Source of the DNA: Warburgia ugandensis | Lineage: Eukaryota > Streptophyta > Magnoliopsida > Canellales > Canellaceae | Reading direction: 5' to 3' | Assembly: GCA_035236585.1 (NCBI GenBank) | Contig: CP141137.1 | Location: forward strand, 45,902,057 to 45,966,056 | Length of the DNA: 64,000 nt | Shown: one piece after another, positions 1 to 64,000 of the stretch | Layout: each line of letters starts with the position of its first letter | How positions within the stretch are numbered: position 1 is the stretch's first letter | Notes under the pieces: model-generated | Told to the model about the DNA's origin: nothing | Database searches by the model: none | The model's input: the letters and a program-made list of their open reading frames with translations, nothing else | Position numbers and translations under genes: made by a program

Positions 1-53
1 CATAACTTATACTACAATAGCCCTTGCACTTATGGAAAACACAAACAAGTTTT
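1..53 (+). repeat. 3' end of an Athila-type LTR (fragment)
   Basis: This is the last part of an LTR read forward; the rest lies outside the window. It ends directly at a tRNA-Asp primer site. It aligns, at roughly three quarters identity by eye, with the reverse complement of 29647-29701, which also abuts a tRNA-Asp primer site. Both share the blocks TTACAATA or CTACAATA, CACT and ACAAGTTTTTGGC. The two copies are in opposite orientation, so this fragment and the minus-strand Athila sequences further right are separate copies or parts of a rearranged locus. Confidence 0.7.
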
Positions 54-106
54 TGGCACTATTGTCAAGGATTGAACCTAGGTCACCCTTGTGACAGGCA
101 GGAAAA
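54..106 (+). other. Primer binding site extended into a long tRNA-Asp complement
   Basis: The sequence starts TGG and matches the reverse complement of plant tRNA-Asp(GUC), as I recall it, well beyond a usual primer site. It covers the acceptor stem with CCA (54-63), the T arm (about 64-80, GGATTGAACC), the variable region (GGTCACCC) and one side of the anticodon arm (GTGACAGGC). Nearly all mismatches are C-to-T or G-to-A transitions, as expected from decay of methylated cytosines. Inclusion of the complement of CCA, which plant nuclear tRNA genes do not encode, argues for copying from a mature primer tRNA rather than for a tRNA gene. The match fades after about 106. Confidence 0.75.
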
Positions 107-1504
107 CATTCCAATTGAGCTCAGATTTCAGTGTATGTATGTGTAAAGTCTACATATACAGTAATCTTTATCTCTAAGTCAACTATGTATTTTGAACTCC
201 ATCATAAATATGTTTTGACCTCTATCCTCACTTATTGTACAAACACTTAGAAAAAAACTCTCATAATAGGTTCAAACCATGCCTCTCTTTTAAATATGTG
301 AGTAGAGTTAATAAAAGAAAATTTATCTCACATATATTCATGAAGAACATAAGTTACTAAGGAATTTTATTTTTGATCCCTTTGGAAAAGATAAGATGTC
401 ATTACCTTTGAATATTTAGACATGTTACCTTTTAAACCCTATCCATTCATATCCTCCTAAAGACTAAATCTTCCTAGAATCAATAGGTACAATAGGATGA
501 AATAAAGGGTTAGGACTGTATAAAAGAATAGGTGTAGAAGGTATTCAAATTGTTTTCAAAAATAAGTAGAGGTCTTCTACTACAATTGACAATTCTTCTT
601 TATTTCATACAAAGTGAATATTTGTTCATTTTTCCATGTTCTTCAAAATTCTTTTTTTAGTAATTTTTATTTCTTTTCAATACTTTTGAATCTCTTTGAA
701 GAACATTTCTTTTTTTGACATTCACTTTTCTATTTTTTTTGCAATTAAAAAGTATATATGCATTTATCTCTAACTTATCTTTTGAAGAAAATAGGTAATG
801 GATAATTTATGCTGGGTTAATATGGGTAAAGGTAACTTAGGTAAGAAAATAAAAGGCATATATAAAAGGCTCAAGTTGGTTAGCTAGTGGTAAAATTTTT
901 GTTTTTGTTTGGGTAGGGTTTTTATCTCTAGGTTAATAACAAGGATGGCCTAAATCCTCTTCTAGGTTTCCCATAATCTAATAGATTCAACGAAATTCTA
1001 AAATTTTAAAGATAATATTAATAATTTAGCTAATTGACCAAATTTATAAGTTGATGGGATCAAATTTAGATTAAGCGCACTGAAGAAAATTTTAGAACAC
1101 ATTTATAACCTCTCAAAAAGAATGAATGTCTCTAATGGGTAGAATTCTAACACAGATGTGATATGAGACTTAGTTTTTATGGAATATTTTAGAAAATGAG
1201 TAGGATAATGAATTAATCATCTAAAATTTCATTAATAAACTAAATTTATCTAGACCATACTTTAGAAGAATGCAATTGTCATCATAGTGTATGAATGGAA
1301 CGAAAAATTAAAAATCTCAAAAATTTTGAAAATTTTAAAATTTAAAAAATTTTTAAATAAAGAAAACCAGCTAAAAAATATTAAAAAAATAGAATTTGTT
1401 AGAATTCTACACCCCCAACATGAAAGAAGCATTATCACCAATGTTTAAATATTAGAATTAGAAATGAATATGGGTGATGCAGAAAACAAAAGAATTAGAT
1501 TCAC
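107..1504. other. No recognisable gene; AT-rich retroelement-derived sequence
   Basis: I see no reading frame or domain here. The left part should be the untranslated leader of the Athila-type fragment that starts at position 1. The right part should be sequence downstream of the minus-strand integrase stop at 1505. I could not find the junction between the two. Stretches such as 1300-1390 are almost pure A/T. Confidence 0.5.
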
Positions 1505-2374
1505 TCAATCCTTATAAACAGGATCATCCAGAGTTGTCGACGTAACTTCTAGATTCTCGTATTCTAAGAAAGGCTTTAATTGTTGAGCATTCACTTTAAA
1601 AGTATGCATAGTTTTAGTATTCTCAATTTCGATAGTCCTATATGTAAAAACTTCTTTAACTATACATGGACTAGTCCATTAAGATCTAAGCTTACTTGGA
1701 AAAAGATGAAGCCTAGAATTATACAGAAGAACTTTCTAGGATAGAGTAAAATATTTTCTCATTATGTTTTTATCATGAAAACCTTTCATTTTTTCTTTTT
1801 ATATCCTATTACTCTCATATGCTTCCTACCTAATCTCCTCTAATTTATTAAGCTAGAGTTTCCTATATGAGCATGCTTTATTCATGTTGAAATTAAAGGT
1901 CTTTGTTGCCTAGTAGGCTCTATGTTCTAATATCTCTAGCAAATGGCAAGCCTTACCATAGATAATATGATGTGGAGACATACTAATTAAGGTTTTATGT
2001 GCAGTCCTATAGGCCTAGAGTACATCAATTAGTCTAAGAGACCAATCCTTATGATTCAAATTAATAGTCTTTTGTAATATTTATTTTATAGCCCAATTAG
2101 ATACTTTTACTTATCCACTTGTTTGTGGGTGATAAGGTGTTGCAACGTTATGGGTGTTGTTATATTTTTCATGAGTGCTTCAAATATCTTGTTGCAAAAG
2201 TGTGTACTGTTGTCACTTATAATGGCTTAAGGGATCTCAAATCTACAAAAAAATGTTTTCTTTTAAAAATTTAATGACTATTTTATGGTCATTATGCCTA
2301 CAAGGGATAGCCTCAATCCATTTGGATACATAGTCTACAACTGATAAGATATAAATGTTGCCAAAAGAAGGTGG
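1505..2374 (-). pseudogene. Athila-type gypsy integrase, distal half (broken)
   Basis: Read on the minus strand, this encodes the integrase core and C-terminal part typical of the Athila/Tat gypsy branch. The first catalytic Asp lies in VVDYVSKWIEAIPCR at about 2295-2345. A block AIISDNSTHFCN at about 2195-2226 holds the second Asp, with the usual G after DN replaced by S. Further on come family blocks such as AYRTAHKT and GKACHLLEILEHRAY. The frame ends LDDPVYKD and stop at 1505-1507. Internal stops and frameshifts show it is dead. The upstream part of the same integrase lies at 28553-28990, separated by the 26-kb compound insertion. In a live element this enzyme would insert cDNA into nuclear DNA. 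Confidence 0.85.
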
Positions 2375-2379
2375 GAATG
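2375..2379. repeat. Left target-site duplication GAATG
   Basis: The five bases directly left of the first LTR are GAATG. The five bases right of the last LTR (28548-28552) are GAACG, a one-transition mismatch. Removing one copy and everything between brings the two integrase halves into one continuous frame, which supports these as the flanks of the original insertion. Confidence 0.85.
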
Positions 2380-5131
2380 TGCAACTACCTGAATTTTTAA
2401 GCCCTATTTTATTTTGAAAAATTGAATTGAACAGGAGAATGAAAGTTTATAAATTTTGAATTTTAGAAGTGAGATTTTATAGAAATCAAATTTAGTGAAA
2501 ATACCCTCATAATTAGATTCTATTTTAAAAATAAAATCCAACAACACAAAGAACACTTAAGATAGAGATTGGATGAGAAAGTTTTGAAACTTTTAAGTAT
2601 AATAGAATTTTAATAATTTCATAAATAATATAAAAATATGTTTCAAAAAATGAAAAGAATGAGAATTAGAGGGGGAGCCATTTTGATAACAACACCCCAT
2701 TTTGGTCATCTATGAATAGGAAAAAGGTAGGCAATCATGCCACCCCCAACCGCCCTCCTACACCTGAAAAAGGTCAGCGACGGCGCCACCTATGAGGATG
2801 GTGCATCGCTTGCATTAAATACACCCCCCTTTCCTCATTGCACTCTCTTCTCATCCTTGGACTCATTTCCCCCACCCTCTTCTTATCCTCCCTTTGGCTA
2901 CCTGTTTTCTCCATCATCACTGGTGACGAAGGGATTCCGGTAAGCAATCCATCTCCTCTAGCTGCACGGGTAGAGCCACTCTACCTTCTCTCCCTCCTTT
3001 TCCTTTTTCGGTGTTCTCCCTTCATATCCAGGCTAGATCTGCTGTCATCGACTGGTAGATCATCAGTGAAGATAGATCCAGTGGATCTAAGATGGAAACC
3101 ATTAAAGGACAGCTTAGATGGGAGATCTGAGCCATTTGATGAGTTTGTGGGACCCCAAAACCTTAGAAATCCCCAAAACAGTGGATTTTGGAAGCATCCT
3201 AAGCATTGATCAGTGATCTAATAGTCTAGATTGGACCAACTCATCTCGGTTGGCCAATTAGGTGACCAAGACGCTCACTAGTGACGCGCAATGGAGACGC
3301 AACCATTCGGTGCATCTCCAAGCGTGTGACACCTGCGGGCACAGTTGTGGTTTGACGAAGACATTGCTGCGTCCTAGGTATCGAGACGGAGCTCAATGCA
3401 TCATGATTGCCAAGACACACTAGGGCATTCAGAAAGGCATGTAGTCTCGATAACCTCATTTTGATGCATTTTGATCCATAATTTTAACCTAGACCATTAA
3501 ACAAATCTGGGATACAAAATTTCTAATTTAGAAGGCACGTAGTGATCAATTAGCTAATATAGTAGATCTATATACACAAATCAACCCTAAATTAAGGACA
3601 TCAATCCTTGAATCATAGACTTGACCATTAATAGATAGGATCATAGTCTAAATCGGTGATCTCGACCATTGATTTGTGAATCTAACTAATGATCAATAGA
3701 TAATGGGAAATAATATTTGGATTCTTACCATTAAATTAAACCCAGAATCTCACAATGACCTTGAAGGAGATCTAGGAAAACACAAACAACACTTAAGTGA
3801 CGTCCTTGAGGTAGGTAGTTTAATGCTACTAAGTTTTCAATTGAATTTCAAAACTTAAACAATTTACTTGAAACTATTTCCATGATGGTATGTTTTATAA
3901 ATGATAATGAGATATGGTATTCTTATAATAAGCATGTAAATTATTCTCATGATAAAATGATAGAACAATTTCATGTATGCATTAATTGTATGTTTTGAAA
4001 TAGGTTGCATAAATTGCATGATTTAGTATATATTAAACCTTGAATAATTCTATGATGCTTGAGTTTTGGATTGCATCTATGTATCTACCTCTTTTTTAGG
4101 CTAGTGAGCTTAGTGAGTACTATGTTAAGAGGTTGAACGGGGTTGGCCTCCCCGCTGCTAACCACCAAAGGTGGTAGGTATCTATGCCCAAAGAGGCATA
4201 TATTTTTCTTGATTGCTGTGGTAGGGAAATGACTATTGAAGGTGTTCACGGCAGCCTTTTATACACTTATCCACAGTCTTTGTGAAGGTTGGGGTGGCTA
4301 GTCTCTAGATATTGGGGACACAAGATTCAAAGAGCTAGTTGTGAGCACAGTGTTCCCTATAATTTCTATTTTGTATCGCCATGCATAGTGCATTGAGATG
4401 GTCTTAAACGAGTACTCGTGACCAGTCGGCTGATGTGTTCACTGAGATATCCACATACACAATAACTGTTGTGGGGTTGGGATTCCTAGCATCTAGTTTG
4501 ATTGGTTATTACTTTAAGGAATTTAGTAATGTTTATATTATTACTAATTGATTGATTTTGTTGGAAATTATTTTACTTGAATATATAAATGTGCAAAGGA
4601 ATTACACATGAATACTCATGTTTACATAAGATGGTCGTGTTTTCAAATTACTAGTATTAAATCACCTACTAGGTATAATAAATACTCAACCAAATATATT
4701 ATTTTTCAGATTAGCTCAAGCAAGATTAGAAGAAGTATTAGGAAGTTTTAGTGCTACGATTAAGTGAGTGAAGGTAAAGACAAGTGCAAATGTAGTTGTC
4801 CTAGAACTGGTAGCGATCATTTTAGTACTTGATTTAAATTGACTTTAAGTGATTATTAATAACTTGGGCTTTGATTAACAATCTTGGGAACAATAATTAT
4901 TCATTTTTAGATTTTTTTTTAAATTTTCACGACATGTTTCATTTATTAATGATGTTAAATAATTATTTATTTGTTTTAATTACATAATGATACTCGTGGT
5001 TTTCATGAATGGATTTCAATGAAAAAGAATTTTTTGTTGCATTTATTTTAAAAAATTATTTTTAAATAGAGATCGATCTCTCAAGTGCAAGCTTGTTATT
5101 TTAAATTGTATTATAAAAACCAGGGTCTTCA
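2380..5131 (+). repeat. 5' LTR, outer left end of the compound insertion
   Basis: This 2752-bp LTR starts TGCAACTACC, where sister LTRs start TGTAACTACC, and ends GGTCTTCA just before an initiator-Met primer site. Compared with the LTR at 25519-28547 it lacks about 190 bp near 3530 and has smaller indels. Shared landmarks include the block around CCAAAGGTGGTAGGTA near 4165-4180 and a run ending in GATCGATCTC near 5070. ATG-started frames inside it are short and not conserved between LTR copies, so I call no gene. Confidence 0.9.
2811..2824 (+). promoter_or_regulatory. Candidate LTR TATA-like box (CATTAAATACACC)
   Basis: The motif ATTAAATAC followed by a C-rich stretch recurs at the same place in sister LTRs (near 9957 and 25962 on +, near 12702 and 22681 on -). 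Its conservation, and the C/T-rich sequence after it, fit a core promoter followed by the start of the LTR transcript. No transcription evidence is available. Confidence 0.35.
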
Positions 5132-5135
5132 TAGT

Positions 5136-5147
5136 TGGTATCAGAGA
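5136..5147 (+). other. Primer binding site, initiator tRNA-Met
   Basis: TGGTATCAGAGA begins four bases after the LTR end. The canonical plant retrotransposon site is TGGTATCAGAGC. It primes minus-strand cDNA synthesis and fixes the LTR boundary at 5131. Confidence 0.85.
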
Positions 5148-5272
5148 CCAAGTTCAAGTTATTCACAGCCAAGTTATAAAATAAGGACTTATAATCAATT
5201 TACATCAATAGGAAAACTTTAGATTAGCATTATAGAATTCCTCAAAAGGAGTATTTTGCTTTATTAAAACAT

Positions 5273-8200
5273 ATGTCGTCCAAGGGAATAGGAGGTGCAG
5301 CCCCAAAACCTGTCAATCTCTCAACTAACTCCTTTGGATAAGGAAATGGGATGGCTAAAGCCTTTTAGCTCTTCATTCAACATATGAAACCACAAGCACC
5401 TGTGGCAAGGACCTCATCACTAGAGAGGATTGCTAATCGAATGGATGTCCAACTTGAACAATTTTAGAAGGTGCCTCGTCATTCTCTAATGAAGAATAGT
5501 TAGCAACATTTGAGAAGTGGATCTTCAACATTGAAAAGTCGTTTATAGTGATGAAAATTCCTAAAGAAAGGAAGGTTGCTGTGGTTACTTTTGTACTAAA
5601 AGGTGAATAAAGCTTTTGGTGGAAAATAGCTGAAAGGACATACTTTGATGATAGTAATGTTATCCCTTGGGAAGATTTCAAGATCATAATTAATGAGAAG
5701 TGCTTCCCATGACATGTATGAAGGTAAAAGGCGAAGGAATTCATGGATCTAGAACAAGGCAGCGTATCCATGAATCATTATGAAAATAAGTTTACATGCC
5801 TTTATAGATTCACACCCAACATTTGTGGCATTGAAGAAAATGCTGTAGAGAATTTTGTTGATAGGTTAAACCATTGACTAAGGAACAGAGTGATAGGGTT
5901 TCAACCAACCACCATGGCAAAAGGAGTAGAAATAGCATCTCTTTTTGAAAAGGATTTTTAGAGAGCACAAGTTGATAGGAAAGAGAAGGAGAAGAAGGCC
6001 AACATCAGTGGTCAATTCAACAAAGGAAAAACACCCAATCAGTCTTTTGGATCTTGATACTTGCACAAATGACAATTTGATAATAAAGGAAGAACATTAG
6101 AATCTAAAGCTTACCCCCAATGCAGCAAACATCACCTAGGAAAACCTTGCACCTTGCCTCATTTCAAATATTTTATCTGTGGAGAATTAGGGCACATAGC
6201 CATAAAATTCCCTAATAAGAAGAAAGAGGAAGAGCATAAAGGAGATAAGATTCCTCAAAGCTAAGGATATGTGTTTTCCATTACTTCAGAACAAGCTCAG
6301 GCATCCAACACAGTAGTAGAAGTTATACTTCACATCTATGATAGACTTGCTAGAGTATTATTTGATACCGGTTCTACACATTCTTTTGTATCATGCGAGT
6401 TTGCTTCTTGTATTGATGATATAGTTTAGAACTTAGAATTCTTCTTAGAAATCATGACACCCTTGGGCAAGTCCATTGCCACACAAACATACTTTCAGGA
6501 TGTTCTGATTGTAATTAAGGGCAAACCAATGAACACATATTTAATCCACCTAGATATGACAGACTTTGACATCATACTCGATATGGATTGGTTAGCCTCA
6601 CATCATGCAATTATTGACCGTCGAAAGAAGAAAATTATTTTTAATATTCCTGGAGAAGTGGTGGTATCATTGCAAGGGAGAAGAGATTATTCAGGAGCAT
6701 GTGTTATTTCTACGATAAGGGCAATGAAGCACATTGCTCAAGGATGCCAATCCTTTCAAGCTAAGATAAAACTGACTGAGGTCATAAAACCAAAATTGGA
6801 AGAGGTGGCTGTAATTTGTGAATTTCCAGATGTGTTCCCTAAAGATGTACCAGAGTTACCACCAAAAAGGGAGATAGATTTCACTATTGACCTCATACCT
6901 AGCATAACCTTTATCTCCAAAGCACCATATTGGATGGCTCTAGTGAAATTAAATGAGTTGAAGACCTAACTACAAGAGTTGTTAGACACAGGGTTCATTG
7001 GACCCAGCATATCTCCTTGGGAAGCTCTAGTTCTTTTTGTTAAAAAGAAAGATCAATGAGACTTTGCATTGACTATCAAATGCTGAACAGGGTCATAGTG
7101 AAAACAAATATCCTCTACCACATATTGATGTCCCGTTTGATCAACTCTAGTCAGCAAGTGTCGTTCCCAAGATCAATTTATGATCTAGATACCATCAACT
7201 CAAAGTCAGGGAAGATGATATTTCAAAGACAACATTCAGAACTAGGTACATATACTATGAGTTTAGGGTGATGTCATTTGGGTTGACACATGCACCAGCT
7301 GCATGTATGGATCTTATGAACCAAGTATTCAAAACATATCTAGATAAATTTGTTATAGTGTTTGTTAACGATATTCTGATCTACGTAGAAAGTCTTGAGG
7401 AAAAAATGAGAACAATTACGAATAGTATTAGATACACTTAGAACACACAAATTGTACATAAAGTTTAACAAGTGTGAATTTTGGTTGGAGGAAGTGAAAT
7501 TTCTTGGTAATGTTATTTTTAAACATGGCATTGCCATTCACCCAACAAAGGTTGAAGTAGTGGAAAAATGGAGTACACCCAAGACAGTGACAGAAATAAG
7601 GAGTTTTCAAGGCCTTGCGGGGTACTATCATAAGTTCATTGATGGATTTTCATGCATTTCCTTACCCTTGACCAAATTGACAAGAAGGAACGTGAAGTTC
7701 GTATGGGATGATATGTGTGAAGAAAGCTTCAAAGAATTAAAGCTGAAGTTAACCACTGCACTAGTACTCATGCTGCCATTTGGAAGGGGAGGATTTGAAA
7801 TATATGATAGTGCTTATGGGAAAGGACTGGGATGTGTGCTTATGCAAAATGGAAAGGTAATTGCCTATGCCTCTCAACAATTGAAAAGACCTGAGGTCAA
7901 CTATCCTACCCATGACTTGGAGCTTACTGTGATAGTTTTTGCTTTAAAGATTTAGAGGCACTATTTATATGGAGAAAAGTTTGAAGCATTCATAGATCAT
8001 AAAAGTCTTAAGTGTATCTTTTCAAAATAAGACTTAAACATGCAATAGAGGGGATGGATAGTGTATTTGAAGGATTATGACTTCTCTATTCAATACCATC
8101 CAGGGAAGGCTAATACAGTAGTAAATGCTTTAAGTCAAAAGGCGTAAGGAATGTGTGGAAGCTTACTTTCCAAGAGATGGAAGTTGCTACAAGAGGTAAT

Positions 8201-9591
8201 AGAGTGCAGACCTGAAGTAGGTCATGGTAGATCCTTCACAACATAATTTGACCATGAGATCCACCATTATCAAGAAATTTAGGCAAATGCAGAAAGATGA
8301 TTTTGAGGTACATAAATTAGTTACGAAACCAAGATTTGCTAAGGAGATAGATGACAATTTTCATATGCAAGGGAGATTAGTAGTGCTAGCTAATGATGAA
8401 ATGAGGCAAGAAATTCTCCAGGAAGTACATTAATCTAAGTATACTGTTCATCTTGGTGGTACAAAGATGTATCAAGACTTGAAGGGACATTTGTTGTGGA
8501 ATGGTATGAAAAAGGATGTGGGAGAATTTGTAACACGATGCTTGACTTATCAACAAGTTAAGGCCGAACACTAGAGACCGGCTGGACTATTAGAACCACT
8601 TGAGCTTCCAAAATGGAAGTGGGACCATATTATGATGGACTTCATCATGAGATTGCTTCAGACACCAATGGGATATGATATGATATGGGTAATCATAGAT
8701 CGACTAAACAAATTGGAACACTTTCTTCCAATTTGACAAAATCAATCCACTGATAGCTTTTCTCAGTTGTATATTAAGGAAGTGGTGAGTTTGCAGGAGA
8801 TACCACTGAGTATGATTTTTGATAGGGATAGTGGTTTCACCTCACTATTATGGAGGTTAGTGTAGAAGTCGTTCGGATCTTCATTACATTTCAGCACAAC
8901 TTTCCACCCTTAGACCAATGACCAATCAGAACAGATGATTCAAACATTGGAGGATATGTTTAGGGCATGTGCAATTGACTGGAAGGAGAATTGGGAGACC
9001 TTTTCATTCACCCATATGCTGGAATGAAGTGGGAAAAAATAGAATCATACAGTTAGAGTTGGTAGAACAGTATGCAAACAATGTAAAACTTGTTCGAAGA
9101 TGACTTCTCATAGCTCAAAGTCTAAAAAAGAGTTATGTCAATAAATGATGAAGACATTTGGAATTTGGAGTTGGAGACCATGAGTTCTTGAAGATTTCTC
9201 CACTAAGAATGTTATGAGGTTTGGTATGAAAGGAAAACTTAGTCTTCAATTTATTGGTCCAGTGAAAGTTCTGGATAGAATTGGATTGACTACGTATAGG
9301 CTAGCCTTACCATCGTAGTTACCAGAAGTTACACAATGTTTTTCATATATACATGCTGTGAAAATATATCTCGAATCACACACATGTACTTGAGCAAGTG
9401 CTTGTTGAGTTACACCAGACTTGACCTTGGAAACAAAACCAGTTCAAATTCTGGATAAGAAGATCAAGAAGTTGTGAAATAAAGAAATTTCACCAGTTAA
9501 AGTTCTATAGAGGACTGCATCTATTGAAGAGGAAACCTGAGAAATGTAATTGGAAATGAGGGACAAATATTCTAAGCTCTTTAGTGAGTAG
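5273..9591 (+). pseudogene. Tekay/Del-type gypsy gag-pol, copy 1 (broken)
   Basis: A single decayed polyprotein in the order gag, protease, reverse transcriptase, RNase H, integrase, chromodomain. Gag runs from the ATG at 5273; its zinc knuckle near 6170-6215 has lost two cysteines. The protease keeps FDTGSTHSF at 6361-6387. RT shows MRLCIDY at 7056, but the catalytic box reads FVND (7361-7372), so one Asp is lost. RNase H follows at about 7790-8140. Integrase runs from about 8390 to 9400; its second zinc Cys reads Tyr (CLTY) and about 100 bp near 8990 are missing compared with copy 3. The chromodomain-like tail (ILDKKIKKL) is at 9448-9591. The longest open pieces are 6454-6969 and 7452-7955. 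Not functional. Confidence 0.9.
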
Positions 9592-9636
9592 CTAATTGTA
9601 GAATTTTGAGGACGGAATTCTTTGTTGCGGTAATGA

Positions 9637-10530
9637 TGTAACTACTTGAATTTTTAAGTCTTATTTTATTTTGGAAAACAATATTAAACAAGGGAATGGA
9701 AGTGTTATAAATTTTGAATCTTAGAAGTGTGATTTTATACAAATCAAATATGGTGGAAATACCCTCGTAATTAGATTGTACTTGAAAAATGGAATCCAAA
9801 GATACAAATAACATTGAAGACGGAGGTCGAATGACAAAGTTATAGAACTTTTAGATATAAGGGAATTTTAATAATTTCACAAATAATATAAAATCCATTT
9901 TAAAAAGACAAAAAGGTTGGCAATGGTACCACCTACGAGGATGGTGCATCATCGACATTAAATACACCCCTTTCCCCCATCGTACTCTCTTCTCATCCTT
10001 GGACTCCTTTCCTCTCCCTCTTCTTGTCCTCCCTCTGGCAACCCATTTTCTCCATTGTCATTGGTGGTCTAGGGATTCTGGCAAGCACAAACAGATTTGC
10101 ACCACTAACAAACCCCCAATCCATCTCCTCTGGCTGCTTAGGTAAAGTCCCTCTTCCCCTCTCCCTCCTTTTCCTTTTTTGCCGTTCTCCCCTTTAAATC
10201 TAGGCCAGATCTACTCTCACTAGCTAGTAGATCACCAGTGAAAACAAATTCGGTGGATTTAAGATGGAAACCACTCAAGGAAAGCTCAAATGGGAGATAT
10301 GAGCAGCCCGATGAGTTCATAGGACCCAAAAACCCCAAAAATAGTGGAATTTAAAAGCATCCTAGGCTTTAATTGGTGATTGAAAAGATTTGACGGTCCA
10401 AATTGGACCGTCTCCTCCTAGTTGGCCAGATCAGGTGACCAGGATGCTCTGTGGTGACCCGTGATGGAGATGTAACTATTTGGTGTGTCTCTATGCATGC
10501 AGACATGTGTAGGTGTGGTTGTGGTTTGAT
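9637..10530 (+). repeat. Truncated shared LTR (first about 890 bp)
   Basis: It starts TGTAACTACTTG 45 bp after the polyprotein stop of copy 1 and follows the outer left LTR up to the equivalent of position 3355. At about 10530 the match ends and minus-strand gag sequence of the same family begins. This is the left inversion junction. No primer site or LTR end is present on this copy. Confidence 0.85.
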
Positions 10531-10763
10531 AAAAAATGATGGGGTTATCTTCTGAAATTGTTCAAGTTGAGCCACCACTCGGTCAACAATCCTCTCGGTG
10601 ATGAGGTCCTTACCGTAGGTTCTTGTGGTTGATTATGTATAAACTGCCCCATATATTGTATGAAGAGTTGAAAGGCTTCAGCCATCCCATTTCCCAGTTA
10701 AGAGGAGTCAGTAGGGAGATTGATAGGTTTTGGGGTTGCACCCCCTCTTCTCTTAGGCATCAT
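10531..10763 (-). pseudogene. gag N-terminal fragment of an inverted Tekay-type element
   Basis: On the minus strand the frame starts with a double ATG (10758-10763) and reads MMPKRRGGATPKPINLPTDS, closely matching the gag start of the copies at 5273 and 19960. It is cut off at about 10531, roughly 78 codons in, where plus-strand LTR sequence takes over. Between it and the LTR at 10863 lies a degenerate Met primer site (TGGTATGAGATC on the minus strand). Confidence 0.85.
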
Positions 10764-12708
10764 ATGTTTTATAAGAGCAACATGCTCCTTTTGAGGAATT
10801 CTATCTTACTAACCTAAAATGTTCCTATTGATGTAAACCTATTATGAGGATCTCATACCAGCTGTGATGACCTAGGTTTTTATAATGCAATTTAAAAGAA
10901 CAAGCTTTTGCTTATGAGATCGATCTCTATTTAAAAATAATTTTTTGAAATAAATGTTGTAAATTTTTTGAAATAAATGCTGTAAAAATTTCTTTTTCTT
11001 TGAAATTCATTCGTGAAAACCTTGAGTGTCATCATTACTTCAAATAAATGGATAATGATCTACCATCATTAATAAATGAAACATGCCATGGCAATATGAA
11101 AAATATTAAAAAATGAATAATCCTATCCCCATGATTGTTGTCACAGCCCAAGTTATTAATAATCACTTAAAGTCAATTTACATCAAATACTAAAATGATC
11201 ACTACTAGTACTGGGACAACTACATTCACACTTATCTTCACCTTCACTCACTTGATCATAGCACTAGAACTTAGTGATTCTTCTACATGGTTTAATGTAT
11301 ACTAAATCATGCAATGTATGCAACCTATTTCAAAACCCGCAATTAATGCATATATGAAATTGTTCTATTATTCAAGAATAAAAATGGGCAATGAAAGATA
11401 TAAGTAGTAGCATTTTCAATCAAAATCATGAATCCCAAGAATAATTTACACGCTCATTATAAGAATGCCATATACTTAAATGTTTAAAGGGTAATTGATC
11501 TTAAGTTCCATATAAATCATGTATATAAATTGCATGCATAGCTACTCCGCATTATCATTTCAGAAAAACATACTAAACATGGAAAAAGTTTCAAATAAAT
11601 CGTTTAAGTTTTAGAATTCATTTTAAAACTTAGTAGAATCAAACTACCTACCATAAGAATGTACTTAGGTGTTGTTCGAATTTTTTTCCAATTTGAATCT
11701 TGGATCTCCTTCAAGGTCTTTGTGGGGCCCTAGGCATAATTTAAGGGCAAGAATCCTAGTATTATTTTCCATTCTCTATTGACGATCAGTCAGATTCACA
11801 GATCAATGACCTAGATCATCTATCTAGACTCTGATCCTATCTATCAATGGTCAGATCTATGAACCAAAATTGATGTCCTTAATTCAGGGTTGATATGTAT
11901 ATATAGATCTACTGCATTATCTAATTGATCACTTCTTGGGATCTGATCATCTTTAATCTTATAAATCTATAAGATTTTTGTAGTTTTAAGTTCATGATCA
12001 ATTAAAATTGTTCTTTGATCCTAAATTTTATTGTATAATTAGGTCCATGTTGTCAATAAGAATCCAATGGACCTTTCCGACCATAAATCAGACTTGAATA
12101 GCCTTTTGAATTAGAGATTTTGTGTTTCATATCTATTTGATGGTCTAGCTTAAAATTCTGGGTCAAAACACCTCAAGATGGGGTTAAAATGATGCATCGT
12201 GCTGCGTCTTGGTTCCGCGGATGTAGCTGTGTTCTAGTCGAATCATGACTATGCCTGAGATGAGATGATCCAATCTAGACTGTTAGATCTTTTCGATCAC
12301 CGATCAACGGCTAGGAGGCTTCTAAAACCACTGTTTTGGGGTTTCTAGGGTTTTGGGGTCCCATGAACTCATCGAACAGCATAGATCTCTCATCTGTCCT
12401 TGAGTGGGCACCAGCTTAGATCCGATGGTTCTAATTTCATAGGCGATTTGCCAATTGGTGAGACCAGATTTAGTTTGGATTTGAGGAGGAAATGCTAGAA
12501 AAGGACAAAAGGAGGGAGAGAAAGGGGAGGGACTCTACTTGGCAGTAGAAGGAATGGATTTGGTCATGTTTCTCTAATGGGTACAAATATGATTGTGCCT
12601 GTTGAAACCCTAGTTGCCAGAAAACGGTGGAGAGAAGTAGGTAACCCGAGGGAGGAGAAAAAGAGGGATATAAGAGAGTGTGATGGGGGACAGGGAGAGG
12701 TATTTAAC

Positions 12709-15244
12709 TATAATGACTCCATTTTTGTAACATTGAAATCCCAAGTTAATAATGAAAAGTTCACTTTTTAGAGATAAGGGTATTTTGGTCATTTGACTAT
12801 TCACCCTGACTGGACCTAGAAATTTGGTCCTAAGAGTAGTACCCTTAAGTGCGTATCAAAAAAAGGAATCCAACAAGTCCAAAATCACTCAAAACGGAGT
12901 TAAAATGAGCAAGTTATGGCCCTTTGAAGTTCAAGGGCAAAAGTGTAATTTAAATTAAAAACGGACTTGGCCTGAGAAAAATAGGGACCCATTTTGATAC
13001 AGGCACCCCTCTTCTTCCCAAACCTCTTGGAGGGTTCTAGAACGGTGGTGTGCAGGGGAGAAACCACCGCCATTCTAGAGGTTTCTCCACTGCCTTTCCA
13101 TGGCGGTAAGAACCCCTTCCAGAACCCTCTTCGAGCTCTATAAATAGAGCTCTTGGACGCCTCCAATGGCAGCCCAAAAGCTTGGGAAAAACCCATCGTG
13201 GAGAGGTAGGCAAGAGGAGAAAATGTGGAAAAAACTCGGTCACGAACCAAGTATGCCCAAAACCCCTCCAAACCCATCTCCCCCTTAGTCTTAAGATGAG
13301 TTTCCCCAAATTTTTGCATGAAAAACCATGCAAAACGGGGCTCTAGGGAGCCACAAAGGAATCATGGATGATCCCTGGGGCATACTAGTTCGACAGGGTC
13401 GAACCAGGGTGTCCCTAGGACGCCCAGGTCTTCGTCAAACCGAAACGCGTCTTGTGCATTGAGGAAACTCGACGGGCACATCCGTGAACGCGCCCACAAT
13501 TGAGAATGACAAGCGGAAGCCTGGTGCGTTTGCAGACACGCCCTCTGGGGTGCACGGCGTTGACGCGAGACGTGTTAGCGTCCCAGGCTTCCACCTCGTA
13601 TGGGCCTTATATGTACACTTGAGAGTAAAATGCCCATAACTTGGGTTCTAGGGCTCCGATTGAGGCGCCGCGAAAGGCGTTGTGTCCATATCGACGACGC
13701 GGACACACTCAGACTATAAAATACCTAATCAAGGCCCTATATAAGGTAGGAATGACCCTTAAACTATGATAGTGGTGCGGGGCCACTAAACCTTTGTAAA
13801 CCTGACAATACTAAGGCCCAGTTAGGACCTTAGGAGACCCATAGACATGGGAATGAACCCTTAATGCCTAAGTAGTGAGATAAACCATTCTAAAACCTCT
13901 AGAAATAGGCCAAGCTAACCTTTTTCTCCTAAACCATGTTTAGGAGTGTACGAGGACAAGGGGGCTAGCGTGACCAAACCAGGTAGGTGCTCTATTGCTA
14001 CTAGACTTTTAAAAAGAGCCTATGATTGTGTTTGAGAATGTATGTTTTAAGTATAAGTTATATGACTTGTTTAGCATGACTTAATTTTATAAATGAATTC
14101 ACCATACATATGATAAATACATTATGCATAGACATGTTTTGCAAACGATTGTATAAATTGCATGATTTGTGGTTATTGAGTTTTGAAAAATTGCATGTCC
14201 TTGAGGGTTACCAAAAGACACTGGAGTGCCCAAAAGATGCTGGGTAGGCAGTTGTGAGGGACCCAAAGAGGATAAGTTTTGAAAAAGAGGTTTTTGCTTG
14301 ATTGATCGCATATGATTTGGGCCAGTAAGCTCATGGGCGCTATGCCGAGAGGTCTGGGGTGGCCTCCCAGCCTCTACCACTATTAGGTGGTAAGGGTACC
14401 ACGCAAAAAAAAAAGGCATGTCCCTACGTCGACTACATGTGGTACAGGGGACTACCACTGGTGTCACGACACTGGGTCGAGGTGTCATATGCCCCGTGGA
14501 GGCTATGACCGAGTGTCCCCAGGTACCCGAGGACCACACGGCGAGAAGGTCGTGGGCATAGTGGGCCCTATGTTTTTGAGGATTTACTTGCATTGCATAT
14601 GGCATGACATGAGGATGGTTGACCATACCATATATCCATGAGTTGGATTTACTTGAGCATCTTATGCATATCATTATGTTTATGATATATATGATACTTT
14701 CAACGTGGATTATTCAATTCTTTAAGTCGTTAGTATTCCAATTCGACAATGGTTTTTAATATCGATATTGAACATGAGTGTTCAAACATGCACATGTTTT
14801 AAAGAGCATATGATTTTAAACATAGCATGCATTGTAAAACTAGTAGTGATGGACTCCTACTGAGTATAGTATATACTCACCCAATCCTCAACATTTTTCA
14901 GACACAAAGTAAACACTTAAGGATAGGATATACGTGCGACAGACCCGTGATAGAAAACGTCCAAACTAAGCGCCAGTAAGTAAACCCCTACCTTATCTTT
15001 CAGTGAATGATACTTGATTGTAGTTACTCTCTGTAGCTGAGGCTGTCACTAACACTTTCTTGGGAATAGAGACAATTTAAAACTATGCCATGGCTATATG
15101 ATTTGGAAATGTATTTTGACACTCAGGGTTTTATATGAAAGATTTCTTTCCAAAACCAAAAGAATTTCATGCATTTCATATTTCTAAAACAAGAGATCTA
15201 TACTTTTTATGAAATTTACATCATATAAAACTCAGGTTGTCACA
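12709..15244 (+). mobile_element. Solo LTR of a different gypsy family, nested in an inverted LTR
   Basis: A 2536-bp insert starts TATAATGACTCC (probably TGTAATGACTCC before a G-to-A change) and ends GGTTGTCACA. It is flanked by perfect 5-bp duplications TTAAC at 12704-12708 and 15245-15249. There is no primer site, coding region or second LTR, so it is a solo LTR left by recombination between two LTRs. It has a clear TATA box at 13139 and, unlike its surroundings, many CpG sites (13380-13700). It shares short LTR landmarks with other families here (for example CCTCCCAGCCTCTACCAC near 14363), pointing to the same broad Tekay-like group. The minus-strand frame 14099-14674 runs across this noncoding LTR and is not a gene. 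Confidence 0.9.
13130..13152 (+). promoter_or_regulatory. LTR core promoter: TATAAATAG inside a perfect inverted repeat
   Basis: TATAAATAG at 13139-13147 fits the plant TATA consensus well and lies about 430 bp into the LTR. The hexamer GAGCTC stands on both sides, and the arms GAGCTCTAT and ATAGAGCTC form a perfect 9-bp inverted repeat with a two-base spacer (13133-13152). Transcription would run right, with the start expected around 13165-13180. Confidence 0.6.
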
Positions 15245-15680
15245 TTAACACCGGCAATGCACCATCCTTGCAGGTGGCCCCATCGCTGACCTTGTTCCCA
15301 GGCACAGATGATGGAGATGGGGGTGTCATTATCAAAGTGGCCCCCTCTAATTCTGATTCTTTTCATTTTATTAGACGTATTTTTATATTATTTGTAAAAC
15401 TATTAAAATGCCCTTATACTTAAAAGTTTCGTAACTTTCTCATCCAATCTTTCTTTCCAGTGTTCTGTGTGTCGTTGATTCCATTTTTCGAGTAGAATCT
15501 AATTCTAAAGGTATTTTCACCAAATTTGATTTCTATAAAAACTCACTTTTAATTAAAAATTTATAAAACTTTCATTCTCCTATTCATTCTAGTTTTTTAA
15601 AATAAAATAAGACTTAAAAATTAGGGTTGTTACATCATTACCCCTTTCGAAGAATTTTGTCCTTGAAAATTTGCAATTAG

Positions 15681-18600
15681 CTACTCACTAAAGAGCTTAG
15701 AATATTTTTCCCTCGTTTCCAATTCCGCTTCTTAGGTTTCCTCTTTGACAAGTACATTCCTCCACAGAACTTTAACTAGTGAAATTTCTTTACTTTGCAA
15801 CTTCTTGATCTTCTTATCTAGAATTTAAATTGGTTTTGTTTACAAGGTCAAGTCTAGTCATAACTCGACTAGCACTCACTCATTTACATGTGTGTGATTT
15901 GGAATATATTTTTGCAGCATGGATATATGAAAACATTGTGAACTTCCTATAACTATGGTAGTAAGGCTAGCTTGTATGCAGTCAACCCAATTCTATCTAG
16001 AACTTCGAATGGCCTCATAAATCGAGGACTGAGTTTTCCTTTCATGGAAAACCTCATAACACCTTTAATTAGAGAAATCTTCAAGAACACATGGTCTCCA
16101 ACTTCAAATTTCAACTATCTATGTCATTTATCAGTATAACTCTTCTGTCGACTTTGAGCTGTGCATCTTCGAATAGGGTTCACCTTGTTTGCACACTATT
16201 CTACCAACTTTGACTATATGATTCTATTTTCACCCACTTCATTCCAGCACATGAGCGAATGATAAGGTCTCCCATAGCGCGCTTCGTATGGAGCCATACT
16301 AATGCTTGAATGGCAACTGTTGTTGTATGCAAATCCGACTAATAGTAAGCTCTAGTCAGAATTCTCCTTCCAATCAATTGCACATGCCCTCAACATATCC
16401 TTTAGTGCTTGAATGGTTTGTTCACATTGGCCATTGGTCTGAGGGTAGAAAGCGGTGCTGAAATTTAATGAAGATTGTAATGACTTTTGCACTTACTTCC
16501 ACAATTGTGAGGTGAAATGACTATCCCTCTCAGAAATAATACTCAGTGGTATCCCATGAAAACTCACCACTTCTTTAATCAATAACTGAGACAGACTATT
16601 AGTAGATTGATTTTGTAGGATTGGGAGAAAGTGTGTAGATTTGGTTAGCCGATCTACGATTACTCATATCATATCATGTCCCCTTGGTGTCTTGGGCAAT
16701 CCCACTATGAAGTCCATTGTAATATGGTCTCACTTCCATTCTGGAAGCTCTAGTGGCTATAATAGTCTCACCGGTCTCAGGACTTGTTGACATGTTAAGC
16801 ATTGTGCTATGAATTCTCCACATCCTTTTTCATACCATTCCACCAGAAATGTCTCTTCAAGTCTTGATACATCTTTGTGCCACTAGGATGAATAGTGTAC
16901 CTAGATTGAAGTGACTCTTAAAGAATTTCTTGCCTTATTTCATCGTTAGCTAACACTACCAATCTCCCTTGCATATGAACACTGTCATCTGTCTCCTTGG
17001 CAAACCCTAGTTTCCTAACTAAAGCTTATACCTTGGCATCATCTTTCAGCATGTGCCTAACTTTCTCATTGATAATGGATCTCACAGTCACCTCTTGCGG
17101 CAGCTTCCATCTCTTGGAAAGTAAGCTTGCACACATTCCTTGAGCCTTTTGACTTAAAGCATCTACTACAACATTAGCCTTCCCTAGATGGTATTGAATA
17201 GAGAAGTCATAATTCTTCAAATACTCCATCCATCTCCTCTATCACATGTTCAAGTCTTGTTGTAAAAAGATGTACTTATGACTTTTATAATCTATGAACA
17301 CTTCAAACTTTTCTTTGAATAAATAGTGCCTTCAGATCTTTAAGGAAAATACTATTGCAGCAAACTCCAAGTCATGGGTAGGGTAGTTGACCTCATATCT
17401 TTTCAATTGTTGAGAGGCATAGGCTATCACCTTTCTATTTTGCATAAGCACACATCCCAATCCTTTCCCAAAAGCATCACTATAGATCTCGAATCCTCTA
17501 CTTCTAGATGGTAGCATGAGTAATGATGCAATGATTAACTTCCTCTTTAATTCTTTGAAGCTTTCTTTGAACACATTGTCCCATACAACTTCACATCCTT
17601 TCTTGTCAATTTGGTTAGAGGTAAGGCAATGCGTGAAAATCCTTCAATGAACATATGGTAATACCCTGCAAGGCCTAGAAAACTCCTTATTTCTATCATT
17701 GTCTTGGGTGTACTCCATTTTTCCACTGCTTCAACCTTTGCTAGGTCCACAACAATGCCATGTTTCAAAATAACATGACTTAGAAATTCACTTCCTCTAG
17801 CCAAGATTCACACTTGTTAAACTTTGCATACAATTTGTGTGTTCTATGTGTATCTAGTACTATTTGTAAGTGTTTTGTGTTCCTCAAGATTTTTCGAGTA
17901 GATCAGAATATCATACACAAACACAATAACAAATTTATCTAGATACACCTTGAATACTTGATTCATATGATCCATAAATGTAGCTAGTGCATTTGTCAAC
18001 CCAAATGACATCACCCTAAACTGATAATGTCTAGGTGGTTTTGAATGCTGTCTTTGAAATATCCTCTTCCCTGGCTTTAAGTTGATGATATCCTGATAGT
18101 AAATCAATCTTGGAAAAGACATGAGCTAATAGGAGTTGATCGAATAGGTCATCAATACATGGTAGAGGATATTTGTTTTTCATTGTGATTCTATTCAGCA
18201 TTCGATAGTTAATGCAAAGTCTCATTGATCCGTCTTTCTTTTTAACCAAAAGGACTGGTGCTCCCTAGGGAGATATGATGGGTCGGTTGAGCCCTTTGTC
18301 TTGCAACTCTTATAGTTGGCTCTTCAACTCCTTCAATTCCACTAGAGCCATCTGGTATGGTGCTTCGGAGATAGGGGCTATGCCAAGTATTAGGTCAATA
18401 GTGAATCTATCTCCCTTTTTGCTGGTAACCTTGGTAAGTCTTGAGGGAACACATTTGGAAATTCACAAACTATAACCACCTATTCTAATTTAGGCTTTAT
18501 GACCTCAACAGCTTCTATCTTAGCTAGAAAGAATTGGAATCCTTGAGTAGTGTGCTTCAATGCCCTAATCATAGAAATAACACATACTCCTGAATAATCT

Positions 18601-19960
18601 CTTCTCCCTTGCAATGATACCACTACTTCTCCATGAATATTAAAAATAATTTTCTTCTATCAATAGTCAATAGTTACATGATGTGAGGCTAAACCATCCA
18701 TCCTAAGTATGACATCAAAGTCTACCATATCTAGGTAGATTAAGTTGACGTTCATTTGTTTTCCCTCAATTACAATCGAAACAACCTGAAAGTATGTTTG
18801 TGCGGTAATGGACATGCCTAAAGGTGTCATGATTTCTAAGAAGAAGTCTAAGTTTTGAACCATATCATCAATACAAGAAGCAAACTCTCATGATATAAAA
18901 GAATGTGTAGAACCATTATCAAACAATACTCTAGTAGGTCTATCATAGATGTGAAGTGTACCTTCTACTACTGTGTTAGATGCTTGAACTTGTGCTGAAG
19001 TAATACCAAACAAGTGTCCTTGGCTTCGAGGAATCTAATCTCCTTCATGCTCTTCCTCTTTCCTCTTCTTAGGGAAATTTATGGCTATGTGTCATGCCTC
19101 TCTATAGATAAAACATTTGAAACAGGGCAAGGTGCAAGGTTTGCCTAGGTGATGTGTTGCATTGGGGACAAGCACTAGATTTTGGCATTCTTCCTTTATT
19201 CTCGAATTGTCATTTCTACGGGTACTGAGATCCAAAGGACTGAATGGGTCTTTTGCCTTTATTGAATTGTCTACTGATGTTGGCCTCCTTCTCCTTCTCT
19301 TTCTTATCTGCCTGTGCTCTCTAAAAATCCTTTCCAAAAAGATACGCCACTTCTACTGCTTTCACCATGGTGGTTGGTTGAAACCCTATCATTTCGTTTC
19401 TTAGTCCCGAGTTTAACCCATCCACAAACTTCTCTGCAGTGTATTCTTTAGTGGCACAAACATTGGGTGCGAATCTATGAAGACATGTAAACTTATTTTC
19501 GTACTGATTTATGGATAGGTTGCCTTGATCCAAATCCATGAATTCCTTCTCCTTTTGCTTGTGTACATGTCATGGGAAGTACTTCTCATTAATTATGATC
19601 TTGAAATCCTCCCAATATAACTTTCTATCCCCAAAGCGACCTCCCTTTCTTGGATAATTTTCATTACTTTAAACAAATTTTCAATGTTGAAGATCCACTT
19701 CTCTGTTGTTGCCAACTCTTCTTCACCAAAGAATGATAGGCCATCATGTAAAATCGTTCAAGTTGGGCCTCTATTTGGTCAACAATCTGCTCTGGTGATG
19801 AGATCCTTGTTGCAGGTGCTTGTGGTTGATTATGTATAAACTACCCCATATGTTGCATGAAGAGCTGAAAGGCTTTAGCTGTTCCATTTCTAGATCCACA
19901 GGAGTCAGTAGGGAGATTGACAGGTTTTGGGGTAGCACCTCCTCTTCTCTTAGGCAGCAT
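15681..19960 (-). pseudogene. Tekay/Del-type gypsy gag-pol, copy 2, inverted (broken)
   Basis: The frame begins at ATG 19960 (MLPKRRGGATPKPVNLPTDS) and ends at a TAG at 15681-15683, with the same domain order as copy 1 on the opposite strand. Gag has an open piece at 19321-19539. The zinc knuckle near 19090-19140 is degenerate (CFKCFIYREA). The protease motif near 18885-18925 reads FDNGSTHSF, with N where DTG or DSG is usual. RT open pieces lie at 18031-18249 and 17844-18122; the catalytic box reads FVYD near 17908-17925, losing one Asp. RNase H is at 17332-17574 and 17026-17229. Integrase and the chromodomain-like end run from about 17000 to 15681. Stops occur in every domain. Confidence 0.9.
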
Positions 19961-20099
19961 TTGTTGTACAAGAGCAACATGCTCCTTTTGAGGAATTCTA
20001 CCATAGTAACTTGAAATGTTCCTATTATTGTAAATTAATTATAAGTTCTTATTTCATAACTTGGCTATGAATAAATTGAACTTGGGTTCTGATACCTAT

Positions 20100-23000
20100 T
20101 ATGACGACCCGCATTTTTACAATGCAATTTAAAATAACAAGCTTTCACTTAAGAGATCGATCTTTATTTAAAAATATATTCAAAAATAAATGTAACAAAT
20201 AATTCTTTTTTCTTTGAAATTCATTCGTGAAAAACTTGAGTGTCATTATGTAATTCAAGCAAATAAATAACGATTTAACAATATTAATAAATGAAACATG
20301 CCATGAAAATTTGAAAATTATCTAAAAATAGATAATTACTGTTGCCTAGATAATTAGTCACATCCCAAGTTATTAATAATCACTTCACGTCAATTTACAT
20401 CAAATACTAAAATGTTCACTACTAGTTCCAAGACAACTACATTCACACTTGACTTTACCTTCACTCACTTGATCGTAACACTAAAACTTCTTGATGCTTC
20501 TTCTAATCCTGCTTGAGCTGATTTGAAAAATAATATATTTGGTTGAGTATTTATCATACCCAGTAGGTGATCTGATACTACTAATTTGAAAACATGGCAT
20601 ATAATATGCATAATTTTGAGAAGGGTTTTTCAGGTAATAAAATCACGTAACCATCTTATGTAAACATGGGTATTCATGTATAATTCCTTTGCACATTTAT
20701 ATATTCAAGTAATTGAATTTCCAACAAAATTAATCAATAAATAATAATATAAGCATTACTAAATTCCTTAAAGTAGTAATCGATCAAGCCGGATGCTAGA
20801 AATCCCAACCCTACAGCAGTTATTATGCACGTGGGTATCTTGGTGAACACATCAGCTGACTGGTCAAGAGTACTCATCTAAGACCATCTCAATGCACTAT
20901 GCATGGCCATACAAAAATAGAAATCATAGGGACCACTATGCTCACGACTAGCTCTTTGAGTCCTCTGTCTCCTGTATCTAGAGACCAGACACCACAGCCT
21001 CCATGACGATGATAAATATGTCTCAAAAAGGGTGCCATGAACATCTCCATTGGTCATTTTCCTACCACAGTACTCAAGAAAAATAGGTTCCTCTTTAAGC
21101 ACGGATACCTATCACCTTTGGTGGTTAGAGGCTAGGAGGCCAACTTCGTACCTCTTAGCATAGTCCCACCAGGCTCACTAGCTTGAAAAAAGATAGATAT
21201 GTACATGTGTTCCAAACTCAAGCATCATAGAATTATGCAAGGTTAACATATACTAAATCATGAAATTTATGCAAGCTATTTTAAAACATGTAATTAATGC
21301 ATATATGAAATTATTTCATCTTTCAAGAAGAAAAATGGGCTATGAAAGATATAAGCAATAGCATTTTTAATCAAGATCATAAATCATAAGAATAATTTAC
21401 ATGCTCATTATAAGAATATCGTATCTCATTATCATTTTATAAACATACTAACCATAGAAATAGTTTCAAGTAAATCGTTTAAGTTTTGAAATTTAGATGA
21501 AAACTTAGTAGCATCAGACTACCTACCTTAAGAATGTCACTTAGGAATTTTTTGCATTTTTCTTCAGTTCAAATCCTGGATCTCCTTCAAGGTCTTTGTG
21601 GGATCTTAGGTATAATTTAAGGGTAAGAATCCAAGTAATATTTTCCATTCTTTATTGATCATCAGGCAGATTCATATATCAACTGTCTAGATTCTGATCC
21701 TATTTATAAACGGTCAGATTTATGATCCAAGGATTGATGTCCTTAATTCAGGTTTGATCTGCGTATATTGATCCACTACAGTATCTAATTGATCACTTCT
21801 AAGGGCTTAATCCTCTTTGATCTTATGGAAATATGAGATTTTGTAGTTTCTAGGTCATGATTGCTTACAATTGTTCTTTGATCTTAAATTTTATTGTATA
21901 ATTAGGTTAGCATCATCAAGACAAATCCATCAGACCTTTTTAATCATAAATTAGACTTGTATAGCCTTTTGAATTAGACATTTTGTATTTCATATCTATT
22001 TAACAGTCCAGATTAAAATTCTAATTTAAAATGGGTCAAAACAAGGTTATCGAGACACATAGGGATGGGACACACCAGTGTGGCTTGGCTATCATGATGC
22101 ATTGGGCTGCATCTCAATCAAACCGCGACTGCACCCACATGCGTACGATGCATGCGGGGTACAGTTGCATGGATGCATCTCTATCGTGCGTCACCAAGAA
22201 GTGTCCTAGTTGCCTGACCTGGTCGACTGGGATTAGATTGTTTGATTTGGAGTTTTAGATCTTTCAGTCATTGATCAACGCCTAGGATGCTTCTAAAATC
22301 CATAGTTTTTTGGGTTTCTAGGGTTTTGGGGTCCTACGAACTCATTAGACGGCTTAGATCTCCCATCTGAGCTTTCCTTGAGTGGGCACTTTCTTATATC
22401 CACCAGTTCTGGTTTCATTGGTGATTTGCTAGCCAGTGAGACTAGATTCAGCATGGATCTGAGGGAAAAATGCTGCGAAGGGAGAAAGGGAGGGAGGGAA
22501 AGGTAAGGGACTCTACTTGGCAGCTAGAGGAGTGGATTTGGTGCGTTTTTTCTAGTAGGTGTGGATTTTCCCTTGCCTGCCAAAACCTTAGTAGCAGAAA
22601 AATGATGGAGAGAAGTAGGTAACCAAAGGGAGTAGAAGAAGTGGGATAAAAGAGAGTGCAATGGGGGAAAGGGAGAGGATATTTAATGTCAGCGATGCAC
22701 CATCCTCATGGGCGGCACTGTTGTTGACCTTTTCCCCCGGCATAGACGATGGAGATGGGGGGGGGGGGGTGGCGGCGCAATCACCCACCTTTTTCCCCAG
22801 TGAAGAAGATGGACATAGGGGTCTTGTTATCAAAATGGCCTCCTTTAATTCTAATTCTCTCCATTTTTTCAAACATATTTTTATATTATTTATAAATTTA
22901 TCAAAATTCTCTTATAATTAAAAGTTTTGTAACTTTCTCATCCTATCTTCGTTTTTCGTGTTCTTTTTGTTGTTGGATTTCATTTTTTGAGTAAAATCTA

Positions 23001-23104
23001 ATTATGAGGGTATTTCCACCAAATTTGGTTTCTATAAAATCTCACTTCTAAGATTCAAAATTTAAAAAACTTTCATTGTCCTATTCAATCCAATTTTTAG
23101 AAAC
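20100..23104 (-). repeat. Inverted 5' LTR of copy 2, missing its first bases
   Basis: On the minus strand it ends GGTCGTCATA at 20100, followed by a decayed Met primer site (AGGTATCAGAAC) just left of it. At the other side it runs to about 23104, where some 30 bp of the LTR start are missing and plus-strand pol sequence begins. This is the right inversion junction. Length is about 3.0 kb. It includes a run of ten or more G near 22759. The open frames at 20878-21102 and 22588-22921 lie in LTR sequence and are not genes. Confidence 0.85.
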
Positions 23105-25472
23105 ACAATGTGGATCTTATAAACCAAGTATTCAAAGCGTATTTGGATAAATTTGTTATAGTATTTGTGGATGATGTTCTAATCTACTTGAAAAATATTG
23201 AGGATCACCGAGAACACTTACAAATAGTACTAGATACACTTAAAACACACAAATTGTATGTAAAGTTTAACGTGTAAATATTGGTTGGAGGAAGTCAATT
23301 TTCTAGGTTATGTTATTTCTAAACATGGCATTGCAGTTGACCCAGCAAAGGTTGAAGTAGTGGAAAAATGGAGTACACCCAAGACAGTGATAGAAATAAG
23401 GAGTTTTCTAGGCCTTGTGAGGTACTATCATGAGTTCGTTGAAGGATTTTCATGCATTGCCTTACCCCTGACCAAATTGACAAGAAAGAATGTGAAGTTC
23501 ATATGGGATGATGCATACGAAGAAAGCTTCAAAGAATTGAAGAGGAAGTTAACCACTACACAAGTACTCATGCTGCCATTCAGAAGTGTAGGATTTGAGA
23601 TCTATAGTGATGCTTCTAGGAAAGGATTAGGATGTGTGCTTAATGCAAAATGGAAAGGCGATCACCTATGCCTCTCGATAATTGAAAAGACATGAGGTCA
23701 ACTACCCTACCCATGACTTGGAGCTTACTACAATTGCTTTTGATTTGATGTTCTAGAGGCATTATTTATACGGAGAAAAGTTTGAAGTTTTCACAGATCA
23801 TAAAAGTCTGAAGTACATCTTTTCACAATAAGACGAACATGTGATAGTGAAGATTGATGGAGTATGTTAAGGATTATGACTTCTCTATTCAATACCATCT
23901 AGTGAAGGCTAATGTAGTACTAGATGCTTTAAGTTGAAAGGTGCAAGGAATGTATGTAAGCTTACTTTCCAAGAGATGGAAGTTGTTACAAGAGGTAATA
24001 GAGTGCAGACCTGAAAGTAGGTCATGGGAGATCCTTCATAGTGAATTGGACCATGAGATCCACCATCAATGAGAAAGTCAGATGCAGAAGGATGATGCCG
24101 AGGTACAAACATTTGTTGGGAAACCAGGATTAGCTAAGGAGACAGATGGCAATGCTAGTATGCAAGGGAGATTGGTAGTGCTAGTTAATGATGAAATGAG
24201 GCAAGAAATTCTTTGGGAGGCACATCAATCTAAGTATATTGTTCATCCTAGTGGCACAAAGATGTATCAAGACTTGAAGAGACACTTTTGGTGGAATGGA
24301 TTGAAAAAGGATGTGGGAGAATTCATAACATGATGCTTGAATGGTCAACAAGTTAAGGCAGAACACTAGAGATTGACTAGACTATTATAACCACTCAAGC
24401 TTCCAAAATAGAAGTGGGACCTTATTACAATGGACTTCATAGTGGCATTGCGCAAGACACCAAGGGGACATGATATGATATGGGTAATCATAGATTGGCT
24501 AACCAAATCGGCGCACTTTATCCCAATCCAATAAAATCAATCTACTGATAGCATGTCTCAGTTGTATATTAAGGAAGTGGTGAGTTTGCATGGGATACCA
24601 CTGAGTATCATTTCTAATAGGGATAGTTGTTTCACCTCATAGTTATGGAAGTTAGTGCAGAAGTCATTGGGATCTTCATTAAATTTCAGCAAGGCTTTCC
24701 ACACTCAGATCGACAGGCAGTCTGAATGGATGATTTAAACATGGGAGAATATGTTTAGGCATGCGCAATTGACTGGAAGGAGGATTGGGATGAGAGCATA
24801 CCATTAGTTGAATTTGCATACAACAAAAGTTCCCATTCAAGCATCAGTATGGATTTGTACGAAGCGCTCTAGGGGAGACCTTATTGTTCACCTGTATGCT
24901 GGAATGAAGTGGCTGAAAATAGAATCATACAGTTAGAGTTGGTAAAACAGTGTGCAAACAAGGTGAAACTTATTCGAAGCCAACTTCTCACAGCTTAAAG
25001 TCGATAAAAGAGTTACGCCAATAAACAATGAAGATAGTTGGAATTTGAAGTTGGAGACCATGTGTTCTTAAAGATTTCTCTGACTAAGGGTGTTATGAGG
25101 TTTGGAATGAAAGGAAAACTCAGTTCTCAACTTATTGGTCCATTTGAAGTTCTGGATAGAATTGGATTGACTGCATTCAAACTAGCCTTACCCCCATAGT
25201 TGTCGGTAGTTCACAATATTTTTCATATATCCATGTTGCAAAAATATATCTCGGATCACACACATGAACTTGAGTGAGTGCCTGTCAAGTTACAACATGA
25301 CTTGACCTTGGAAACAAAACCAGTTCAAATTCTAGATAAGAAGATTAAGAAGCTACAAAGTAAAGAAATTTCACCAATTAATGTTCTATGGAGGAATTCA
25401 TCTATCAAAGAGGAAACCTGGGAAGCAAAATTGGAAATGAGGGAAAAATATCCTGAGCTCTTTAGCGAGTAG
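23105..25472 (+). pseudogene. Tekay/Del-type gypsy pol, copy 3, 5'-truncated
   Basis: The copy starts inside the RT domain ([18 protein letters not shown]) and keeps the catalytic box FVDD (23164-23175), the only one of three copies here with both Asp residues. RNase H follows in the long open piece 23285-23695. Integrase has zinc-finger residues near 24225-24350, core block TKSAHFIPI near 24505, and SNRDSCFTS near 24620, where the second catalytic Asp has become Asn. It retains the segment LVEFAYNKS near 24808 that copy 1 lacks. The chromodomain-like tail is the best preserved here (25278-25472, ending KYPELFSE). Gag, protease and the start of RT are absent. Confidence 0.9.
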
Positions 25473-25518
25473 TTAATTTCCAAATTTTGAGGATGAAATT
25501 CTTTGTAACGAGTAATGA

Positions 25519-28500
25519 TGTAACTACCTAAATTTTTATGTCTTATTTTATTTTGAAAAAATGGATTGAATAGGAGAATGAAAATTTTATAAATTTTGAA
25601 TATTAGAAATGAGATTTTATAGAAATAAAATTATGTGAAAATAACTTGATAATTAGATTCTACTTGAAAAATGGAATCCAATGGCACGAAGAACACTGAA
25701 GACGGAGATCGGATGAGAAAGTTATAGAACTTTTAAGTATAAGGGCATTTTGACAATTTCACAAATAATAAAAAAATTGTTTAAAAAAAATGGAATGAAT
25801 TAGAATTAGAGGGCGGTCATTTTGATAACAACACCCCCATCTCCATCGTTTGCGCTGAGTAAAAAGGTAGGCAGTTGCATCGCCCACCCCCTAGTCTTCG
25901 TCTGTTGAGCAATGAGAAAGGTTAGCGTTGGTGTCACCTGCGAGGATGGTGTAACACCAATGTTAAATACTCCCCCTTTCCCCCAACGCACATTCTTCTC
26001 AACCCTGGACTCCTTTCCCTCCCTCTTCTTCTCCTCCCTCTAGGCACCCATTTTCTCCATTGTCATCGGCAACTTGGGAATTCTGACAAACACAAATAGA
26101 TCTGCACCACCATAAAAACCTCTAATCCATCTCCTCTGGCTGCCCAAGTAGAGCCCCTCTCCCTTGTCTCCCTCTTTTTCCTTTTCCGGTGTTCTCCGCT
26201 CAGATCCATGCTGGATTTGGTCTCACTAGCTGGTAGATCATTTGTGAAAATAGACCTAGTTGATCTAAGTTGAAAACCACTCAAGGACATCTCAGATAGA
26301 AGATTTTTCCATCTGATGAGTTTGTGGGAGCCCAAAACCCTAGAAACCTGCAAAACAGTGGATTTTAGAAGCATCCTCGACGTTGATCAATGATTGGAAA
26401 GATTTGAAGGTCCAGATTTGACCGTCTCTTCCTGGTCAGTCTGGTTAGGCAACCAGGATGCTCTCTGGTGATGTGCATAGGAGACACAATCATTTGATGC
26501 ATCTTCATGCGTGCACGTACGATGCATGCTGGCACGATCGCAGTTTGACTGTGATGCCGTTGCATCTTAGGAACCTAGACACAACACAGTGTGTCATGAT
26601 TGCCAAGACACACCTACACATTCCATAAGGCACATCCCATCCCAGTGAGTCCCAGTAATCTCGCTTTGATGCGTTTTGATCCAGAATTTTAATCTAAACC
26701 ATTAAATAGATTAGAAATACAAAATCTCTAATTCAGAAGGCTATACAAGTTTGTTTTATGATTGAAAAGGTATGTTGCACTCGTCTTGACGATGCATACC
26801 TAATTATACAATAAAAATTTAGGATCAGAGAACAATTTTAACTGATCATGACTTAGAACCTATAAAAATCTCATAAATCTATACGATCAAAGATGATTAG
26901 ACCCCAAGAAGTGAACAATTAGATAACACAGTAGATCTATATACACAAATCAACCCTAAATTAAGGACATCAATCCTTGAATCATAGACTTGACCTTGAT
27001 AGATCAAATCAGTTTCTAGATTGATAATCTAAACCATTGCTCTGTGAATATGATTAATGATTAATAGAGAATGGAAAATAATACTTGGATTCTTACACTT
27101 AAATTATACCCAGGACCCCACAATGAGCTTGAAGGAGATCTAAAAAAACATTTAGGTAACATCCTTGAGGTAGGGAGTAATTGAATTCCAAAACTTAAAC
27201 GATTTACTTGAAACTATTTCCATGTTTAGTATGTTTTTGGAATGATAATGAGATATAATATTCTTATGATGAGCATGCAAATTATTATCACGATTCATGA
27301 TCTTGACTAAAAATGCTACTGTTAGTATCTTTTATAGCTATTTTTATTCTTTAATGATAGAACAATTTTATATATACGTTAATTATATGTTTTGAAATGG
27401 GTTGCATAAATTGCATGATTTAGTATATGTTAAACCTTGCATATTTCTATGATGCTTGAGTTTTGGAATACATGTATATATTTATCTTTTTTCAAGCTAG
27501 TGAGCATGGTGGGCACTATGCTAAGAGGTTGTATGGGGTTGGCTTCCTGGCCTCTAACCACGAAGGTGGTAGGTATATGTGCCCAAAGAGGCACCTATTT
27601 TTCTCAATTGTTGTGGTAGGGAAACGATTGCTAGAGATGTTCATGGTACTCTTTTTGAGACATATCCACATCGAATGTGGATATGTGATGGATGATCTCT
27701 AGATACCATAGACACGATTTCGAGAGCTAGTCATGAGCATAGTTATCCCTTTGGATTCTATTTTGTACTGCCATACATAGTGCATTGAGATGGTCTTAGA
27801 TGAGTACTCGTGATTAGTTGGCTGATGTGTTCACCGAGATACCCACGTGCATAATAACTACTGTAGGGTTAGGATTCCTAGCATATGGTTTGATCGATTA
27901 CTACTTTCAGGAATTTAGTAATGTTTATATTATTATTAATCAATTGATTTTGTTGAAAATTCTATTACTTGAATATAAATGTGCAAAGAAATTATACATG
28001 AATACCCATGTTTACATAAGATGGTTGCATGATTTTATTGCCTAAAAAATCCTTCTTAAAATTATGCATGTTGTATGCCATATTTTCAAATTAGTAGTAT
28101 TATATTACCTGCTAAGTATGATAAATACTCAACCAAATAAATTATTTTTTAGATCAGCTCAAGTAGGATTAGAAGAAGCGTCATGAAGTTTTAGTGCTAC
28201 GATTAAGTGAGCAAAGGTAAAGACAAGTGTGAATGTAGTAGTCCCAGAACTGGTAGTGATTATTTTAGTACTTGATGTAAATTGACTTTAAGTGATTATT
28301 AATAGTCTTGGGAACATTAATTATTCATTTTTAAATATTTTTTAAATTGCAATGGAATGTTTCATTCACTAATGATGTTAATTCATTATTGAATTATATA
28401 ATGACACTCGGGGTTTTCATGAATGAATTAAAAAAAATAAAATTTTCTACTACTTTTATTTTAAGAAAATAGTTTTTAAATAGAGATTGATCTCTCAAGT

Positions 28501-28547
28501 GAAAGCCTGTTATTTTAAATTGCATTATGAAAACCTGAGTCATCACA
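25519..28547 (+). repeat. 3' LTR, outer right end of the compound insertion
   Basis: This 3029-bp LTR starts TGTAACTACC, 46 bp after the stop of copy 3, and ends GAGTCATCACA. Directly right of it is GAACG, the partner of GAATG at 2375. It is the most complete LTR of the family in the window and a good reference for the deletions in the others. A TATA-like ATGTTAAATAC lies near 25960. Confidence 0.9.
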
Positions 28548-28552
28548 GAACG
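28548..28552. repeat. Right target-site duplication GAACG
   Basis: Partner of GAATG at 2375-2379, differing by one C/T transition. It forms part of the integrase codons continued at 28553 on the minus strand. Confidence 0.85.
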
Positions 28553-28990
28553 ACCCCATGAAATCAACACCCCCGCAATAAAAAACTCTGATGACAAGGA
28601 TAGGGTTCAAAGATATCATATTTCTATGGGTTATTCCTCCTAACTTTTGGCATCACTCACATGATTTATAGAACACATGTGTGTCTTTAAATAGTGAAGG
28701 CCAGTAGAAACCACACTACAAAATCTTTGCAGTAGTTTTCTGTGTCGAAATATGTCCATCACTTACTTCTGAATGATAAGAAGATGACACTATTTTGGTC
28801 TAGGTCTGGAACACATCTCCTAATTATAATATGATCTATGTAGTACCTAAACAAGTATGGATCATTCTAGAAATAATGCTTAACATTGGAAAAAAAAATT
28901 TCTTTCTAATTTGTGCCAATGTTGAAGAATCTTTCCTATAACTATTATCCAAGGTGGGCCAAGAAGTGGTGATTAAATTCACCTTTAATC
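28553..28990 (-). pseudogene. Athila-type integrase, proximal half with zinc-binding region (broken)
   Basis: Read on the minus strand this is the start of the integrase whose distal half lies at 1505-2374. It holds the remains of the zinc-binding domain (near 28650-28720, with stretches matching VLQ, FYWP and H.FC-type blocks) and ends GVDFMGSF at the insertion point. That is where the family normally reads DFMGPF before the catalytic core. Stops and frameshifts are frequent. Confidence 0.8.
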
Positions 28991-29629
28991 TTGTGGGATT
29001 AGGTACCCTTACTAATTAATTTTCACACGCCATAGCAAGCAATATACAAATCACCTTAAAGCAATAAATGTGCCCTAAAATAAAAATAAAAATAATTAAC
29101 TATTGTAAACTCTAAAATGTAATAGTTATCAAGTATGCTATCTATATGCAATTACACTCTCAAACAATGCAAAATTATTCTACTAATACAAAACTTAATC
29201 TAAGAATTTTAAGGATGTAGGATTGCTCACAGTGGGCTCCTAGATAAAGTCTTCTCGTACAAAGGTAGGACTATTTATATTCCTCCTCCACTTTCAAGTT
29301 ATGGTGGGCCACCCTTAACATGTATTATTACAACCCTTTTTAAATAAATTACGATTAATAGAAAAATACAATGTGCCCTCACTACAATTCACTCAGGATA
29401 AAAATTTGGCTATCCTAACTAAGATCCTCCATGAATTCCTACTTTTCCAATTTCCTACCAAATAAGAACAGCAATAAGTGCTAAATTCAATACATAGAGT
29501 GATTATGCACTAATAAAATTGAAAAATGCACTTAAAAATGCCTAGATTGCTAAAATAATGCAATTCCTAAATTTTTGTTTTAAAAATTTTTGAATTTGTA
29601 TTCAATTTTATGAAAACTCCATTGTAGGT
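28991..29629 (-). other. Interior remnant between Athila integrase and primer site
   Basis: Only about 640 bp separate the integrase start from the primer site at 29630. Gag, protease and RT, which normally take several kilobases, are missing. I recognise no domain here. The most likely explanation is a large internal deletion. Confidence 0.5.
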
Positions 29630-29646
29630 CCCTGACAATGATGCCA
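29630..29646 (-). other. Primer binding site, tRNA-Asp type, decayed
   Basis: On the minus strand the 17 bases read TGGCATCATTGTCAGGG. The expected Athila site complementary to tRNA-Asp is TGGCGCCGTTGCCGGGG. All five differences are transitions at former CpG or CpNpG positions, the mark of methylated-cytosine decay. Confidence 0.75.
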
Positions 29647-30974
29647 AAAACTTGTTCGTATTTTTTGTGAGTGAAAGGGGTATTGTAATATAGCTTATGC
29701 AAGTATAAGTAGATCCCATGGGGATTTGACTTGAAGAAATTAGAGTTTAAATAAAATTTAATATCTACAAATTAAAAGAATTGATAGGAATTAACTAATA
29801 ATGAACTCAAAATTTAGATATATTGAATTAATGAAAAGTACAAAATTCTAAACGAAAAAAGGTAGAAAATTAAATGAATTAACCAACTAAAAATTAATTT
29901 TCCTAGCTTGATCATGGCAAATTTCTTCAAATTCGGTGACATGAGAGTTGATCAACCTTCATCAATCTCTTCCTCATATCTCTGATTAGGGATTCTATGG
30001 TCAAATTATTCAAAATTTTCAAAATTTTGATAATCTAGACTAAGGAAAATGTTTGAGGTTTGGATGGCTTAGATCAAATTCTTGGAAGACATACTGAGGA
30101 TCATGACCTATGGATAAGCTAGGAATTATCCTAAGATGAAGATCTAAAAATTAATTGAAAATTTGAGGAGAAGAAGATCTAAAACTAAACTGATCCTTCT
30201 TAATTGGTATGTTTAAAGTTTTGTTTGAGAATAAAATAAAGCTAAATTAGAATCATCTGAATCTTGCTTTATATGTATGATTGGCACCGATGACCATCTG
30301 ATTGTTAAATTTTACAAATCAATGGGTGGATGGTCAATTGGAGCTAAAATGAATATTTTATCTAAAAATTGCAAAATTGATCAATTAGATAATCTATCCA
30401 AATGCTAAATTGAGGGTATTTTGGACAAATTAAACACTTAAGGCACTCCCTAACAAGTATTTTGCTAGTCTCGAGCAAACCATGCTGAAAACTAATCTCA
30501 AATTCCCAAAAATTGTTTTCAAGTCAATTGCTACTTTTTCTTAGAGAATTACCTACAATAAATCTATCACTTATCCTTGCCCTGAACTGACCCTTATCTC
30601 AAGGAGCTCTTTAGTTTACTCATTTGTGTCTTTGGTTGTCCATTTGTTATTTTTTCCTCTAAGGGGTCCTCTCCAATAAATAACTACCATTAAAAAATAG
30701 TTACTTAATATATTCTATTTGTAGTTTTAAACCATGGGCAGGTTATTTGTACGTTATCCATTTCCTATAATGATATGCATGATGCTTCTTTATATCATTA
30801 GCTATTGATTAAGTGTTGTTATGTTATGGGTCATGGTTTACAATTTAGTAATTTTTTCTATTTAGATATTTTTGAGATTTTTATTTATTTTGAAAATATT
30901 TATAACTTTATATATAATTCAATACTAAGTCATGATATATGTTGCCAATATGTGTTGTCCTTGAGCTAGATTGG
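29647..30974 (-). repeat. Athila-type LTR, minus strand, right end cut by the next element
   Basis: It begins at the primer site with the same terminal sequence as 1-53 in reverse. It continues with a block like GATCCCATGGGGATTTGACTT (29727-29746), typical of the end of such LTRs. No frame is open. At 30975 the LTR start of a Tekay-like element interrupts it, so its own 5' end is not in view. Confidence 0.6.
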
Positions 30975-33900
30975 TGTAATGACCCCAATTTTTGCAGTTA
31001 TATTAGATTTATTTATGATATGAATTGAAAATTTTGGAAAATCAAACTAAAAAATTAGATTCCAAGAAATCAACTTTTTTATAGAAATGGGATTAGGAGT
31101 TGAAACATAGATATTTTGAATATACTTGAGAAATCAAGTCCAACAACTATAAGCATGTTGAAAGTGAAGTTAGGTGAGATATGAGTCAGAAGTGAGGTAA
31201 GATATGAGTCAGCTAGTACAAAGCTGAAAGTGAAGATAATGGAAATTTCACTTTTATTAAATTATTTTCAGTGGAATAAAAAGATAAATTAATCAAAATT
31301 AATAAAATAATCAAAATTTAGCCTCTAAGTACCCCAAAAATTCTCACAAAAATTTACAAGAAAACTCTGCCCTCTTTCCTCCTCCCTATTTCCCTTCCTT
31401 TTTCTCTCTCCTTTTCCCATTCTTTTTCTTTTTCACTGTCCTCTGTCTTAACTGGCAGTGCATCTGTTGACACGCTTGACAAAGGGCCCAGAAGTCAAAT
31501 GAGAACTTTCAGGGATGTGCCTTCCACACCCGTTCAACCCAATAGCTGGCTTCTATCTGGCATTCCCTCTTTCCCTTTTTCTTTCCTTCGGCAAGTTCTA
31601 CTATCAACAAACCCTTCTCCCTTTCCCTCCAACACTAGCAATCCCATCGTTGGCCCTAATCCCCTTTCCTTTCCATTTTTTGGTGATCTAAATCACCAGC
31701 TAGTGTAGAATGGCATTTGCACCCATTAGGATCATCATCTTCTCCTGCGGCTCACTTTCTTTGGCTCTGATCTTCCTGTTGAGGCATTTTCAAGTAGGCC
31801 ACCCGTCCATTTTCAGCATTTTTCTAAGTTTTCATTGGTGAAATAGATCTGGTGGCACAAGTTCGGAACCTCCTCAAGGACAACTTAGATGGAAGATCTG
31901 GGCCATTCGATGAAATTATGGGACCCCAAAACCCCTAAATTTGAAAAAATAGTTAAACAATCAATTGTCTAGATTGAAGATCCAAGCTGAAAATAATTGG
32001 AATGTTAAGATCGCATTGTCTAAACATTTTTGGGCGGATCCACTGCCAAGATGCAACTTGAGAACACAACACGGAGACACGACCTATAAGCGTGTCTCTA
32101 CATGTGCGGAGTGGGCCAAAATGTTGTTGCTTTTTGGGAACTATGACGTCGCCAATGCATTATGGAGTCCAAGATGCACTAGAGCATTCTGGTAATGTTG
32201 TTTTGATGCGTTTTCAATCTAGAATTAAATCTAAACCGTAAAATTTATTAGAAAGTTAGAAATTCAATTCAAAAGTCAATACAACTTCAAATTTAGATCT
32301 GAAACATCCATTAAAATCATATTGAAAAGTAGAATTTAATACAGTGATAAAATTTAGAATTTGAGGACTATTTAGGTTGATCAAAAGCAAAAAACCATCC
32401 AAACTAAAAATGATTGGAATGTCAAGATCGCACTGTCCAAACATTTTTGGTAGGATCCACTTCCAAGACGCAACCTGAGAACAAAACATGGAGGCACAAC
32501 ATACAAGCGTGTCTTTGCACGTGAGGAGTGGACCAAAATGATGTTGCTTTGTGGGAATTGCGACATCACCAATGCATTCTGGAGTCCAAGATGCACTAGA
32601 GCATCCCAGTAATGTTATTTTGATGCATTTTCAATCTAGAATTAAATCTAAACCGTTAAATTTATTAGAAACTTAGAAATTCAATTCAAAAGTTAATACA
32701 ACTCCAAATTTATATCTGAATCATCCATTGAAATCATATTGACAATTAGAATTTAATAGAGTGATAAAATTTAGAATTTGAGGACAATTTAGGTTGATTA
32801 AAAGTAAAAAATCATGCAAATGTCTTTGATTAGTTAGATCAAAGATGATTAGATTATATGAAATGATTGAATAAGTGATTTAGTAATGAGATGAAACAAA
32901 TCAACTGCTCAAATCTATCATACATGTGACAAATCATGATCTAAACCATTGATTAAGATTAAAACCCTAGATTTAAGAGATCAAAATTAGATCTGAGCCT
33001 TAGATCAATATAGAAACTTTTAATATGTAATAAGATCATTGAAATTATTACATTTTAGTATAAATACTTCTAATCTATTTATAGATTTAACAATAAGACT
33101 TAATCAACAGTCAGATTTAGTATACTATGAAATAATTGGCAAGTAACTTAGAAAATAGTCAGAAACTCAGGATCTGACTAATCTAAAGTATATTTATATT
33201 TTTGTATATTTTCAACTTTATCGTAGAATGGAATTAATATTAGTAAGGGCCCCATAGGAAACCTTATAAGATAAGGATTGGATTTCATCACCAGATCCTT
33301 GGCCCACCTAAGAATTAATCTTCATCCTTGAATTTCATGATCACAATATTTGAAGATTGATTTAAAATAAAGTGGAAAGCAACTTAGGATATTGAGCTTA
33401 TATGACCCTTTTAGAAAGAGACAATCTATTGTTACTTCAATGGCTTCTAAGCATTCTGGTTATAGTGGGTGTTATAAAATTCAAGTGATTTTCCCATGCC
33501 TTTCATTAATATTAGATGAGCCTAAACACCTCCTACCATAAGGATTGTATCAACCAATTTAGAAAACCTAACTAGTAAGCAGTAGTCAAATCTGAAAATA
33601 AGGAGGAACTGCCTAGATTTAGGAAAGGTAATTAAGACATTGCTCAATCAGCAATATACTAAGACGGGTTGTGCATCATTTAACTTAGGAATAGTATTTA
33701 GACCATAAATTAACAATCAAAGGCAAGAATTTAATAATTAGACAAGACTTTAAGTAAGATGACTATGATTAAGGAAGATCAAATGGAAGATCATGATAAT
33801 AAGGGATTATTAAAGAAAGATCCAAGATTAATATATCAAACCTTGACAAAAAAAATAGATTATAGATCAAACTGAGATTACTGAAAACTGGAAATTTGAA

Positions 33901-35584
33901 GATCTAAACTATTGATCGAAGGTATCCAAAGTGAAGAGATCCATATAGATTAAGGTCATCATATTTAAGGATGATCAAAGACCAAATGAAGTATATATGA
34001 AATTGTGATTAAGGAATGACATTATATACAAATATGACTTAACAAATAGAAAGATTTATACAACGATCAAGATTGTTGATTATTTTAAGTATTTGGATTA
34101 TTGCAATTGAGGTAGGTGGACTCTTAAGAATGCATTCCTTTAAAGATCTATGTTCTAAGCATGACCTTATTATGAAATTTGTAGAATTTAAATGATTCAT
34201 TAATTAGAATAAATACCAATGCCTTAAAATTGTTTATAATGCAACATGTAATGACCTTATGCTTAGAATTGTGCAACTATTATTTAGGCATAATCTGGAA
34301 TTATATTATAAATTTATCCATGAATATAGATTGTGAAATTCCATCCTCAGTACTTGAGTGCCAATTAATAATTATGATGATGTTATTGCAAATTTTATAT
34401 GAATAAGCAAATAGCTTGCTAGTACAATTATTATTTTTCATATAGGTATGGAGGCTTGTGGTCTTGTTTTCAATAGGCATAGGCCTAGGAATACTATGCT
34501 AGAAGAGTTGTGATGGTTTGGCCACTAGCTCTCTGAAAGTGATGATATGTAGATACCATGCCCAATGAGAGGCTAAAAGTCAGGTGGGGCAATTATGGGA
34601 AGGCTACCATTGTGAAAGGCTTGTCTCCCCATATAGGCAGTAACATATTGTATTTCCACCATGGTATTAGTGGAGTGTTTAGGTAGTCATCTAGACATGC
34701 TAGTGTGGATTGAGACTACAACGTAATAGACCTTTATGTATTTTGCACTATGGTATATATGAGATGGCATGATGAGATGCCCAGTATGAGCTCATTACCA
34801 ATGTTCCCATGAAGGGATAATTCTCAATAGAGACTAGATGAATATTGACCTCATATAGTGGAGCGTGTTGATATTGAAACCAATATAGTCTAGGTATGAA
34901 TATTATTATATTACTATTGACATTGTTAACTATGTTCACAATTTTAATTGATTTACCCATATACATTATGTGTGAATTATTCATAGAAGGTTTCACATGA
35001 GATGTTAAATGATAGAACTATTATACAGAGTATATTAATGGAAATTGAATTACTTTATGGAAATAGAATATGATGGATATGAGTATTGGAATTATCAAAG
35101 AATTAGTGGATTATAAATTACATTGCTAACTCCATATGCTTCTTAAATCCCCTACCAAGCATTGCTTTCTGAGATATTGTAAATGTTTGGATGTTTACAA
35201 TATCTAAGACACAGATAAACAGGAGTGGAAAGTTACAGCTCGAGGATATCAACTTCCTTACTACTGCTTCAGGGTATTTACCTTTAGAAATTTGTTTTGA
35301 GTAGTTAGTTTATTTGAATTGTGTAGTTTGGACATTTGATCTAATAAATATAGGGGGCTATGTATGTGAACTACTAGGTGGATCCTGTTTTAAATAAATA
35401 TGTTTCTATTGTTATTCAGTAGAAATTTATTTTATACAAAAATATATGTATAGTAAGAGAGTTAAAGTGACATTCAGGTTTTTGAAAATGTTTTTTTGCC
35501 ATTTAATTTCCAATTTTATCACAAATAAGTGCCCTACCTTTTGAAATATTCATGAAAATATGTTTGAAAAATGGGGTTGTCACA
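30975..35584 (+). repeat. Very long 5' LTR (4.6 kb)
   Basis: It starts TGTAATGACCCC and ends GGGGTTGTCACA, next to a Met primer site. It contains a 417-bp tandem duplication (31982-32818). It shares landmarks with the LTR at 55029-57682: a GGAGGCTTG block near 34449 and 56424, and an ACTATGCTAGAAG or TTATGTTAGGAG block near 34493 and 56479. This suggests related families. Confidence 0.85.
31982..32818 (+). repeat. 417-bp tandem duplication inside the LTR
   Basis: Two head-to-tail copies (about 31982-32398 and 32399-32818) match along their whole length with scattered, mostly transition, differences. For example, both carry TGGAGTCCAAGATGCACTAG (near 32163 and 32580) and ATCTAGAATTAAATCTAAACCG (near 32217 and 32634). 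Many shared positions differ by C/T or G/A, so the duplication is not recent. The overlapping frames at 31965-32195 and 32256-32596 are a by-product of the repeat. Confidence 0.9.
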
Positions 35585-35586
35585 AT

Positions 35587-35598
35587 TGGTACCAAAGC
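35587..35598 (+). other. Primer binding site, initiator tRNA-Met, decayed
   Basis: TGGTACCAAAGC lies two bases after the LTR end and differs from TGGTATCAGAGC by two transitions. Confidence 0.8.
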
Positions 35599-35715
35599 GG
35601 TTCATCTAGTCACTTGTAGCTCCATATGTCTAACATAAAGATGACAATCCAAATATAGGTTAGGATATAATTAGTTAAGTAGATGACTCATATAGAAATT
35701 TGTGTATATGAGCAG

Positions 35716-37075
35716 ATGCCACCTAAGAGAACAACTACGAGGATGGCTCAAAGAACTACTGATTCCAATATGGAGAATACAACATAAGGGAATCAAGGAG
35801 AAGAAATAATAACACAAGTGCTATAAGGTACTCTTTCCCATACACAACACGCTCAAGAGCCATTACAACCTATAGAAGTATAAAATATCCTAACTCAAGC
35901 TCAACCTGAAGTAAGGCCCAGCATGCTAGTACAGAGACAAGATACTCCAACACTAGTACACGTGGTGTGCTGAGACAGGACACTCCAACACTGGTACAGG
36001 ATCACTCTTCACCTATATAGAGTGGAGTAGTCGAAAGTTCCAAATGGACAAATGAGAAAATAGAAAAGATGGTGGAGATATTCCAAAAGATGGTCTCAGC
36101 CTTTACAGGAAAAGGTGAAGCTGAAAAGGCAAAAGAATGGATATTTGAAGTAGAGAAAACTTTCAATGTGCTACAAACCCCTAAAGAAGTGAAACTTAAG
36201 ATTGCCACTTACATATTGAAACAAGAAGGAACATTCTAGTGGAGATAGGCAAAAAGGACCTATTTTCCAAACCAAGGAGAAATTACATGGGAAGAATTCA
36301 AGGAAGTATTTAACAATAAATACTTTCCCCTTCATGTACAATCAATGAAGGAAAAAGAATTCTTGAATCCACTACAAGGGAAACTCTTAGTATTGGAATA
36401 TGAGAAAAAATTTGTTCAGCTTAAAAGTTATGCACCACATATCTGTGCCATGGATAGGCAAACAATTGATTTATTCCTGAAAGGTCTACAACTTGGACTG
36501 AGAACTAAAGTTTTGGGTACAAAACCCACAACTCCCACAGAATGTGTGGAAATGGCCTCTAAATTTGAGAAAGACTTCAAGAAAAATTAGACCACTAAGT
36601 ATGGTGGAATGGAAAATTACAATCCAAGGCTTTTCAAAAGGGGTAAAAGATCCATGAATAATTACAGGCCCTAAGGAAATTAGATGAACAATACAACAGG
36701 ACAATACAGGAGAGTAAGTCGTTGATGTAGAAGATTTCACCTTGGGACTGTATGCCCTAGGCCTGAGTAGTAATAATAAAGACCTCCTATCAAATGTTAC
36801 AATTGCACTGAACTTGGACACACTGCCAGTGCCTGCACCAAACAATTGGCAATTAAAGATAGTCCTTAGAATATTCCTCGACATCAAGGGAGAGTATTTG
36901 CTATCATGGATGAACACACTCAAGCTTCAAATGTAGTGATAGAAGATACACTACTAATTTCTGGTAGTCATGCAAAAGTACTATTTCACTCAGGATTTAC
37001 TAACTCCTTTCTCTTTTTTTTCTGCAACAAGTCAACTCGACATTGACTCCTATGCTACCAAGTTAACTTAGACAA
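35716..37075 (+). pseudogene. gag and partial protease of the Tekay-like element (broken)
   Basis: The reading starts MPPKRTTTRM at 35716. The gag core is best kept at 36060-36600, with an open piece at 36345-36590 (KEFLNPLQGKLLVLEYEKKF). The nucleocapsid zinc knuckle is complete at 36795-36836: CYNCTELGHTASAC, spacing C-X2-C-X4-H-X4-C. The protease follows, but its active-site motif reads FHSGFTNSF (36984-37010) where the family has FDSGATHSF, so the catalytic Asp is lost. Stops and frameshifts lie throughout. Sequence resembling the family ends soon after 37010. Confidence 0.85.
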
Positions 37076-37080
37076 GTTTG

Positions 37081-39073
37081 TGAGTCAAGTCATGAGTTTT
37101 AGTAGTATCAGTGTCATAGGTCACATTAAGTTGTTTAATTTGAATAAACAAACACTAATATTTGAATAAATAATATCAATCTTAACAATTTGGCCCAAAA
37201 TGTGTAGAATGTTGATGACCCTCCAAAGGGTGTTTCTCTTTTTAGACTTGGATTATCTTTTTCTATTCTTTAATCCTTATACTTGTTCGACCTTTGTGGA
37301 CCTAGTACCATACTTGATCATCGTGACCCCTCGTACAAGGAAAGTAATAGCTCAATTTCATTGCTAGTTGCCACCAATGCATGTGTGTGACCTGCATTGG
37401 CCCTCACATCATGATTCTATGATGACCCACAAAATTGTTTGATAATTTTTTTTCTTTTCTATAGTGATTTTTAGTGAGCTTGAGGGATTGAAAGATCAAG
37501 CAATTGAAGTCAAATAGCAAGTCCAATTTTTTGATGAACAAACTAAGAACTTTGATTTAATGGCCTAACCAACTTCATTGTCCAACAATGAAGATTAGTA
37601 GTAGTATTTTGATAAGGATTTTAATCAATGGCTCATCGAAGTGAAAGCTCATTTTGATTAAAAGATTGACATACTTGGTTGGTATGGGTTGACATAATGT
37701 TAACTTATCAAATAATTGAATTTAGAACCTTTTCTAAATTTGACAATTGAAAATCTAGATTCTCTAATTGTGAATTAGTCCAAAGGGAGATCTTGCGAAT
37801 GTAGATGGAATTTGAATGGGTTGGATCAACCAAAAGTGGGTTGAGAATGTAAAGTATGAAATCTTGATAGTCCAAATCAAGTGGGGTTGACATATAAACG
37901 TTGATCACCAACAATTTGAGGTGCGCACGTGCACACACACACATGTATATGTATATTGATCACTAATGAGCCAAAATTGATATATCAAGCCTCCCTTTGG
38001 ATAGACCAGTTAGGTTCACTAGCAAACATTCTTAAGTAATTTTTTCTAAATAGCTATAATGATATGAGGCAAATGGAAGTTGGCAACATGCCCCTTACCA
38101 ATCTTTTCTTTTTTTGATTAAAGGTAATGGGTGCTCTTTTTGACAAAACAAAAAAACATTACCAAATGATCCACAAATAACCACAAACGATCAAGAATCA
38201 ACCAAAAGGTTGACAAAGAAAAGACTCTAACATACCTTAAATATAACACTTATGTTTTCATCTGAGAGATATTGTTGTTGTAAATTAAATATTTACAAGC
38301 TAAGTTACAACTAAATTACCTACCCCTTTTGGTTGACTAAGTTGGAGGCTAGGGTTTTTACTTTTACATCCTTATGGAGAATAAGAATATGGAATATATG
38401 TATATGCTAGTGGCAAAAAACCTAGTGAAGGTCCTAGGACCTCCTTCATAGGAGGTAACTCTATCATCTTTTTTAGAACCAAACAACTCCTATTTCAAAC
38501 TCAATTTCCTAGGAAAAATAATTTTCAAATCCAATTTCAAATGATAGCACTAGTCGAATCATATTTGTTGAAGTCAAACCATCTATTCCATTACAAATAT
38601 ACTAATCCTCAATTCAATCCAATGGCACCACTTGTGGGCATCTGGGTTGGCGCTGAGATAACATGTCTACACCCATGAATTGTGTGGGGTAAATATATTG
38701 GTATAATAATAAGGCTGACAAACCTCATACTGAAAATCTATCTTCATACTAAGCATTAATAGGAGGTTGAATTGGGTCACCAGCCTACTGTAACCATAGT
38801 TTAAAACCTCAACTTGACTAGATAGTAAGGCAGTGGAGCTAACTTGAAGTAACTCAAGAGTGACTTGAAATTCATGACATTTTTGTAGTATTTTATTTGT
38901 TTTAGTTTGTATAAAAATTTTCCACTTCATACACACATACTAATGCTAATTTAGCCATAAGGATGTTATATTGTCGATTAGGGATCAAATTCCAGAAATA
39001 AAAATTATTAATGACATTGTATTAGAGTGAGTTAACTAGTTGAGTGGTTCAATGTGCTATCGGGTTGAGTAGG
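37081..39073. other. Intergenic or unrecognised sequence
   Basis: I see no conserved domain or convincing frame over these 2 kb. The longest ATG frames (37708-37944 and 38667-38936, both minus) resemble nothing I know and are AT-driven. A short CA run occurs near 37932. The sequence could be old repeat too decayed to name. Confidence 0.4.
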
Positions 39074-39585
39074 CACTACTAAAATTGTCTTAAAAAACCA
39101 TCTTGAAAACCTACTAAAGAAGACAAATTTCCAAAACCATCTTAAAAAACCTAAAGTTATGTGAAAAATAAATATCTCTTTTCCTTACCCCCTCCGTCCA
39201 TATTCTCATCCCGAAGCTCAATTAGCTACATTTTAGTTCTGACTAGTTTCAACTAAAAATCAGAAATTGTAGCGGATTGAACTTACAGTTTGTCTTGATA
39301 CTTGCACCATCTAAGTTGATAGAAGTTGGTAAGTCTTTCTTCCTTGGCTCATGTTTTATTTGTGTGATTATGAGTAAAAAATTACTTTCCTAAAGTTTGC
39401 TCTACCTTGTATGAATCTATCATATATGTTTGTGTCCATGTTTCTATCCCAACCTTGAGTAGATATCTCCATGTATGATAAGTTTTTTCTAAAGTTTTTG
39501 CTAAAAAGCCTAACTGATGGTTCATTCTTGCATATCTTAAAGTCAATTGGCTTCTATTTTGTCCATTGAAATGGAAAAATATGTT

Positions 39586-42500
39586 TGGATGACCATGGCA
39601 AGATCATCGAGAAAATATTAGAAGGGAATAGAAAAGTTCATAGAGTTTGCACTTAGGAAAGGGAGTAAAAATTCTAATAGTATGTGTTGTCTATGCCTGA
39701 GGTATTGAAACATGAGAAAGGTAACTATAGGTAAGTTGAGAGAACATTTGTGCTTCATTGGAGTTGATCAAAGTTATCGTCCTTGGATCGGGTATGGAGA
39801 AGAACTACCTTAGGCCCCCCCCAACAAGGGTAGAAAGATGTGAATATGAAGACATTGTAGGAAATGTTGTATATAGTACAAATCTATCAATGTTTTGAGA
39901 TGCATACCATGACTTCTAACTTGAATAATTTTAAAATACACTGAAGGAAGTTGATAGGCCATTATACCTTACGTGTACATATTACACTAAGTTATTTGCA
40001 GTGGTAGAATTGTACCATGTGAAATCAAAATTTAGTTTTTTGGATCAAGCTTTTATAGGAAGGAGCACAACTATAAAACTATATATCCAACTTGTGGACA
40101 ACTAAGATAAAAGTTGAAAAACAATTCAACTAGGCAGGTGAAAGATATGCTTACAAGGGTCTTATGGTATTTTTTGTCTATTCCAAGGTTCAAAGGAATA
40201 TTGCATATTACGAAAATAGTATAGAAACTAGTCTGAAATTTTGAGGAGAGGGTAGTTGATAGCTATTTATGCCATCCAGTAGATAGCTTGGTGTGGAAGC
40301 TCATAAAGTTATTGTGGCTCGATTTTAGAAAAGAATTGAGAAACTTATGACTTGCAATTGAATTATTCCTCATATTTTCATGAGTAGTGTGTACAATGGT
40401 TTGCATGTTATAATGATTTGTTACAACCTCTAGCTATTATTATGCATGAAGAAAAAGTTGATAATGTTAACTATATTGATATCAAGTCTCAAGCAACCAG
40501 GGAATGATATTGATGTATACTTGGATCTATTGATCGATGATCTTAATACATTATAGGATGTAGGGGTTAAAGCACTAATGATCAATACAAGAAAGGGTTT
40601 CACCCTAAAGGTTAAATATTATGGTAATAAATAACTTCCTTGCATACGATAATTTCATGGGATACACTATAAAGGGATACAATGCTTGCCCTATTTGCAA
40701 TGATTAAATATGTGCAATATGGCTTAAACATGGCATGAGTATGGCATTCATAAGCCATAAAAGATGATTACTAGAAGCTACTCATACCATTTTAAAAAGA
40801 AGAAATTGAATAATAATATATATATGGATATCTATAAAGATGAATGGAAAATGTTAGAAATATTAATTTCTCATTGGGGAAGAAGAAAGGAAGTAAACGT
40901 ATAGGTGACAGCAACTTTACAAGTTGTTTCTTTAAACTTGAATACTAAAAATGCCTATATATGCAACACATATTTGATGTCATTCACATTGAGAAGAATG
41001 TCTGTGAGAGCTTGACTGGTAACTTACTTGACATACAAGGGAAAACAAAGGATGGACTTAAAACTTGAATGGATCATATGAAGATTGGTTTGAAGAGAAG
41101 GTTGCATCTACAAGATAGGGGCAACCGAGAAACATACCCGTCCAAAGCAATTATACACTAGACAAGGAGGATTAGATGAATAGTGTGTAGAACATTGTTA
41201 GAATTCAAAGGCCCAAACAGTTACTCTTCAAACTTTAGAAACATTGTCTCCATGAAAGAGATGAAACAACTAAGGATGAAGTTGCAAGATTACCATGTCC
41301 TGATACTACAACTCCTACCTATAGAAATACATTGGGACTACAAGATAAGTTAGAGAATCTATTACAAATTTATACTACTTGTTCAATGCTTTGTGGAAGA
41401 AGGTGGTGGATGTTTAAAATTACAAGATATACAAAACCATCTACTAACAACCTTATGTAATCTTGAGAAATCTTCTCACCATCCTGCTTTGATATCATGA
41501 TATACTTAACAATGCACCTCATTGATGAGGTCAAACTCTATAGATTGCCTTATTTGTTATGGGTGTACTCATTTGAGAGGTACATGAAAGTGTTAAAAAG
41601 GTATGTACAAAATCACAATTAGCTAGAAGGGTATATCACCGAATTTTACATTGCAGAAGAAGTGATGGAGTTTTACATAGAGTATTCATCAAGTGTATAT
41701 GTGATTGGAATCCCATTAAGAAACAAACTATTAGGTGGAATTGATCCAAAAGTTGGTGAACCTCTCTTGAGTGGTTGTGTACTGACCTTTGAACGTAAAG
41801 AAGGGGACTAGGTGCACATTTATGTCTTGTGAAGAAATGTAGAAGAAGTTTAGCCTTACATTGAGTCAGTTGATTCTCTCTCTCTCTCTCTCATATTACT
41901 TTAACAATTTTCTCCATTTTATGTGTTACAGGTAATACATTTCTTTGCATCTCTTTTTTGTTGCAAGTAAATGGAGTTCCTAAAAGCAAGGTATCTAAGT
42001 GATGATAAAAAAACAAAAGTGGCTATAATATGAGCACTATCACATGTTCACTACTTGGCTTCTTTAGATTGTAAACTAAATTAACACTCCATTTACTTGT
42101 TATGCATACATACGAATTATAACAATCATCCCACTCAATATACACAAGTTCAAGATTAGTCAAATGTTCCAGACCATAGTATATCTGAATCCTTGCATTG
42201 GTTCATGATGGAAGCTTAGGTAGAAGTAATAAAGAATGATGCATATGCCATAAATGGTTATTGTTTTTACACAAAATAATACGATATAACACAATAGAAA
42301 TAGTGGGGTTACCTTAGTTTGTCATTTCTACTATCTTTTTAGTTCAAAGGACAACAATCCAATTGTCGAGAATGATACTTATTATGGGATTATACAAGAG
42401 ATATGGCATTGGATTATACTTGTAGACATGTGGTTGTGTTTAAGTGCAATTGGGTGGAATTAACAAAGATAACATTAAAAGTGATGCTGTCACATTGACA

Positions 42501-42720
42501 TTAGTTGACTTAAATTAGATTGGTTATAAATATGATCAATTTATTTTGGTATCTCAAGTGAAATAGGTACTTTATGTATAAGATAGGCATGATATGAGAT
42601 GGTCAATTATTTTATTTGTTTCCTCAATGAACTTTTATGATGAAGAGAACCTAGGAGATATTGCAATAGATTACCCTTGTATTACTAAAACAATGCCATC
42701 ATTTGATGTAATTAGAGAAA
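39586..42720 (+). pseudogene. TNP2-type CACTA transposase with accessory domains (broken)
   Basis: Domains appear in the usual order but in shifting frames. The transposase-associated N-terminal domain is at 39586-39810 (WMTMARSS, KFIEFALRKG, LREHLCFIGVDQSY). TNP2 runs from about 39950 to 41130, with LYLTCTYYTKLFAVVELYHVK, LCHPVDSLVWKLIKLLWLDF, GNDIDVYLDLLIDDL, NACPICND and DVIHIEKNVCESLTGNLLDI. A DUF4218-like part at 41530-41830 has FERYMKVLKRYVQNHN and GYITEFYIAEEVMEFY. A DUF4216-like part at 42250-42720 has NDTYYGIIQEIW and YPCIT. In a live element TNP2 cuts and moves the transposon. Many stops show it is dead. Confidence 0.88.
41875..41892. repeat. (TC)n microsatellite
   Basis: A short pure TC run within the decayed CACTA coding region, between the DUF4218-like and DUF4216-like parts. 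Confidence 0.9.
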
Positions 42721-42909
42721 AAGAGATGGATTATGTGTGTTATACTGGCTACAAGGGTGCTTAGGTTGAAAACAATTTATGTTGAGTGGGAAAATTAAAT
42801 TGTAACATTTGATGTATGTAAATAAAGCATAGTTAGGAGTTATCCAAAAAAATTAATCTTGTTTTGTTTTTATTTATGTATGCTTGACTATTTAATAGTA
42901 ATTCATTGT

Positions 42910-42929
42910 ACACACACACACACACACAC
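42910..42929. repeat. (AC)n microsatellite
   Basis: Ten AC units just downstream of the CACTA transposase remnant and upstream of the LINE. Confidence 0.9.
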
Positions 42930-43036
42930 GTTTGCATATCCATAGTTATATATGATGTGGGTACATTAAGAATACCTCAACCTAAGAAGTCATTGGTGGG
43001 AGTTAAAAAATTTATAATTTTGTTGGAAGAATTTAA

Positions 43037-45205
43037 GCATCATCGTCTAGGCCTTATCTCAATTAGGGGTCTGCCACATGAATCTTATTCCTCCATTCCC
43101 CTCTATTAAGTGTCATGGCTTGATTTAGCCTGAAAGTTTTCAAATGTTTCCTCATTGCTCATATCCACATTGTTTTAGGCCTTTCCTTTCCCTTCTAAAG
43201 CCTTCATCTTAAATCAACTCACTCCTTTTAGCCGATGCCATTTTCAATTTCCATTGGACATGTCCAAACTATCTGAGTCTACCCTTCCTCATCTTGTTAC
43301 CCATTAGTGCTACTCCTTAGTTTCATCTAATGTTTTCTTTTCTAATTATGTCCTTTCTTGTCTTGCGACTCGTCCATCTCAATATCCTTATTTTGGCTAC
43401 ACTCATCTATGTATATGTTGTTCCTTGACTACCCAACACTCTAATCCATAAAGCATGGTCTGCCTTATAGCATCCTAAAGAATTTTTCCTTTAATTGGAG
43501 TGGCACTTGCCAATCATGCAAAACTCCAAAGGCTTAACTCCTTTTGTTCCAAACTACTTAATTTATTTGGGTAACATACCTCTCAATCTCCTCACTATCA
43601 TGAATTCTCAATCCCAAGTATCGAAAGTGGCCTTTTTAAGGGACTTCTTAGTTATCAATCTCTACACTGCTTCACTCCGACTCCTCTGCTTGTTAATTCC
43701 ATATAATTTGTCTTAGTTTGATTAATTTTAAATCCTTTAGACTATATAATGTCTCTCCATAACCCTACCTTTGTGTTTATGCATCCATTGTCTTATCAAT
43801 CAAAACTATATCATTTGCCAATAACATGCACTATTGAATCTCCTCAGTAGATATTATGTTAACTCATTCATAAACAATGTGAAAGGTATGAGTTGAAATC
43901 CAATCCTTGGTGCAATCCTTATAATGATAGGGAAATAACATCTCTCCAATAATGGTCTTAAGAATTCTTACCTCTCCCTCAGACCTATCCTTAATTATGT
44001 ATAATTATCACTCCTTAATACATATCCTTAATTATATCTATATACCTTCATCAAACCCCTTTCTTACCCAACACCTACTATATTAACTCTCTGGGAACCC
44101 TATCATAGGATTTTACTAAGTCAATAAGGATGTGGAGGTCCTTCCTCTTCTCCTTATACTTTCTATCAATTATCTAAGTAAGAAAATATCTTCCATGATA
44201 GACCTCCTAGGCGAACCAAACTTGTTTTTTGATATAGTCGTCTCCCATTGTCTCTTCTCAATCACTGTTTCATAAAGTTTCATGGTATAACTTATAAGTT
44301 TGATGCTACAATAATTAGTGTAAATTCGTATATCTTCCTTATTCTTAGAAATTGGTATGATAAAGCTTTTCCTCCAATCGCTTGCATTTTCTTTGACTCT
44401 ATAATCTTGATAAACAACTTTACCAACCAAACTACTCCAATATCTCCCACATACTTCCATACCTCTATAGGTGTACCATTAGGCCCATGGCCTTTCTTGA
44501 TTTCATCTTTGTTAAGGACTTTTTCACTTCAAGTATCCTAATTCTATGGTTATATCTATACAATTCAAAGTTATTGGGTTTATGGTTCTTGAGGTAATGA
44601 AAATTTCACAATTTTTGGAAGCAGATGAGCCAGGAACTGAGTTAGCCCTAGGTAAGCTACTCTCATATGGGAAAGAGGATTCTGAGATTGAGTCTCATAT
44701 TGCCTAGGGAGAGAGAATTGAGCTAGTTATAAGGGCCTAGGTAACTCTAATGATAATAATGTGTTTTTCTATGGGAAGAGTAAAATCATGAGGCTTCGGC
44801 CAAAGTAGACAATATACACACTGTTGGGGCCCAAGATGTTATAATTGGTATCAAAGCCAATTACCCCCAAGGTGTGGGCTAGCCACATGTCCTAGACAAA
44901 GTGGTCATTGAAGATACATGTACCCTACATGGAGATATGGGGCCAAGTGTTGAGTTATCCCTGGGTATAATCTCTATATTCTTGGGAGAATGGTCATTTA
45001 ACAATTTTTGGAAGTAGCTTTCCCACCTTTGGTTGATGTTGCTATCTTTGACTAGTACTCTTTGGTCATCACCTTTAATGCATTTAACGTAGTCTATGTC
45101 CTTGCTCTTCTGTTCTCTTAGTTTTGCAAGTTTAAACGCATCTTCTTCACCTTCTCATGATATCAATCTATTATAGAGATCATCATACACTTTGAGAACT
45201 TAATA
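43037..45205 (-). mobile_element. RTE-type LINE, 5'-truncated, broken reverse transcriptase
   Basis: On the minus strand the sequence reads through the RT of an RTE-like non-LTR retrotransposon. From the 5' side come YDDLYNRL and DYVKCIKGDDQRVLV with ESYFQKL (about 45010-45200), DWRKSFIIPISKNK with KFGSPRRSIMEDIFLLR (44170-44460), FID and SYDRVP near 44090-44130, and a catalytic box reading LANDIV (near 43815) where the family has FADD or YADD. The C-terminal block GHVQWKLKMASAKRS follows (near 43225-43275). The 3' end is near 43037, where the minus strand shows GACGATGATGC, like the short GAT-repeat tail of RTE elements. It appears inserted in the CACTA. Frameshifts and stops abound. Confidence 0.85.
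44622..45000. mobile_element. 379-bp insertion in the LINE with 14-bp direct repeats
   Basis: The 14 bases ACAATTTTTGGAAG occur at 44608-44621 and again at 45001-45014. Removing the insert and one copy makes the LINE sequence continuous. A 14-bp duplication suits target-primed (SINE or LINE-like) integration better than LTR elements, which give 5 bp. Weak RNA polymerase III box-like motifs occur on + (TTAGCCCTAGG near 44642, GATTGAGTCT near 44687). The insert also has a Met-primer-like TGGTATCAAAGCC near 44849. No A-tail is evident. Its class is unsettled. Confidence 0.55.
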
Positions 45206-45420
45206 AGATGATTATAGAAAACTTTATTAAAAAATTAAACAAAAGACAATTTTTAATTGATCTTCTTAAAAGATATGGTTTTATAAGAAAACTTTTAAAA
45301 AATTATATTAAAAAATATGGTCTTCTAAGACAGCTTTTAAAACCATCTTAAAAAATATGGTTTTTTAAAATGATTTTTAAAACTATCTTAGGAAAAGCTT
45401 ATTACAATACAAAAACCCAT
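45206..45420. repeat. AT-rich subterminal-type repeats (CACTA-like)
   Basis: Short units such as TAAAACCATCTTAAAAAATATGG and its reverse-complement-like forms (GATATGGTTTTATAAG) recur several times, resembling the AAACCATCTT units next to the CACTA end at 39074. This may be an internal or subterminal region of the same CACTA or of a second copy. No clear CACTA terminus is visible at either edge. Confidence 0.45.
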
Positions 45421-45462
45421 ATATTATCCCTTGTTTCTATTGCTCCTCTCTCTAAAACCCCA

Positions 45463-45466
<4 letters not shown>

Positions 45467-45545
<79 letters not shown>
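45467..45545. repeat. Compound (AC)n(TC)n microsatellite
   Basis: An AC run at 45467-45500 passes directly into a TC run at 45501-45545. The frame crossing it (45431-45733) is a repeat artefact. Confidence 0.97.
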
Positions 45546-45549
<4 letters not shown>

Positions 45550-45677
45550 TAATGTCCATCTTCCAAATCATAGATGCTATAGTTCATCACCTCCATCCAC
45601 TGTTGGGTCTTCTGCAAAGAAGAAGAAGAAATTAGGAAAACAAAAAATCCTTCTCTTCTTTGATGATCAGTTCATAT

Positions 45678-46966
45678 TGACATGCTTTAAATATTACTGG
45701 CAAGTGTACTTGTCTATTGTAGCATATACTTAGCAAATACGAGTTGATCCTTCAGGATTTTATAATTAATAGGTTCAATTAAAATCTAAGCTAATCTACT
45801 TTATCCTAGCCAATGATTAAAGAAAGCCAATAACTTTAAGCACTAATAATAGTGAAATAAAGCAAGAAAATAGGTCAAGAGCAAACTAACTAAGAACTTG
45901 AATAAAAACTACTTTCATCAATGCAAATTACTTACAATGGGATTGAGTACATAAATAAAGGAAAAAGAAATGAAGAAAGCAAATAAAGTAAACCCCCTTA
46001 AATGGATAGAGTGTTCACTATAGGACTCATTCCTTTGTTGTGTCGCTCAACAAGGAAGTTTACACATCCACTTCACCCAACATACACTAAATAAATTAAA
46101 TTTCTTTCTTCTGAGCTTGAACTTCCAATGTAGGTCTCCTTTGCATGTCACTCAACCCAAAATACACTACATTGTAGCCAAGCTTTCATCATCAAGTTGA
46201 TTCCTTTTACTTGTTTAGGCACATGACTTGTAGTTGACAAGTAATGCAGGAAGTCTCTCAACATGGCACTTTCTCAGATATAATCAAACCCAAATCCAAA
46301 TAAACCATAGGAATGAAGTGCTAGGGCAGGCATAGAGGTAGGTGTCTAACCCATTTCCTAAAAGATCACCACCCATAAAGAGAAGAAAAAGAAGAAGATG
46401 GAATGGGAAAAAGGAAAAGAGTTTATTCTTCTCCTTATCTAGAAAGTCTTAGAAAAGAGGGTAGCCTTCTTAGGAGAGAGAAAATAAGAGAATGGAGAAA
46501 TCAACTTGAGCTACTTGAATTGGGTGCCACATGAAAAATAATTAAAATGGAAACTTGTGAACCTTGAATTATTAACACCAAGTTCTTAACTAAAGGAGGG
46601 GTGGGATTGGATTAGGTACTTATCTAGAAAGGGGCACTTCCTCCTATCCTCAAACATGATGCCTTAAGTGAAGAACAATGAATGGATATGAAAATGGATT
46701 GAACTTTTATCTTTGCTCCTTAGGGTTTGAACATGATGATCAATGAGAGAGATGGTGAGAGTGATCCCTCTCACTCTATTTCACCTATGTTTAGCTCCAA
46801 GCTCTACAAAAAAGTAAGATATGGTTCTCCTCTTCTCCTCACCTCTATTTATATATTTTCTAGGTGAAAGTCCTTAATGGTGAAACATTTAGATCATCCT
46901 TTGCTAGATAAAGGAGGAAGGAAGGGTTGAGATGGGGGTATGGTGGTTTTAAAAAAAAAATTGTTT
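45678..46966 (-). repeat. LTR-like terminus in inverted orientation
   Basis: From TGACATGCTTTAAA at 45678 the sequence matches, inverted, the last 110-120 bp of the solo LTR at 46972-49689. Shared blocks are TGTAGCA or TTGTAGTA, GTTGATCC and TATCCTAGCCAA (near 45808, and 49562 inverted). It is read as part of an older LTR on the minus strand into which the solo LTR was inserted. Its other end was not found; sequence after 49695 may continue it. A TATA-like CTATTTATATATTTT lies near 46843. Confidence 0.5.
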
Positions 46967-46971
46967 GATGT

Positions 46972-49689
46972 TGATAAGTGTCTAATTTTGTATAAAAATC
47001 ACCCAATGAGTTACCCATGTGTTATAACTTATAGTGTTAAATTAGGATTTTTTTATCAAAATTTGTAATACATGCACTTTTGACCTAATGACTTAAAAAA
47101 TCTGTTATTTTTATAGGTATAGAAGATGATTTGAGGTAAGTATGTGATTAATCATATTTTTTTAGGATTTAATTAAATTTTTTTCACTTTTTGTAGGAGG
47201 AAAGATGATAATTCGATAGCCCAGATTGATAAAGAAGAAACTGGAAGATCAAGATCAAAAGATTGAGTCCAAGCCTAAAAATCATAAATTAAAGATGAAG
47301 ATCATATTTACAGCAAGCAATGCATATAATTAAAGGAGTCAAAGGTGGTTAATGTGGGCCCACGCACAAGCCATGCAAAGTCCACCACCTTTGCATGGGT
47401 TACATTTAAGCCACTTAATCATAATCAAGCCATGAAGAAGATGACAAGCTAAGGATCCAAGCCAAACACCAAAGCTAAGGAAATGAGCCATCAAGCTAAG
47501 TCAATAGAGCTATCTAACCTAGCCATGAAGCCAAGCGAATGAAGCCCTCAAAGTTAGCCATCTAAGCCACATGACCTAAGTTAAATGGAAGGCCATGATT
47601 GGAGGAGAATCCAAAGGATTATCCTTGGGATTTATGGGAATATTTTGAAGATAATTGAGGAATTCCACTAGGATAAGGTAGCATGTGGACCAATAGAAAG
47701 GGAGCTCTTCATTTTTTATATTTTTCCATTTTTTCCCACTTTTTGCTCACTTTTCATCTCATCATTAAGATGCATCACAAATTTAACTTTCTATTCAAGA
47801 GTCCTACCATTCTATGACTCTATAAATTTTTCAGATCCCATCCAAGCCATCCAATCAATCCCCACTTGCTACCTAGCCAACCACTCTTCTCCATCTCACT
47901 TCTTTTTCCTATCTTTTGCTGCCCATCTCTTTGCTCCCACCTTCTTTTCTCTCTCTTACCTCATCCTATCCAACCTACTTTCTTTATTCAAAGGGCCTCA
48001 ATAAATTTTCAAGGGAGAAGATGCCTCCTCTTGAAAAAATGGCATCTCCCCACTTTAAGACAACAAAAAAGGTCGCCCCTGTTTTCTCTTTGCTACAAAC
48101 CCTAGGCAGTCCTTTATATCTTATCCTAGCCATCCAATCCTATTCATGTTTCATCCCCACCCAACCTTAACCTTAGGACACCATAGAAAACTTAGGAAAA
48201 AAAGTATAAAAATCCCAAAAAGAACTCAAACAAGGAACACTTTTAGAAGGAAGAAAAAAAATGCCTCCTCTAAAGTGATGAGGCATCCTCTTCCCCCACC
48301 TATTCCATTACCTTCTTACCTTGAAGTTTTCCTCCTTTGGGTGGCTGCTATCTTCTCGAAGCTGGGCTTCTCTTTCCTAAGTGTGTTCAATGACTAGGCC
48401 TTGTCCTTTAAGTCTTCCATCAAAGCTTAGTTGGCTCCTTTATCTCTTTCTTTCCTTATTTTTAACTTCCACTCTTGCTTAGTTAATGTTTTTCCATTCC
48501 TTTAATTCCTCTTTATTTTTTATTCAATATACAAGGTTGCTTTTCCCTTGAAGTGATGGTTAAGGGAACGCCACCTTGAATCTATCCTTTTCCTTGTTTT
48601 TCATTATATTTCCTTTAGTTTCATTGAAATCCCTTCTTGCTTTCCTTAGTGTTCTTTAAGTTTGCCTTTACTTTCTAGTGAATTTTCTCATGATTCTAAG
48701 ATTTCTTATTCATGATTGGTGTTGGAGTACTGACAAAGATTTATCTTGAAGTTTTGGGTTGATTAAGATCAAGTAGCATTCATTGTAATATGACTTATGT
48801 TTCATATTTGGATTATATGTATTTTGGGTTTTATGTTGATGGATTTTAATGTAATTCAATGAATGTTATTGAAGTTTTTAATTCATAATTGTTTCTAGTA
48901 GTTGATAGTCTACTTTCTTGAATGTATACTTGCACTACAATTGCATAATTCCACGGTTTTCATGTTTCATTAAGTGAATGATCAAAATAGTGTGCTGCTG
49001 GAATTTTTCTTTCTAATTTGTTGAGCTTAATTTATAGCAGCATACACTTTGTGTTCACTTGATTTTTCAAGAGCCCAAGTAGATTATTAGATTTCTGCTT
49101 TGATGCTTGAGTTAGATTGCATGTTCTAGGTTTTCAAAGTAGTTAAATAGATGCGTTCCTACCTAAAGAATCATGTTTACCATTCCATGGTCATATGCAT
49201 GATACGTGGGTAATTTTCTTTCTTTGCTTGATTAGTAATGCTTTAGTTTGATAGTTTAATTTAAATGTCATTATTTAACTAGTTTACATTTGAGTTAGTT
49301 CTAATTTGTAGTTAGGAAACTATTGATTTTTCCATAATTGATCATTTTCATATTTATCAAGTTATAGTTATTAATATGTTGTTTAGTTTCCTTAGACTTC
49401 CATGCTTTAGGAATGCTATTAAAAATCATTTTTAGAAAGTTTTCAATTTAAGAAAGTTGTTAATTTTGGCATGTTTACTTTTAGCATAATTCCATCTTTC
49501 ATGTCTTACATTTGTTTTTAGTTTCTATTATTAGTTTAGGTTAAAAATCCCATGATCTTTGGCTAGGATAGATAATTTAAGTAGAGACCATTAGTTCACA
49601 TTTATATGAATCCTTGTGGGATCAACCTCTTCGCATGAATTACTACAACCAATTTGTGCTCTTGTGAGTTTTAACTTTAAATCACAACA
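46972..49689 (+). mobile_element. Solo LTR, 2.7 kb, with GATGT duplications
   Basis: The LTR starts TGATAAGTGTCTAATTTTG and ends TTTAAATCACAACA. It is flanked by perfect 5-bp duplications GATGT at 46967-46971 and 49690-49694. The end region has GGGATCAACCT and ACTACAACCAATTTGTGC, the pattern seen at the 3' end of Athila/Tat-type LTRs (compare position 1). No interior or second LTR exists, so it is a solo LTR. The ATG frames at 47866-48397 lie inside it, lack recognisable domains and I do not call them genes. Confidence 0.88.
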
Positions 49690-49694
49690 GATGT

Positions 49695-52429
<2,735 letters not shown>

Positions 52430-54420
52430 TAATTGAAGACATGCATTGGAATCAATAAAAGATTCAACACAAGATATGGTGAAGGTACGTAAATGCTTTC
52501 TATACTATAGTGTGTACCTTATCATGTTATTTTCAAATAAAGTAATTCATTTGTTTCCACTTTTTAGTCTGTCTTTGACATCTTCGATGACAAGAAGAAG
52601 CATGCTTTGCAAAGAGTTACTGAGTGCTAAACAAAATGGAAGAGTTACCTTCCCAGCAAATTTATGTATTCAATTGTAGATAATCCATCTAGGTTGTACA
52701 TAGTCTTTGACATATATTCCAACATCATTAACCAAGATATATGGAATGAATTTGTACAATGCCACTTGTGTCTTGAATTTGAGGTATGTGCTAAACCCAT
52801 GTTTGATTGAATTAATTATAATATTTGATTGTTCTTAATTACCTTTCATTGCATCAAATTTGGACAAGTGGACAAAGGTGAGTGTAATCAATTACATGCA
52901 GCATCATCTCTATTGGTTAGGCTATGTTGGGTTGAATAAATAAGAAGTAAATATTTGTGAGAATTCATTTCTTTCTATTTATAGCTTAGCTATATTTTAT
53001 TACCTAAATTTAATGTCTCTTTAGAAAACAATAGAGATCTAAGACTATGAATCCCATTAACCATGCTATCTTATGAAAAATGGCACATTTGAAGAAGCAT
53101 AATGCCCAAACCTTCAAAAACATAGTTGCTGCACATGCTACTTCTATAGTAGTAAGTCGTTATCTATCCTTATTAAATTTTTAGAATATAAAATAATTAT
53201 AGAATAATTAACAAACTTGATCATATTTTTGTAAATTATGCAAGAAGTGTTGGCCCAAGAATCAACATCTATAAGGACTCTAAGCTATACTAGTGCAATG
53301 GATGATATCCTTCTGTATAGGACTTTGGTCAACAAGGAGGAACACCCTTTTTGAGTAAGGGACCAAGGGGACCGTGTTATTCCTTGATAATACTTTGGTC
53401 GAAAGAATCAACTTCAATTGAATTTGAAGAGAAGGAGATGTACAAAAATGATAAAAGTGGAATTGATTAATAATCTCCTAAAAGAAATGCACACTAAACC
53501 CAAGTCACATGCTAGCTACAATTATCCTACTTAAGAAGATGAAGAAGAGATACTTGTGCCCTTCAAAGAAGAAAATGCACCCAAAGAGATATATATGTAT
53601 ACATGTTTACTTTTTTTATTGTCCAATTAATTGTCCTACTTCGTCCATGTTTATGTATCTAGTATTTCTAATTTACAGATGTGTTACTGCAAGTTGGCCT
53701 TGAATGACCTTGGAAAAAATGTCACTATTGGTACATGGTATCAATTTTAATCTCCTACTTTGCATGGTTATTAATGCAACCATACACTAAGCATGTGTGT
53801 ATTACTGCAACCTATTGAGAGATGCTCGTCTACCATTTTCATTAGAAGTCAATGACATGTATACCATTGGGGAGGCCAATGCATATCATGTCTCTTGGCC
53901 AAAATGATATGTAATTTCCTAAAATCTAAGGTTTACATGTTGTCATACCACTGGCCTTAATAATACTTTTTAGAGACCTCAATTTAATTGTTTATCATCT
54001 ACATCTAATGTTAATTAAATGTAGTAGTATACCCCAAATCATGTCAACCTCCTCCAAACCAGCACTCATTGTCCTAACATTAGTTCTAGTACTAGCTAGT
54101 ATTTATGTTTATTTCATGATAAAATTGAATATCTTTAATGAAAGTTTTTATAAATATTAATAATTTTTGTAACTTTACAGTAATAGTCGAGGGATTATTT
54201 GGAAGTTCCATTTGACATGCCTCTAACCCTAAGAACCCTCTACAAGCATATTAATATAGATAAGGTAATCAACCCCATATGGATAGTGGCCAAAGTGCTC
54301 AGCAATGACACAATTGAATTACCACTCACGAGAGAGGACCTCGTAAGAGTTTGTAAATTTGAAGAACTCAAATGCACACATTATCTCCTATATTGGGTAT
54401 ACAAAGATTTGCTTTAATAG
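52430..54420 (+). pseudogene. Probable second CACTA ORF (Ptta/En/Spm-type), broken
   Basis: Fragments in one direction resemble the protein usually found next to TNP2 in plant CACTA elements. They are KKHALQRVTE followed by TKWKSYLPSKF with DIWNEFVQCHL (52585-52780); an NNRDLRL or INHA and HLKKHNAQTFKN part (53030-53140); EEHPF with a VRDQGDRV block (53335-53375); ARLPFSLEVNDMYTIGEANAYHVSWPK (53825-53910); and a final open piece of 72 codons (54199-54417) with LPLTREDLVRVCKFEELKCTHYLLYWVY, like the region before a Ulp1-type protease. The role of this protein is uncertain. Gaps of 100-300 bp between fragments may be introns or insertions. Assignment rests on pattern memory, hence moderate confidence. 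Confidence 0.6.
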
Positions 54421-55028
54421 GAACCCTTGACATACATGTTAATCAGTAATGACAAATAGTAATTATTTCCTTTTTGTAGGTATCTGTATGATAAAATGCA
54501 AAGATTAAAGGTGAAGCACATTGCAATTTCCTTGACCTTGTTGACATTCATGAAGTGAGGGAGTAATGGCTCATAGAGAGGTGAGTTAATGAAATTCTAT
54601 CAAGATTCTTACACTACTCGAAGGGGTAGGCCTTAATTATTCCCTATAGTAGAACATAAGTTTTAACTAGTGGTCCTTCCAAATTATGTTCTACATACAT
54701 ACATACATACATACATACATACATACATACATACATACATACATACATACATACATACATACATACATACATACATAATTTTGAATATTGTAAACTTTAA
54801 CTTTAGTTCAAATTATATACATAAGTCACACTGGATATTGCTAGTTCTAGATTGCATGGTGAGCATTTATTATTTTTTTATTCATGTTAAGCAGACATTA
54901 GTGTCGTACTAATGAAAATCATATATAAATAAGTTTTTATTATTTTCATGTATTACAATAGTTTAATAACTTATAAATAATATTTTATTTATAACTAATG
55001 CATTTCAATTATAAATTTGAAGTGTGTG
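54421..55028. other. AT-rich spacer with (ACAT)n
   Basis: Apart from the microsatellite at 54693-54776 I see nothing here. A short GT run (55024-55028) abuts the LTR start at 55029. Confidence 0.5.
54693..54776. repeat. (ACAT)n microsatellite, about 21 units
   Basis: A pure tetranucleotide tract. The Thr-Tyr-Ile-His frame across it is a repeat artefact. Confidence 0.98.
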
Positions 55029-57682
55029 TGTAACATCCCTAATTTTTAAATCCCAATTTGAGTGAATTTTGAAAAATGTTAAATTTTCATAAAATGAAAA
55101 TGGTAAATTTTCATAAATTTGGAGTTTTATGAGTGAAAAACTTGATGGACATCAAATCAATTGTCGGAATCTTGATATTTGGAAAGTACTTGAAAATTGG
55201 AATCCAATGACACTAAAATGCCCAAATTAGAGTTCAGGCAAAAATATGCCTAATTATTTTACAAAAGGGAAAAATGGTCATTTAACATGTGGAACCCACA
55301 ATGCACTAATGGGGGCCATAGATCCGAGACAGTCAAAAGAGGAGTGGAGACATAATGATTTCATGGGTAATCATTATATTACCAAATAGTAACATCGTTC
55401 AGACCGAAATACCCCCCCACAAGCATTATCCATCATCTTCCCTATTTTCCCCCTCCCTCCTTTGATCTACAATTATGGATCTACAGGTGACTAGGACCAT
55501 GATCCAATCAGAGAGTGATCGGATCATTAGATCAAGACTTAAATCATAGATCTACGTTGGAATGGGTAGATGAACATGAAATTTAACTGATTTGTGATGA
55601 TTAAGGTTGGAATTAATGATCTAATCATGAATTGAGTCTATAAAGAATGATCCAATAGTTGGATCACCTAGAATTCCAATGAAATGGAATGATTTAAGCC
55701 TTTTGATGATCAGGATGCATCTATTTAGCTAATCACGACTTGAATAAGGTTAGATCAAATGATCTAAATCATTGATCTTTAATTAATGATTAAGATTGAT
55801 GAATATTATGAAAATAAAGAAATTACACACAGGATTAAAGGTTCAAAAGAGTAAGATCATCATGATTGATGATGATCAAAGACTAGGTGGGTAATGGGTG
55901 AGAAATTATGAATAAGTGATTAACTTTAAATGTATCTATGAATTGACAGATACACTAGCTGATGTGTAATTGAGACTATGGACTATTTCAAGGATTAAGA
56001 GCTATATTCAAGGTAGGTAGAATTTAAGATGCTAAGTTTCATAAATTGCATGAGTTTTTGTGCACTTATGATGTGATTTTAATATCTGCATGAGACTTGG
56101 ATTGCATAAAGTATTTATAAAATATGATTACTATGTTACAGTATACATGCTGTATTTATGGCATGAATTATGAAATCTAAAAGACATGCTTTTGTATATG
56201 GAGGATTGTTATACTATGATTATACATCCATGGATTTAAATGTATGCCATTCATTTAAAAAGGCATGTTTTTTATGGTGCATGACATGTTTTACTCTTGC
56301 ATGATTTTGATGTACAAGCCATGTAGGCTTGATTTGGTACAGGGTACCAACTACATATATGATATAGTATTTTTAATGGATTGATATGAGATAGGCATGT
56401 AACCTGATGCTATTGTTTTATATCTAGGCATGGAGGCTTGAGGATTTTGTTTTCAACAAGCTTGTTTCCTATGGGATGTTATGTTAGGAGGGGTATAGGG
56501 CCGGCCACCCACCCTCTGAGATTTTGAGATGATAGACACTAGTCCGTGGATGCACTCAATAGGGGTTGGTATCATGGGTAGCCCACACTACTGGTCTAAT
56601 TCCACTCATGTGAACAAACAACAAGTCTTCTATTTCGACGTCAGTAGGGAGCGGCAGTTGATAAATTATGTGTTGGTTATCATTGTAGCATAGTAGTTCC
56701 TTGTATTCCTGTACATGGTGTTTGATCACGAGGGAGTGATAGCATGTGTGCTTAGTTTTCTTGTGAGATCAGTGTGCTGTGACCACTGATGACTATATGG
56801 CATGGTGATATACCTGGTATGAGCTTGTGACCATTATGTATATGCCAATGTTTACTGGAGGATTATGGTCCTGCATAGTAGGGGTGTGACCACTGATGAC
56901 TATATTCACTAGTTTATAAGTATGACATTGTTTAACTTGTTTGTACATTAAGTATCTTTATTCATGATTTGAAATGTGGTTGTACATGATTTTTGGCATT
57001 TCTGGATTTGTTTATGATGTTTAAATCTATTTATAAAGTTTTCTTGAGATATTGACTTGGATTTGGATATGATGTTTCATGGTTTGATTTATTCATGATA
57101 TTCACATGAAATGCTTGGAAATTTATATTCTAAAGTTTTGGATTATTTCCAAATTTATCATGCAGATTATTAATTTTTGATGCATAATGTTTTATGCATT
57201 GAAATAATTATCACATTGTGGAAGAAAATATTATGCTTTGTTTTTCATAAGTATCTTATTCCCCTAACAAGCACTGCTTTATTGTTGCAATGCCTTAGAT
57301 ATTGAGAGACCAACATGACTAATGAAGAGCCAGACAAGTGTTGATTGAGATATCTCATTTGGAGGTATGTTTTTAATTCTACCTAGACTGTACATATACA
57401 TCAAAATTATTTGGACTTGATTATGTTGTTATTGTGAATGTGACTATTGAATGGATGGGTCTTAAGGAAGTAAACTTGTTCTGAAAAGGTTTACTTGGAA
57501 AATGAAATTTTTATTTGAGTTTTCAAAAGTGAAATATTTATGTGATGAGTCAATGGTTGACACTCGAGGCTTTCATAGAATGAAATTTATTAAAATTGTC
57601 TTTCGTTGCTTTGTTTTCAAAATTGGGGCCCCACCTTTTGAAAAATTTGTTAAAAAGTGTTTGAAAAACATGGGTCATCACA
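55029..57682 (+). repeat. 5' LTR (2654 bp)
   Basis: It starts TGTAACATCCCTAATTTTTA and ends GGGTCATCACA. It matches the LTR at 61200 from its first base but lacks about 980 bp that the 3' LTR carries between about 61675 and 62660. The missing block falls near 55500. Confidence 0.9.
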
Positions 57683-57684
57683 AT

Positions 57685-57696
57685 TGGTATCAGAGC
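57685..57696 (+). other. Primer binding site, initiator tRNA-Met (perfect)
   Basis: TGGTATCAGAGC, a full 12-base match to the usual plant site, two bases after the LTR end. Confidence 0.93.
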
Positions 57697-57699
57697 AAG

Positions 57700-60520
57700 T
57701 TCATCCACTCACAGCCAGTCCCTAAGGTCCAAGTGGAGATGATAGTCCAAGGTGAGAGTTAGAAATGGTATGAGCTAAATAATTAAATCATTTAATAAAT
57801 TTTGAAACTTGAATAAACACCATTTATAGGTGTTGACAGTTGAGCTAGAAATTAGAATATGACGTGCATGAGTTAGTGTCTCTAACTAAGAATATTATTG
57901 TTGACAATGATTTACTAGTGGAGACTACTTACTGTGATTATAATTTATAATGCGAGAACAGTATGTGTGAAGCCTTGAGAGTACAGGGATTAATTGTGAG
58001 TAAATAATCAGAATAAAGATTATGATTCAGTTTCTCTGGGTGAGAACTTCATTGTGATTGAAGATATATGTATATGAATTACTTTTGAGAGTTCAAGTTA
58101 TAAGTTAAACTATATACATAAATTTTTACAAGAGTATAACAACTATTGCTACTAAAACAGAGAAAGATCAGAGATGATTACAACTAATGAGAACTCGAAA
58201 AAGATTAGAGAAGTATTGTATTAACCCAAAATTGAAGTGGATTTATTTGACAAATAGATTGTAGTATGGTGAATTGAAATTTTGATAAAATAAGATCCTA
58301 ATGTTCTTATGAATGAATTTTCTAAGCTATGAGATGAAAATTAATGAGTTCTAGTGCATACAAAAATATTGATTGCCAAATATTTGTGAGAAGTGAATGT
58401 TTATGAATTATTGTGAGGGATTTAATTATGATTTGAAGCACATATTTCCTGGAGAACATGACAAGTATTTTATAAGAATAATTATTTAGTGATGATTACA
58501 TAATGAATCAACTTGGGAGAAAGACAGATGAAGTGAATGGGGTAAGATGAAATTGATTAAAATTGATTTACATTCAACACTGATAGTGATGATATTGTGG
58601 TTCCTAATAACGAAGGTTATTATGAAAGATCAATTTCATTTGATATGAGATTGACAGAGTTGCAAAAGATTTGGACTGATATGACCATGAAATAATTCAT
58701 TAGTTACAGGAAATGAAATGGTAGGAGTGAAGACACTGAGAATGTAATCATGATAATTCTAATGATGGTTGTTTGAGAGGACGTATTCCTCTATTGCTGA
58801 GACTTTTATCTGGAAGGCTCTTATAAAGGCCTGTGATGATCAGTATCCTTGCCTTATGAGCAACTGGTGATACTGTGAGCGTTATTGCTGTAGAAGCAGA
58901 GAAAGTAGACAGTCCAATAGTATTGAACTGGAATACACAGTTGATTAGACTTGCACCTAACTCCTTTAACATGCCTAAGGAAGCTGCAGATAGATTATGA
59001 GATGTTGATGCATGGATTAAGGAATCAGATGATTTTAGCTCGTTCTACAGTGGTGACAGAAGCAACAAACTTGGCCTTTATGTTATAGACAAATATACTC
59101 TCAGGACCAAGGATGATCACAGAGACTCGAACAATAGTTCTAGTAGGCCCAGTAAGGGTAAGTGACCCTTTTCATCAACACAATTATAGAGGCCACTAAG
59201 CCAGTGACATTTAAGCAAGCTATGTTGGGAGACTAATGAGAGAAGGTGCACTAGTTGTAAGGATGGACACCTGGGTAGTTATGTCCTAGAGTTAGTAGAC
59301 CACTGTAATAGTGGTAATAACATCAGTAACTGCCATCCCAATGGCAATGCTTTAAATATTTTGACTATCGGGAGTTAGAGCACTTCAATTGAGACTATCC
59401 TAAGGGACATTAATTTAGACAGACTACCATTGGAGATAGGGCAAAGATGGCCCCACATTGACAGTGATGACTTTCTGCCATTACTTGGAGGCTAGCATAG
59501 GCCTTGAATTAACCAATGGGAAAATATTTTCCTAATTTCTCACGAGCATGTTAGGATCCTCCTTGATCTAGGATCTAGTCATTTTTGTACCTTGTGTATT
59601 GGCATTTCATGAATATGCCTGTATATATATATGACAATCTCTGGGTTCGATGTTATGATGTTGATGATGAGTGAGAGGATGGACATTGGTGTCATTTTAC
59701 TCTTTATGATTGATTATGATACCATCCTTGGGATGGATACTATTTATTGGGGGACAATTGATTTCAGTGAGGAAAAGATTATTTTTAGTGTACTTTGACA
59801 ATCAGTGACCTTATTCCTATGTAGAAAGAGTATCATTGAGGCTTATGTTAGTTTTTTCATGAGGGCAGTGCAATATTTTCCTAAGGTGCTAAGTCCTCCT
59901 TATTAGTGTGATAGTGGATGATAGAGAGTGGCAACAAATTGAGCACATAGACAATGTGCCAGAATTTATAATCTTTCCTGAGGAGGTTCCTTGAATTTTT
60001 GTCACGGGATGTTGATATCAATATTGATTTGGCATCAAACTTAGTGCCATTTCTCTAAGGTCCCATACTGGATGGCCCCAAGTGAGCTGGAAGGGTTCCA
60101 GCTATAGGAGTTACTTAACAAGGGTTTATCAAACCGATGGGTCTTCATAGGGTGCATTAGTCCTCTTCTTGAGAAGAGAGACAAATTATTATTGTTATGC
60201 ACAGATTTTTTATAGTTTGATAACACTATAGTGGAGAATTGATATTCTCTATCATGTATTGATGATCTAGTTTATCAACATTGGATGGCCATGGTATTTG
60301 TGGATATTGATTTGAGATCTAATTATCATTAGCATAGGATTGTGATTATGAGTTATGGTCGAGGAAGGTGAAATTCTTAACCATGATAGCTCTATTAATT
60401 GAGAGGCAAGTTATTGAGATTGTGATGGTCTGGGATTAGCTCGCATGGGTGACTAAGGTTGATAGTCTCCTTAGTCTAATAAACTGCTATCGCTGAGTCA
60501 CGAAATTCTACAAGATAGCT
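57700..60520 (+). pseudogene. gag-pol remnant of the 55029 element
   Basis: Gag sequence is strongly decayed (57900-59200). A zinc-knuckle remnant reads CTSCKDGHLGSYV near 59253. The protease motif reads LLDLGSSHF near 59555, where DSGATHSF is usual, followed by DYDTILGMDTIYWGTIDF near 59710-59765, a well-kept downstream protease block. The RT approach reads YWMAPSELEGF near 60065-60100, and an RT palm block VFVDIDLRSNYH occurs near 60296. A piece like the later RT/RNase H boundary appears near 60450-60520. No catalytic RT box or integrase was found. Dead. Confidence 0.78.
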
Positions 60521-60989
60521 GTGATATGGATGTTGTTTATATTACATAAATATGAGTTTGGTATAAATCATTTTCTTACGTGTAATCAAAAATTGATTTA
60601 TGACATATACTTATGAGTAGCCAATGAGGGAGGTCTAAGAGGGCAGTTGATGAGGGAGGGTACGAGAGGTACTGACAGGCTTCTAGGTTCTCACAGTATG
60701 ATCATCCTATGCTCCAATTTTGATTGGCATGTGATTGCCAGAAAGTGAGATGGTATGCTCTGGTTGTGATTGGCATATGATTGCTCTTTAGTGAGCTAGT
60801 ATACTCTAATATTGATTAGCATATATTTGACTATTTGTGGGCTGAGATGCTCTAAATGGCATTGATATAGTGATTTTACTTGTACTAAGTTGTACACATA
60901 TAAACAACTCCTAGATGGGAGCATGGTTTATGCAAAATTGCGTCATATGTGATTATGATGTGTTCTGAGTATATGGAGAGATGATTTGA

Positions 60990-61023
60990 TATATATATAT
61001 ATATATGTATGTATGTATGTATA
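60990..61023. repeat. (AT)n(GTAT)n microsatellite
   Basis: An AT run passes into GTAT units within the non-coding part of the element interior. Confidence 0.9.
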
Positions 61024-61185
61024 AGTTTATATGATGAGTTGAGATATGAGAGGATGATATGTCATGGAATTGTTTATTGATGTTGGCTATGGATTTTTTG
61101 TCACAGTTAGTATATTTTGTGATATGGGGATGCTTATAAAATTATTTGGGAATAACGTGGAAAGAATTTTAAGGATGAAAGTCCT

Positions 61186-61199
61186 AGAAGGAGGGAAGA
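61186..61199 (+). other. Polypurine tract
   Basis: AGAAGGAGGGAAGA lies directly against the 3' LTR start. It would prime plus-strand cDNA. The equivalent sites in the compound element are much more decayed. Confidence 0.85.
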
Positions 61200-63868
61200 T
61201 GTAACATCCCTAATTTTTAAATCCCAATTTGAGTGAATTTTGAAAAATATTAAATTGTGATAAAAAGAAAATGGTGAAATTTCATAATTTTGAAGTTTTA
61301 TGAGTGGGAAACTTGATGGACATCAAATCAAGTGTCGAAACCTTGATATTTGGAAAGTGCTCGAAAAATGGAATCCAATGACATTGAGAACACCCAAATT
61401 AATGTTTGAACAAAAATATGCCTAATTATTTTACAAAAGGGCAAAATGGTCATTGGCATGTGGAACTCATAGTGCGCTGATGCAGGTCATAAACCCAAGA
61501 CAATCAAAAGAGGAGTGGAGACATAATGATTTCATGGGAAATCATTATGTTACCCAACAGTAACATCATTAAGACCAAAATACCCCCATAAGCATTATTC
61601 ATCATCCTCCTTGTTTTTCCCCTCTCCTTTGATCTGCAGTTACAGATCTATCGGTGACTAGCTCCATAATCTGATTATGCCGTCTTTCCCTTCGTTACAC
61701 TAGCGGGTCATATGAGGATCGTGGCGATGGGTCATTTCCTCCACCTTTTCTTCTTGGGGAAAACTCTCAATGATCGGATTTTCCACCGATCTAACTGGTA
61801 AAATTCAATTCCCTTCTCATTTTCCATTCCCGAGTATGGATTTCATAGTCTTTTATCATTCCCCATTAGTTAGATTGAAATTTTTTTAGAATTGTGGAGT
61901 TTAATTTAAGGAAAACCTTGAAACAGTAGAGGAACCACCTCAAGGACAGCTCAGATGGATGATCTCAGCTATCCATTGGATTCAGTGACCCTCATAACCT
62001 TAGGAATGGTGAAAATAGAGAAAAGATTGGATCATCTGGACCATAGATCGTCCAAGTGCATTGTCCCCAATGGACGACGTGCCTAGGATGCCATTTTTCA
62101 AACACACGAGATAGATGTGCAATGCAGTGCAACCACGCACAAGCGTACGTACGAAGCCCACAGGAGCATTGTTGCTCATCAAGCGAGACGCGCTATCACT
62201 GATCAAGCGAATGCCAGGGCATCCTAGAGACTAGGATGCATGTGCTGCATTCCCAATGTGCATCCCGAATGCAATACATCCTAGTGACACCAGATTTTTT
62301 TTTACTGTTCTAGCCCAGATTTTGATCTAGACCATTAAACAGTAAACTGAAATGAAAATTTTGAGATTTTGGAGGCTATATAAGCCCGATTGTTGATCTA
62401 AAATGTCCGTTGGAATTGTCTCAATGACGCAAACATGATTTTAGCATTAGATTTTTGTTATGAGCACATTCAATTAGATCAAACCTATGAAATATTATCA
62501 AATAACTTAGATCTGGCCAATCAGGGGATGCTCAAGCCCTAGAACTTGAACAATTATATGATCCAAGAGATGTATTGATGGATCTATGATTAGATCTTAT
62601 ATATTCATCCTAGAAATTGATCTAGACCACTAATCAGAACTAGGATTTTAGAATTGGTCGATCAGAGAGTAATTAGACCATCAGATTAAGACATAAATCA
62701 TGGATATACACGAGAATGGGTAGATGAACATGAAATTGAATTGATTTTTTATTATTAGGTTTGGAATTAATGATCTAATCATGAATTAAGACTATAAAGA
62801 ACGATCTAATGGTTGGATCACCTAGAATTCCAATGAAATGGAATGATTAAGCCTTTCAATGATCGGGATGCATCTATTTAGCTGATCATGACTTGAATAA
62901 GGTTAAATCAATTGATTTGAACCATTAATCTTTAATTAATGATTAAAATTAATGGATATCATGGAAATAAACAAATACGCACACAATTAAAGGTTAGTAG
63001 GAGTAAGATCATCATGATTGATGATGATCAAAGACTATATGGGTAGTGGGTGAGAAATTATGAATAAGTGATTAAATTAAAACGTATCTATGACTTGACA
63101 AATATGCTGGTTGATGTGCAATTGAGACTATGGACTATTCTAAGGATTGAGAGCTGTATTAGATGTAGGTGGAATTTAAGATGTTAATTTTCATAAATTG
63201 CATGATTTATTTGTGTACTTATTATGTAATTTTGATATCCACATGAGATTTGAATTGCATAAAGTATTTATTAAATGTGATTATTATATTATAGTGTACA
63301 TGCAGTATTTATAGCATGAATTATGAAATGTAAAAGACATGGTTTTGCATATGGAGGATTGTTATACTATGATTATACCTCCATGGATTTAAATGTATGC
63401 CATTCATTCAGAAAGGAATGTTTTTGAAGGTCCATGGAATGTTTTACTGCCGCACGATTTTGAAGTACAAGCCATATAGGCTTGATTTGTTACGAGGTAC
63501 CAACTACGTATACGGTATAGTATTTTTCATGGATTCATATGAGATAGGCATATAGCTTGATGCTATTGTTTTATATCCAAGCATGGAGGCCTAAATATTT
63601 TGTTTTTGATAGGCTTATAGCCTAATGGATACTATGTTAGAAGGGATATAAGGCCAACCACCAACCCTCTGAGATTATGAGATGATAGACACCCACCCAT
63701 AAATGGTACTCAGTAGAGGTTGGTATCATGGGTAGCCCACACTATCGGTCTGGTCCCCCCCATGCGAATGAATGATGAGTCTCCTGTTTCGGTGTCGGTA
63801 GGGAGCGAAAGTCGATAGATCATGTGTTGGTTATCACTACAACATAGCAGTTCCTTGTATTCCTATCA
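61200..63868 (+). repeat. 3' LTR, interrupted at its right side
   Basis: It repeats the LTR at 55029 from TGTAACATCCC and includes about 980 bp absent there. Just after TTCCTTGTATTCCT (63850-63864), where the 5' LTR continues GTACATGG, the sequence switches to another element. The last kilobase or so of this LTR is therefore outside the window or displaced. Confidence 0.88.
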
Positions 63869-64000
63869 TGACACCCTGGGTTTTCTAAAGCCTATTTTCA
63901 TATATAATAGTAATAATAATAATAATGATACATTTAGTAAAATAGACGAGATCCCTGAGTGAAAAACTAATAATTAATATAATTACAATAATCATATCAA
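63869..64000 (+). mobile_element. Start of another LTR element (partial)
   Basis: From TGACACCCTGGG the sequence no longer matches the host LTR and resembles a Tekay-like LTR start. It has (AAT)n at about 63910-63930. The five bases before it, TATCA, would be the target duplication. The element runs off the window. Confidence 0.5.

Follow-up and report, generated by a model that had tools for sequence, protein, structure and literature searches.

A 26-kb Ty3/gypsy retrotransposon array with an inverted middle unit inside one target-site duplication in Warburgia ugandensis

The window analysed here is a stretch of 64,000 nucleotides from Warburgia ugandensis (assembly GCA_035236585.1, contig CP141137.1, positions 45,902,057 to 45,966,056). 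Self-comparison of the window, in which matches shorter than 150 and shorter than 60 bases were left out, reveals that 2380-28547 is built from pieces of one retrotransposon family (Table 1). The pieces run L1(+), I1(+), L2(+), then I0(-), L3(-), Iz(-), L4(-), then Iy(+), L5(+), with sharp junctions, J1 and J2, separating the three groups. There are five LTRs, two of them shortened; a full LTR measures about 2.75-3.03 kb and a full internal region about 4.5 kb. A sequence-only reading of this DNA had described three gag-pol copies with an inverted central stretch. The inversion is seen at 10531-23109, where LTRs and a full internal region lie on the minus strand. The count of copies holds in part: I1 and Iz are full length, Iy lacks gag, protease and the N-terminal part of reverse transcriptase, and I0 is an extra piece of ~330 bp. 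A third layer is present, a diverged relative having left a solo LTR inside L3. This solo LTR opens with TATAATG, not with the expected TG.

Table 1. Parts of the array and its borders (window positions).
Feature	Position	Strand	Remarks
Left target-site duplication GAATG	2375-2379		adjoins LTR start TGCAAC; pairs with GAACG
L1, outer 5' LTR, U3 version A	2380-5133	+	from LTR alignment
I1, full-length degenerate internal region	5134-9636	+	PBS-like TGGTATCAGAG directly after L1
L2, first ~890 LTR bases, U3 version A	9637-10530	+	cut at J1
J1	10530/10531		L2(+) meets I0(-)
I0, ~330 bases of internal-region 5' end	10531-10862	-	contiguous with L3 3' end
L3, LTR, U3 version B	10863-15634	-	split by solo LTR
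Nested solo LTR of diverged relative	12709-15244	+	perfect target-site duplication TTAAC at 12704-12708 and 15245-15249
Iz, full-length degenerate internal region	15635-20099	-	
L4, LTR, U3 version B	20100-23109	-	first ~26 bases gone; exact point blurred
J2	23098-23111		L4(-) meets internal region (+) inside reverse transcriptase
Iy, 3' internal part from within reverse transcriptase onward	23111-25518	+	
L5, outer 3' LTR, U3 version A	25519-28547	+	TGTAAC...ATCACA
Right target-site duplication GAACG	28548-28552		

Taken together, the copies carry the domains of a Ty3/gypsy element in order: gag, protease, reverse transcriptase, RNase H and integrase. Pfam matches in I1 comprise RVP_2 (3.3e-16), RVT_1 (3.4e-10), RT_RNaseH_2 (2.1e-17) and SH3_Tf2-1 (6.2e-10), with a weak gag (E 0.035); three of the six I1 pieces gave no Pfam family. 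Four of five Iz pieces match Retrotrans_gag (8e-07), RVP_2 (3.1e-16), RT_RNaseH_2 (9.3e-20) and SH3_Tf2-1 (8.2e-15), and the sole Pfam match of the fifth (16496-16663) is to an unrelated family, Ferrochelatase, below the cut-off at E 0.037. Iy matches RVT_1 over profile positions 134-185 (2.9e-08), RT_RNaseH_2 (6.5e-10), Integrase_H2C2 (3e-12) and SH3_Tf2-1 (8.7e-14). Gag is accordingly found in Iz and weakly in I1, RVP_2 in I1 and Iz, RVT_1 in I1 and Iy, and RT_RNaseH_2 and SH3_Tf2-1 in all three copies, while no array piece gives a Pfam match to rve. The longest open stretch within the internal regions is 181 codons. The ends are likewise those of Ty3/gypsy elements, with TG..CA LTR ends, the primer-binding site TGGTATCAGAG after L1 (presumably a match to initiator tRNA-Met) and a target-site duplication alike at four of five bases. 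By LTR length and ends, the family may belong to the Tekay/Del-like lineage of chromoviruses.

The outermost LTR ends both lie on the plus strand, as had been claimed, beginning at 2380 (TGCAAC...) and ending at 28547 (...ATCACA) between GAATG and GAACG. A match of at least four of five bases has a chance of about 0.022 at this base composition, so the duplication match is weak on its own; continuity of the target gene is the stronger evidence. The integrase halves do rejoin as predicted: removal of one duplication copy and the array gives GVDFMG/SFPPSFGNIYILSVVDYVSKWIEA on the minus strand with no frame change. Pfam places Integrase_H2C2 on the right flank piece (37.4 bits) and rve on the left flank piece (profile positions 22-102, 18.5 bits), and the joined flank peptide extends the rve match to profile positions 11-102 (21.2 bits), both rve scores being below the Pfam cut-off of 32.6 bits. 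The flank integrase gene contains stops; what matters is that it reads on from one side of the joint to the other. The target retrotransposon is putatively named Athila, following the sequence-only reading. The evidence is good for a single integration site of the outer plus-strand unit and for a tandem (dimeric) plus-strand array there. A single target-site duplication encloses outer LTRs of the same orientation, as in tandem LTR retrotransposon arrays.

The joint between I0 and L3 is a genuine LTR/internal joint, in the proper LTR-PBS order and inverted. L2 stops at ~890, L4 reaches ~26, and internal positions ~355-2175 are missing at the two junctions; I0 (~1-330) and Iy (~2175-end) do not overlap. 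The minus unit is bordered on one side by the outer end of L4, lacking ~26 bases, and on the left by the LTR/internal joint followed by J1. No target-site duplication is left for the minus unit, and no long homology is seen at J1. Seven 60-base direct words are repeated within the array, which contains no inverted 45-mers. None of the 12-mers of 23085-23125 (J2) recurs in the window; four 12-mers of 10505-10560 (J1) do, one that spans the joint recurring at 47049 and three beside the joint matching 3344 and 26609-26610. Assembly error through collapsed repeats, earlier named as a possible refutation of the structure, is weakened by the lack of inverted 45-mers and of recurring 12-mers at J2. 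As the copies are only ~80% alike and the exact repeats are short, wrong joining or collapse of repeats appears unlikely from the sequence.

The internal copies are almost equally distant from one another. I1, Iz and Iy are 83-85% identical in pairs (15-17% apart), and the short I0 is 80-82% identical to the other internal copies (18-20% apart). In the region common to I1, Iz and Iy, the odd-one-out counts are 172, 175 and 142; all three copies differ at 24 sites and agree at 1729. Because these counts are near equal, no internal pair is clearly closer. Stop codons served to assign the codon phase, and sites that were unphased or had conflicting phase (48, 45 and 33 of the latter for I1-Iz, I1-Iy and Iz-Iy) were dropped, leaving 3010 of 4353, 1779 of 2317 and 1652 of 2331 sites phased. 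Differences at the first, second and third codon positions amount to 0.171/0.142/0.169 for I1-Iz (p = 0.15), 0.152/0.128/0.148 for I1-Iy (p = 0.46) and 0.156/0.133/0.165 for Iz-Iy (p = 0.31), with no significant codon-position bias among the three copies. A stricter phase assignment gives 0.189/0.159/0.146, 0.165/0.133/0.157 and 0.131/0.139/0.140 in the same order. The control, a comparison with related internal regions elsewhere in the window, gives 0.345/0.295/0.516 in total; the third-position excess is present in the piece at 36134-37010 (0.329/0.310/0.581) and absent from that at 59770-60329 (0.383/0.263/0.372), and thus holds for one of two controls. Since the codon positions differ about equally, most divergence of the array copies came once selection had stopped, following insertion or a little earlier; being mostly post-insertion, it places the events close in time. 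A gathering of long-separated family members is disfavoured, since the comparisons lack a codon-position bias. Comparing codon positions in this way tells pre-insertion from post-insertion divergence, and could serve for other old arrays.

Further repeats lie outside the array. Direct repeats at 55029-56717 and 61200-63870, about 85% identical and both starting TGTAACATCCC, look like the LTR pair of a related plus-strand element; the latter repeat carries about 990 extra bases (61672-62660), and the control piece at 59770-60329, between the two, is 58.8% like I1. The control piece at 36134-37010 is 56.7% like the gag-protease part of I1, and its third-position excess points to a different family. 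A stretch at 30972-33009 resembles the LTR of the array family at 59-79% and contains a 424-bp tandem duplication (31980-32403 and 32397-32820, 88.2% identity).

Pairwise comparison of the LTR pieces other than L2 gives about 79-83% identity (about 18-21% apart); comparisons with L2 give 67-78% (22-33% apart) and are in part misaligned. In a U3 block of ~300 columns (~463-773; window positions about 2827-3100 for L1), the five LTRs fall into two sets that match their orientation: version A occurs in the plus-strand L1, L2 and L5, and version B in the minus-strand L3 and L4. Over 408 complete columns, 32 of 81 two-against-three sites unite L3 with L4 (22 transitions and 10 transversions; support 100), the next best split having 9, and a 21-bp gap is common to L3 and L4 alone. 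In four realignments of the block, the sites uniting L3 with L4 number 27, 27, 31 and 22, no other split has more than 10, and support stands at 98, 98, 100 and 100. The quartet that pairs L1 with L5 and L3 with L4 has 62 sites versus 17 and 18 over 1361 sites, and columns 540-810 hold 35 of the 62. Some consecutive sites of the U3 block, in columns 543-557, may owe their pattern to a slight shift in the alignment. For the LTR sequence outside the block the tree is almost star-like, with an L3+L4 inner branch of 0.0095 (support 49). There, L3 does not group with L4 in its 5' piece (6, 7 and 11 sites with L1, L5 and L4; 9, 2 and 6 with L2, L5 and L4), sites near the LTR 3' end split evenly, and small gaps conflict, such as one base common to L4 and L5.

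Because the U3 version follows LTR orientation, the favoured reading of the minus unit is a sibling element that had a U3 block of its own: most likely a separate nested sibling of nearly the same age, not a flipped part of the first insertion. A separate nested sibling predicts the U3 split; copying or inversion in place would need conversion as well to explain it. The sibling signal could be mimicked if L3 and L4 had undergone conversion in the block. The claim that the whole array grew at one site thus survives for the outer plus-strand unit and falters at the middle unit, whose minus-strand LTRs carry a different U3 block. The block disagrees with the derivation of every unit from one insertion; outside it, the test is silent. 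The presence of two U3 versions amid otherwise star-like LTRs suggests modular exchange of LTR parts between siblings.

The favoured history, with a probability of about 0.6, combines a plus-strand tandem dimer, a nested minus-strand sibling and a later rearrangement at the left border of the latter. A Ty3/gypsy element entered the integrase gene of an older retrotransposon in a single plus-strand integration, as the outer LTR ends, the near-perfect duplication and the restored reading frame show. This element would have become a tandem dimer, read from the parts as L1-I1-L2-I2-L5; reverse transcription or unequal LTR recombination could have been the route. A close sibling carrying another U3 block may then have inserted in minus orientation into I2, at ~2175 within reverse transcriptase. 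If the opposed LTRs L2 and L3 recombined, the 5' part of I2 would have been flipped to lie beside L3; a deletion would afterwards have joined L2 at ~890 to I2 at ~330, giving J1. I0 and Iy would fail to overlap because both are remaining parts of one I2. At J2, L4 ends within ~26 bases of the true LTR end, which fits a nested element that has eroded; for a break placed at random in a ~7.3-kb unit, the chance of falling so near an LTR end would be roughly 1% per break, with four breaks in all.

The sequence-only reading corresponds to a single insertion that grew to several tandem units by LTR recombination and whose middle was then inverted, sequence being lost at the breakpoints. This history is unlikely, though it accommodates the single target site, the star-like divergence of the internal copies and most of the LTR, and the genuine LTR/internal joint between I0 and L3. 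It does not predict orientation-linked U3 versions unless conversion is added, and a clean inversion of a tandem array is rejected because the junction coordinates do not match (L2 ends at ~890 and L4 at ~26, with internal ~355-2175 missing). The nearest rival to the LTR-LTR inversion step is a minus-strand tandem dimer of the sibling, nested in the plus dimer, with one larger deletion at J1 and no inversion. Its fit to the U3 types and the I0-L3 joint is direct, and tandem LTR elements are frequent in plants (PMC11899658, PMC1950507). Still, two dimers and a deletion of ~10 kb would be needed, and I0 and Iy would fail to overlap by chance alone, leaving this route somewhat less credible than growth with inversion.

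Two further schemes assemble the structure by other means. The whole 26-kb array might have been pre-assembled, if sibling RNAs were co-packaged and a version B cDNA entered or joined a version A dimeric cDNA before integration in one step; such a concatemer would agree with the single target site and with the near-equal age of all copies, but seems quite improbable. Template switching in a plus dimer, copying L1-I1-L2, returning on the opposite strand through I2-L2-I1-L1 and then proceeding forward, would produce an inverted duplicate, presumably of the DUP-TRP/INV-DUP type. Two switches would account for every junction, and the piece order and extents fit; however, the scheme predicts L4 nearest L1 and L3 nearest L2. 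In the U3 block L3 groups with L4, not with L2, which disfavours an inverted duplication by template switching and makes it highly improbable.

If the nested-sibling history is correct, this locus bears on how such arrays are read. What a single outer duplication proves is one event, and that for the outer unit alone. An array that looks like one insertion can conceal a second, and LTR haplotypes allow an inverted copy to be told from a newcomer.

Tandem LTR retrotransposon arrays within one target-site duplication are frequent in plants including rice, often of the gypsy type, and a single insertion has been argued for them (PMC11899658). Like the present array, they string multiple LTRs and internal regions together within one short duplication, whereas their copies at two described loci are 85-99% alike, against about 80% here (PMC11899658). 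The available text of that paper presents no inverted unit: "orientation" and "opposite" occur 0 times, and "inver" twice, both in the title of a reference on Mutator inverted repeats. Among the matches listed in the literature, an inverted unit inside one duplication has no clear precedent, which is no proof of absence. Tandem arrays are also described for Cassandra (PMC7215508), and template switching or LTR recombination has been proposed as a route to tandem arrays (PMC1950507). The Angela, Squiq and Opie complexes likewise have three LTRs, two internal regions and flanking target-site duplications (Sabot and Schulman 2007, PMC1950507); the Warburgia array adds an inverted middle unit and truncations, and its L1 and L5 are not clearly the closest pair outside the U3 block. 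"Russian doll" nesting (PMC1950507) has a parallel in the minus unit, which is enclosed by a plus unit of its own family and itself encloses the solo LTR, although this minus unit has no recoverable duplication. Recombinants from ONSEN bursts (PMC5668417) similarly differ mainly in one block and are otherwise alike, whereas the Warburgia array is an old remnant in which exchange itself is not observed. Tandem dimers and nesting are both known, and the locus is an unusual but ordinary combination of them: an unusually tangled case of ordinary plant genome growth.
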